Positions 1 through 46,944 of a stretch of DNA of 46,944 nucleotides are shown in pieces. Location of the stretch: NCBI GenBank assembly GCA_017478855.1, contig JAFVCX010000131.1, positions 1 through 46,944 of the forward strand, written 5' to 3'. Position numbers and translations under genes: made by a program. This stretch comes from Muribaculaceae bacterium (GTDB lineage: Bacteria > Bacteroidota > Bacteroidia > Bacteroidales > Muribaculaceae). The notes under the pieces are model-generated. The model was not told the origin of the DNA. It worked only from the letters and a program-made list of their open reading frames with translations, and ran no database searches. The first letter of the stretch is position 1; every line of letters starts with the position of its first letter.

Positions 1-84
1 GAATACCAGACCCAATGCGGCCTCCACCGGGAACTCACGAGGACTGCGTAGTAGTTGTAGTAGTAACGATTTCAGCTTCATCAT
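1..84 (-). CDS. N-terminus of a DUF4153-like membrane protein (partial, runs off the left edge)
   Basis: Only the first 28 codons lie inside the window. The reading frame opens with two ATG codons (84-82 and 81-79) and encodes a basic N-terminus (MMKLKSLLLQLLRSPREF) followed by PVEAALGLVF, which looks like the start of a first membrane helix. An N-terminus of the type SPREFPVEA..G is what I recall from Bacteroidota DUF4153 membrane proteins of unknown function, so the family assignment rests on recall of a short segment. A Bacteroidota -7 element lies 23 bases upstream, which supports a genuine start here. The start codon could be either ATG. Confidence 0.5.
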   Translation of the reverse strand, partial: MMKLKSLLLQLLRSPREFPVEAALGLVF

Positions 85-106
85 CTCAATGCAATTTATT
101 TAGCCA

Positions 107-114
107 CAAAGGTA
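107..114 (-). promoter_or_regulatory. Probable -7 element for the leftmost gene
   Basis: On the minus strand this reads TACCTTTG, an exact match to the Bacteroidota -7 consensus TAnnTTTG, ending 22 bases before the first ATG at 84. A matching -33 TTTG is not clear, so only the -7 element is called. Confidence 0.5.
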
Positions 115-547
115 CGACTTTTTCCTATGGGTTGTACGCTTCGGCTCTAAAAAACATCCCTATGTTATCCCTAACTTAAAAAAAGAAAGCCCCAGCATTC
201 TTATCTTATGCTGATTTGCATACATGTGCATCATCCACTATGGTGGTTCCTGCCACACAGACATGGCAGAGTTGTGAAAATTTATTGGCTTTTGGCTTGT
301 CTGTGGCCTGTTATTTTAGCGACTTAAAATGTGAGAATATATTATATGTTATAAAAGTTAAAAGGTCGCATGTTATACACTTTTCTTTGGATTGCTGTGT
401 ACAATAAAAAAATATTACTAAAACGCCACGGTGAGTAATTTTTTATGGCGTTGATACTTGATGGAGTGATGTTCGCAGTAGAGATGATTTTGAATTGTTA
501 AAAATAATAAAAACAATGCGGTGGTGGTGAGGGGTGGGGTGGTGAGG
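115..547. other. Gene-free stretch, nothing assigned
   Basis: About 430 bases between the divergent leftmost gene and the rpmB leader promoter. It is AT-rich (many A and T runs) apart from a G-rich patch at about 520-547. The longest reading frame (216-407, 63 codons) has no recognisable domain and a cysteine-rich composition typical of chance translation. I see no tRNA, no strong terminator hairpin and no second convincing promoter. Confidence 0.5.
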
Positions 548-548
548 G

Positions 549-579
549 TTGCGTGGCTGGGAAAAATGTAGTACCTTTG
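549..579 (+). promoter_or_regulatory. Promoter of the rpmB leader / candidate RNA
   Basis: TTG at 549-551, a 20-base spacer, then TACCTTTG at 572-579. This is a good match to the Bacteroidota promoter (TTTG or TTG at -33, TAnnTTTG at -7). Transcription would start near 586, leaving about 320 bases before the rpmB start codon. Confidence 0.65.
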
Positions 580-585
580 CCGCCG

Positions 586-800
586 ATTTCAAGGCAGGAT
601 GCGACAACCGATGCTGGTGGTCAGGTTCTGAGAATCACGGTCGTTGAAACTTCGACATGTCAGTTATGATGCTAAGAGCTGCCATGTAAAGCGTAGGACG
701 ATAGAGAGTTATCAAGCGACTCGCGACGGCGGGCCTTCCATGATAACGGGCAAAAATCGCAGGCTTCATCGGTCTTCACCAGTGTGGAGAGTGGGTGGAG
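586..800 (+). ncRNA. Candidate structured RNA or long 5' leader upstream of rpmB
   Basis: The stretch follows a good promoter and carries no credible reading frame. Two hairpins can be drawn: 655-663 with 679-687 (ACATGtCAG / CTGcCATGT, one mismatch, 15-base loop) and 708-714 with 741-747 (GTTATCA / TGATAAC). Longer-range complementarity exists between 608-613 (CCGATG) and 767-772 (CATCGG), and between 614-619 (CTGGTG) and 777-782 (CACCAG). The last two pairings exclude each other. No terminator with a T-run follows, so it may be a leader of the ribosomal-protein operon rather than a free RNA. A 6S-like RNA of about 200 bases is a possible alternative, but I could not recognise the family. 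The 3' end is a guess. Confidence 0.35.
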
Positions 801-907
801 TGTGAGTGTTTGCTATGAATATTGTGCTGCGGCGACGTTTGAAGTTGGCGGCTTTGAAATCAAAACGAGATTAATCTAATGAAATAAACAAAAAAGTAGA
901 TACAACC

Positions 908-1159
908 ATGTCGAAAGTTTGTCAAATCACCGGAAAGAAGGCGATCACGGGCAACAACGTGTCGCACTCGAAGAGAAGAACCAAACGCAAATTTAATGTG
1001 AATGTATTTCACCGCAAGTTCTATTGGCCCGAGCAGGACATCTGGATTCGCCTGACTGTGTCGGCTGCCGGTTTGCGCAACATCAACCGCTACGGGCTTG
1101 ACGCGGCTTTGAAGAAAGCTGCCGAAGAAGGACACTTAAAAGAAATCAAAACACTTTAA
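908..1159 (+). CDS. rpmB: 50S ribosomal protein L28
   Basis: An 83-residue protein opening [21 protein letters not shown], the classic L28 start, followed by the basic [11 protein letters not shown] segment that contacts 23S rRNA and the conserved [17 protein letters not shown] block. The length is normal for L28. It has one cysteine near the N-terminus (Cys5) and lacks the remaining zinc ligands, so it is the zinc-free form. It is the first gene of a ribosomal-protein block, 18 bases ahead of rpmG, and sits behind a leader of about 320 bases that may control the block. Confidence 0.97.
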
Positions 1160-1177
1160 TTTTTCACACACACAACT

Positions 1178-1366
1178 ATGGCAAAGAAAGCTAAAGGTGA
1201 TCGCGTGCAAGTGATTCTCGAATGCACCGAACAGAAAAATAGCGGTGTTCCCGGCATGTCGCGCTACATCACGACCAAGAACCGCAAGAACACAACTGAG
1301 CGTTTGGAGCTCAAAAAATACAACCCCTATCTCAAACGAGTAACCGTTCACAAAGAAATTAAGTAA
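1178..1366 (+). CDS. rpmG: 50S ribosomal protein L33
   Basis: A 62-residue basic protein with the L33 pattern: [20 protein letters not shown], then a [10 protein letters not shown] segment and [15 protein letters not shown] at the C-terminus. Only one cysteine is present, so this is the zinc-independent (C-minus) form. It lies between rpmB (18-base gap) and the DUF4295 gene (13-base gap), an arrangement typical of Bacteroidota, and is surely co-transcribed with them. Confidence 0.97.
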
Positions 1367-1379
1367 TAACCACTAAATT

Positions 1380-1529
1380 ATGGCAAAAAAAGTAGTTGCA
1401 ACCCTGCAGACGGGTGAAGGACGCAATTTCAGCAAAGTGATCAAGATGGTCCGCTCTGAAAAAACCGGTGCTTACGTCTTTGAAGAAAGAATGGTACCCA
1501 ACGATAAAGTCCAAGATTATCTGAAATAA
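1380..1529 (+). CDS. DUF4295 family small basic protein
   Basis: A 49-codon reading frame starting ATG at 1380 and ending TAA at 1527-1529. It encodes a small basic protein (MAKKVVATLQTGEGRN, then SKVIKMVRSEKTGAYVFEER, ending VQDYLK). The sequence and its place directly after rpmB-rpmG match the DUF4295 family, found only in Bacteroidota and thought to be ribosome-associated because of this conserved neighbourhood. No enzymatic motif is visible. In many Bacteroidales ftsY follows; here a terminator follows instead. Confidence 0.9.
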   Translation: MAKKVVATLQTGEGRNFSKVIKMVRSEKTGAYVFEERMVPNDKVQDYLK

Positions 1530-1584
1530 TATTAAGCAAACAGAGTCATTGCCCTTGTGCAATGAACACCACCGATAATGAATG

Positions 1585-1622
1585 AGGATGCATGGTCAAT
1601 TTCCATGCATCCTTATTTTTTT
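1585..1622 (+). terminator. Intrinsic terminator of the rpmB-rpmG-DUF4295 operon
   Basis: Perfect 11-base stem AGGATGCATGG (1585-1595) / CCATGCATCCT (1603-1613) with a 7-base loop, followed by TATTTTTTT. It ends the ribosomal-protein block 56 bases after DUF4295. Confidence 0.9.
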
Positions 1623-1786
1623 CGATGGTGAGATTCTTTCCCTTCACCAAAAAGCGTTATGAGCCAGATGTGGAGATATGGAAAGGAGAGAGGGATACCA
1701 AATATTATTTTCTTTTGATTCCGGCGAGTCTTATTCGCCATTAAACGGCTCACGTACCCCAAACCCTGTCATGGGCCTATCAACAC

Positions 1787-1839
1787 AAAAAAGACAAAGA
1801 ATCGAAAAAATTACTTTTATCGTATTCTTTGTCTTTTTT
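1787..1839 (-). terminator. Terminator of tRNA-Arg
   Basis: A 16-base perfect inverted repeat, AAAAAAGACAAAGAAT (1787-1802) against ATTCTTTGTCTTTTTT (1824-1839), with a 21-base loop. Read on the minus strand it begins two bases after the tRNA 3' end and ends in a run of six T. It could also stop transcription arriving on the plus strand. Confidence 0.8.
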
Positions 1840-1840
1840 G

Positions 1841-1914
1841 TGATTCCGTTGGGATTCGAACCCAAGACCCACAGCTTAGAAGGCTGTTGCTCTATCCAAC
1901 TGAGCTACGGAACC
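1841..1914 (-). tRNA. tRNA-Arg (anticodon TCT)
   Basis: The minus strand folds into a complete cloverleaf: 7-base acceptor stem GGTTCCG/CGGAATC with one G-T pair, a D-arm GCTC...GAGC, an anticodon arm ACAGC-CTTCTAA-GCTGT with anticodon TCT (plus-strand 1878-1880), and a T-arm TTGGG-TTCGAAT-CCCAA. The discriminator is A and CCA is not encoded. The anticodon reads AGA and AGG. It has its own promoter and terminator, so it is an independent unit between the ribosomal block and the thioredoxin gene. Confidence 0.97.
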
Positions 1915-1926
1915 CAATTGCGGTTG

Positions 1927-1956
1927 CAAAGTTACAACTTTATCGCTGAATGGCAA
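1927..1956 (-). promoter_or_regulatory. Promoter of tRNA-Arg
   Basis: On the minus strand: TTG (1956-1954), a 19-base spacer, then TAACTTTG (1934-1927). The spacing and both elements fit the Bacteroidota promoter, and the tRNA begins 12 bases downstream. Confidence 0.7.
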
Positions 1957-1977
1957 CCATCGGCACACATTTTATTT

Positions 1978-2274
1978 TCACATGAAGCTCTCAAGCGCTT
2001 GGATGAGGGTACTTGCCGATTGCACGCCCACAGTTCGCCACACGATAGCCCCATTTTTATAGATGAGTAGGGTGGGCACTGATTGTATACCCAACTGCCG
2101 GGCCAAAGCCTCGTTTTGGTCAATATCAACTTTAATGATAGTGGCACGCTCGCCAAGGTGCTGCTTCACTTCTTCGAGGATGGGATGCATCATTTTGCAG
2201 GGGCCGCACCATGTGGCAAACATGTCCACCAAAGTGGGTTTGCCGCTATTGATAATGTCTTGAAAATTGTTCAT
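1978..2274 (-). CDS. Thioredoxin
   Basis: A 98-residue single-domain thioredoxin with the active site WCGPC at residues 22-26 (FATWCGPCKMMHPIL), the KVDIDQN strand, and the conserved cis-proline in QSVPTLLIYKNG. It has no signal peptide, so it should act in the cytoplasm as a dithiol reductant. At just under 100 residues it is slightly shorter than typical TrxA (about 105). It begins 15 bases after the DUF4296 lipoprotein gene on the same strand, so it is probably the last gene of the ileS-lspA operon. It could be the housekeeping thioredoxin or a paralogue. Confidence 0.93.
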   Translation of the reverse strand: MNNFQDIINSGKPTLVDMFATWCGPCKMMHPILEEVKQHLGERATIIKVDIDQNEALARQLGIQSVPTLLIYKNGAIVWRTVGVQSASTLIQALESFM

Positions 2275-2289
2275 AATATGGATGTAAAT

Positions 2290-3285
2290 TTAGTGTTTGT
2301 TAGGCAGGTGGGCAGCATTGGGACTGCTGTCGATATGACGACTGCGGTTGCTCTTATTTACCCCCTCTTTAGGGGTGAAGTGACCGGATTGCTTTACGGA
2401 TTGAGCACGCGCTTCATTGTCATCTATGTCGCGCTGGGCGTGTTGGTCGGGCATGGTGTTGACTGACGGGAGATTCCGCAAAGCGGAGTTGCGCTCAGAA
2501 GTGTTTTGGTGAGCTATGTCGCCATATTGAGCGGGGTTGAGGCGAGTGCATTGCAACTGAACGCTATCAACCCAGAGCAGTTGTCCCGGCCGCATCTCAT
2601 AGGTGAGATAACCGGCCACGCGACTCACGTGGCGCGTGCTGTCGGTTTGCAGAGCTATGGTTTGCGGCCCATTGGGATCGAGCATCCGTGTGATGGTCGT
2701 GATACCTCCATCATCATAATCGGCTACGAGAGTGATACTTATAAGGTTGGCCAAACCAGTAAACCTGAGAATCCATTCATAGCGTTTGCCTTGTTGCCGG
2801 TCGGCCGGGCGTTCCACCCAAGCAATGCTTCCATTCTGCATGCCGCCTGTCAAGAGCCACTGTCGCTGTTGCTTCCACAGATCGGTGGTGTCGCCGCCAG
2901 CGACGGCAAATGTCTTGCGTGCCTGTGATTGACGAATGGCGTTGTTTTGATTTTTCTCACTCTTGTTTTGCTGCTCTTCTAAGAGTGCGGCCGCTTTGTC
3001 GCACACTTCAATATACACATCAATATTATGAGCATACCATGCCAGCGAGTGGTCGTATTGCTCGGCAGTGACACCATGCTTGGCCATTACCGATTGTTTC
3101 AGCACTAATTTTGAGGAATCGCCGGTGAACTCATTGCCGCGCGCCTCAACGTAGGCCTCGGCAACGCTCAGGTCGGCCATGAGGCGAGCCATTTTTTTCT
3201 CGCTGATGATGGCGTCGGGAGCTTTGTCGCAAGCAACAAACGCAAACACAATGAGTGCTAATATGATGTGACGCAGCCTGCTCAT
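2290..3285 (-). CDS. DUF4296 domain lipoprotein
   Basis: A 331-residue predicted lipoprotein: signal peptide MSRLRHIILALIVFAFVAC with the lipid-modified Cys at residue 19. The N-terminal half (to about residue 110) has the DUF4296 pattern: an ISEKKMARLMADLSVAEAY helix, then a VTAEQYDHSLAWYAHNIDVY segment. The C-terminal 200 residues look like a beta-rich extracytoplasmic region and end in a polar, low-complexity tail (from about residue 265). The start overlaps the end of lspA by four bases (ATGA), so the two are translationally coupled; that fits a lipoprotein made alongside its signal peptidase. Function unknown. Confidence 0.85.
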   Translation of the reverse strand: MSRLRHIILALIVFAFVACDKAPDAIISEKKMARLMADLSVAEAYVEARGNEFTGDSSKLVLKQSVMAKHGVTAEQYDHSLAWYAHNIDVYIEVCDKAAALLEEQQNKSEKNQNNAIRQSQARKTFAVAGGDTTDLWKQQRQWLLTGGMQNGSIAWVERPADRQQGKRYEWILRFTGLANLISITLVADYDDGGITTITRMLDPNGPQTIALQTDSTRHVSRVAGYLTYEMRPGQLLWVDSVQLQCTRLNPAQYGDIAHQNTSERNSALRNLPSVNTMPDQHAQRDIDDNEARAQSVKQSGHFTPKEGVNKSNRSRHIDSSPNAAHLPNKH

Positions 3286-3929
3286 GAATTTTCTTCGCCT
3301 TTTTCCTCCGTTTCCTTTTTGCTGTCAGAAGCAAGATATTTTGAATAAAACAGAATGAGAACCACCACACTCACGCTGAGCATGGCATCGGCAACGTTAA
3401 AGACGGGCTGGAAAAACACGAAATGCTCACCTCCCACGCCGGGCATCCATTGAGGCCAATTCCACTGGCATAGCGGAAAATAGAGCATATCCACCACGCG
3501 CCCCTGAAACAATGCGGCATAGCCGCCTTCGGGCGGAAATAGTTGTGCGGTTTCGGGATAGGGTGGCGCATTGAAGATCTGTCCGTAGGCAATGCAGTCA
3601 ATCACGTTGCCGGCCGCACCAGCTGTAATGAGCGCAATGCAGGCCACAAATCCTCGAGGCAAATCGGTGCGGTGGCGCAAGCGAATCAAGAGGAAAACGA
3701 ACACAATCACCGCAATGATGCGAAACCATGTGAGTAGCATCTTGCTGCCAATTTCCATGCCGAAAGCCATGCCGTTGTTCTCAATGAACAGCAGCCGGAA
3801 CCAGTCGAAGATGACAAGTTCCTCACCATAGTAGAAGTGGGTTTTGACCCAAATTTTTACAATCTGGTCAAGCAAGATGCCTGCCACCACGATGATGGTG
3901 GCAAGCCAGCCGTGCGAAAGGCGTTTCAT
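3282..3929 (-). CDS. lspA: Lipoprotein signal peptidase (signal peptidase II)
   Basis: An inner-membrane aspartyl protease that removes signal peptides from diacylglyceryl-modified prolipoproteins. The 215-residue sequence has four likely membrane helices (about 9-25, 64-84, 93-110, 175-198). The catalytic aspartates are visible in AGNVID (Asp111) and FNVADA (Asp181), with the family's LLDQIVK and NNGMAFG motifs near residues 20 and 52. It is longer than the E. coli enzyme (164 residues) because of an enlarged periplasmic segment at about 115-172, which is common in Bacteroidota. It overlaps both neighbours by four bases (dksA-like upstream, DUF4296 downstream). Confidence 0.97.
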   Translation of the reverse strand: MKRLSHGWLATIIVVAGILLDQIVKIWVKTHFYYGEELVIFDWFRLLFIENNGMAFGMEIGSKMLLTWFRIIAVIVFVFLLIRLRHRTDLPRGFVACIALITAGAAGNVIDCIAYGQIFNAPPYPETAQLFPPEGGYAALFQGRVVDMLYFPLCQWNWPQWMPGVGGEHFVFFQPVFNVADAMLSVSVVVLILFYSKYLASDSKKETEEKGEENS

Positions 3930-4312
3930 GGGCGCAACTTGCGTTGTTGCTCAATCTCTTTCCCTTCGACCGATGTGGTGGCATGTGGCACAGCCAGCAG
4001 TCGTCCTTTAGGAATAAGTTTGCCCGTGATGCGGCAAATGCCATAAGTCCCCTTCTCGATGCGAACAAGTGCCGCTTGCAGCTTGTTGATGAACTGCTGC
4101 TGGCGCTGTGCCCGCTGGCTGGCTTCTTCCTTGCTCAGAGTGTTGGCACCTTCTTCCATCACTTTGAAAGTGGGGTCGCTTTCATCAACCATGATATTGC
4201 TTTTGAGCAACTCCAAATTGGCCTGCGCGTGCGCTAGCTTGTCGAGAATGACTTGCTTAAACTCTTGCAACTCTTCGTCGGTATACCTCGTTTTTTCGAT
4301 GTTGTCTGCCAT
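3926..4312 (-). CDS. DksA/TraR-family regulator with degenerate zinc finger
   Basis: A 128-residue protein with an N-terminal helical hairpin (about residues 10-85, coiled-coil-like) and a C-terminal finger opening KGTYGICRITGKLIPKGRL. DksA-type proteins insert the coiled coil into the RNA polymerase secondary channel and act with ppGpp. Here only the first cysteine of the C4 finger remains (Cys93); the other three positions are Thr, Ser/Thr and Glu. This is usual for Bacteroidota homologues, which should fold without zinc. The ATG overlaps no upstream gene, but its stop overlaps the lspA start by four bases. It lies 54 bases downstream of ileS. Confidence 0.9.
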   Translation of the reverse strand: MADNIEKTRYTDEELQEFKQVILDKLAHAQANLELLKSNIMVDESDPTFKVMEEGANTLSKEEASQRAQRQQQFINKLQAALVRIEKGTYGICRITGKLIPKGRLLAVPHATTSVEGKEIEQQRKLRP

Positions 4313-4366
4313 AATACTTAAATATTAGGATTAACAGTTTCTCGATGAAATAAAGTGTTATAATTT

Positions 4367-7300
4367 TTACGCTTTGTCCACAGTGATGCGCACTTTGAGA
4401 TCGTCGTTTTCGGCATCCACGGTGTCATCGCGTTCTATGGGTTCAATGGTAACGCTAATGGCCTGCACTTGGTCGGCAATATAGCTGCCATATTGTTTCA
4501 CAGGCTCATTCACTCTCTCGTCGGGATGAATGCGCACCACCACTTTGTCGGTAATCTCAAAACCTTTCTTCTTGCGGATGTTCTGAATGCGATTCACCAA
4601 CTCACGTGCCATGCCCTCGTTGCGCAACGCTTCGGTGATGGTGATATCGAGAGCAACGGTCAGGTTGCCTTCATTGGCCACGAGCCAGCCCGGAATGTCT
4701 TCGCTGATGATTTCAACGTCGGCGGCCTCCACAATAGCCTGTTGACCATTAATATCAAGGGTGATTTGCCCTGCTTTCTCAAAGGCGATGATGTCGCTTT
4801 GCTCCATTGTGGTGAGTGCGGCTGCCACGGCCTTCATGTTTTTTCCAAACTTCGGTCCCAGTTTCTTGAAATCGGGTTTCACTCGCTTGACCAAGATGCC
4901 GGCGTCATTGCCCACCAGTTTAATCTCTTTTACATTCACCTCACCCTTAATGAGATCGGCCACTGCCTCGATGGCAGCGCGCTGTTTCTCGTCCACTACA
5001 GGAATCATGATGCTCATCAGTGGTTGGCGCACCTTGATGCTTTGCTTGCGACGCAGAGCCAGCACCATCGACGTGGTGGCTTGAGCCAGCTGCATACGTT
5101 GCTCAAGTTGCTTGTCGATGACTGCCACATCGGCTTGAGGCAGCAGGGCCAGATGTACCGAGGTGGTGCTACCCGTGAGATCACGATACAGGCGGTCGCT
5201 AAAGAACGGTGCTACCGGTGCCATGAGCATGGCCACTGTGGTGAGGCATTGGTGCAGAGTTTGATAAGCGGCCAGTTTGTCCTGTGTCATCTCTCCACCC
5301 CAGAAGCGTTTGCGATTCAGGCGCACATACCAGTTGCTCAAATTGTCATTGACAAATTCGCTGATGGCACGAGCGGCCTTTGTAGGCTCATTGTCGTCGA
5401 GATAACGACGCACATCTTGCACGAGTGTGTTGAGCAGCGAAATAATCCATCGGTCAATCTCCGGACGCTCATTCATGGGAACAGCCGCGGCCTCGGTGTC
5501 AAAGTTATCCACATTGGCATAGAGAGCAAAGAACGAGTAGGTGTTGTAGAGTGTGCCAAAGAACTTTCGGCTCACTTCAACCACACCCGCTTCATCAAAC
5601 TTCAGGTTGTCCCACGGCGATGAATTGCTTATCATATACCAGCGCAGGGGGTCGCTGCCGTATTGCTCGATGGCCTTAAAGGGATCAACCGCATTGCCAA
5701 GTCGTTTGCTCATCTTGTTGCCGTTTTTGTCAAGAACAAGGCCATTACTGATCACGCTCTTATAGGCCACGCTATCGAATACCATGGTGCCTATGGCATG
5801 CAACGTGAAGAACCAACCGCGAGTTTGATCCACACCTTCGGCAATGAAATCGGCGGGAAACGCTCGGCCACTCTCCACTAATTCCTTATTTTCAAAGGGA
5901 TAGTGCTGCTGGGCGTAGGGCATTGCGCCACTGTCGAACCACACATCAATCAGGTCAAGCTCGCGCTTCATAGGCTTGCCTGTGGGGCTCACGAGGACAA
6001 TTTGGTCCACATAAGGCCGGTGAATATCGATTTTATTGTAATTCTGCTCGCTATAATCACCCGGCACGAAACCCTTGTCGCGATAGGGATTGCTGGCCAT
6101 GAAGCCGGCTGCGACCGATTTGTCGATTTCTTGATAAAGCTCTTCGATGGAACCAATGCAAAGTTCTTCACCATCGGCGCTGCGCCAGATGGGCAACGGC
6201 GTGCCCCAATAGCGGCTTCGGCTCAAATTCCAGTCATTCAAGTTTTCCAGCCATTTGCCAAACCGCCCCGTTCCCGTGTGCTCAGGCTTCCACTTGATGG
6301 TTTGGTTCAGCTCCACCATGCGGTCGCGAGCGGCGGTAGAGCGGATAAACCAGCTGTCGAGAGGGTAGTAGAGCACTGGTTTATCGGTGCGCCAGCAATG
6401 AGGATAATTGTGCACGTGCTTTTCGATCTTGAAAGCCGTGCCTGCCTGCTTCATGCGGATGCACAGATACACGTTGAGGTCTTCGGCCTTGGTGGCGGCT
6501 GCCTCGTCATATTTGCCATCCACGGTGTATTGCGGGTCATAGGCATTCTTTACCCATGCGCCGGCATATTCCTTATATTGCTCAATATTGACAAAATTGC
6601 GCACGAAACCTTCATCCAAGTCCTCAAGAACAAAATATTTTCCAGAGAAGTCCACCATGGGACGTGTTTCCATCTTCTTGTTAATCATGAACAGCGATGG
6701 AATGCCGGCAGCTTTGGCCACCGCGGCATCGTCGGCACCAAAGGTGGGCGCAATGTGTACAATACCCGTACCGTCCTCGGTGGTTACGTAGTCGCCTTGA
6801 ATCACCCTGAAACCATTATCGTTGCCCACGATTTGGTCGTTCACTTTATCCACAGGCTTGACCCACGAGAAAAGTTGCTCATAACGCAAATTGAGCAGAT
6901 CGGTGCCTTTGAATTCCGCAATCACTTTCCACGGAATTACCTTGTCGCCTTGCTGGTATTCATCCAAAGCCTTCTCACTGCCTTCGGGCTTAAAGTAGGC
7001 TTCAACGCGCGCCTTGGCCATGAGGTAGATGGCCGGTTTGCTGGTGTAGGGGTTGTAGCTTTCCACGGCCACATAGTCAATTTTGGGGCCTACGCACAAA
7101 GCCGTGTTGCTGGGAAGAGTCCACGGCGTTGTGGTCCAAGCAAGAATAGCCACATCGCTGAAACCCTCATCGGCTTTCTCTACGATGGCCTTAATGACGG
7201 GATGGTCGTTTCTTACGACTGCAAATTGAGCCGTGACGGTCTGATCTTTCACATCGCGGTAGCATCCCGGCATGTTCAGCTCATGGCTGCTTAAGCCCGT

Positions 7301-7861
7301 GCCTGCGGCGGGCGAATAGGGCTGAATGGTGTAGCCTTTGTAAAGGAGCCCCTTGTTATAAAGTTGCTTCAGCAGCCACCACAAACTTTCAATGTAGCTG
7401 TTTTTATAAGTGATATAAGGGTTTTTCATGTCCACCCAATATCCCATTTTGTGAGTCAAATCTTCCCACTCGCGGGTATATTTCATCACCTCTTTGCGGC
7501 AGCGGTCGTTATACTCGTCTACGCTGATTTTTTTGCCGATATCTTCTTTGGTGATACCCAGCGTTTTCTCAACGCCCAGTTCCACCGGCAGTCCATGCGT
7601 GTCCCATCCGGCTTTGCGCAGCACTTGATAGCCTTGCATGGTCTTATAGCGGCACACGATATCTTTGATGGTGCGCGCCATCACGTGGTGGATGCCGGGC
7701 ATGCCGTTGGCACTGGGAGGCCCCTCATAGAACACGAAACTGGGCGCGCCGTCGCGCTCGCTCACACTTTTGCCAAACACGCCTTCGGCATCCCACATTT
7801 CGAGCACCTGCTTGTTGATTTCAGAAAGATTGAATTTGTTATATTCGTTAAATTTTTTCAT
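4367..7861 (-). CDS. ileS: Isoleucyl-tRNA synthetase, type 2, with GIHH in place of HIGH
   Basis: A class I synthetase that charges tRNA-Ile. The 1164-residue sequence shows the Rossmann fold start FYEGPPSANGMPGIHH, the GWDTHGLPVE motif, an editing (CP1) domain with the LAWTTTPWTLPSN signature, WFDSGAMPY, KMSKR at residues 716-720, an anticodon-binding helical domain, and a C-terminal extension of the kind found in type 2 (eukaryote-like) IleRS. The HIGH motif reads Gly56-Ile57-His58-His59 (plus-strand 7685-7696), so the first and third residues are exchanged. GxHH variants of IleRS2 are reported to be extremely resistant to mupirocin. It heads the minus-strand operon ileS-dksA-lspA-DUF4296-trx. 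Confidence 0.97.
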   Translation of the reverse strand: MKKFNEYNKFNLSEINKQVLEMWDAEGVFGKSVSERDGAPSFVFYEGPPSANGMPGIHHVMARTIKDIVCRYKTMQGYQVLRKAGWDTHGLPVELGVEKTLGITKEDIGKKISVDEYNDRCRKEVMKYTREWEDLTHKMGYWVDMKNPYITYKNSYIESLWWLLKQLYNKGLLYKGYTIQPYSPAAGTGLSSHELNMPGCYRDVKDQTVTAQFAVVRNDHPVIKAIVEKADEGFSDVAILAWTTTPWTLPSNTALCVGPKIDYVAVESYNPYTSKPAIYLMAKARVEAYFKPEGSEKALDEYQQGDKVIPWKVIAEFKGTDLLNLRYEQLFSWVKPVDKVNDQIVGNDNGFRVIQGDYVTTEDGTGIVHIAPTFGADDAAVAKAAGIPSLFMINKKMETRPMVDFSGKYFVLEDLDEGFVRNFVNIEQYKEYAGAWVKNAYDPQYTVDGKYDEAAATKAEDLNVYLCIRMKQAGTAFKIEKHVHNYPHCWRTDKPVLYYPLDSWFIRSTAARDRMVELNQTIKWKPEHTGTGRFGKWLENLNDWNLSRSRYWGTPLPIWRSADGEELCIGSIEELYQEIDKSVAAGFMASNPYRDKGFVPGDYSEQNYNKIDIHRPYVDQIVLVSPTGKPMKRELDLIDVWFDSGAMPYAQQHYPFENKELVESGRAFPADFIAEGVDQTRGWFFTLHAIGTMVFDSVAYKSVISNGLVLDKNGNKMSKRLGNAVDPFKAIEQYGSDPLRWYMISNSSPWDNLKFDEAGVVEVSRKFFGTLYNTYSFFALYANVDNFDTEAAAVPMNERPEIDRWIISLLNTLVQDVRRYLDDNEPTKAARAISEFVNDNLSNWYVRLNRKRFWGGEMTQDKLAAYQTLHQCLTTVAMLMAPVAPFFSDRLYRDLTGSTTSVHLALLPQADVAVIDKQLEQRMQLAQATTSMVLALRRKQSIKVRQPLMSIMIPVVDEKQRAAIEAVADLIKGEVNVKEIKLVGNDAGILVKRVKPDFKKLGPKFGKNMKAVAAALTTMEQSDIIAFEKAGQITLDINGQQAIVEAADVEIISEDIPGWLVANEGNLTVALDITITEALRNEGMARELVNRIQNIRKKKGFEITDKVVVRIHPDERVNEPVKQYGSYIADQVQAISVTIEPIERDDTVDAENDDLKVRITVDKA

Positions 7862-7900
7862 TGTTCTTGAAAATATTGATTCCCTAATTTTTTATGATGA

Positions 7901-9115
7901 TTATTTGATACCCTTACTGCCTTTGGCTCCGCCAAATCCTCCGCCCATGGCGAAGATGTTGTGGTCGAAGCTGGTGGTTTTACTTTCTTGCTCGCGCTTG
8001 CGCTTGAGTGCGAGCTGCACCAGCGTATCCATGAGTTTGGTGAAACTGATGCCTTTTCCTCTGTTCTCCCACAGATAGAATGAAAGTGAGCCCGGAATGG
8101 TATTGATTTCGTTCACATAAATGTCGCGCGTGTTGCCGTCGATCATCACATCGACGCGTGCAACGCCGTGGCACGACAGCACGCGAAACGTTTCGCCGGC
8201 CAAGTGCTGGATGCGCTTCGTTTCTTCTTCTGGCAACTCGGCTGGGAAACGCTTTGATGCGGCGGCCATGCCACGTTGGCCACTCTTGCTGCCCTTGCTC
8301 CCTTTGCCGCCACCCATGTATTTGTCCTCATAGCTGAGGATGTCGCCACTCATGATGGGCTGTTCCAGCACGCTGGTCTGGTACTCGTCGCAGTCGCCCA
8401 GCACCGAGCAGTTGATCTCTTGCAGATTCTCCACCATGTCCTCAACGATGATGCGCGAGCTGTATTGCTGCGCGTCGTCCACGCTCTCGATGAGCTGCTC
8501 ACGGCTCGCGGCTTTCCCAATTCCCACACTGGACCCCAAATTGGCGGGTTTCACAATCACCGGATAACCGATGCGATTCTCAATGTCGGCAATGAGTTTA
8601 TCGCGTTGCGACCACCACTGCTTGTCGGTAAACCACACATAGTCTACCACAGGAATATCGCAAGCGGCGAGAATCATCTTCATCGTGATTTTATCCATGC
8701 CATTGGCACTGGCGAGCGTGTTGCATCCGGCATAAGGAATGCCTATGGTATCGAGCAAACCCTCAAAAGTGCCGTCTTCGCCATTGCTGCCGTGCAGCAC
8801 AGGAATCACCACGTCAAGGCGAGTGAGGATGTCGCTGCCCCAAAACGGCTTTTTGGTTTTGTATAAATTATAGTCACCTGTGATAGGACGCATATACACC
8901 TGCTTGCACCACTTGATGAGCTGGGGCATGTTTTTGAAGTTATTCACGTCCATGAGGGCATCTCCCGTGTACCATGCACCTTGCTTGGTGATATAGACGG
9001 GAGTGATGTCGTATTTATTGATATCGATGGCGGCCATAGCCTGCTGGGCCGAAAGCACCGAAATCTCATGCTCGGTGCTGCGCCCGCCAAAGAAAATGCC
9101 AATGTTTGTTTTCAT
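7901..9115 (-). CDS. ddl: D-alanine--D-alanine ligase
   Basis: An ATP-grasp enzyme that joins two D-alanines for the peptidoglycan stem. The 404-residue protein begins MKTNIGIFFGGRSTEHEISV, the family signature; VIPVLHGSNGEDGTFEGLL, VKPANLGSSVGIGKA and DVMIDGNTRDIYVNEINTIPGS follow in order. I chose the ATG at 9115; an in-frame upstream start at 9166 would lie inside the preceding gene. The region facing the active site (YEDKYMGGG) keeps the tyrosine expected of D-Ala-D-Ala rather than D-Ala-D-Lac ligases. Oddities are a Gly/Lys/Ser-rich insert (GGGKGSKGSKSGQRG, around residue 280) and a similar C-terminal tail (GGGFGGAKGSKG). It lies 25 bases downstream of the MurF-like gene. Confidence 0.95.
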   Translation of the reverse strand: MKTNIGIFFGGRSTEHEISVLSAQQAMAAIDINKYDITPVYITKQGAWYTGDALMDVNNFKNMPQLIKWCKQVYMRPITGDYNLYKTKKPFWGSDILTRLDVVIPVLHGSNGEDGTFEGLLDTIGIPYAGCNTLASANGMDKITMKMILAACDIPVVDYVWFTDKQWWSQRDKLIADIENRIGYPVIVKPANLGSSVGIGKAASREQLIESVDDAQQYSSRIIVEDMVENLQEINCSVLGDCDEYQTSVLEQPIMSGDILSYEDKYMGGGKGSKGSKSGQRGMAAASKRFPAELPEEETKRIQHLAGETFRVLSCHGVARVDVMIDGNTRDIYVNEINTIPGSLSFYLWENRGKGISFTKLMDTLVQLALKRKREQESKTTSFDHNIFAMGGGFGGAKGSKGIK

Positions 9116-9140
9116 ATCGTTGTGATTAATATAATTTCTT

Positions 9141-10718
9141 TTATTTGAATGTGTCGGGCAAGTCATTCTCGAGCAACACCGTGTCGCCTTGCTGGGCCAG
9201 CGAGAGCATAAGTGCGTAACCCTCGGTGAAAGTGGCCACTGTGTGTAGCCTATCGGGATTGAATCCTGCGGCTTGAATGCCGCTCACGATGGCATCGCGA
9301 TTATACTCACCCACGATAATGGCCACATCGGCAGTCTTTGCGATATGCTCGCCAAATTCGCGATTTCGTTGCTCTTGCATCTTGCCCAGCTCAATCATAC
9401 CCGGAGTAATCACAAAATGCGTGCCGGGCATTTGGCTTAACACATCAAGGGCCATGCGGCTGCCGGTGGGATTGCTGTTATAAGCGTCGTCGATGATGGT
9501 GATGCCGCCGGCACGCTTCATGCTAAGGCGATGCTCCACTTGCTCAATGCGGCTCACGGCATATTGGATTTTTTCTTGTGGCACATCTAATTGAATGGCC
9601 ATAATGACGGCGGCCATCAGGTTGCTGATGTTGCTTTCGCCCACAAGTTTGGTGGTGAGCTGGATGCGAGTGTCACCTCCCACCACAGTAAAGTGGGTGC
9701 CTCGTTCATTATAGCTTAAATCCTCCACATTATAGTCCACTTGCTCGCCCTCATTCATGGCATAACGCAGAGTGGGCACATTGCTCACATCGCGGCTGGC
9801 AACCAGCGGCCAATCATTGTTGATGATGGCCATTCCATCGGAAGGAAGTGCGTCGACCAACTCAAATTTGGTGCGTTGCACATTCTCAGGGGTCTTAAAT
9901 GTTTCCAAATGCATTTCGCCCACGGCAGTCACAATGCCAAACTTGGGGCGCACGATGTCGCAAATCTCTTTAATGTCGCCCACGTTTTTTGCTCCCATTT
10001 CGCACACATACACTTGGTCGTAGGGGCGCAGCACCTCATTGATGGTGCGCACCACTCCCAATGTGGTGTTGAAGTTGCCGGGAGGCAAACACACCGAGTA
10101 TTGCTCACTTAGGATTTTGCCCAAAAAAGTGCGTGTGCTCGTTTTGCCATAACTGCCGGTGATGCCCACCACGGTGAGCTGAGGCATGCCGGCAAGTTTT
10201 TCTTTGGCCATGTTGAGAAACTTGTTTTGCTCCCAACGGCGATAGGGTGTTAAAATCCAGTTGATGAGGAGCGTGATAAAGGGTGAGATGATGGTTAACG
10301 CTACCGTCACTCTGCACCCATTGAGCCACCCCTCGCGACTCACGACTGCGGCCACCACGGCAATGCAGAGGAGCAAAGCTGTGGCAAACTGCATCTTCAC
10401 GCGCTTGGTGTATTTCAGAGGCAACTTGTATTTTTTGCGCAGGTCGCTTGCAATCAGCCCAACGATGCACAACGTCAGCAAAGCAATGTTGTAATAAGAA
10501 TTGTAAACAAAAGGAACCACCAGAGCGACCATAATGGCCATCATGACCAAGCGCTTCACGGTGGTGCCTTCCTGACTTTGCGTGAGCCATCGCCAGTATC
10601 GTGAGGCAAAATAGCTGTTTTGTTGCAGCATTTGCATGTCCCATCGCAACATCAGGCCAAGAAACACAAGGCCTGCGAGCAGCATGATGGCAAATGTGAT
10701 GAAGGCTGGTGTTGTCAT
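9141..10718 (-). CDS. Membrane-anchored MurF-like Mur ligase
   Basis: A 525-residue protein in two parts. Residues 1-160 hold about five hydrophobic helices (near 5-24, 57-72, 77-90, 111-126, 137-156) in place of the usual UDP-binding N-terminal domain of MurF. From about 180 comes a Mur ligase core: P-loop GITGSYGKTST (185-195), the EMGA motif (240-243), INNDWP, SNISNLMAAVIMA, EHRLSMKRAGGITIIDDAYNSNP, and a C-terminal substrate domain. The DDAYNSNP motif is typical of MurF, which adds D-Ala-D-Ala. It lies between a hydrolase (four-base overlap) and ddl (25 bases), so it probably uses the Ddl product, perhaps on a lipid-linked acceptor at the membrane. That substrate is inference. Confidence 0.85.
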   Translation of the reverse strand: MTTPAFITFAIMLLAGLVFLGLMLRWDMQMLQQNSYFASRYWRWLTQSQEGTTVKRLVMMAIMVALVVPFVYNSYYNIALLTLCIVGLIASDLRKKYKLPLKYTKRVKMQFATALLLCIAVVAAVVSREGWLNGCRVTVALTIISPFITLLINWILTPYRRWEQNKFLNMAKEKLAGMPQLTVVGITGSYGKTSTRTFLGKILSEQYSVCLPPGNFNTTLGVVRTINEVLRPYDQVYVCEMGAKNVGDIKEICDIVRPKFGIVTAVGEMHLETFKTPENVQRTKFELVDALPSDGMAIINNDWPLVASRDVSNVPTLRYAMNEGEQVDYNVEDLSYNERGTHFTVVGGDTRIQLTTKLVGESNISNLMAAVIMAIQLDVPQEKIQYAVSRIEQVEHRLSMKRAGGITIIDDAYNSNPTGSRMALDVLSQMPGTHFVITPGMIELGKMQEQRNREFGEHIAKTADVAIIVGEYNRDAIVSGIQAAGFNPDRLHTVATFTEGYALMLSLAQQGDTVLLENDLPDTFK

Positions 10719-11494
10719 GATGGTTGTGTTTTGTCTTTTTCGAGAAAACTGTTGAGCACAGCAGCCGTTTGAACGGGATTCTGCAAATAGCTATGATGAC
10801 CACAGCCCGGATATGACACCAGCCCCGCATCGGGAATGAGATAACGCATCTTGTAGGCATCGGTGATGGGAGTGGCCGTATCGGCCTCACCCCAAATGAG
10901 CAGGGTAGGGCACTTGATAGACGGCATCACGGGCTTCAAGTCGGTGTTGACTAGCTTGTTCATGATGGCACGCATGGTGGGGCTGGAGTTTTTATAATCG
11001 CTCGAACCCAGGGCATGCTTGCGGCTGTCGAGCCATTGGCGTCCCCGCTTGTTGCCCATCAGGAATAGGGCCAAATGCTTTACCGCTTTGGCCGCGCCCA
11101 CTTTCAGATAATAATTGAGGCCACGGGAAGGCTTGACTCCAGCTGCATCTATCAATATCAGTTTGTTGACGGTATGGTGGCTGGCATACTGAATGGCGAT
11201 GCGTCCGCCGTGTGAGTGCCCAATCAAGATGGGATTGCTGATGCCTTCGGCTTGAATGAAGGCCTCAAGAAACCGGTCGTGTTCTTCAATTCCCCACACT
11301 TCTGCTGGCTCGCTGCTCTCTCCAAAACCCGGTAAATCCAAATTATAAACCTTGAAATGCGGCAGCAGGGCATCGGCAATACTCTGCACGTCGGCGTGCG
11401 TGTTGAGCCAGCCGTGCATCAAGATAACGGGTTTCCCCTCACCCTCAACCCAAAAAGAGAGTTTGATGCCGCAAATGTTCAGTTCTTTTTTCAT
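10715..11494 (-). CDS. Alpha/beta-fold hydrolase
   Basis: A 259-residue soluble alpha/beta hydrolase. It has the oxyanion segment LMHGWLN, nucleophile elbow GHSHGG (Ser94), acid in LLIWGEADTATP and catalytic histidine in YPGCGHHSYL, so the full triad is present. There is no signal peptide, so it should be cytoplasmic. The family is too broad to name a substrate. Its stop overlaps the start of the MurF-like gene by four bases and ddl follows, so an esterase or amidase role in the same wall-precursor pathway is likely. A minus-strand TAAATTTG (11530-11523) could be its -7 element, but no good -33 is visible. Confidence 0.85.
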   Translation of the reverse strand: MKKELNICGIKLSFWVEGEGKPVILMHGWLNTHADVQSIADALLPHFKVYNLDLPGFGESSEPAEVWGIEEHDRFLEAFIQAEGISNPILIGHSHGGRIAIQYASHHTVNKLILIDAAGVKPSRGLNYYLKVGAAKAVKHLALFLMGNKRGRQWLDSRKHALGSSDYKNSSPTMRAIMNKLVNTDLKPVMPSIKCPTLLIWGEADTATPITDAYKMRYLIPDAGLVSYPGCGHHSYLQNPVQTAAVLNSFLEKDKTQPS

Positions 11495-11541
11495 TGACTC
11501 GTCATGTAATCAAAATAATCTGCAAATTTACTATTTCCTTT

Positions 11542-12684
11542 TCAAAAGGCCACTACTTGCGGCCACTTTTTTGAAAATATCTTGCCGCATAATTGGTCGA
11601 TGCGGCGATGCGCCTCAAGGATTCTGTTTTGACTGATGCGTCCATCTTTAACAGCCTGCACAATGATGTCGACCAAGCGGAAAGGTCTTTCGACCTCAAA
11701 TCCGGTGCTGATGTTGTTGCCCACGCAAAGCATATCGGCTCCGGCATTGATTGCCAAGACCACGGCTTGCTCCACCGAGTAATTGTCAACGATAGCCTGC
11801 ATGTAAATGTCGTCGGTTACGATCACGCCATCGTAATGCAGCGAGTCGCGCAGCAGGCCTTGCAAGGTTTTGTGCGACAAGGTGGCCGGATATTGCTCGT
11901 CAATGTTTTGGTTCATGATATGAGCAGTCATGATGACATCGGTCAAGCCTGACTGTATGAGAAACTTGTAAGGTTCCAATTCAGAAGGTTGCCATGTGCG
12001 TGTCACATCCACAAAATTCCAGTGAGAGTCGCCGGTGGCACTGCCGTGACCGGGAAAATGCTTCAATGTGCATGCCACCCCACAGCCGTGATGCTCCTCA
12101 ATCATCCAGCCTGCATGCCGAGCAATAGCTTGAGGGTCGGCCGAGAAGCAGCGTTGAATCTTTCCGAGGGCAGGGCACTCGCCTTTCACGTCGACCACTG
12201 GTGCCAAATTCAGGTTGACACCCATCATAGAAATCTCTTGAGCCATTTGTGAGGCGTAATGCCGGGTGGTGTCTTCGCTGTCGGTGTCGCCCAGATATTG
12301 GGCCGAAACGGTTTTTTTGAAACCATATTGAGGTTTCATGCGGGCTACCCGGCCTCCCTCTTGGTCAAGGGCAATGATGAGTGGATAGGTGGCTGCCGAC
12401 TGCAAATCGCTTGTGAGGCATGCCAGTTGCCCGGCACGGGTGATGTTTCGCGAACCGATGGTTCCGCTCCCGGTTAGGTCTACATCAAAAAGAATAATTG
12501 CCCCCACATGCAAGTCGCGCACATAGCGCATCGCGTCGCAGTCATTGCTGATGCTATTTCCTTTGAAACCAACCATTAACATCTGTGCGGCGTATCGGCG
12601 CAGCAAGGAGTCGGGCATGAGAACTTCGCCCGAAACGGGCAACAAATTCGCCAAGATGAGCAGCAAAAAAAGAATTTTCTTCAT
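11542..12684 (-). CDS. Secreted glycoside hydrolase family 3 (NagZ-like beta-N-acetylhexosaminidase)
   Basis: A 380-residue single-domain GH3 enzyme with an N-terminal signal peptide (MKKILFLLLILANLLPVSGE). The diagnostic KHFPGHG motif is at about 208-214, followed by the GDSHW loop carrying the Asp/His acid-base dyad of N-acetylhexosaminidases. The nucleophile aspartate lies in GVIVTDDIYM (about residue 291). NagZ enzymes release GlcNAc from muropeptides; the signal peptide here suggests a periplasmic or surface site rather than the cytoplasmic one of E. coli NagZ. I chose the ATG at 12684; the in-frame TTG at 12693 is an alternative. A -7 element lies 23 bases upstream. Confidence 0.9.
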   Translation of the reverse strand: MKKILFLLLILANLLPVSGEVLMPDSLLRRYAAQMLMVGFKGNSISNDCDAMRYVRDLHVGAIILFDVDLTGSGTIGSRNITRAGQLACLTSDLQSAATYPLIIALDQEGGRVARMKPQYGFKKTVSAQYLGDTDSEDTTRHYASQMAQEISMMGVNLNLAPVVDVKGECPALGKIQRCFSADPQAIARHAGWMIEEHHGCGVACTLKHFPGHGSATGDSHWNFVDVTRTWQPSELEPYKFLIQSGLTDVIMTAHIMNQNIDEQYPATLSHKTLQGLLRDSLHYDGVIVTDDIYMQAIVDNYSVEQAVVLAINAGADMLCVGNNISTGFEVERPFRLVDIIVQAVKDGRISQNRILEAHRRIDQLCGKIFSKKWPQVVAF

Positions 12685-12706
12685 ACAAACCAATCATTTC
12701 AGGCTG

Positions 12707-12714
12707 CAAAGTTA
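12707..12714 (-). promoter_or_regulatory. -7 element of the GH3 gene
   Basis: The minus strand reads TAACTTTG, matching TAnnTTTG, 22 bases before the ATG at 12684. No convincing -33 TTTG is seen upstream, where the sequence is an A-rich run. Confidence 0.5.
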
Positions 12715-12835
12715 CCACTAATCGTCGATTTTTTCTTTTTTTCGAAGGCTGAATTTCTCCATTTTTTTATGTGACTGCGACTGGAGTCGCGAAGTTGCTT
12801 TGCTCCCGACTATGCAAAGAAAAACAAGTTTTCCT

Positions 12836-12866
12836 TTTGTGTAGCTCTCGTTTTTATGTAATTTTG
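12836..12866 (+). promoter_or_regulatory. Promoter of feoAB
   Basis: TTTG at 12836-12839, a 19-base spacer, then TAATTTTG at 12859-12866: a full match to the Bacteroidota promoter. The feoAB start codon is 65 bases downstream. A small inverted repeat (TGCGACT-GG-AGTCGCG, about 12775-12790) lies further upstream. I could not recognise a Fur box. Confidence 0.75.
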
Positions 12867-12931
12867 CCGTCGAATAGTTATGGCGAGATGCCACGAAAAT
12901 GAAATGAGAAAGTGTTAAGTGATAATTGAAA

Positions 12932-15454
12932 ATGAAACTATCGGAATTAAAAACTGGTGAAAAAGGTGTGATTGTGAAGGTGCTGGGACACGGTGGCTTT
13001 CGCAAACGCATTGTGGAGATGGGTTTCATCAAGGGCAAACAAGTGGAGGTGCTGCTCAATGCGCCACTTGAAGACCCCGTGAAATATCGCATTATGGGCT
13101 ATGAGGTATCGCTTCGGCACGACGAAGCCGACCTCATAGAAGTTGTGGGCGAGAATGCGGAAAGTCCGGTTTCGTCCAATGACCAACTGAAGCGAGAAGT
13201 GGTGGACGACCACCTCACCGAAGAACAGATGTTTACCGAAGCTCGCAAGCAACGCCGCGTCATCAATGTGGCCCTTGTGGGAAACCCGAATTGCGGCAAG
13301 ACATCGCTTTTCAACTTTGCTTCGGGTGCCCATGCTCGGGTGGGAAATTACAGCGGTGTCACAGTCGATGCCACCGAGGCCCATGCCACTTTTGAAGGTT
13401 ATGAGTTCAATCTGATTGACCTGCCCGGCACCTATTCGCTCTCGGCTTATAGCCCGGAGGACTTGTATGTGCGCAAATACATCGTGGAGAAGACCCCCGA
13501 TATCGTTATCAATGTGATTGACGTATCGAATCTGGAGCGAAACCTATACCTCACCACGCAGCTCATCGATATGAATCAGCGCATGGTGTGCGCCCTCAAC
13601 ATGTTCGACGAGTTTGAAAAACGCGGTGACCATCTCGACATAGACTGCCTGAGCCAGCTTTTTGGGGTGCCGATGATTCCCACCTCGTTCAAAAATGGTC
13701 GGGGAGTGGATCTGTTGTTTCACATTATCATCAATATGTATGAAGGGGTGGACTATCTGGATGCCGATGGCAACATAAGTCCCGATGTGGCTCGTGAGAT
13801 TCGTGAATGGCACAAACAATATGCGAGTGATGTGGCTCTTGAACACCAAGAAGATTTTGCGTCGAGCGACCGGCCTGTGAAAAACTATTTTCGCCACATT
13901 CATGTGAATCATGGCCAGTATGTGGAGCGTGGAATCGACGCCGTGAAGCGTGAGATTCAAAAGGACAGTACCATCCGCCATAAATTCTCCACCCGATATT
14001 TGGCCATCAAGTCGTTGGAGCATGACCAAGAAGTGGAAAAAATCATCAGTGCCATGCCCAACGGACAAGCCGTTTTGGCTGTTCGCAACAAGGCTGCCGA
14101 GCAGATTCTTGCTGATACCGAACAAGATAGTGAAACGGCCATTATGGATGCCAAATATGGCTTCATACGAGGCGCGTTGGGTGAGGCACAATATCGCGAA
14201 GGGAGTGATAACGACACCTATCGCATGACCCACTTGGCCGATAGCGTTTTTAGCAATCGCTATGTGGGATTTCCCATCTTCTTTCTCATCTTGTTTGTCA
14301 TGTTTGAGACCACATTCGTGCTTGGCCAGTATCCCATGGACTGGATTGAGGACGGTGTGGCTTGGTTGGGCAACCTGATAGGGCGAGTAATGCCGGGCGG
14401 CATGCTGAAGGATATGCTCATCGACGGTGTGATAGGCGGTGTGGGATCGGTGATTGTGTTCTTGCCCCAAATTTTGATTTTATACTTCTTCATTTCGCTC
14501 ATGGAAGACTCCGGTTACATGGCGCGCGCGGCTTTCATTATGGATAAACTCATGCACAAAATGGGCTTGCATGGCAAGTCGTTCATTCCCCTCATCATGG
14601 GCTTTGGCTGCAACGTGCCTGCTGTGATGGCCACCCGCACCATTGAGAGCCGCCGCTCGCGCATCATCACGATGATGATATTGCCTTTCATGAGCTGTTC
14701 GGCCCGGCTGCCCATCTACATCATGATTACCGGCACATTTTTTGCGTTGCGATACAGGTCGTTAGTGATGATCTCGCTCTATGTGGTGGGCATCATGGTG
14801 GCGGTGCTGGTGAGCAATATCTTTTCGCGCCATGTAATTAAAGGAGAAGACACGCCTTTTGTGATGGAGCTGCCACCTTATCGCATGCCCACCTCCAAAG
14901 CCATCGCGCGGCACACATGGGAGAAGGGTAAAGAATATTTGAAAAAAATGGGTGGCATCATTTTGGTGGCCAGCATTGTGGTGTGGGCTATGGGATATTT
15001 TCCGCATAACGACCACCTCACTCAGCAAGAACAGCAAGAGCAAAGCATCATCGGCACCATAGGCAAGGCCATTGAACCGGTGTTCGAGCCACAGGGATTC
15101 AACTGGAAACTCGACGTGAGCCTCATAGCCGGCTTGGGAGCTAAAGAAATTGTGGCTTCGACCATTGGTGTGCTCTATAGTGGCGACGACAGCTTTGGTG
15201 ATGATGACTCATATAGCGACGACACCGATAAATATACCTTATTGCACAAACAAATGGTTGCCGAGGGACTCACACCACTTTCGGCCTATTGCTATTTGCT
15301 CTTTGTGCTGCTCTATTTCCCATGCTTGGCAACGATTGTAGCCATCAAAAATGAGACCGGCAAGTGGAAATGGGCACTCATTGCTGCCACCTACACCACG
15401 TTGGTAGCTTGGATCGTTTCGGCCGCCGTCTATCAGATTGGCTCTCTTTTCTGA
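12932..15454 (+). CDS. feoB: Ferrous iron transporter, FeoA-FeoB fusion
   Basis: An 840-residue inner-membrane Fe(II) transporter. Residues 1-75 form a FeoA (SH3-like) domain (KLSELKTGEKGVIVKVLGHG ... EMGFIKG). The GTPase follows with G1 GNPNCGKTS (about 117-125), G3 DLPGTYSL and G4 NMFD. The C-terminal half is the membrane core with GFGCNVPAVMATRTI, the family's cysteine-containing gate motif, and the second gate near GLGAKEIVAST. I chose ATG 12932 over the in-frame TTG at 12926. Fusion of FeoA to FeoB is normal in Bacteroidota. It stands behind its own promoter and ends 11 bases before corA. Confidence 0.96.
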   Translation: MKLSELKTGEKGVIVKVLGHGGFRKRIVEMGFIKGKQVEVLLNAPLEDPVKYRIMGYEVSLRHDEADLIEVVGENAESPVSSNDQLKREVVDDHLTEEQMFTEARKQRRVINVALVGNPNCGKTSLFNFASGAHARVGNYSGVTVDATEAHATFEGYEFNLIDLPGTYSLSAYSPEDLYVRKYIVEKTPDIVINVIDVSNLERNLYLTTQLIDMNQRMVCALNMFDEFEKRGDHLDIDCLSQLFGVPMIPTSFKNGRGVDLLFHIIINMYEGVDYLDADGNISPDVAREIREWHKQYASDVALEHQEDFASSDRPVKNYFRHIHVNHGQYVERGIDAVKREIQKDSTIRHKFSTRYLAIKSLEHDQEVEKIISAMPNGQAVLAVRNKAAEQILADTEQDSETAIMDAKYGFIRGALGEAQYREGSDNDTYRMTHLADSVFSNRYVGFPIFFLILFVMFETTFVLGQYPMDWIEDGVAWLGNLIGRVMPGGMLKDMLIDGVIGGVGSVIVFLPQILILYFFISLMEDSGYMARAAFIMDKLMHKMGLHGKSFIPLIMGFGCNVPAVMATRTIESRRSRIITMMILPFMSCSARLPIYIMITGTFFALRYRSLVMISLYVVGIMVAVLVSNIFSRHVIKGEDTPFVMELPPYRMPTSKAIARHTWEKGKEYLKKMGGIILVASIVVWAMGYFPHNDHLTQQEQQEQSIIGTIGKAIEPVFEPQGFNWKLDVSLIAGLGAKEIVASTIGVLYSGDDSFGDDDSYSDDTDKYTLLHKQMVAEGLTPLSAYCYLLFVLLYFPCLATIVAIKNETGKWKWALIAATYTTLVAWIVSAAVYQIGSLF

Positions 15455-15465
15455 AAATACACATA

Positions 15466-16392
15466 ATGAAAACGTATTGGAACATCTCGAAAAATCTTCA
15501 GCCTCTCACAGAATGGCAGCCCAACTGTTGGATTCAAGTGACCGCACCCTCTGCAACCGAAGTTCGGTCGCTGGAAGAAGACTATGGTTTGCCCGGTGAT
15601 TTTGTGACCGATATTGCCGATGTGGATGAGCGGGCGCGTTGCGACAGCGAAGATGGATGGACGCTCGTCATTCTGCGCATCCCCTTTGCCAAAGAAATGG
15701 CTTCACGCACCCCCTTCACCACAATCCCGCTGGGCATATTGTTTAAGGACGATGTGATCATGACCATTTGTCACAACGAATGCGATGTGGTGAAAGATTT
15801 TATCAGTTTTCATCAAAAAAGAGGAGAGGGGTTTATAGATGTGGTGGACATGACATTTCGATTGTTCCTCACCTCCTCGGTGTGGTATCTGAAGCACCTC
15901 AAGCAGATTGGCTCGCGCATCAATCAAGCCAAGCGGGCTTTGGACGACGACATCAATAATGAGTCGCTGGTGGCATTGTCGCGCCTGCAAGATTCACTCA
16001 CCTATTTCATGACCTCCATCAGAGGCAATGAGAATCTGTTGCAGAAATTGCGCTTCAAACTGCCGGTGGATGAATTGGATATCGACCTAATTGAAGACGT
16101 GGGCATCGAAGTGACGCAGGCGCGTGAAATCGCAGGGATTTATAGTGACATTCTTGAGAGCACCATGGACACCTATTCCAATGTCATTAATAACAACATG
16201 AATAAAACCATGCGCACGCTCACGGCCTTTTCTATCGTCATGATGTTTCCCACAATAGTGGGTACCATCTATGGGATGAATCTGATCAACGGGCTTGAAA
16301 CCAACCCCTATGGAATGCCCATCGCATTGGGCATATCGGTGGTGGCTTCGGCAGCGGCTTGGTTGGTGCTGAAGTACAAAAAACTCATCTGA
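15466..16392 (+). CDS. CorA-family divalent metal transporter
   Basis: A 308-residue CorA-type channel for Mg2+ or other divalent cations. A large acidic cytoplasmic N-terminal domain with long helices (about 120-240) is followed by two C-terminal membrane helices; the signature YGMN sits between them (GMN at 270-272) with a short periplasmic loop. The C-terminus is basic (KYKKLI), as in the family. The ATG at 15466 gives the normal length; a longer frame would run back into feoB. It is 11 bases downstream of feoB, so both metal transporters are probably co-transcribed. Confidence 0.94.
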   Translation: MKTYWNISKNLQPLTEWQPNCWIQVTAPSATEVRSLEEDYGLPGDFVTDIADVDERARCDSEDGWTLVILRIPFAKEMASRTPFTTIPLGILFKDDVIMTICHNECDVVKDFISFHQKRGEGFIDVVDMTFRLFLTSSVWYLKHLKQIGSRINQAKRALDDDINNESLVALSRLQDSLTYFMTSIRGNENLLQKLRFKLPVDELDIDLIEDVGIEVTQAREIAGIYSDILESTMDTYSNVINNNMNKTMRTLTAFSIVMMFPTIVGTIYGMNLINGLETNPYGMPIALGISVVASAAAWLVLKYKKLI

Positions 16393-16493
16393 GTGTAGGG
16401 CTTGCCGCGGTAGTAGAGGGCGAAGCACAGTGAAAAAAAACTTAAAAAAGCGGCTTTCATGGTGGCCAATACGAGTTAATGTGAGAAAAATCG

Positions 16494-16501
16494 TAAATTT
16501 G
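16494..16501 (+). promoter_or_regulatory. Possible -7 element for the DHH phosphoesterase operon
   Basis: TAAATTTG matches TAnnTTTG, 24 bases before the start codon at 16526. No clear TTTG is found 19-21 bases further upstream, so this is tentative. Confidence 0.4.
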
Positions 16502-16525
16502 CAAATTCATCATTTTGTGTAACCT

Positions 16526-17569
16526 ATGATTCGACCCATCATAAATGAGGAAATCATCAATCGCTTGCGAGCCCTTTTGAACGGAGCCAAACAAGTGGTG
16601 ATTACTTGTCATCTTTCGCCCGATGGCGATGCGGTGGGTTCTTCGTTGGCCTTGTGCCACATTCTGCGCAGGCTGGGCAAAGACGCTTCGGTGGTTACGC
16701 CCGATATGGTGCCGCGCGCATTGCAATTTTTGCCCGGCATGCGCGACATCACAGTCTATACCCAACAAGAGGCTCGCGCCAAGCGACTCATAGACGATGC
16801 GCAACTGATATTCTGTTTGGATTTCAATACCTTGCGTCGCATCGACAAAATGGCCGACGCATTCACTGCCTCCGCAGCTACAAAGATTCTGATAGACCAT
16901 CATGAGGATCCTGAAGACATCTTTGATTTGCAGATTTCTTTTCCCGAATTGTCCTCAACGTGCGAACTCCTGTACCGTGTGTTGCTCCAGCTGCACATGC
17001 TCAACCTGATTGACCGTGATGCGGCGCAAGCGCTCTATCTGGGCATGATGACCGATACCGGGAATTTCACCTACGGAAGCGACAATCCCGAAATCTATGA
17101 GATCTTGGCTTCGCTGATGCGCCGCCGTTTTGACAAGCAATGGATCTACAACATGGCCATGAACACCTTCAGTGCCGATTGCCTGCGCTTGCAAGGTTAT
17201 GCCATCGACAAGAAAATGGAACTCCTGCCCGATGTGGGAGGCGCGTTCATTACCCTCACCCGACAGGAACTCAAACAGTACCATTATCGTAAAGGCGACA
17301 CCGAAGGACTGGTCAATAAGCCTCTTGCCATACCGGGAGTGGATTGGGTAATCTTCATGCGAGAAGATGCCGATTACATCAAGGTGTCGTGCCGAAGTCA
17401 GGGCAACTTCTCGGTCAACGAACTTTGTAATAAGTATTTTCATGGTGGCGGTCATCTGAATGCCGCTGGCGGCGAATATCACGGCTCGATGGAGGAGGCT
17501 GTGGCTTCGGTTCTTGAAATAGCAAATGAAATCAAAAATAACCCAGAACTATTTATAATAACAAAATGA
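16526..17569 (+). CDS. DHH/DHHA1 family phosphoesterase, NrnA-like
   Basis: A 347-residue cytoplasmic phosphoesterase. The DHH domain shows the metal-binding motifs SPDGDAVGSS (33-35), CLDFN (Asp99), IDHHEDPED (Asp124-His126) and MMTDTGNF; the C-terminal DHHA1 domain has GGGHLNAAGG. This is the layout of NrnA, which degrades nanoRNA and converts pAp to AMP; in some species the same fold hydrolyses cyclic dinucleotides. With no PAS or GGDEF-like domain and no membrane segment, the NrnA type is more likely than GdpP. It overlaps the next gene by four bases (ATGA). Confidence 0.92.
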   Translation: MIRPIINEEIINRLRALLNGAKQVVITCHLSPDGDAVGSSLALCHILRRLGKDASVVTPDMVPRALQFLPGMRDITVYTQQEARAKRLIDDAQLIFCLDFNTLRRIDKMADAFTASAATKILIDHHEDPEDIFDLQISFPELSSTCELLYRVLLQLHMLNLIDRDAAQALYLGMMTDTGNFTYGSDNPEIYEILASLMRRRFDKQWIYNMAMNTFSADCLRLQGYAIDKKMELLPDVGGAFITLTRQELKQYHYRKGDTEGLVNKPLAIPGVDWVIFMREDADYIKVSCRSQGNFSVNELCNKYFHGGGHLNAAGGEYHGSMEEAVASVLEIANEIKNNPELFIITK

Positions 17570-18144
17570 ATAAAATAGCAATACGAAATTTGTTTTTACT
17601 GGCCATCTCGCTGGTGCTTTTTGTGGCGTGTGACGACGATGAGAGCTACAGCGACCGCCTGAATATAGAGCAGAAGGCAACGAATGCTTTTTTGGCTACC
17701 CAGCGTGTCGAAATGGATGTGCCAGCCGACAGCGTGTTTCTCACCGGCTACGATGCCCCATACTATCGCATTGACCCCGATGGCAACGTATATATGCAGG
17801 TGCTTGATGCGGGTGATCGGGCGAGCGATAAGCCTCGCGACAATCAGACCATTTATTTCCGCTTTACACGCTACAACCTCATTTCGTGGCAGGCCAACAA
17901 GGCATTCTCGGTATATCAAACCAATGAGGCCGACATGAGTGCCCAACCCACGTTCTTCCAATATAAGAACTTCACGTTGCCCACCTCGTCGCAATGGGGC
18001 TATGGACTTCAGTTGCCCATGACCTTCTTGGGCGCGGAGTGTGAGGTGAACTTGGTGATTAAGTCGCAATATGGCATGACCGATGAAATTTCTTACGTTC
18101 AACCATATCTGTTCCATGTGCGCTATTTCCACAGCCAAATATAG
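17566..18144 (+). CDS. DUF4827 domain lipoprotein
   Basis: A 192-residue predicted lipoprotein. The signal peptide MNKIAIRNLFLLAISLVLFVAC ends at Cys22 and is followed by DDDESYSD; an acidic +2 region is common for Bacteroidota lipoproteins. The body contains DGNVYMQVLDAGDRA and a SSQWGYGLQLP segment, resembling the DUF4827 family, with an FKBP-like fold suspected by some databases. I see no catalytic motif. Translation is coupled to the DHH phosphoesterase (four-base overlap), and glmM follows 27 bases later. It ends in TAG, the only gene here whose natural stop I found to be TAG. Confidence 0.8.
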   Translation: MNKIAIRNLFLLAISLVLFVACDDDESYSDRLNIEQKATNAFLATQRVEMDVPADSVFLTGYDAPYYRIDPDGNVYMQVLDAGDRASDKPRDNQTIYFRFTRYNLISWQANKAFSVYQTNEADMSAQPTFFQYKNFTLPTSSQWGYGLQLPMTFLGAECEVNLVIKSQYGMTDEISYVQPYLFHVRYFHSQI

Positions 18145-18171
18145 GAAATATTAGACTAAATTAATACTGAT

Positions 18172-19557
18172 ATGTCACTTATCAAATCAATCTCAGGCAT
18201 TCGAGGCACGATAGGCGGCCCCGTGGGCGAAGGGCTCACGCCGCTCGATATCGTGAAATTCACCTCGGCCTATGCAACCTTTATTAGAAGAGAATCGCAA
18301 AAGAAAAGCAATGTGATTGTGGTGGGGCGCGATGCCCGCCTTTCGGGGCGCATGGTGCTCAACATGGTGGTGGGAACTCTCACCGGCATGGGCTTTGATG
18401 TGGTTAACATAGGGTTGGCCACCACACCCACAACCGAACTCGCCGTGGTGGGCGAGGATGCCTGCGGAGGCATCATCATCACGGCTTCTCATAATCCTAA
18501 ACAATGGAATGCGCTCAAGCTCCTTAATGAGCGAGGCGAGTTTCTTACTGACGCGCAGGGAAAAGAAGTGCTGCGCATCGCCGAGGCCGAAGACTTCGAC
18601 TATGCCGATGTGGAGCATTTGGGCCGCGAGCAAAAGAACTACACTTATCTGCGCCGCCACATCGATGCGGTGTTGGCTCTGCCGCTGGTGGATGTGGAGG
18701 CCATTCGTCGAGCCGATTTCACTGTCGCGGTCGACGCTGTGAACTCGGTGGGAGGTGTGGCAATACCCAAATTGCTTGAAGCACTAGGAGTGAAGCAAAT
18801 CGAGAAACTGTATTGTGACCCCACGGGCAACTTTGGCCACACGCCAGAACCCATTCCTGAAAACCTCACGGGAATCAGCCGGTTCATGAAGCAAGGCAAG
18901 GCCGATGTGGGCTTTGTGGTCGATCCCGATGTGGACCGCTTGGCCATCGTGATGGAAAACGGTGAGTTTTTCGTCGAAGAATACACACTGGTGGCTGTGG
19001 CCGACTATGTGCTGAACCACACGCCGGGAGCCACGGTGAGCAACCTGTCGTCGTCGCGTGCCTTGCGCGATGTGACTGAAGCTCACGGCTGCTCTTACAC
19101 GGCTGCTGCGGTGGGCGAAGTGAATGTCACCACCGAGATGCGCCGCACGGGTGCTGTGATAGGTGGTGAAGGAAATGGAGGGGTCATTTATCCCGAACTG
19201 CATTATGGACGTGACGCTCTGGTGGGTGTGGCTCTGTTCCTGTCGCTGCTGGCCCGCAGCGGCAAGAAAGTGAGTGAGCTAAAAGCCACTTATCCGCAAT
19301 ACAGCATCGCGAAAACCAAATTGGAGCTGAATCCCAGCATGGATGTGGATGCCATCTTGAAGGCTGTGGAAAAGCATTACGCCAACGAGCGCCTTACCAC
19401 TATCGATGGCGTGAAAATTGATTTTGACGACTCGTGGGTGCATTTGCGCAAAAGCAACACCGAGCCCATCATTCGCATTTATAGCGAGGCTCACACCATG
19501 CAACGTGCTGAGGAATTGGGCGAAGAAGTAAAGAAAATAGTGCTGAGTCTTTGTTAA
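18172..19557 (+). CDS. glmM: Phosphoglucosamine mutase
   Basis: An alpha-D-phosphohexomutase that converts glucosamine-6-phosphate to glucosamine-1-phosphate on the way to UDP-GlcNAc. In the 461-residue protein the active-site loop is TASHNPKQWN (phosphoserine Ser106), the metal loop is VDPDVDRLA (near 255), the sugar loop is GGEGNGGVI, and the phosphate-binding loop is RKSNTEPIIRIYSEA. The N-terminal SGIRGTIG is typical. The sequence is compatible with GlmM, and a phosphomannomutase/phosphoglucomutase activity cannot be ruled out from sequence. A strong terminator follows. Confidence 0.9.
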   Translation: MSLIKSISGIRGTIGGPVGEGLTPLDIVKFTSAYATFIRRESQKKSNVIVVGRDARLSGRMVLNMVVGTLTGMGFDVVNIGLATTPTTELAVVGEDACGGIIITASHNPKQWNALKLLNERGEFLTDAQGKEVLRIAEAEDFDYADVEHLGREQKNYTYLRRHIDAVLALPLVDVEAIRRADFTVAVDAVNSVGGVAIPKLLEALGVKQIEKLYCDPTGNFGHTPEPIPENLTGISRFMKQGKADVGFVVDPDVDRLAIVMENGEFFVEEYTLVAVADYVLNHTPGATVSNLSSSRALRDVTEAHGCSYTAAAVGEVNVTTEMRRTGAVIGGEGNGGVIYPELHYGRDALVGVALFLSLLARSGKKVSELKATYPQYSIAKTKLELNPSMDVDAILKAVEKHYANERLTTIDGVKIDFDDSWVHLRKSNTEPIIRIYSEAHTMQRAEELGEEVKKIVLSLC

Positions 19558-19585
19558 GTCAATTATTCACACTTTTTCGTCAGAA

Positions 19586-19615
19586 AACAGTGGGCAGTTT
19601 TGCTCACTGTTTTTT
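19586..19615 (+). terminator. Intrinsic terminator after glmM
   Basis: An 11-base stem AACAGTGGGCA (19586-19596) / TGCTCACTGTT (19601-19611) with one G-T pair and a 4-base loop, followed by further T. It lies 28 bases after the glmM stop. Confidence 0.9.
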
Positions 19616-19749
19616 ATGTGCAGATAAAGGTGTGCGAAAACCACCGGCTTACCCCAAAAGAAGCATGCCACCATTGCCTCTCCACTCAAGCCTCCAAAGG
19701 GTTTTAACATTTCTAACTTAAAATTTATTTATTTAACTTGCATTTGGCA

Positions 19750-19778
19750 TTTGCTTTCAGCGGAATATAATAATTTTG
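19750..19778 (+). promoter_or_regulatory. Probable promoter of the bat operon
   Basis: TAATTTTG at 19771-19778 is a good -7 element, 59 bases before the moxR start. TTTG at 19750-19753 gives a spacer of 17 bases, slightly short; another TTTG at 19743-19746 would give 24. The remainder of 19616-19837 is AT-rich with no other feature that I can name. Confidence 0.55.
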
Positions 19779-19837
19779 CATTGAAAAGTGTCAGGCTGAA
19801 AAAGCGTGGCAATAAAATGACTTATTAAGAATCAAAT

Positions 19838-20833
19838 ATGGCAGAAACTGTTAATATTCGAGAGCTTAACGACCTGATTGCGAGCAAAAGTAACTTTGTG
19901 AACATGATTAAGCAAGGAATGGACACCACCATTGTGGGCCAGAAGCACCTTGTGGACTCTTTGCTCATCGCTTTGCTTGCCAATGGGCACATCTTGCTCG
20001 AAGGCGTGCCGGGCCTTGCCAAGACATTGGCGATTAAAACGCTGGCCAACCTGATTGATGCGCGCTTCAGTCGCATTCAGTTCACCCCCGATCTCTTGCC
20101 GGCCGATGTGGTGGGCACAATGGTTTACAGCATTCAGAAAGAACGCTTTGAGGCAAAAAAAGGCCCCGTGTTTGCCAACTTTGTGCTGGCCGATGAAATT
20201 AACCGTGCGCCGGCAAAAGTGCAGAGTGCTCTGCTTGAGGCGATGCAAGAGCGGCAAGTCACCATCGGAGAGCAAACCTTCAAACTCGACGACCCGTTCC
20301 TTGTGCTGGCCACTCAAAACCCCATTGAGCAAGAAGGAACCTATCCGCTGCCCGAGGCGCAGGTAGACCGCTTCTTGATGAAGGTGGTGATTGGTTACCC
20401 AAGCAAGACCGAGGAAACGCAAATCATCAAGATGAACATCGCGCCCGAACCCGTGAATGTGATGCCTCTTGTTACTCCTGCCGATATTATCGACACGCGT
20501 AAAGTGGTGCAACAAATCTACATTGACGAGAAGATTGAGCGTTATATCGTTGATATTGTGTTTGCCACACGCTTTCCCGGTGATTATGGCTTGAACGACA
20601 TGAAAGGCATGTTGTCGTTTGGATCGTCGCCCCGCGCCAGCATCAGCATGGCGTTGGTGGCGCGCGCCTATGCTTTCATCAAGGGTAGAGGATATGTGAT
20701 ACCAGAAGATGTGCGTGCCATCTGCCATGATGTGATGCGCCATCGCTTGGGCTTGAGCTATGAGGCTGAGGCCAACAACATCACGGCCGACGAAATTATC
20801 AGTAGTATCCTCGACAAAATCGCGGTGCCCTGA
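19838..20833 (+). CDS. MoxR-family AAA+ ATPase
   Basis: A 331-residue MoxR ATPase: Walker A GVPGLAKT, Walker B VLADEINRAPAKVQ, sensor 1 ATQNPIEQEGTYPLPEAQVDRF, and a C-terminal lid with SFGSSPRASISMALVARAYA. MoxR proteins work as chaperone-like partners of VWA-domain proteins, which matches the genes downstream (DUF58, batA, batB). It is the first gene of the bat cluster, which in Bacteroides fragilis was described as an aerotolerance operon. A 38-base gap separates it from the DUF58 gene. Confidence 0.95.
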   Translation: MAETVNIRELNDLIASKSNFVNMIKQGMDTTIVGQKHLVDSLLIALLANGHILLEGVPGLAKTLAIKTLANLIDARFSRIQFTPDLLPADVVGTMVYSIQKERFEAKKGPVFANFVLADEINRAPAKVQSALLEAMQERQVTIGEQTFKLDDPFLVLATQNPIEQEGTYPLPEAQVDRFLMKVVIGYPSKTEETQIIKMNIAPEPVNVMPLVTPADIIDTRKVVQQIYIDEKIERYIVDIVFATRFPGDYGLNDMKGMLSFGSSPRASISMALVARAYAFIKGRGYVIPEDVRAICHDVMRHRLGLSYEAEANNITADEIISSILDKIAVP

Positions 20834-20871
20834 TGAAATGCCAAATGCAGATACTCAGATAAATTTCCTCA

Positions 20872-21741
20872 ATGGAACGCAGCGAACTTCTTAAAAAAGT
20901 AAGAAAGATTGAGATCAAGACTAAGGGCTTGTCGCAAAACATTTTTGCCGGTGAGTAACACTCGGCATTTAAGGGGCGTGGCATGACCTTTAGCGAGGTG
21001 CGTGAGTATCAGTATGGTGATGACGTGCGCGACATCGATTGGAATGTGACCGCACGCTCTAACAAACCTTATGTGAAGGTTTATGAGGAAGAAAGAGAGC
21101 TCACCGTGATGCTGCTGGTGGACGTGAGCCAAAGCGGAGCTTTTGGCGCTGTGGGCGACGTGAAGCGCGAGGTCATGGCCGAAGTGGCGGCAACCCTTGC
21201 GTTTTCGGCCATACAGAACAACGACAAGGTGGGTGTGATATTCTTTACTGATCGTGTGGAAAAATTCATTCCGCCCAAGAAAGGGCGCAAACACATCTTG
21301 CTGGTCATTCGCGAACTCCTCGATTTCTCTCCCGAAGGAAGCGGCACCGACATCAACCATGCGCTTGAATACATGACGAGCGCTTTGAAAAAACGCTGCA
21401 CCACTTTCTTGGTGAGCGATTTTATAGACAGCCACAACTATGAGAAAGCGATGTCGATAGCCAACCACAAGCACGACCTGATGGCTATTCAAGTCTACGA
21501 CAAGCGGGAAGCGCAAATGCCCAATGTGGGGTTGGTTCCTATGCTTGATGCTGAGCGGGGCGGCGTACGATGGATAGATACCTCCAGCAAACGGGTGCGT
21601 CAAGCCTATGGCCGCTGGTGGTATGAGCGTCAGCAGGCGTTGCACGAAACGGTGCAGCGGTGCCGCGTGGACTTGGTGTCGACGGCCACCGACGAAGATT
21701 TTGTGAAGTCGCTCATGGCTTTGTTTAAGCAACGTGGCTAA
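20872..21741 (+). pseudogene. DUF58 (VWA-like) protein of the bat operon, interrupted by one in-frame TAA
   Basis: From ATG 20872 the frame reads MERSELLKKVRKIEIKTKGL, then SQNIFAGE, a TAA at 20956-20958 (codon 29), then HSAFKGRGMTFSEVREYQYG and on without interruption to 21741. Family members normally have a tyrosine at the stop (AGxYHSAFKGRGM), so TAT or TAC has become TAA. Without the stop the protein would have 289 residues, a normal length. The downstream part from ATG 20983 (252 residues) keeps the DUF58 core (YGDDVRDIDWN) and the VWA segment VMLLVDVSQS. If it reinitiates at 20983 it loses only the first 37 residues. It lies between moxR and the bat genes. Confidence 0.85.
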
Positions 21742-21751
21742 TGTGAATTCC

Positions 21752-22732
21752 ATGAAGGATAATATGGCAAACAAACAACATAATCGTTTTCTGCTTACTT
21801 TGCTGTGTGCAATGGTTCTGCTCGCCGCCACGGCGCAAAAGGCCACCATCACAGCAAAGCTCGATTCCACGCTCTTGCTTATGGGGCACACAACGGCTTT
21901 GCACCTGCAAGTGGTTCAGAACGCGAGTTCTCAAGGCGTGTTGCCCGTTGAGCGTCAAGACACCCTCAACGCTGCGGTTGAGATTGCCGAGAAAATGCGC
22001 CCCGACACAATAGATTTGGGTAATGGCCGCATTCAAATCAGCCGCGACCTGATTCTTCAATCATTCGATTCGGGCTTGTACGCCTTGCCTCCCATATTAT
22101 ATGTGATTGACGGTGAAACGATTCAAAGCAAATCCCTTGCATTGAAAGTCGTTCCGGTAAAGGTCGATACCACGCAAGACATCGTGGGGCTAAAGGAAAT
22201 AGAAGTGGTGCCGTTCAATCTGCTGGACTGGCTGCCCGATTTCATTACCGACTATTGGTGGTGTTGGTTGCTTTTGCTCATAATCTGTGCGGCCGCTTTG
22301 TACTATTATCACAGATGGTATAAAAAAGGAAAGAATCCTTTGCGACCCGAGAAAAAACGCTTACCGCCCTACGAAGAGGCTATGCTCAATCTTGAGGCCT
22401 TGAAAAATCGTCAGTTGTGGCAAAATGGGCAAGAAAAGGAATATTTCACCGGCTTGACCGATATCCTGCGTGTTTACATTGACCGTCGTTTTGCCGTGAA
22501 CGCGGTGGAAATGACCAGTACGCAGATTGTTGAAACACTCAAGCAAAATGGTGAAACAAAGGCGGTGAACGAGCAGCTGAGCATGATTTTAGAGATGGCC
22601 GACATCGTGAAGTTTGCGGCTGTACGTCCGTTGGCCGACGATAACGAGCTGGCCTATCGCCGAGCCGTGAATTTTGTGGAACAGACGCGCCCCACCGACC
22701 CGTCGCAAGAAAAAGAGGAGGAAAAGCGATGA
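21752..22732 (+). CDS. Bat-operon membrane accessory protein (DUF4381-like)
   Basis: A 326-residue protein with a signal peptide (about residues 1-29 ending ATAQ), an extracytoplasmic beta-rich domain (30-165), one membrane helix (about 169-187, WWCWLLLLIICAAALYY) and a cytoplasmic helical tail that is basic and then acidic (ends EKEEEKR). This position and topology match the BatD-like/DUF4381 accessory proteins between DUF58 and the first VWA gene in Bacteroidota bat operons. I chose ATG 21752; GTG codons upstream overlap DUF58 and ATG 21764 is possible. It overlaps batA by four bases. No catalytic motif. Confidence 0.75.
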   Translation: MKDNMANKQHNRFLLTLLCAMVLLAATAQKATITAKLDSTLLLMGHTTALHLQVVQNASSQGVLPVERQDTLNAAVEIAEKMRPDTIDLGNGRIQISRDLILQSFDSGLYALPPILYVIDGETIQSKSLALKVVPVKVDTTQDIVGLKEIEVVPFNLLDWLPDFITDYWWCWLLLLIICAAALYYYHRWYKKGKNPLRPEKKRLPPYEEAMLNLEALKNRQLWQNGQEKEYFTGLTDILRVYIDRRFAVNAVEMTSTQIVETLKQNGETKAVNEQLSMILEMADIVKFAAVRPLADDNELAYRRAVNFVEQTRPTDPSQEKEEEKR

Positions 22733-23721
22733 GGAGTTTAATGCATCCCGGTTGGCTCTGGCTGTTTGTGCTGTTTGTGCCCATCATCGCATGGTACATT
22801 TATAATTTGCGCACACAAGCACCCACTATGCGCATGAGCACCACCGAAGCATTCGACGCTTTGCCCATGAGTTGGCGTTCCGTGTTGCGGCATGTGGTTT
22901 TTGCGATGAAACTGGCTGCGTTAGGATGCTTAATCATCATCTTATGCCGTCCTCAAACGCACAATTCGTGGGAAACGAGCGATGTGGAGGGAACCGACAT
23001 TGTGGTGGCTCTCGATGTGAGCACATCCATGCTGGCCAAAGACTTTAAGCCCGACCGCCTTGACGCGGCAAAAGAAGTGGCCACACAATTTGTTTCGGGC
23101 CGCACTCACGATAATATCGCTCTTGTGCTTTTTGCCGGCGAAAGCTTCACGCAAGTGCCTATGACGATGGACAATACCACGCTCATCAATGCCATAGCGC
23201 AGGTGAACACCAGCTTGCTCGAAGACGGCACGGCCATAGGCGACGGCATTGCCACGGCCATCAATCGCATCAAAGATGGCAAGGCCGTGAGCAAAAGCAT
23301 CATTCTGCTCACCGACGGCTCTAACAACACCGGAGTGGTTGCCCCTCTCACGGCAGCACAGATAGCTCGCCAATATGGCATTAAGATTTACACAATAGGC
23401 GTGGGTAGCAATGGTTCCGCTCCTTATCCAGTGGCCATTGATTATGCCGGCAATGTGCAGTATCAAACGTTGCCCGTGGTAATTGATGAAGCGGCACTTA
23501 AAAAAATAGCCGCAACGACCGGTGGCAAATATTTCCGTGCCACCAACAAAAACGTGCTTGCCCAAGTGTTTAAGGAAATTGATGCTCTTGAGAAAACTCA
23601 CCTCGATGTGCAGCGATTCACTCACACGACCGACAACTATTGGCCGTGGGCATTAGCTTTCGCGCTCTTGCTGTTACTGGCCATTTTGGCCGACTACACA
23701 CTGCTGCGGCACATTCCTTAA
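22729..23721 (+). CDS. batA: VWA-domain membrane protein BatA
   Basis: A 330-residue protein with two N-terminal membrane helices (about 9-25 and 55-73), a von Willebrand A domain exposed to the periplasm, and a C-terminal helix (about 303-323). The metal-dependent adhesion site is intact: DVSTS at 96-100, a threonine in the DGTAIGDGIA segment and an aspartate in LLTDGSNNTG. VWA proteins of this type pair with MoxR ATPases. The start overlaps the preceding gene by four bases and batB follows after 36 bases. Confidence 0.92.
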   Translation: MRSLMHPGWLWLFVLFVPIIAWYIYNLRTQAPTMRMSTTEAFDALPMSWRSVLRHVVFAMKLAALGCLIIILCRPQTHNSWETSDVEGTDIVVALDVSTSMLAKDFKPDRLDAAKEVATQFVSGRTHDNIALVLFAGESFTQVPMTMDNTTLINAIAQVNTSLLEDGTAIGDGIATAINRIKDGKAVSKSIILLTDGSNNTGVVAPLTAAQIARQYGIKIYTIGVGSNGSAPYPVAIDYAGNVQYQTLPVVIDEAALKKIAATTGGKYFRATNKNVLAQVFKEIDALEKTHLDVQRFTHTTDNYWPWALAFALLLLLAILADYTLLRHIP

Positions 23722-23757
23722 ACCGATGAGATCACATGGCTCTTAAAAAAGAAACAA

Positions 23758-24795
23758 ATGTTTAGCTTCGCTTATCCACAATACTTTTACCTGCTGCTGT
23801 TGCTTCCCGCAATAGCGGGCCTCTTCCTTTGGGGGCGCGCAAAAAGAAAACGCAATTTGGAGCAGTTTGGGCGGCAACAGGTGGTGAAAAACCTCATGCC
23901 CGAAGTGTCGCCCTATAAACCGTGGGTAAAACTCACGCTTGAGTTGCTGCTGGTGTTTCTTGCGGTGGTGATTCTGGCGCGTCCACGCGCAGGGGTGGGC
24001 AAGGCCACCGAAAAGGTTCGCGGCATCGAGGTCATGGTTGCCCTCGACGTGTCTAATTCAATGAACGCCAGCAGCACATCCAACCAGCAAGACATCAGCC
24101 GCCTGCAACGCGCAAAGCTTTTGGTACAAAAACTCATCGATAGCTTTGACAACGACAAGGTGGGATTGGTCATTTTTGCCGGTAATGCTTATATGCAGAT
24201 GCCCATGACCAGCGACCTGAGCTCGGCAAAGCTCTTTCTCGACAACATCAACACCGAGATGGCTCCCACGCAGGGAACAGCCATCGGGGCAGCCATCAAC
24301 ATGGCCAAGCACAGCTTCACGCCTCATGCAAAAACGCAAAAAGCCATCATCGTTATTACCGATGGCGAAAACTTTGAAGACGATGCGGCAGGGGCGGCTC
24401 ATCAAGCGCAGAAACAAGGCATTCAAGTGAGTGTGATCGGTGTGGGCAGCGACCACGGAGCTCCCATTCCCATGCCCGATGGCTCTTATTTGACCGACGA
24501 CAATGGCCAGCCGGTAACCTCGTTCCTGAACGAACAAATGGCGCAAGACATTGCTCGAGCCGGAAAAGGCATCTACGTCAATGGCAATGCCAACGATGCT
24601 GTAGAAACGTTGCACGAAGCACTCGACAAGCTGGCCAAGTCTGATTTGGCTCAAATGACCTATACCCAGCACGACGAGCAATTTCCCGTCTTTGCGGCCA
24701 TCGCCTTTGTGTTGCTCATCGCGTTGCTCCTTCTGCTTGAACGCAAAAATCCGTGGCTTGAGAAATACAACTTCTTTACCCGAAATTCACAATGA
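23758..24795 (+). CDS. batB: VWA-domain membrane protein BatB
   Basis: A 345-residue paralogue of the preceding gene with the same plan: helices at about 9-25 and 58-75, a VWA domain with the metal site DVSNS (97-101), a TQGTAIGAA threonine loop and VITDGENFED, then a C-terminal helix (about 309-328). The two VWA proteins probably form a hetero-complex at the inner membrane, with the TPR proteins BatC and BatE. It overlaps batC by four bases (ATGA). Confidence 0.92.
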   Translation: MFSFAYPQYFYLLLLLPAIAGLFLWGRAKRKRNLEQFGRQQVVKNLMPEVSPYKPWVKLTLELLLVFLAVVILARPRAGVGKATEKVRGIEVMVALDVSNSMNASSTSNQQDISRLQRAKLLVQKLIDSFDNDKVGLVIFAGNAYMQMPMTSDLSSAKLFLDNINTEMAPTQGTAIGAAINMAKHSFTPHAKTQKAIIVITDGENFEDDAAGAAHQAQKQGIQVSVIGVGSDHGAPIPMPDGSYLTDDNGQPVTSFLNEQMAQDIARAGKGIYVNGNANDAVETLHEALDKLAKSDLAQMTYTQHDEQFPVFAAIAFVLLIALLLLLERKNPWLEKYNFFTRNSQ

Positions 24796-25574
24796 GAATG
24801 CAACGCATAAAATATGTGCTGATGTGCCTGCTCGTGCTCTTGGCATCCATGCCGGCTCAAGCGGTTGAAAAAAGTGTGAAAAAAGAGCGAAACCACATTC
24901 GTGCCGGCAACGCCTTGTTTCATGCCAAGCGTTATGCCGAGGCCGAGGTGGAATATAACAAGGCATTAGAGGTGGCCCCCACAAGTGAGGCCGCGAAATT
25001 CAATCTTGCCACAGCCCTGCTCATGCAGGGAGGCAACGCCGCGGGCGATGACGAAAAAGATAAGGAGAATAATCCCGTGAATCGCGCCGTGAAACTGCTT
25101 CAAGACTTGTCAGAGCATGCCACTCAAAAATCCATGCGTTCCAAGGCACATTACGATTTGGGCAACATTTCCTATGCCTCGCAGCAGTACCAGCAGGCGG
25201 TAGATTGTTATAAAAAAGCCCTGAGGCTCGACCCCAGCGACGACCAAGCCCGCTACAACTTGCGCATGGCGCAACTCAAGCTGCGCGACCAGCAAAACCA
25301 AAACAAAAATCAAAATCAGGACAAGAATCAAAACAAAGATAAGAATAAAGACCAAGACAAGAACAATCAGGATAAACAGAACCAGCAAGACAAAAAACAG
25401 CAAAATAATCAGGAACAAAACCAGCAACAACAGCAAGGAGGCATGAGCCAGCAAAATGTGGAACAGGTGCTGCAAACCATGCAAAATCAAGAGAATGCCA
25501 CGCAACAGCGAGTGAACATGGAGCAAGCAAAACAGAAACAAAGAGAACGGGCCCGCACCAATCGCCGCTGGTAA
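24792..25574 (+). CDS. batC: TPR protein BatC with Gln/Asn/Lys/Asp-rich tail
   Basis: A 260-residue secreted TPR protein. A signal peptide (about 1-24, ending AQA) is followed by TPR-like repeats: the first has GNALFHAKRYAEAEVEYNKA, the second HYDLGNISYASQQYQQAVDCYKKALRLDP. From about residue 167 the sequence becomes a run of Q, N, K and D (repeats such as NQNKNQNQDKNQNKDK), about 75 residues with no folded domain. This low-complexity tail is common in BatC, but its length varies. It overlaps batB by four bases and lies 27 bases before batD. Confidence 0.9.
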   Translation: MRMQRIKYVLMCLLVLLASMPAQAVEKSVKKERNHIRAGNALFHAKRYAEAEVEYNKALEVAPTSEAAKFNLATALLMQGGNAAGDDEKDKENNPVNRAVKLLQDLSEHATQKSMRSKAHYDLGNISYASQQYQQAVDCYKKALRLDPSDDQARYNLRMAQLKLRDQQNQNKNQNQDKNQNKDKNKDQDKNNQDKQNQQDKKQQNNQEQNQQQQQGGMSQQNVEQVLQTMQNQENATQQRVNMEQAKQKQRERARTNRRW

Positions 25575-25601
25575 TGCCAACTATGTGACAGTCACAGAAC
25601 A

Positions 25602-27455
25602 ATGAAAGCAAACCACAATAACATAGTCCGTTGCCTATTCTTCATGGCGTGTCTGCTGACGGTGCTCACCGTGCAGTCGGCAGTGACTTTCACGGCCCAT
25701 GCTCCACGTCAAGTTGAAAAAGACAGCAAGTTTAAGGTGAGTTTTGTGCTCTCTGATGCCGAAGGCTCTTCATTCACGCCACCCGATATCGCAGGGGCGC
25801 AAAAAATCTATGGGCCTGCTCTCTCCACCAGCTATAGTTCGTCGTGGGTCAATGGCAAAACTTCACAGTCGTCGTCGCAAGAATACACGATGATTTATAA
25901 AGCCACTTCGGTGGGGCGGCTCAATGTGGGTGCCGCGACAATCGAAGTGGGAGGCAAACGCCTGTCCACGCGGCCCATCACCATCGATGTGATACCGGCC
26001 GGCAAAGCCAGCCAGTCACAGCAACAATCCTCCCCGTCGCAACAACCTCAACCGCGCGGTGGAGTGCAGTATAACGACCCGCTCACGCAAGGCACCGAGA
26101 AAAATGTTACGGGCAACGACATATTTGTGCGCATCGAAATGTCAAAACCGCGTGTGTATGAGCAACAAGCGGTGGTATGCACCATTAAGCTCTACACGAA
26201 ATATCAAGTGTCGCAGTTCATACCCACCCTGCAACCGTCGTTTGATGGATTTCTCATTGAGGAAATTCCCATGCAACCCAGCCTGAACAATGTGGAAACC
26301 CATCATGGCCAGCAATACATGGTGGCCGTGCTGAAAAAGTGCATTCTTTATCCGCAGCAATCGGGAAAACTCACCATCACGTCGGGTAACTACGATGTAA
26401 ATGTGGTTCAATACGAAAACTTCCGCACCATTTTTGGCACATTGTCGCAACCGGTTGAGAAAAAACTTGTGGTAAAATCCAATAGTGCCACAGTCAATAT
26501 CCTTCCGCTTCCCGAGCCACGTCCGGCAGGATTTAATGGCGCGGTGGGTAAATTTAATGTGACTACCGAGCTGAAACCGGTCTCACTCAAGACCTATGCC
26601 GCCGCCACCTATTCCTATCGCATCGCGGGCACGGGCAACCTCAAGTACATAAAAGCGCCCGAGGTCACGTTCCCAAAAGAAATGGATGTGTATGACCCCA
26701 AAATCGATGTCAAGATTAATGCTGGTAGCGACATGAATGGCACGGCAACAGTCAACTACACGTTCATTCCTCAGTTTGCCGGCAAGTTTGTGATTCCGGC
26801 TTCGCATTTCGTCTACTTCAACCCCGACACCGAGCGCTACGATTCCATCGCGGTGCCGGCCACCACCCTGCAAGTGGCAAAGGGCGAAGGGGCACCCTCC
26901 AATCATTATAGGCTGAAAAACATGGACATTCGTCACATTCATAATGCGAATGGCTCATTGAGCAAGAATCCCTCCTTCATGCTGCGCCATTGGGGCTACT
27001 GGCTCGCCTACTTGATTCCCACGCTGACTTTTGCCGCTACACTCGTTTATTACCGCAAGCAGCTTAGGTTGCGGGCCGATGCGTCGCGTCTGCGCAATCG
27101 TCGGGCGGGCAAGTTGGCCAATCGTCGCTTGCGCAAAGCCCAGCGGCTGATGGCAAGCAATGCGGCCCCTGCGAAATTCTATGGTGAGTTGCTCTCTTCA
27201 GTGTGGGGATACATGAGCGATAAATTCAATATACCCGTTTCAGAACTGAACCGCGACAACCTCATGGAAACCCTTAACCAGCATGAGGTGGATGATGAGC
27301 TGAAGCAGCAAATTCTCGACCTGATTGATCAGTGTGAGTTTGCTCAATACGCGCCACAACTTTCTGGCGACGACCGTCGGGTTGTATTTGAACGTGCGGC
27401 CTCGGCCATCAACTCTCTTGAAAAACTGAAACCGGCAAAACCCTCTCAGTCATGA
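25602..27455 (+). CDS. batD: BatD (BatD-family oxygen tolerance protein)
   Basis: A 617-residue protein with a signal peptide (cleavage near SAV, residue 27), several extracytoplasmic immunoglobulin-like segments (the N-terminal unit with APRQVEKDSKFKVSFVLSDAEG; a central unit around FVRIEMSKPRVYEQQAVVCT; a third with YSYRIAGTGNLKYI), a Gln/Ser/Pro linker near residues 130-150, one membrane helix (about 465-483, following LRHWGYW), and a basic cytoplasmic tail of 130 residues. This is the BatD layout. The start at 25602 lies 27 bases after batC, and its stop overlaps batE by four bases. Confidence 0.92.
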   Translation: MKANHNNIVRCLFFMACLLTVLTVQSAVTFTAHAPRQVEKDSKFKVSFVLSDAEGSSFTPPDIAGAQKIYGPALSTSYSSSWVNGKTSQSSSQEYTMIYKATSVGRLNVGAATIEVGGKRLSTRPITIDVIPAGKASQSQQQSSPSQQPQPRGGVQYNDPLTQGTEKNVTGNDIFVRIEMSKPRVYEQQAVVCTIKLYTKYQVSQFIPTLQPSFDGFLIEEIPMQPSLNNVETHHGQQYMVAVLKKCILYPQQSGKLTITSGNYDVNVVQYENFRTIFGTLSQPVEKKLVVKSNSATVNILPLPEPRPAGFNGAVGKFNVTTELKPVSLKTYAAATYSYRIAGTGNLKYIKAPEVTFPKEMDVYDPKIDVKINAGSDMNGTATVNYTFIPQFAGKFVIPASHFVYFNPDTERYDSIAVPATTLQVAKGEGAPSNHYRLKNMDIRHIHNANGSLSKNPSFMLRHWGYWLAYLIPTLTFAATLVYYRKQLRLRADASRLRNRRAGKLANRRLRKAQRLMASNAAPAKFYGELLSSVWGYMSDKFNIPVSELNRDNLMETLNQHEVDDELKQQILDLIDQCEFAQYAPQLSGDDRRVVFERAASAINSLEKLKPAKPSQS

Positions 27456-28213
27456 AACAAATAGTTTTGCTCGCACTTTTGATTTGGACATGCAGTTCAG
27501 CCGCCGCCTCTCGGTTGCAGCAGGCCAACGACGCATATAACCGCGAACTCTATAATCAGGCTCTTCAGATCTATCTGTCGCAGGAGAAAACGGGCGAGGT
27601 GAGTGCCGACCTGTACTATAATATAGGAAACACCTACTATCGCCTTAAAGACAATGGTCATGCGGTTCTTTATTATGAGCGTGCTCTTTTACTCGACCCG
27701 TCAAATAAAGACGCGCGTTTTAATCTGGAATATGTGCGCGAAAGGGCCGGGCTGCAAATAGACGAGGGAAACAGTTTCTTCTCGCTTTGGACTGAAGAGA
27801 AAGTGAGCCATTTGAGCAGCAACAACTGGGCCACGATTGCCCTCGTGTCCTTTTTGCTGGTCTTGGCTGCGCTGGCACTGTATATATTCTCCGACAGCAC
27901 TTTATTTAGAAAAATAGGTTTTTTTGGCGGATTGCTGGTTGCATTGGTGTGTGCCTTATCACTTGTTTGCTCTTGGCACATGTGCGACAAAGTGCAAAAC
28001 CGCACCGATGCCATAGTGATGGCCGAGGATGCCACATTCAGTACGGCTCCTCGTGCGCCCAAAGATCAAAGTGAAGTAGCTTTTAAGCTCAAGCAAGGCA
28101 TCAAAATCAGCGTTGTGGATAGCGTCAAGGTGGCCGACAAAAAATGGTGTCAGGTTAAACTTACCGATGGCCGCGTCGCTTGGATTTTGGCCGGCGATAT
28201 CGAAATCATTTGA
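27452..28213 (+). CDS. batE: BatE, TPR and SH3-like protein
   Basis: A 253-residue membrane protein. It has a signal peptide (about 1-19), two TPR motifs (AYNRELYNQALQIYL ... LYYNIGNTYYRLKDNGHAVLYYERAL), two membrane helices (about 126-147 and 154-174), and a C-terminal bacterial SH3-like domain containing KDQSEVAFKLKQG and DGRVAWILAGDIEII. This matches BatE at the end of bat operons. Its product closes the set of MoxR, DUF58, two VWA and two TPR proteins. Confidence 0.92.
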   Translation: MKQIVLLALLIWTCSSAAASRLQQANDAYNRELYNQALQIYLSQEKTGEVSADLYYNIGNTYYRLKDNGHAVLYYERALLLDPSNKDARFNLEYVRERAGLQIDEGNSFFSLWTEEKVSHLSSNNWATIALVSFLLVLAALALYIFSDSTLFRKIGFFGGLLVALVCALSLVCSWHMCDKVQNRTDAIVMAEDATFSTAPRAPKDQSEVAFKLKQGIKISVVDSVKVADKKWCQVKLTDGRVAWILAGDIEII

Positions 28214-28241
28214 AATATAACATAAACACAACTGAAATGTC

Positions 28242-28916
28242 ATGATTGAATATCTCGATGCGATAGACCAAAGCGTTTTCTTGGCCATTAACGGAAGCCA
28301 CATAGGTTACTTTGATTGGGTGATGTGGTGTGTGTCGAGCCGGTTGTCATGGACTTTAATTTTAGTGGCGTTTCTGTTGGCCTTGCGCAATAAGGGCTGG
28401 AAGCATGCTTTGCTCATCATCATGGCAGTGGCGTTGGCCATCTTGGTGGCCGATCAAATCTCATCGGGCTTCATTAAGCATGCGGTGGAGCGGTTGCGTC
28501 CCTCGCATAATCCCTCGCTTGAAAATACGATCCACATCGTCAATGGTTATCGGGGCGGCATGTATGGTTTCGTGTCGAGCCATGCGGCCAATTCGTTTGC
28601 CGTTTCACTCTTGTTGGGGCTGGTCACAGTGCGCAAGCGGGTGTTGTGTGCCATGATGGCTTGGGCGGTGCTTCAGTGCTACAGCCGGGTCTATCTGGGC
28701 GTTCACTATCCGGGCGACATCTTAGGTGGGGCTGTTGTGGGGCTTTTGTCGGGATGGCTCGTCTATCGCTTGTGGCTTGTGGCCGAGCGCAGGCTGCTGC
28801 GCGGAGATGGCGTTTTGCTGTCAGAGCGCGATGCCACATGGCTGGCACACAGCGTGTGGCTCTCGGTGACTCTCATGTTGCTCATGCCTGTTTTGCTCAT
28901 GCAATTCGACCAATAA
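28242..28916 (+). CDS. PAP2-family membrane phosphatase
   Basis: A 224-residue protein with five or six membrane helices and the three phosphatase motifs of the PAP2 superfamily: KHAVERLRP (79-87), the VSSHAANSF form of PSGH (His114), and SRVYLGVHYPGD (148-159). Substrates of such enzymes include undecaprenyl pyrophosphate, phosphatidate and lipid A phosphates. No feature decides among these. The family is common in Bacteroidota, where lipid A 1- and 4'-phosphatases (LpxE/LpxF type) belong to it. It follows batE by 28 bases. Confidence 0.88.
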   Translation: MIEYLDAIDQSVFLAINGSHIGYFDWVMWCVSSRLSWTLILVAFLLALRNKGWKHALLIIMAVALAILVADQISSGFIKHAVERLRPSHNPSLENTIHIVNGYRGGMYGFVSSHAANSFAVSLLLGLVTVRKRVLCAMMAWAVLQCYSRVYLGVHYPGDILGGAVVGLLSGWLVYRLWLVAERRLLRGDGVLLSERDATWLAHSVWLSVTLMLLMPVLLMQFDQ

Positions 28917-28942
28917 AAAGATAATTTCTCAAAAAAGATAAT

Positions 28943-29197
28943 ATGAAAATCATCACGTTTAACGAATTAAGAAGAATCAAAAACCAGTTGCCCGAAGGCT
29001 CCACTCATGTGATTGCCGATAAGTTGAATTTGAGCGTGCAAACGGTGCGCAACTATTTTGGAGGCACCAATTATGATGCCGGCGAGAATATGGGGCTTCA
29101 CATCGAACCGGGTCCCGACGGAGGATATGTGACGCTTGACGACACAAAAATCTTAGACATGGCTCTTGAGATTCTTTCCGATTCAGAGAAAAAATAA
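28943..29197 (+). CDS. Small helix-turn-helix-like DNA-binding protein
   Basis: An 84-residue protein with a predicted helix-turn-helix: LPEGSTHVIADKLNLSVQTVRNYFGG reads as a compact HTH (residues about 14-40) in which the second helix LSVQTVRNYF would contact DNA. The C-terminal half is acidic (GPDGGYVTLDDTKILDMALE). Homologues of this size occur across Bacteroidales. Target unknown. The start is 26 bases after the PAP2 gene, and the next gene follows within 21 bases, so it may be in the same transcript. Confidence 0.75.
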   Translation: MKIITFNELRRIKNQLPEGSTHVIADKLNLSVQTVRNYFGGTNYDAGENMGLHIEPGPDGGYVTLDDTKILDMALEILSDSEKK

Positions 29198-29218
29198 ACC
29201 CTTTCATCTTCATTTTCA

Positions 29219-30742
29219 TTGCGCCTCTCCACACGACATCAGCTCCAAATGTTTGCCGGCATGGCATTGTTTGCCTTGCTGGTAATGTTTTTGGTGTCGG
29301 CCGACTCGTACACGCACGACTTCTACGACCATTTCGACAGTGCCACCTTTTTCACCAGTGGTAAAGCGTGGATGAACGGCATGGTGCCCTACGTGGATTT
29401 CTCTGATTCCAAAGGGCCGCTGCTGTGGTTCATATATGGGGTGGGGTACTTATTGACTCCTCGCAGCTATGTGGGCGTGTTTTGGATCACCGTGATAATC
29501 TATGCCTATATTTTCTTTTGGCTGGCCAAAACCGCTCTAATCTATCTGGGAAACCGTCGCAAGGCGATGATGGCAGCAATGCTCACGGCATTGTCCATCT
29601 ATTTCCCATTGGTGCGTTATGAAACGCGAGCCGAGGATTTTTGCCTTTTTTTCTTTGTTTGGTCACTCTATCATGTGTGCAACCGGCTGCATGGCACCGG
29701 AGCAACTGATGGGCAATCGCTCAAAAAGACCGCATGGGTGCTGGGTGTGAGCATGGCGGCCACGTTGCTCATCAAGTATAATGTGACGGTGATGATAGGA
29801 GTGATGGCCTTGTTGGTGCTACACGCGTCGTGGAAGACCGGTGATGGCGTGTGGAAGCCGATGGGGCACATCGTTTTGGCTTTCACCATCACACTGGCCC
29901 CTATGGTGGCCTATATGCTTGCCGGAGGATGGTTTTTCGATTTCATCCGTGAATACTTCATTGTGACGATGGATGTGGTGAAGAATCAGCATGAAATCAT
30001 GAGGCATCCCGTGTATTTGCTTTGGGCTAACCGGTGGACGGTGGGAATTGTGCTCGGTGTCAACGCCATCTCGGCATGGGCCGTCACGCGCTATGCGCAA
30101 CGTTACCGTTGGGCTGTTGCCGCAATATTTCTCGTTACTTTCTTTTTGATAGTAAGCAATGCTTTCTGGCTTTACTATTACGCCATGTGCAGCACATTTG
30201 TGCTGTTTGGTTGGGTAGCTGTCTTTCTGCTATTGGGAAAAAACACGCTGTCAAGAAGATGGCATGTTGCAGCGGTGGCCGTTGTGACCATCGTGACCGT
30301 CACTGCCATGCATGCGCTGCGTGATGATGAAAGCTGGTTTTTCCGCGACAATGCGGAGCGTGCCACTCTCTACCGCTATGCGGCTATCATGTCGCAAGTG
30401 AAGCATCCCACGATTGTCTACTACAATACTTGCACTTCGGGCTTCGGTGTTCCGGTGGAGAGTTTGCCGGGCTGCAAATACTGGACATCACAAAGTGGTG
30501 CCACCACGAGGATGGACGACGATCAGCGCCAAGCTATTGAGAGCAGACGCACCGATTTCGTAATAACGATGAAAGACTATGATGACCCGGCATGGCTCAG
30601 GGCACAGGGCTATCATCTTTATGACCACGACAGCCGCCTGACGATGAGGTTATATAGTCGTGATAGCCTTCCCGAACCGCCTGCAAACTTTTATGTGACT
30701 AATCAAGACGTGCTACTGAAGCGCAACTTGCTCAAACCATGA
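29219..30742 (+). CDS. Multi-pass membrane glycosyltransferase-like protein (GT-C fold)
   Basis: A 507-residue protein with about ten hydrophobic segments and a soluble C-terminal portion (from about residue 380). The first extracytoplasmic loop carries SADSYTHDFYDHFDSATFF and DSKGPLLWFIYG; acidic residues in that loop are typical of the GT-C superfamily (GT39/GT83-like enzymes using polyprenyl-linked donors). I cannot name the acceptor. The start is TTG at 29219 by frame; ATG 29249 would drop ten basic residues and is also plausible. Its last bases overlap the convergent MBL-fold gene (30732-30742). Confidence 0.75.
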   Translation: MRLSTRHQLQMFAGMALFALLVMFLVSADSYTHDFYDHFDSATFFTSGKAWMNGMVPYVDFSDSKGPLLWFIYGVGYLLTPRSYVGVFWITVIIYAYIFFWLAKTALIYLGNRRKAMMAAMLTALSIYFPLVRYETRAEDFCLFFFVWSLYHVCNRLHGTGATDGQSLKKTAWVLGVSMAATLLIKYNVTVMIGVMALLVLHASWKTGDGVWKPMGHIVLAFTITLAPMVAYMLAGGWFFDFIREYFIVTMDVVKNQHEIMRHPVYLLWANRWTVGIVLGVNAISAWAVTRYAQRYRWAVAAIFLVTFFLIVSNAFWLYYYAMCSTFVLFGWVAVFLLLGKNTLSRRWHVAAVAVVTIVTVTAMHALRDDESWFFRDNAERATLYRYAAIMSQVKHPTIVYYNTCTSGFGVPVESLPGCKYWTSQSGATTRMDDDQRQAIESRRTDFVITMKDYDDPAWLRAQGYHLYDHDSRLTMRLYSRDSLPEPPANFYVTNQDVLLKRNLLKP

Positions 30743-31445
30743 TGCTTTGCCCGGCTGGCACATGGACGCACCGGCCATAGCCGGGATTCTGATAAAGCGA
30801 CCATTGAGTGGCTTCACGGTCGCGCCCCCACATGTGCATGGGTATGAAAATCGCCACTCTCACCGATTTTAGAAATTCGCGCGCCCCATAAGCCCAATCG
30901 CCTCCAATGTTGGGTACCACGGGCATCATCGCCACGTCAATTTCGGGAGCAAATTGGGTGATGCGCGTGAGAATGGCATGAAAATCACCTCTTGCTTTGC
31001 GCACGGTAGCCGCGTCGTGCTCCTCACTGAAATCCCAGCAGGTGTAGTCGCCAGCATGAAACACTCGTTTCTCGCCAATCGACACGAGAAAGCTCACGCC
31101 CACATCGGTTGAGTCAAAAGCACGCACGGCAATGCGCGTGTCGCTCCAGTCTTCATCGTGATGCAGAAAGTGAATGGAGAACGCATCAAGGTTGCGGCTG
31201 CGAGCAAGCTTTCGCCGGCACTCGTTGGCAATAATGTATTGAATTTCAGAAACATATATATCCCAATCAAATATCTCAGGGTTCAAATGGTCGCGGTGGC
31301 TGTGCGAAACAAACACATAAAGCCGTTTGGCTCTCGCGAGAATTTGAGGGATGATGCCGGCAGGATCAATGTAATAATCGAAAATAAGCGTGGCATCATC
31401 GGTTTCAATTACCATGCCGCTATGTCCCAAGCAAGTGACCGTCAT
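30732..31445 (-). CDS. MBL-fold metallohydrolase
   Basis: A 237-residue metallo-beta-lactamase-fold protein, cytoplasmic. The zinc ligands are visible: VSHSHRDHLN (HxHxDH) and HAGDYTCWDF (His and Asp), with a third histidine probably in FIPMHMWGRD. The family most like it is the L-ascorbate-6-phosphate lactonase/UPF0173 type group, whose substrates are mostly unknown. It lies 46 bases downstream of tex. The 3' end overlaps the convergent glycosyltransferase-like gene by 11 bases. Confidence 0.82.
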   Translation of the reverse strand: MTVTCLGHSGMVIETDDATLIFDYYIDPAGIIPQILARAKRLYVFVSHSHRDHLNPEIFDWDIYVSEIQYIIANECRRKLARSRNLDAFSIHFLHHDEDWSDTRIAVRAFDSTDVGVSFLVSIGEKRVFHAGDYTCWDFSEEHDAATVRKARGDFHAILTRITQFAPEIDVAMMPVVPNIGGDWAYGAREFLKSVRVAIFIPMHMWGRDREATQWSLYQNPGYGRCVHVPAGQSIMV

Positions 31446-31491
31446 TTGTCCTTCCTTTCTTCAGACAGGCTCGAAATCATGCGAAAAGTTG

Positions 31492-33630
31492 TCATTTTTC
31501 GACAATACCTTTCATGCTTAAAGCAATGCGTTTTCTATCGATGTCGACCGAGAGTACACGCACACGCACAATTTGTCCGATTTTGACAACTTTTGTTGCA
31601 TCGACTACCCTTTTCTCGGCCAGTTGAGAGATATGTACGAGTCCTTCTTTATGCACGCCCACGTCCACAAACGCGCCAAATTGGGTGATGTTGGTCACAA
31701 TGCCATTGAGCACCATACCTTCGTGCAAGTCTTTGATGTCGCTCACATTCTCATCAAATTCGACTTGCTGAACGCCTTGTCGAGGGTCGCGGCCGGGTTT
31801 TTCAAGCTCCCGCATGATGTCAACGAGAGTGGGCTCGCCCACCTCGTCACTCACATATTGCCGCAGATTGATGCGCTCGCGCAAACTCTTGTCGTTAATC
31901 AAGTCGGCCACGCTGCATCCGCAATCTTTGGCCATGTGCTCAACGAGCGCATACCGCTCAGGATGCACGGCCGAATTGTCGAGCGGATTGACACTCTCCG
32001 GCACACGAAGGAAGCCTGCGGCTTGTGTGAATGTTTTGACACCCATCTTGGGCACATCCATGAGTTGCCGGCGGCTGGTGAAGTCGCCATGCTCGGCACG
32101 ATAGGCCACAATGTTCTGTGCCAGCGAGGAGCCTAAACCGGCCACATAGGTGAGCAGTTCTTTTGAAGCGGTGTTGAGGTTCACACCCACCTGATTCACA
32201 CAGCTTTCCACAGTGAACTGGAGCGCGTCCTTCAGCTTGTTTTGATCCACGTCGTGCTGATATTGCCCCACACCGATGGACTTGGGGTCAATCTTCACCA
32301 GCTCGGCCAACGGGTCAAGCAGGCGGCGACCGATAGACACAGCTCCGCGCACGGTTACATCTTCATTGGGAAACTCCTCACGAGCAGCTTTTGAGGCCGA
32401 ATAGATAGAGGCTCCGCTTTCGTTCACCACATGCAGTTCTATCTTGTGAGGCAGCTGCAAACGCTTCAAGAATCGCTCGGTTTCCCGGCTTCCGGTGCCG
32501 TTGCCCAATGCAAATGCCTGAATGTCATACTTCTTGACAAGTCGGGTGAGGGTGGCAGTGGCTCCTTCGATATCGTAATGGGGAGCCACGGGATAAATCA
32601 CATCGTGATACAGCATGTTGCCTTGCTCGTCAAGGCATACGATTTTGCACCCGGTGCGCATGCCCGGGTCGATAGCCATGATGCGTTTGCGGCTCAGAGG
32701 TGGGGCGAAAAGGAGCTGACGCACATTTTGGGCAAAAAGATTGATGGCCTCCTCGTCGGCCCTCGCTTTGCTTTGGGCGGCAAACTCGGTTTCAATCGAG
32801 GGCTTGAGCAAACGCTTGTAGCCGTCCTCAATGGCTTTCTCGACCACTGCGGCGGCCTCGCTGCGATTGCGCACCACTTGCCGGCAAATGTTGTCGAGTG
32901 CCCGGTCATCGTCCACGTCCACGCTCACACGCAAAAAGCCTTCTTTCTCTCCACGCCTGATGGCCAACAGCTGGTGCGATGAAACGCGTTGTAGCGGCTG
33001 CGAGTAGTCATAGTAGTTCTCATAGTTGCGCCCCTCGATTTCTTTGCCCTTGATAAAGTGGCTTTTTAGTTTGGCCTCGCGTCTGAACGACCTGCGCAAG
33101 ATGTTGCGAATTTGCGCGTCCTCGCTTGTGCGCTCGGCAATGATGTCCTGCGCCCCGGCAATGGCCGCTTGCACATCGGCCACCTTATCACCGACGAATG
33201 GAGCGGCCAGCTTGTGCAGGTTGTCGCGCATATCTTGGCGCATGATGGCATCGGCAAGAGGTTCCAACCCCAGTTGCCGTGCAGCCTCCGCCCGGGTCTT
33301 TCGTTTGGGCTTATAGGGTAGGTAGATGTCTTCGAGCGCAGTGGCATCCCAGCATGCGTTGATGCTGGCCGCCAACTCGGGAGTGAGTTTATCTTGCGCT
33401 TCAATCGTTTTAAGGATAGTGGCGCGACGCTTTTCCAGCTCATGATAATAGCGCAACCGCTGCTCAATGGACTGGATGGCCACTTCATCAAGACCGCCTG
33501 TGGCTTCCTTGCGATAACGGCTGATGAACGGAATGGTCGCTCCATCATCGAGAAGACTGATGGTGTTGCTCGTTTGATGAACGGAAATGTTGAGTTCTTG
33601 CGCTATGAGTGTAGCTACTTGGCTGGCCAT
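31492..33630 (-). CDS. tex: Tex family S1 RNA-binding protein
   Basis: A 712-residue protein with the complete Tex layout: an N-terminal helical region with FISRYRKEATGGLDE (about 35-50), a YqgF/RuvC-like domain starting AIDPGMRTGCKIVCLDEQG (about 320), a helix-hairpin-helix region (ASKELLTYVAGLGSSLA), and a C-terminal S1 domain (about 635-708, LHEGMVLNGIVTNITQFGAFVDVGVHKEGLVHIS). Tex is a conserved nucleic-acid-binding protein linked to transcription and ribosome-associated processes. It follows the metallophosphoesterase by 22 bases. Confidence 0.96.
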   Translation of the reverse strand: MASQVATLIAQELNISVHQTSNTISLLDDGATIPFISRYRKEATGGLDEVAIQSIEQRLRYYHELEKRRATILKTIEAQDKLTPELAASINACWDATALEDIYLPYKPKRKTRAEAARQLGLEPLADAIMRQDMRDNLHKLAAPFVGDKVADVQAAIAGAQDIIAERTSEDAQIRNILRRSFRREAKLKSHFIKGKEIEGRNYENYYDYSQPLQRVSSHQLLAIRRGEKEGFLRVSVDVDDDRALDNICRQVVRNRSEAAAVVEKAIEDGYKRLLKPSIETEFAAQSKARADEEAINLFAQNVRQLLFAPPLSRKRIMAIDPGMRTGCKIVCLDEQGNMLYHDVIYPVAPHYDIEGATATLTRLVKKYDIQAFALGNGTGSRETERFLKRLQLPHKIELHVVNESGASIYSASKAAREEFPNEDVTVRGAVSIGRRLLDPLAELVKIDPKSIGVGQYQHDVDQNKLKDALQFTVESCVNQVGVNLNTASKELLTYVAGLGSSLAQNIVAYRAEHGDFTSRRQLMDVPKMGVKTFTQAAGFLRVPESVNPLDNSAVHPERYALVEHMAKDCGCSVADLINDKSLRERINLRQYVSDEVGEPTLVDIMRELEKPGRDPRQGVQQVEFDENVSDIKDLHEGMVLNGIVTNITQFGAFVDVGVHKEGLVHISQLAEKRVVDATKVVKIGQIVRVRVLSVDIDRKRIALSMKGIVEK

Positions 33631-33652
33631 GTTTAGTTTTGTGGTAGTAAGG

Positions 33653-34849
33653 TTAGGATTTCTTTCGGGTGAGTTGAATAACGGTGATTTCGGGGGTGGC
33701 TCCCATGCGCATGGGCACTCCCACCATGCCGATGCCGGTGTTCACATACAGGTGCTGCTCTCCCACGGTGTAAAGTCCGCCCCATCGGCGATAGCGCAAC
33801 CTTGCGGGTGACAGTTCGAGTCCGAAAAGGTTGAAAATCGTTTGAAACGCGTGCGTGTGCCCCGATAGAGTGAGTGTGGCATTGGTCTTGCCCACAATTT
33901 CGTGATCCCATTGCTTGGGATTGTGTTGCATGACGATGAGCATGGCACTATCGGGGTAGTGGGCTATGGATTGCTGAAGATTGGCATAATTCAGAAAATC
34001 CTTCTCGCTATAATTTTCTTCACCGGCCACCACGATTCCCTTGCGCACTTCAACCCACTCGTTGCAAAGGACTTTCCATCCGGCTTTTTGCATGAGCAGG
34101 CGCAGAGCTTGTCTATCGGCCTCTTTTTCTTCGGACGAAGCCCAATCGGTGTAATCGTCATAATCATGATTGCCCGAAACCGACAACACGCCATCTCGCG
34201 CCTGCAAATTTGTCAAAAGTTGACAATAAGGCTCGGCCTCGCTGGTCATGCGGCTCACAAGGTCGCCGGTGAAACAAATGAGGTCGGGTTTCAGCTCATT
34301 CACTTGCTCAAAGACACTTTGCAAATAGTCTTTGTGACTGCCGTCGTAGGTGCCCAAATGCAAATCGCTGATGTGGACTATGGTGTAGGAATCGAGGTCG
34401 GCAGGCAAAGAATTGGTTTCGATGGTGGCATGCTTCACGCGATATGTGAAAGGCGTGAGCAGGGTAGCCCACAACATGAGTACGAGCACGCACACGCTCA
34501 CTACCCATGCGCTGCGTCTGATGAACCGCTGGTTGCGCCAGTGCAGCCAGCGCCGCAACGAGAGGGCATGAAGCCCATAACCCAAAAGCCGTGGCACATA
34601 CACGCACATGTAGCCCCACAGAACCCACATCATGACCACAAACGCGTGATTGCTTAGAGAAGGCGACCTTAGGGGGACGAAACAGCACACGCTCAAAAAG
34701 ACGGCATGCATTAGAGCGGATGTGACCATGTGGAGTGTCGTGGCTTTGCCATGCCACACCCGCCGCTTGGTTAAGTGTCGCGCGATGCGCCAGTCAACCC
34801 ACAGGTTGACGATAAGCAGCACCAATAATCCTATCCACTGTATTCTCAC
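33653..34849 (-). CDS. Membrane-anchored metallophosphoesterase
   Basis: A 398-residue protein with about four or five helices in the first 140 residues, then a calcineurin-like phosphoesterase domain: HISDLHLGTYDG, CFTGDLVSRM, SGNHDYDDY, VMQHNPKQWD and LSGHTHAFQ, which supply the two-metal site. YkuE-type enzymes have this plan, and the C-terminal segment YTVGEQHLYVNTGIGMVGVPMRMGATPEI fits too. Substrate unknown (related LpxH hydrolyses UDP-diacylglucosamine, but LpxH lacks membrane helices). It overlaps the acyltransferase by four bases. Confidence 0.9.
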   Translation of the reverse strand: MRIQWIGLLVLLIVNLWVDWRIARHLTKRRVWHGKATTLHMVTSALMHAVFLSVCCFVPLRSPSLSNHAFVVMMWVLWGYMCVYVPRLLGYGLHALSLRRWLHWRNQRFIRRSAWVVSVCVLVLMLWATLLTPFTYRVKHATIETNSLPADLDSYTIVHISDLHLGTYDGSHKDYLQSVFEQVNELKPDLICFTGDLVSRMTSEAEPYCQLLTNLQARDGVLSVSGNHDYDDYTDWASSEEKEADRQALRLLMQKAGWKVLCNEWVEVRKGIVVAGEENYSEKDFLNYANLQQSIAHYPDSAMLIVMQHNPKQWDHEIVGKTNATLTLSGHTHAFQTIFNLFGLELSPARLRYRRWGGLYTVGEQHLYVNTGIGMVGVPMRMGATPEITVIQLTRKKS

Positions 34850-36024
34850 TTGAGTGCTTCGAGTTGGTTGGTGAGCGGATTGCTATACATTTGCAACATT
34901 TTAGTGTACATATAATAGCGGTCGAACTCACTGAGTTTGATGTCGGTTTTCGAAATCTGGTCGCTCAAATATTTCGTGAACGCCTCTTTTTCTTCGGGAG
35001 TGTACTCGTGGGCGAAATCCTTGTTGTCGAAGAGGATGTCATGGGCGATATAGTTGGTCTTGAATACTTTGTAATTCAAGTGAATGGCGTGGTCGATAAT
35101 GGCACAGATGCGCGAAACAGTGAGCATCTTATCGAGGTCTTCGGGAATCTTGTCGAGTTCATCGTTGATGCAGGGTGTGAACGAATAGTGAACTTCTCCC
35201 TTATATCCCATGATGCCCGTCTGCATGCTGATGAGATCGTCCTCTGGACTCTTCTTCCAGTTAGGATTTTTGTCTTTCATGAGGAACTCTTTGGCTTTGA
35301 GATAGTCGTTGGGGTCATATTCATAGCTGATGGCTACGGGAGCGATATTGAGTTCCTTAAGGCTCTCGACGATGGATTTTTCTCTTGCACCATAGGTGAG
35401 CATCTTGATGAGGCTTTCCTGCGTGCGGTCGTTGCTGTCCTTGCAGCGACCTTCTCGCTGCGCAATCCATACCGATTCGCCCTTCTGCGTGATGGCAAAG
35501 TGCATGTAACTCTATAGCTGAATGGCAGCTTGCAGGGTTTGGATTCGGCCCAAGTTCCGCTTAACGATGAAACTCTTGTTGAGCCTGACGAGCTTATTGA
35601 TCCAATCGAAAACGAGCAGGTTGTTGCCGATGGCGATTTCGCACGACTCGCGTCCGTCGTTGAGCAAGATGTAGCCCAACTGTGCCGAATCGAGCACAAT
35701 GTCGCGATGATTGGTGATGAACATATTGGGCACGTCTTCGCTGGTACACTCTTTAAGACCGCTCGATGTGAGTCCGCTTGTGGTCTTGGCCAAAAGACCC
35801 TCAATGTAGGGTTTCATGATCTTCAGCTGGAATTCATGCTTTGAGTTGAGGCTTAAAAGCTGGTACTTGAGTTCGTTGTATTTGTAATTGGGGAGCACCA
35901 TGCCCACGATCTTGCGAAAAGCGGGTTCTTCCACAAGAATCGACATGGCGTTGTGGAAATCTTTGTCGGCAATGGGACAAATATCCATAAATTCTGCCGG
36001 GGTAATCACATTCTCTTTTTTCAT
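34846..36024 (-). pseudogene. PlsC-like acyltransferase interrupted by an in-frame TAG
   Basis: The frame opens at ATG 36024 (MKKENVITPAEFMDICPIAD) and reads to a TAG at 35514-35512 (codon 171), then continues in the same frame to 34846. Without the stop the protein has 392 residues. Family members are 1-acylglycerol-3-phosphate acyltransferase-like proteins: NHRDIVLDSAQLGYILLNDG carries the catalytic His/Asp pair (here as HRDxxxD, not the canonical HX4D), with AIGNNLLVF and KSFIVKRNL as the other family blocks. The codons around the stop are CAG CTA TAG AGT TAC ATG. The downstream part holds the conserved QKGESVWIAQREGRCKD. The 4-base overlap with the metallophosphoesterase is intact. Confidence 0.85.
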
Positions 36025-36184
36025 ATTGCAGATTATCTTAATGTTATTGGAAGTCAAGAAAAATTTTTGCTAAAGTACAAAAAATATTTCAATTTGCCTG
36101 CTTTTAGGCACTTTTCTAATGTGGATGCTTAAATAAGGCGTGTGAAGGCCGCCGCTTGAAGAGAAAACTGACGTTTTTAGCGGA

Positions 36185-36230
36185 TGCAAAAAAGAGGATG
36201 CGCCCATTTGAACAGGTGTGCATCCTCTTT
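36185..36230 (-). terminator. Terminator of the FMN-binding protein gene
   Basis: On the minus strand the stem GAGGATGC / GCATCCTC (with AAA/TTT extension) closes an 18-base loop and is followed by TTTTTT (plus-strand 36188-36193). It lies 43 bases after the gene. Confidence 0.8.
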
Positions 36231-36272
36231 GCAATATAAGTATCAGATATGTGTCGTGTGTGCTGACGGCCC

Positions 36273-36707
36273 TTAATGGCGACGACCGTTTTTCGTCTTC
36301 TTTTTTGCCGCCGGCTGTGCCTGCTCAAGCCCAAGCCTGATGTTTTTAATCACGGCTTCACTTGAATAGGTGGCACCCGTCACGGCGTCAACGTCCATGC
36401 TGAGGGCTTCGGCCACCGTTTTCCCCTCGTAGAGCGGGAAAATCTTTTTGATGGCACGCTGAAAATATTGAGGGGTTTCTTGGTTTTCAAGAGCCTCAAT
36501 CTTTTCGATTTTGCCATTCTTCAGATGAATGTTGAGTGGGGTTGTGCCATTGTACCCATAAACCTTTTTTGCAATCTCGCCAGTGTAGATCACTTGCGAT
36601 GACGTGGTTTTATTGCTTGTCGCTTTCTTTTTGGCTTGCGCCGGCACGGCGGCGATGAGTGCAGTAACCGCTACGGCCAGAACCAGTTTAGACATAATCT
36701 TTTTCAT
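36273..36707 (-). CDS. Secreted single-domain FMN-binding protein
   Basis: A 144-residue exported protein: signal peptide (about 1-25, ending AQA), then an FMN-binding domain (from about residue 39) ending in AVTGATYSS, where the threonine of TGATYSS (Thr113) is the expected site of covalent FMN attachment by ApbE. The same domain occurs in NqrC and RnfG. No heme or membrane helix is present beyond the signal peptide. The C-terminus is basic (KKKTKNGRRH). It stands alone, between the acyltransferase and tsaC, with its own promoter and terminator. Confidence 0.85.
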   Translation of the reverse strand: MKKIMSKLVLAVAVTALIAAVPAQAKKKATSNKTTSSQVIYTGEIAKKVYGYNGTTPLNIHLKNGKIEKIEALENQETPQYFQRAIKKIFPLYEGKTVAEALSMDVDAVTGATYSSEAVIKNIRLGLEQAQPAAKKKTKNGRRH

Positions 36708-36727
36708 AATAAATCAATTTGAGTGTG

Positions 36728-36735
36728 CAAAATTA
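36728..36735 (-). promoter_or_regulatory. -7 element of the FMN-binding protein gene
   Basis: The minus strand reads TAATTTTG, a match to TAnnTTTG, 20 bases before the ATG. A clear -33 TTTG is absent. Confidence 0.5.
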
Positions 36736-36799
36736 CATTTTTTCGATTGAAACAGCACCAAAAAGTTTAATTGAGAATTGAAAAAATCATTAAAATACT

Positions 36800-36829
36800 T
36801 TTGGAATTGTGGAAATAGGCGTACCTTTG
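36800..36829 (+). promoter_or_regulatory. Promoter of the tsaC-like gene
   Basis: TTTG (36800-36803), an 18-base spacer and TACCTTTG (36822-36829), close to the Bacteroidota consensus. The start codon is 39 bases further on. Confidence 0.7.
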
Positions 36830-36868
36830 TTAATTGTTACCGCACCCGATGGTGCATATTAGGGCAAA

Positions 36869-37438
36869 ATGACGATAATAGACCAAGAAATAAAAGCATG
36901 TGTGGATGTGCTAAAGCGTGGCGGACTGATACTTTATCCCACCGACACGATTTGGGGCATAGGTTGCGACGCGACCAATGAGAACGCGGTGCGGCGCGTG
37001 TATGAGTTGAAACGCCGCGAAGAATCGAAAGCACTGATTGTGCTACTGGACGACGAGCAAAATCTTGACCATTATGTGGTGGATGTCCCCATGATGGCCC
37101 GCGAGTTGCTGGCCGTGGCCGTGAAGCCGCTCACCATCGTGTATGAAGGTGCCTATAACTTGGCACCGTCGCTACTGGGCGAGAACGACAGTGTGGGCAT
37201 AAGGGTGTCGCATGAGGAGTTTTCACACCGCCTGTGTGCGGCGTTTGGCCGGCCCATTGTGTCGACGAGCGCCAATGTGAGCGGCACGCCCGCAGCAAAA
37301 ACATTCGATGATATAGCTCCCGCCATACTCGAAGGTGTGGATTATGTGGTGAATTACCGGCGTGACGACACTTCACCGCACGATGCCAGCAATGTGATTT
37401 TGCTGCGAAATGACGGAACCTTTAAGATAATCAGATAA
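36869..37438 (+). CDS. L-threonylcarbamoyladenylate synthase (TsaC/Sua5/YrdC)
   Basis: A 189-residue enzyme that makes threonylcarbamoyl-AMP for t6A modification of ANN-decoding tRNAs. The YrdC fold is recognised by LYPTDTIWGIGCDATNE, the KRREESKALIVLL basic patch that binds nucleotide, DSVGIRVS and STSANVSG. Its length fits TsaC rather than the longer two-domain Sua5. It is cytoplasmic. The next gene starts 14 bases later, suggesting a joint transcript with the sugar-phosphate transferase. Confidence 0.93.
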   Translation: MTIIDQEIKACVDVLKRGGLILYPTDTIWGIGCDATNENAVRRVYELKRREESKALIVLLDDEQNLDHYVVDVPMMARELLAVAVKPLTIVYEGAYNLAPSLLGENDSVGIRVSHEEFSHRLCAAFGRPIVSTSANVSGTPAAKTFDDIAPAILEGVDYVVNYRRDDTSPHDASNVILLRNDGTFKIIR

Positions 37439-37452
37439 AAAGCGGACGGGTT

Positions 37453-38871
37453 GTGATCAACGAGAGCAAGCAACGACTAAAGTATGTCTTGGGCGACTAT
37501 GTGATGTCTAATTTAGGGTGGGCAGCATGTAATGTGGCCCGCTTCTACTTAGGCAACCCCCACAGAGAATTCGGGTCGCTTGCGAGCTTCCTGACCTCGC
37601 AAACGGTTGTGATGGGGCAGGTGCTGTTCCCGCTGATGATGATGGTTGTATATTATCTATCAGGCTACTATAATGAGGTGTTCAGAAAATCGCGCTTGCA
37701 AGAAATCTTCACCAGCTTGTGGAGTGCGGGCATTAACGCGCTGGTCATATTTTTTGTGGCCTTGATTAACGACCGTGGGCGTGGCCGGCAGGTGGACTAT
37801 GAAATCATACTTGTGATTTGGTTTGTCTTGTTTGCGGCCATTTACTCATGGCGGTGCATCGTGACGAGTTACACCTCACACATGATAAAGACTCGCCGCT
37901 GGAGTTTTTCCACACTGATTGTGGGACGCGGCGCTGCTGCGGTGGCATACGCCAACAAACTTGATTCCATGCCTCAATCGCTGGGCTATAGGCTCAAAGG
38001 ATTTGTGAGCATCCCCGGCGAAAACGATGTGAAAGAAGTGACACTGCCGTGCTACTCGCTGGACGAGATAGCCCGCGTGTGCGCCGATGAGAAGATTGAA
38101 GAGCTTATTGTGGTGCCCACCAAACAAAGCACCGAGGTTGTGCTGAACACCATCAACCGCTTGTTTGCCCTCAATTTGCCTATCAAGGTGACCCCCGACA
38201 GAATTAACGTGCTGCTGTCGCAGGTGCGCATCAGCGACCTGCATGGCGATCCGCTGGTGGACATATCGGGCAGTAATTTGAGCGACAGCGGCAAAAACCT
38301 GAAACGTTTGATTGATGTGATGGTTTCGGCATTGGTGCTGATTGTGTTGTCGCCCTTGCTGCTGGTGGTGGCCCTGCTGGTGAAGCTGGACTCAAAAGGC
38401 CCGGTGATATACACGCAAGAGCGCGTGGGGTTTCACAACAAGCCATTTAAGATGTATAAATTTCGCACGATGGTGCACAGCGCGGAACAGGCAGGTGTGC
38501 CTCAACTGACGTGTGACAATGACCCACGCATCACGCGATTGGGAAAATCGCTGCGAAAATACCGCATTGACGAGCTGCCGCAGTTCTGGAATGTGCTGAA
38601 AGGCGACATGAGCATTGTGGGGCCTCGCCCGGAGCGTCAATATTTCATCAATCAAATACAAGAACGGGTGCCGTCGTATGCGCTGGTGCATCAGGTGCGC
38701 CCGGGCATCACATCGATGGGAATGGTGAAATATGGCTACGCGCAAGACGTGGATCAGATGCTGGAACGCCTGAGCTATGACCTAATTTATCTTGAGAACA
38801 TGTCGCTCATCAACGACTTCAAAATCATGGTGTATACCATTAAGACGGTCATCACCGGAAAAGGAATGTAA
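37453..38871 (+). CDS. Undecaprenyl-phosphate sugar-phosphate transferase (exopolysaccharide priming)
   Basis: A 472-residue inner-membrane protein with four or five N-terminal helices, a CoA-binding-like cytosolic middle domain (STLIVGRGAAAVAYANKL ... IPGENDVKEVTLP), and a C-terminal sugar-transferase domain (from about residue 275) with KLDSKGPVIYTQERVG, MYKFRTMVHSAE and RIDELPQFWNVLKGDMSIVGPRPE. This is the WcaJ/WbaP type that starts polysaccharide synthesis by moving a sugar phosphate to undecaprenyl phosphate. GTG at 37453 is the start. Its product probably feeds the exopolysaccharide that the MBOAT/SGNH genes modify, though that link is inference. Confidence 0.92.
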   Translation: MINESKQRLKYVLGDYVMSNLGWAACNVARFYLGNPHREFGSLASFLTSQTVVMGQVLFPLMMMVVYYLSGYYNEVFRKSRLQEIFTSLWSAGINALVIFFVALINDRGRGRQVDYEIILVIWFVLFAAIYSWRCIVTSYTSHMIKTRRWSFSTLIVGRGAAAVAYANKLDSMPQSLGYRLKGFVSIPGENDVKEVTLPCYSLDEIARVCADEKIEELIVVPTKQSTEVVLNTINRLFALNLPIKVTPDRINVLLSQVRISDLHGDPLVDISGSNLSDSGKNLKRLIDVMVSALVLIVLSPLLLVVALLVKLDSKGPVIYTQERVGFHNKPFKMYKFRTMVHSAEQAGVPQLTCDNDPRITRLGKSLRKYRIDELPQFWNVLKGDMSIVGPRPERQYFINQIQERVPSYALVHQVRPGITSMGMVKYGYAQDVDQMLERLSYDLIYLENMSLINDFKIMVYTIKTVITGKGM

Positions 38872-38932
38872 ACGGCAAAAAACGGCTCTCGTGAACGATG
38901 CGAATTCACATACCCCGGCACCGGCTCGGCGC

Positions 38933-40714
38933 ATGACACGCTTTGAGCGATTGTTGCATTGGCGCGAATGCCACATGAGCGACCGCAACTTTGTGTCGTT
39001 GCTGGCCCTGATTGTGGGTGTGTTGAGCGGCTTGGCGGCAGTGCTTCTTAAATTTCTCATAGGCTGGATTGGCGACGCGATTACCAGCACTACGCTTGCC
39101 TCACAGGCCAACTGGCAGTATCTTGTTTTTCCGCTTGTGGGCATTCTGCTCTCGGCGTTATATGTGCGCTATGCGGTGCGCGACAACATTTCGCATGGTG
39201 TGACGCGTGTGCTCTATGCCATCGCGCAGAAGAAGAGCCAGCTGCCGTTCAAAAATATGTATGCCTCGCTCATCGCGTCGTCGCTCACCATAGGATTTGG
39301 TGGCTCGGTGGGAGCCGAAGGCCCCATGGCTTTTACGGGGGCAGCCATCGGTTCGAATTTGGGCAAAAAGTTTCGTTTGCCACCTCAAACGCTCATGTTG
39401 CTGCTGGGCTGCGGTGCCGCGGCCGGTATTGCCGGCATCTTCAAGGCACCGATTGCCGGAGTGCTGTTTGCCGTTGAAGTGCTGATGCTCGACCTCACGG
39501 CCGGACGTGCCATGCCGCTGATTTTGTCGTCGGTGTGCGGTGCTACGGTGGCCTATGTGTTCACAGGCTATAACGTGGAGTTCTTCTTCTCGCAGAGTGA
39601 GCCTTTCTTTGCTCGCCGCATCCCTTATGTGGCTTTGCTGGGCGTGTTTTGCGGGTTTGTGTCGCTTTATTTCTGTGGTGTGGTGGGCATGGTGGAAAAT
39701 GCCTTCAGCCGCCTGAAAGACCACCGGTTGCGCTATGTGTACGGCGGTGTGCTGCTGAGCGTTTTGATTTATTTGTTGCCGCCGCTGTATGGTGAAGGAT
39801 ATAACTCCATCAATGAGTTGCTTGATGGCAATGTGACGGCCATTATGGATTCCAGCCTATTTTACGCGTTTCACGACAACGCATGGGCAGTGCTTGTGTT
39901 TGTGCTGGCGTTGGGTGCCTGCAAAGGCGTGGCCACGGCTGCGACAAATGGCGCCGGTGGGGTGGGTGGTACCTTTGCCCCCTCGCTCTATGTGGGGTGC
40001 ATGGCCGGTTTCTTTTTCGCTACTTTGCTGAACTTATCGGGGATAGTGGACGCTTCGATGCCGCTCTCGACCAAAAATTTTGCGCTCATGGGCATGGCCG
40101 GCGTGATGGCCGGCGTGATGCATGCCCCGCTGATGGCCATCTTTCTCACGGCCGAAATGACGGGAGGCTATGAGCTGTTTCTGCCTCTGCTCATCGTGAG
40201 CGCTATGAGCTATGGCACAGCCAGAGTGTTTACGCCTTATGGCATATATTCGCGGCGCTTGGCGCAGCGTGGCCAATTGCTTACGCACCAAAAGGACCGC
40301 AGCGTGCTCACGCTGATGCAAGTGGAGAACGTGATAGAAACCGACTTCACGCCGGTGCGCCCTGAAATGGACTTGAAACAGATGGTAGACGTGATTGCCC
40401 GCAGCAACCGAAATTTGTTTCCCGTCGTGGACGGAAATGGAATGCTACTGGGCGTGGTGCTGCTCGATGACATCAGAAACATTATCTTCCGCCCCGACCT
40501 GTATAAACGGCTCACGGTGGACCGATTTATGGCAACACCTCCGGCCCGCATTGAGCAGGGATTGCCCATGGAGCAGGTGATGGAGCGCTTTGAGCGGACG
40601 GGCGCATGGAATCTGCCGGTGGTGGATGCCGATGGAAAATATGTGGGTTTTGTTTCGAAATCAAAGATATTCAACACATATAGGCAGTTGCGTAAATATT
40701 ACAGCAACGACTGA
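38933..40714 (+). CDS. ClC-family chloride/proton exchanger with CBS domains
   Basis: A 593-residue ClC protein with about ten helices and two C-terminal CBS domains (from about residue 450). The selectivity motifs are present: GFGGSVGAEGP, with the gating glutamate of exchangers, GIFKAPIAGVLFAVEV, and GVGGTFAPSLYVG. A gating glutamate indicates H+/Cl- (or F-) exchange rather than a passive channel. I chose ATG 38933 (MTRFERLLHW), which gives the family's usual length; GTG 38891 would add 14 residues. A longer frame overlaps the sugar-transferase gene. Confidence 0.92.
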   Translation: MTRFERLLHWRECHMSDRNFVSLLALIVGVLSGLAAVLLKFLIGWIGDAITSTTLASQANWQYLVFPLVGILLSALYVRYAVRDNISHGVTRVLYAIAQKKSQLPFKNMYASLIASSLTIGFGGSVGAEGPMAFTGAAIGSNLGKKFRLPPQTLMLLLGCGAAAGIAGIFKAPIAGVLFAVEVLMLDLTAGRAMPLILSSVCGATVAYVFTGYNVEFFFSQSEPFFARRIPYVALLGVFCGFVSLYFCGVVGMVENAFSRLKDHRLRYVYGGVLLSVLIYLLPPLYGEGYNSINELLDGNVTAIMDSSLFYAFHDNAWAVLVFVLALGACKGVATAATNGAGGVGGTFAPSLYVGCMAGFFFATLLNLSGIVDASMPLSTKNFALMGMAGVMAGVMHAPLMAIFLTAEMTGGYELFLPLLIVSAMSYGTARVFTPYGIYSRRLAQRGQLLTHQKDRSVLTLMQVENVIETDFTPVRPEMDLKQMVDVIARSNRNLFPVVDGNGMLLGVVLLDDIRNIIFRPDLYKRLTVDRFMATPPARIEQGLPMEQVMERFERTGAWNLPVVDADGKYVGFVSKSKIFNTYRQLRKYYSND

Positions 40715-40722
40715 CAGGAAAA

Positions 40723-41688
40723 ATGAGCAAAGAAGAACTGAAAATCGTGTTTTTTGGCACGCCCGACTTTGCGGTGGAGAGTTTGCGCCGCCTTGTGGAA
40801 GGTGGATACCAAGTGGCGGCTGTGGTGACGATGCCCGACAAAACGGGTGGTCGGGGCCACCACGTCATTGAAAGCGCGGTGAAACAATATGCGGTGCAAC
40901 AAGGTCTGCCCTTATTGCAACCCGAAAAATTGAAGGATGAGAATTTCTTGAATCGGTTGCGTGAGATTGGCGCCGATCTGTTTATCGTCATCGCATTCAG
41001 AATGTTGCCGCAGGCAGTGTGGCAGATGCCTCGACTGGGCACTTTTAACCTGCATGCGTCGCTGCTGCCCAAGTATCGTGGTGCCGCTCCAATTAATTGG
41101 GCCGTGATGAACGGTGAAGTCAAAACCGGTGTCACCACTTTTTTCTTGAAGCATGAGATCGACACAGGCGACATCATCGGTCAGCGCAGCATCGACATAG
41201 GGAGAACCGATAACGTGGAGGTGGTGCACAACCGCCTGATGGTGTTGGGTGCTGAGATGGTGGTGGAAACAGTGGATGCCATCATTGCGGGGTCGGTAAC
41301 CGCGATACCTCAAGAAAACTTGCTTGGTGCTGGAGAAGAGCCCACCCCTGCGCCCAAAATTTTTACCGCTACCTGTCGTGTGGATTGGACCCGGACAGCC
41401 GAGGAAGTGTATAACCACATAAGAGGACTTAGCCCATATCCTGCCGCGTGGACGGTGATGAGAGATGCCGAAGGCCATGAATGGAATGTGAAATTGCTGC
41501 AAACCACGGAGCCTTTTGCAAACCACGGAATTCCCGGTCAAACGACGACTGATGGAAAACGCTTGATTGTGGCGTGCGCCGACGGTGCTGTGGAGCTGCT
41601 GCAACTGCAGCCATCGGGCAAAAGACGCATGAGCGCAGAAGATTTTTTGCGCGGGTTGCGCTATGTGGCTCCGCTCGTGTGCGAGTGA
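40723..41688 (+). CDS. fmt: Methionyl-tRNA formyltransferase
   Basis: A 321-residue enzyme that formylates initiator methionyl-tRNA using 10-formyl-THF. Catalytic residues Asn109, His111 and Asp150 are visible in TFNLHASLLPKYRGAAPINW and EIDTGD, with the N-terminal fold opening KIVFFGTPDFAVESL. The C-terminal tRNA-binding domain begins near TRTAEEVYNHIRGLSPYPAAW. It starts eight bases after the ClC gene. Length and motifs are complete. Confidence 0.96.
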   Translation: MSKEELKIVFFGTPDFAVESLRRLVEGGYQVAAVVTMPDKTGGRGHHVIESAVKQYAVQQGLPLLQPEKLKDENFLNRLREIGADLFIVIAFRMLPQAVWQMPRLGTFNLHASLLPKYRGAAPINWAVMNGEVKTGVTTFFLKHEIDTGDIIGQRSIDIGRTDNVEVVHNRLMVLGAEMVVETVDAIIAGSVTAIPQENLLGAGEEPTPAPKIFTATCRVDWTRTAEEVYNHIRGLSPYPAAWTVMRDAEGHEWNVKLLQTTEPFANHGIPGQTTTDGKRLIVACADGAVELLQLQPSGKRRMSAEDFLRGLRYVAPLVCE

Positions 41689-41714
41689 ATGTTTTTGGGC
41701 AAATTGCGTGAAGC

Positions 41715-43124
41715 ATGCTGTTTAACTCATTGACCTACATATTGTCGCTGCCCCTGTTTTTGGCTATCTATTATGCCGTGCCACATGGCTGGCGCAATGC
41801 GTTGTTGCTGGTGGCCAGCCTCGCTTTATATATGCTGTGGTGGCCGGCCGGCATTGTGGTGATGGGATGGGTGGCAGTGACAAGCTATTATGCCGTGCAG
41901 CGTTTAGGGCAGGCGCAGAACAGGAATCGTCGTGAGCTATGGATGTGGATTGTGACGATATTGGCACCTCTGCTGTTCTTCAAGTATCTGCAACCCATTA
42001 ATGAGTGCCTCACAGAGGCGTTGCACATCGACTGGTTTTTGAATCATCACCGATGGGCCATACCTGTGGGCCTTTCGTTCTATTCGTTGCAGGCATTGAG
42101 CTATGTGGCGGATGTGTATCAAGGCCGTGCCATTGCCCAAAAGTCATGGCTCAACCATGCGCTTTTTGTGTGCTTTTTCCCCACGGTGGTGTCGGGGCCT
42201 ATTAGCCGCAGCAAGCATTTATTGGCGCAAATTGAGAGCCGCCCCGCAACCGTCAATGCCTGATTGATGGTGAAAGGCATCAAATGGATGCTGTGGGGGT
42301 TGTTTCTGAAACTGGTGCTGGCCGACTGTTACTTTCTGTTTGTTCATGCGGTTGACGGCAGCTGGCAGCGTCACAATGGTTTCACGCTGCTTGTGTCGTC
42401 GCTGTGCTATATGGTGCAGCTCTATGGCGACTTTGCCGGATACTCGCTCATGGCAATAGGCTCGGCTGCGCTAATGGGCATTGAGTTGCCGCAGAACTTC
42501 ATGAGGCCATTTTTCTCGGTGGGCGTGCGCGATTTCTGGCGGCGGTGGCACATATCGCTCAGCACATGGTTGCGCGATTACATTTATTTTCCGTTGGGCG
42601 GAAGCCGCTGCACAGAGTGGCGCACGAGATTAAACCTGCTTATTACATTCATGGTGAGTGGCCTGTGGCATGGAGCCGGTTGGATTTTTGTGCTGTGGGG
42701 AATGCTTCATGGGCTATGGGTAGCGCTGGAGCGTGCCATCCATTTCAGGGATTATTCGGAGAAAACATGGGTGAAGGTGGTGGTCATGCCCATAACGTTT
42801 GTCATCGCGGCATTGTTATTTGTGACGTTTAACCACGATTGGGGCACCACGATGTACTTCTATCAGGCCATTTTTACTGATTTGTGGCCCATGAAGTTAT
42901 CAATGACCTTAAGCACAACATTGCAGGCAAGGCTACTGTCGATGGCTGCGGCTCTTGCGATTGTGCTCATGAAAGAAGCTCAAGAAGAATGGTGGCCTCA
43001 TGTGTTTGCCGGGAAAAAATGGGGAACTGCCGCCTCGGCTTCGTTTTATGTGGCTGTGGTGTGGATGATTCTCGCTATGGGTGTGCTGGACAGCGGTAGC
43101 CAATTCATTTATATGCACTTTTAA
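41715..43124 (+). pseudogene. MBOAT-family O-acyltransferase interrupted by an in-frame TGA
   Basis: From ATG 41715 (MLFNSLTYILSLPLFLAIYY) the frame reads through several helices to a TGA at 42261-42263 (codon 183) and continues in frame from LMVKGIKWMLWGLFLKLVLAD to 43124, 470 codons in all. The family is AlgI/DltB-like: GPISRSKHLLAQIES, RRWHISLSTWLRDYIYFPLGG and SGLWHGAGWIFVLWGMLHG with the catalytic histidine in GLWHGA, which lies after the stop. The upstream fragment of 182 residues and the downstream one of 286 residues are each incomplete. The partner SGNH gene follows six bases later. TTG 42264 and ATG 42267 could allow reinitiation just past the stop. Confidence 0.85.
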
Positions 43125-43130
43125 GAACTG

Positions 43131-44063
43131 ATGAACATGAAGCGAATTGTCATAACAGGTTTGCTGCTGGTGCTGGTGGTCGTTGCCGGCGACCGGTTCA
43201 TCGGCTCGCTTTTGAGCTGGGGCTATCATGCCACCACCTGTGGTGAAATAGGGCGATTGAATGAGGTGCTCGACTCGGTGGAAACACCCATAGTGGTGGT
43301 GGGCTCTTCACGAGCGTTGCATCACTATGTGCCCTCGGTCATCAGCGACAGCACAGGGCTGGAGTGCTATAATTGCGGCTTTGAGGGCGAGCAGGTGCAG
43401 TTTTATTACGCGCTTCTGCGGCAGTTGCATGCGCGATACAGTCCACAACTTATCGTGTGTGAGCTAACGTATGATATGGATGTGGATGACCTGCCGTGGA
43501 ATGTGAAACTCAATCACTTGCGCATGATGGACCGGCTCTCGTGCCGAGATTCTATTTTGTGCAGTTACGATCCATTGGAGCGGGTGAGCCTACTCTCGGC
43601 CATTTATCCATATAACTCATTGCTGCCCATCATCGCTATGAGCCAGAAGCCGGACGCTTACGACGCTCCAGATGTGGACAATGGGTATATGCCTCAGTAT
43701 CGCATCTTTGATGACAAACGGTTGAACGGAGAATTCAGAGCAAAAAAAACCGAATCGGTTGATTCCGTGAAATGGAGCTACCTCACCAAACTGGTGAAGG
43801 AATATGGGGACAAACTGATCATGTTTGTTTCTCCTCGTTATATGTCGAAAGAAAATGACATCTATGGCGAGGTGGAAAACTTGTGCGCTACTCATGGCGT
43901 ACCTTTTTATTGCTTTGTGGACCATCCGGTCATTAGCACCGACATTACTTTATGGGATGATGATGGCCACATGAACGACAGGGGAGCGCGAGCCTACAGC
44001 CAAATGGTGGCTCCGCTCATCAAGCAACGATTATTACAAATTCAAAACAAGAAACAACTATGA
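43131..44063 (+). CDS. SGNH/GDSL-like acetyltransferase partner of the MBOAT
   Basis: A 310-residue protein with an N-terminal membrane anchor (about residues 5-21) and an extracytoplasmic SGNH-like domain. The nucleophile block is VVVGSSRALHHY (Ser near 59-60), and the catalytic Asp/His pair is in LWDDDGHMNDRGA (near residue 278), so the hydrolase-like triad is present. AlgJ, AlgX, DltD and PatB-like partners of MBOAT proteins have this layout and transfer acetyl groups to polysaccharides. It is six bases after the MBOAT and overlaps the lipoprotein gene by four bases. Confidence 0.82.
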   Translation: MNMKRIVITGLLLVLVVVAGDRFIGSLLSWGYHATTCGEIGRLNEVLDSVETPIVVVGSSRALHHYVPSVISDSTGLECYNCGFEGEQVQFYYALLRQLHARYSPQLIVCELTYDMDVDDLPWNVKLNHLRMMDRLSCRDSILCSYDPLERVSLLSAIYPYNSLLPIIAMSQKPDAYDAPDVDNGYMPQYRIFDDKRLNGEFRAKKTESVDSVKWSYLTKLVKEYGDKLIMFVSPRYMSKENDIYGEVENLCATHGVPFYCFVDHPVISTDITLWDDDGHMNDRGARAYSQMVAPLIKQRLLQIQNKKQL

Positions 44064-44761
44064 GAAAACATTTGCTATTGTTGACAACAGTGTTGGCCGC
44101 GCTGATGCTCGCGTCGTGTGGCAACGACGAACCCGTGGTGCGAATCAATTATGAACCCGTGGATTTGGGGCTGAGCGTGAAATGGGCCACCATGAACATT
44201 GGTGCCGCCAAAACCACAGCTTATGGCAAGCTGATGGGATGGGCCGACTCGTCGGGTGTTCATTCTACCCAAGATGGTATCGTCATTTCATATCGTGATA
44301 ATAAAACTTATTGCGAATGGAACTCTCCATATTATGGTGGAAAAAGCCCGATGAACAACATCAGCGGCTCGAACTATGACGCGGCCCGATATATGTGGAA
44401 CCTAAAGTGGCGTGTGCCCACACAGGCCGAGTGGCAAGAACTGATTAACGGCTGCACATGGACCACAGAAACGACTGCCGAAGGCCTCCGCGTGGCGCGT
44501 GCCACCGGCCCCAACGGCAAGAGCGTCATCTTTCAGCTGGGCGGCATTGATGAAGTGGGCGATGGCTCTCCGGCTGACCGTGGTGTCATAGGGTATTACT
44601 GGACGGCGACATTGCTGCCACAAGCCTCTCAAACTTCCTATGGATATGAGAGCAATGTGGCATGCGCGGCATGGGCCGTGGTGATGAGCGACGGTAGGCC
44701 GCAACTTGTACCCCAAGTGCGTTGCTACCATCTGTTGATTCGCCCTGTTTTGGCCGAATAA
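44060..44761 (+). CDS. FSMD-like (Fibrobacter-type paralogous domain) lipoprotein
   Basis: A 233-residue predicted lipoprotein with signal peptide MRKHLLLLTTVLAALMLASC (Cys20). The body has the repeated Bacteroidota and Fibrobacter pattern YEPVDLGLSVKWATMNIGA, later WRVPTQAEWQELINGCTW and GYYWTATLLPQ, which marks this surface domain family. Role unknown; it may bind polysaccharide. It starts within the end of the SGNH gene (four-base overlap), so the two are translationally coupled. Confidence 0.78.
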   Translation: MRKHLLLLTTVLAALMLASCGNDEPVVRINYEPVDLGLSVKWATMNIGAAKTTAYGKLMGWADSSGVHSTQDGIVISYRDNKTYCEWNSPYYGGKSPMNNISGSNYDAARYMWNLKWRVPTQAEWQELINGCTWTTETTAEGLRVARATGPNGKSVIFQLGGIDEVGDGSPADRGVIGYYWTATLLPQASQTSYGYESNVACAAWAVVMSDGRPQLVPQVRCYHLLIRPVLAE

Positions 44762-44808
44762 GTTTTATGGCTAAAATTTAATGTGTACTATTTCTTCATT
44801 TATTGCTC

Positions 44809-45825
44809 ATGAATAAAATCGCTTTTCTATTTGCCGCCATCTTGTTGATGAGTTATCCGTCGTCGGCTCAGAATTCTCTCATCAATAAAACTTTGCAAGA
44901 TATTGCTAATCAGGTGAGTATCTTGTAGAAGCATGGCACTTGGAATGAAAAACAACGGCTTGATGATGTGGCCACCAATGACGAACTGGTGGAAATCGCG
45001 CAACTTCACCCTCATGCCGAAGCGCGAGCTTGCGCTTTCAGCCTGCTGGTGGATAGAAACGACAAGCGATGCAAAGACTTGCTGCTGGCCACCTTGCGCG
45101 ACACCAGCATGGTGATGTGCCGTGCTTATGACATGTTATGGAATGATTGCGTGTGCAGTTATAATGTGGATGTGATGTTCAATAGCAAGAATCTCACCGA
45201 AAGCGAAAAAGAGGAACTTGACAGTGTGTTGCTCTTTACCCCCAATCTTTGGAGCATCTCACGCATTGGTGATATCCTGCGCCATCTGCCTGCTGAAGAA
45301 AAATATTATGACCGCGTGCGCGACATATATTGCAATGAGCAAAACACTCTTGCACTGATGGCTTTGGCCAACTATCGTCTAGATGCCGACAAACCGCTCA
45401 TCATCAAAGCTTTGATGGAATTTTCCAAAGGCTACGATAAATTGCATCGAAGCACGAAGGGTGAAACCGGCGGCACCAATCAAGCATTGGCGGCAGTGCG
45501 ACGATGGCCTGATGCCGACTTCATGCCGGCACTCATCAAACTGCGAGATTACGAGCTAAAGGCGAAGTATTACGATTATAGTCGCATCAGGCTGTTTTAT
45601 GATGCCCTGATGGCCTATGACGACCAGCGTTCATATGACATTATAGATGAAACTCTCTCGAAGGCAGAAGGGCGCAATAATGGTTACACATTTGAATTTC
45701 ACAGCAAGATATTCAAGGCTGCGGTGTTAGACGGCTGGCCCAAGACTCAACGATACATGCCCTTGATTGAGAAACACCAACTTCAGGACGTGGATGTGGA
45801 AATGTGGCAGCGTTCAAGAGGTTAA
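44809..45825 (+). pseudogene. Secreted helical (HEAT-like) protein, interrupted by an in-frame TAG
   Basis: ATG 44809 starts a signal peptide (MNKIAFLFAAILLMSYPSSAQ) in frame with the main reading frame. A TAG at 44926-44928 (codon 40, between VSIL and KHGTWNEKQRL) interrupts it; the remainder to 45825 is open, giving 338 codons. The body is mostly helical, with ALMALANYRLDADKPLIIKAL and PDADFMPALIKLRDYELK as HEAT-like helix pairs; no catalytic motif. Without readthrough the next in-frame start is GTG 44968, which would remove the signal peptide. I do not recognise a named family. Confidence 0.75.
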
Positions 45826-45836
45826 ATCTATAAGCA

Positions 45837-45880
45837 GGAGCGCCAATTCCCTTCAATAGGGAATTGGCGCTCCATTTTTT
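45837..45880 (+). terminator. Strong intrinsic terminator
   Basis: A perfect 16-base stem GGAGCGCCAATTCCCT (45837-45852) / AGGGAATTGGCGCTCC (45858-45873) with a five-base loop, followed by ATTTTTT. It ends the plus-strand transcript before the convergent glnS. Confidence 0.93.
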
Positions 45881-45891
45881 GTGCATGCAGT

Positions 45892-46944
45892 TTATGCTTT
45901 TTTCTGCTCTTTGGCCCAACTGTCTTTCAAGCCAATGGTGCGGTTAAACACCAAATGGTCTTCGGTAGAATCGGGGTCAACGCAGAAATAACCTATGCGT
46001 TGGAACTGGAACTTATCTTCCACCTTTGCAATGCCAGCCAAGTAAGGCTCAATTTTCACGTCGGACAGCACGCGCAATGAGTCGGGATTGAGCAGCTCGC
46101 GGAAATCTTTTTCGGTTTCGGCACTGGGATTTTCCACAGCAAACAAGCGGTCGTAGAGTCTGACCTCGGCACTCACGCAATGGCGTGCGCTCACCCAGTG
46201 CAAAGTGCCTTTCACCTTGCGCATGCTGCCTGCACTGCCGCTCAAGGTGTCGGGATCGTAGGTGCATTGAATCTCAGTCACATTGCCGTCAGCATCTTTG
46301 GTACAGCCTGTACACATGACGATGTAGGCCCCTTTGAGGCGCACTTCTTTGCCAGGAGTGAGGCGGAAGAACTTTTTGGGAGGCTCTTCCATAAAGTCGT
46401 CGCGCTCAATATAGATTTCACGGCTGAAAGGCATCTGATGGCGGCCTGCGTCGGGTTGTTCGGGATTGTTGTCCATTTCCATCATCTCTACCTTGTCGTC
46501 GGGATAATTGGTGATGACCACTTTCACAGGATTGAGCACGGCACTCACACGGACGGCATTTTTGTTCAGATCCTCGCGAATTCTGTGATCTAGCAGGCTG
46601 ATGTCGTGCAGAGCCTCAAACTTGGTGTATCCAATCGAGTCGAAAAAATTCTTGATGCTCTGCGGCGTGTAGCCACGGCGGCGCAAGCCACAAAGAGTGG
46701 GCATGCGGGGGTCGTCCCAGCCGGCTACCAGCCCTTCCTTGACGAGCTGCAACAGCTTGCGCTTGCTCATCAGCGTGTAGGTGAGGTTGAGGCGATTGAA
46801 CTCAATCTGACGGGGGCAATATGCTTCTGCCGTATCGCCGGCCAAAAGGCGCACGAAATAATCATACAACGGACGATGAGGCACAAACTCCAGAGTGCAG
46901 ATCGAGTGGGTCACCCCCTCGAAGTAGTCGCTTTGGCCATGTGC
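45892..46944 (-). CDS. glnS: Glutaminyl-tRNA synthetase (partial, 5' end outside window)
   Basis: The last 350 residues of GlnRS lie here; the frame is open to the right edge, entering with AHGQSDYFEGVTHSICTLEF. The KMSKS-type motif is LMSKRKLLQLV, followed by GWDDPRMPTLCGLRRRGYTP and the C-terminal beta-barrel anticodon-binding domains (with the ends RIGYFCVDPDST and FNRTIGLKDSWAK). GlnRS charges tRNA-Gln directly. It is convergent with the preceding plus-strand gene, and the stop is at 45892. Confidence 0.96.
   Translation of the reverse strand, partial: AHGQSDYFEGVTHSICTLEFVPHRPLYDYFVRLLAGDTAEAYCPRQIEFNRLNLTYTLMSKRKLLQLVKEGLVAGWDDPRMPTLCGLRRRGYTPQSIKNFFDSIGYTKFEALHDISLLDHRIREDLNKNAVRVSAVLNPVKVVITNYPDDKVEMMEMDNNPEQPDAGRHQMPFSREIYIERDDFMEEPPKKFFRLTPGKEVRLKGAYIVMCTGCTKDADGNVTEIQCTYDPDTLSGSAGSMRKVKGTLHWVSARHCVSAEVRLYDRLFAVENPSAETEKDFRELLNPDSLRVLSDVKIEPYLAGIAKVEDKFQFQRIGYFCVDPDSTEDHLVFNRTIGLKDSWAKEQKKA

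What the first reader, a model, noticed from the sequence alone, without database searches (positions are those of the whole stretch)
20872..45825. Four genes each with one clean in-frame stop codon, covering all three stops
TAA at 20956 (DUF58), TAG at 35514-35512 (acyltransferase), TGA at 42261 (MBOAT) and TAG at 44926 (secreted protein). In each the frame continues for the full family length on the far side, no indel is seen, and neighbours with 4-base overlaps remain intact. All four are envelope-related. The use of all three stops argues against a changed genetic code for one codon, and the absence of frameshifts does not fit typical long-read errors. Recent nonsense mutations, a hypermutator history, consensus errors, or some kind of readthrough are possible.
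Basis: partly seen in the sequence, partly recalled or inferred. Interest (0 to 1): 0.8.

Follow-up and report, generated by a model that had tools for sequence, protein, structure and literature searches.

The report
Stray stop codons in draft genome
Four genes in this stretch of a draft bacterial genome each carry one in-frame stop codon that aligned relatives lack, and they look like isolated base changes (mistakes in the assembled sequence or ordinary gene-breaking mutations), not a new way of reading the genetic code.

Summary
In detail: four genes carry one in-frame stop each, at the stated places. Where same-genus relatives align well they have a sense codon: 29 of 29 (acyltransferase), 30 of 30 (DUF58). 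Nothing points to recoding: none of the 40 tRNA matches read has a stop-reading anticodon, both release-factor genes are open, and all three stops end other genes. The assembly is a 147-contig draft, 92% complete. Another 880 kb of it held five more broken genes: ClpC, RNase E/G (two stops), transglutaminase-like, FAD oxidoreductase and NAGPA-like. The stops are therefore not envelope-specific. No frameshift was seen in about 90 kb covered by relatives. Five same-genus control genomes gave one believable stop in 612 kb. Four in 47 kb is a local cluster, but the window was picked for it. At least six other same-genus drafts also carry a broken DUF58 gene. Best reading: isolated base substitutions without function, with consensus errors or minor alleles slightly likelier than genuine nonsense mutations. 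Only reads or a second isolate can decide. Interest is low.

The parts
20872..21741 (+). DUF58 / vWA-like gene with an in-frame TAA at codon 29 (20956-20958); an ATG at 20983 downstream keeps the whole DUF58 domain
20956..20958 (+). in-frame TAA in DUF58; sense codon in 30 of 30 aligned relatives
34846..36024 (-). acyltransferase-like gene (PF01553 at 22.3 bits, just under cut-off) with one in-frame TAG
35512..35514 (-). in-frame TAG; sense codon in 29 of 29 aligned same-genus loci
41715..43124 (+). MBOAT O-acyltransferase gene with one in-frame TGA
42261..42263 (+). in-frame TGA at codon 183 of MBOAT; no stop in 29 aligned loci (one gapped there)
44809..45825 (+). signal-peptide-like protein of no known family, one in-frame TAG at codon 40
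   Evidence: signal peptide judged by eye
44926..44928 (+). in-frame TAG; only one relative covers the site, with a sense codon

Best explanation
The four stops are unrelated single-codon substitutions with no joint function. The likeliest source is the assembled sequence of a metagenome-style draft: base errors, or alleles of a minor strain, fixed into the consensus of particular contigs, so that a gene intact in most cells reads as broken. Shown: the stops exist, the frames are otherwise open, aligned relatives have a sense codon, similar stops occur elsewhere in the same draft, and no frameshift or recoding apparatus was found. Inferred: that the cause is the consensus and not the cell.
For: Draft of 147 contigs, 92.4% complete, 3.7% contaminated. 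Breaks are substitutions only: 6 stops and 0 frameshifts in 89.8 kb of own sequence covered by relatives; Cooley and Wright (PMC11017572) report that low-quality reads mainly raise internal stops and that low coverage creates spurious pseudogenes. The stops cluster by contig: four on this one, two in one gene on the 3.9-kb C110, and three of the five broken genes outside the window on contigs under 10 kb, which make up 105 of 880 kb (p = 0.014). They hit genes with no second copy found: acyltransferase (one own match) and RNase E/G (one own match to that part of the query). The DUF58 stop lies in the most conserved DNA of that gene (codons 21-60), and at least six other same-genus drafts carry a broken DUF58 frame, four of the breaks between codons 28 and 90.
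Against: No reads could be examined. At 3.6% nonsense per random substitution, four stops imply roughly 100 wrong bases in 47 kb (my arithmetic), a poor contig. Private missense changes at invariant columns show no clear excess (own ranks 2 of 30, 7 of 30, 2 of 28, 1 of 29 and 10 of 30 in five window genes), but the test is too weak to exclude that error rate. The C110 gene with two stops, and the extra private changes in ClpC (12 of 118 invariant columns against 0-5 in seven relatives), also fit real decay. Exact matches to other species beside the stops are not unusually long, so chimeric joining is not shown.
Confidence: 0.5

Rival explanations
1. Genuine recent nonsense mutations: the sampled strain has lost these genes, and the frames are intact past the stop because too little time has passed for further damage.
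For: Stops are private to this genome among aligned relatives; frames are otherwise open. Transglutaminase-like and ClpC genes show several private changes at invariant columns (10 of 263 and 12 of 118), as relaxed selection would give. RNase E/G has two stops. Own genome outside the window is not significantly above controls (five genes in 880 kb against none counted in 612 kb gave p = 0.07; one control stop was then recognised, which weakens it further), so a normal pseudogene load is enough there.
Against: No frameshift was found beside the stops, though real decay makes both. Genes conserved through the genus are hit (DUF58 in 98 of 100 others; acyltransferase in 96 of 100). Clustering on one contig is not expected of scattered mutations.
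Confidence: 0.4
2. A base-substitution mutator lineage (for example a defect in oxidised-guanine repair), which would explain substitutions without indels and all three stops.
For: Four of six comparable stops fit a G:C>T:A change (one of these could also be T:A>A:T).
Against: The other two are a T:A>A:T and a C:G>T:A type. With 33.7% expected at equal rates, four of six is not significant (P about 0.10, my arithmetic). mutY is open and over its family cut-off. Most large contigs sampled in the third set show no believable stop. MutM, MutT, MutS and MutL were not searched.
Confidence: 0.05
3. Termination with re-initiation or natural splitting: the downstream pieces are translated from their own start codons.
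For: ATG lies 2, 3 and 9 codons after the stop in MBOAT, acyltransferase and DUF58; the DUF58 piece from 20983 keeps the whole Pfam domain.
Against: No aligned relative has a split at these sites; in the acyltransferase the nearby methionine is conserved in most intact relatives, so it is not a new start.
Confidence: 0.03
4. Stop-codon readthrough or reassignment.
For: Open frame on the far side; stops in genes conserved through the genus.
Against: No stop-reading anticodon among 40 tRNA matches read; both release-factor genes open; all three stops terminate other genes; replaced residues differ between sites.
Confidence: 0.02

Closest known systems
Spurious internal-stop pseudogenes of draft assemblies (Cooley and Wright 2024, BMC Genomics, PMC11017572; abstract, passages and part of Results seen)
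   Same: Internal stops without frameshifts, in genes intact in relatives, in a fragmented draft, concentrated by contig
   Different: Their tests used nearly identical genomes and raw reads, neither of which is available here; the closest relatives are other species
Ordinary recent nonsense pseudogenes of bacteria
   Same: Single in-frame stop, rest of frame open, private to one genome
   Different: Several hit genus-wide conserved genes and no frameshift was found beside them

Membership tests
Assembly-derived spurious internal stop | Intact copies of the gene in related genomes | tested here: met
   29 of 29 and 30 of 30 aligned relatives have a sense codon for two of the genes
Assembly-derived spurious internal stop | Stops more frequent than in comparable genomes | tested here: inconclusive
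   Window 4 in 47 kb; rest of own sample five genes in 880 kb; controls 1 in 612 kb; only the window stands out clearly and it was selected
Assembly-derived spurious internal stop | Sense codon in the reads or in an independent assembly of the same strain | not testable with these tools
   No reads; no same-species sequence found (one pattern scan of viral contigs for the DUF58 flanks gave none)
Genuine nonsense pseudogene | Stop at full frequency in the population sampled | not testable with these tools
   No reads
Genuine nonsense pseudogene | Relaxed selection on the broken gene | tested here: inconclusive
   Raised private change in ClpC (12 of 118 columns against 0-5 in seven relatives), not clearly in RNase E/G, DUF58 or acyltransferase
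Recoded or suppressed stop codon | tRNA with an anticodon reading a stop codon | tested here: not met
   40 of 40 RF00005 matches read with ARAGORN, none; genome 92% complete
Recoded or suppressed stop codon | Codon not used, or rare, as a terminator | tested here: not met
   TAA 302, TGA 185, TAG 61 of 548 frame ends
Recoded or suppressed stop codon | One residue replaced throughout | tested here: not met
   Different conserved residues at the comparable sites
Oxidative-damage mutator | Dominance of one transversion class | tested here: inconclusive
   4 of 6 at best, expected 33.7%
Oxidative-damage mutator | Loss of a repair gene | tested here: inconclusive
   mutY intact; MutM and MutT not searched

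The most novel reading that the evidence does not exclude
The population really carries these stops, and the cells still make usable proteins from some of the broken genes by re-initiation a few codons downstream or by leaky reading, so that a whole contig of genes tolerates stops without being lost.
Probability: 0.03. Interest if true: 0.6.

Novelty: already known. Interest (0 to 1): 0.12.

Why it matters
It is a reminder that internal stops in draft genomes should not be read as biology without reads. The case also gives a small observation that can be followed: a DUF58 gene whose most conserved stretch is broken in several drafts of one genus, which may mark an assembly trap.

Tried and rejected
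A first codon-usage scan with strict thresholds missed all four known stops and was dropped. A first homology screen was swamped by wrong-frame reading frames used as queries and was replaced by a filtered one. Candidates flagged by the hexamer scans were sorted by eye: those with a start codon soon after the stop were called gene junctions, and low-scoring unclear ones were set aside in own and control sets alike. RNase E/G was seen only with the looser thresholds and by homology. Downstream minimum length differed slightly. A private-missense test for error had too little power. A test for chimeric joining through long exact matches showed nothing unusual. A scan of viral contigs for an independent copy of the DUF58 site found none. 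Paper searches found nothing; each listed one paper that I did not open.

Considered and rejected: code change, suppressor tRNA, selenocysteine or pyrrolysine (no consistent residue, no stop-reading tRNA), and a theme of envelope genes.

Full report
What is there. The DUF58 gene (20872-21741) has its stop at codon 29, before the Pfam domain, which begins at residue 42. The MBOAT stop falls inside the matched stretch (144-343, stop at 183), and the acyltransferase stop inside a match just under the family cut-off. The fourth protein has no Pfam match and is rare: six of 100 other same-genus genomes have a homologue.

Relatives. The acyltransferase is found in 96 of 100 other same-genus genomes; 29 of 29 aligned loci have a sense codon at the site. 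Four of the orthologue rows list one TAA; those matches begin before the start codon of the gene, so I read the stop as upstream, but I did not check them one by one. DUF58 is found in 98 of 100 others and 30 of 30 aligned loci have a sense codon. MBOAT relatives are distant (53% at best), and none of 29 loci has a stop there. For the fourth gene only one relative covers the site.

Is it a code or a readthrough system? The own genome has 40 tRNA family matches. I read each with ARAGORN and found no anticodon for a stop codon. Two release-factor genes carry the PCRF domain without stops. TAA, TGA and TAG end 302, 185 and 61 of 548 confident frames. The residues replaced differ between sites. 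So the frames are broken as the sequence stands, not recoded.

How widespread is it? The window is a whole contig of a draft genome of 2.31 Mb in 147 contigs, 92.4% complete and 3.7% contaminated. I sampled a further 880 kb in 60 stretches. Hexamer coding scores on both sides of each stop, then reading by eye, gave five more broken genes: ClpC, a transglutaminase-like gene, an FAD oxidoreductase, RNase E/G and an NAGPA-like gene. Pfam domains or PDB alignments run across or to both sides of these stops. RNase E/G has a second stop, found by homology. In the spike-in test about 0.75 of artificial stops passed the looser thresholds, so real numbers are somewhat higher. At uniform thresholds the window gives 4 in 47 kb, the rest of the own sample 4 in 880 kb, and five same-genus control genomes 1 in 612 kb (an AraC-type regulator in G055). 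Outside the window the own genome is therefore not clearly different from controls. The window is a local cluster (expected 0.27, P = 1.7e-4), but it reached me because of that cluster.

Error or mutation? For error: substitutions only, with six stops and no frameshift in 89.8 kb covered by relatives. That set is biased towards stop genes, because some relatives were fetched for them; the controls gave no frameshift in about 146 kb and three flagged stops that I read as lying upstream of start codons. Also for error: clustering by contig and on short contigs (three of five broken genes on 105 of 880 kb, p = 0.014); hits in genes for which I found no second copy; and a published match, in which low-quality reads mainly raise internal stops and low coverage creates spurious pseudogenes (PMC11017572). 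In DUF58 at least six other same-genus drafts are broken too. Five are in two reading frames and one lacks the first 27 codons in frame, and the breaks of four lie between codons 28 and 90. This is around the most conserved DNA of the gene (codons 21-60), where metagenome assemblies may tangle between species. For genuine mutation: ClpC and the transglutaminase-like gene carry more private changes at invariant columns than most relatives, and the own genome ranks high, though not alone, for private changes in some window genes. I put error or minor allele at 0.5 and genuine nonsense at 0.4.

Mutator. Six stops can be compared at good identity. Four fit a G:C>T:A change (one ambiguous), one is T:A>A:T and one C:G>T:A. 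That is not significant against 33.7% expected at equal rates. mutY is intact.

Verdict. This is an ordinary feature of draft genomes, not a system.

Noticed in passing
L160:420 and L160:915 (own contig C110, 3.9 kb): RNase E/G, for which only one own match was found, carries two in-frame stops.
   Followed up: partly
L155:186 (own contig C65): ClpC C-terminal part with an in-frame stop and raised private change at invariant columns (12 of 118).
   Followed up: partly
L156:16774 (own contig C72): Transglutaminase-like gene with an in-frame stop inside the core domain; private changes also beside it.
   Followed up: partly
L159:1914 (own contig C100) and L249:7517 (own contig C91): FAD oxidoreductase (UDP-galactopyranose mutase-like) and NAGPA-like phosphodiester glycosidase, each with one in-frame TAG.
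   Followed up: partly
L356, L357, L358, L359, L360, L362: DUF58 genes of six other same-genus drafts are broken by frame changes or a lost start part, four of them between codons 28 and 90; L357 repeats codons 28-46, which looks like a misassembly.
   Followed up: partly
L361: The acyltransferase of G059 is in two different frames on one contig.
   Followed up: partly
L177:868 (G055): AraC-type regulator with an in-frame TAG, the one believable stop in the control genomes.
   Followed up: partly
own genome: Eleven of 12 other same-genus genomes show a weaker second match to the MutY family (probably endonuclease III, by recall); the own draft and G018 do not.
   Followed up: no
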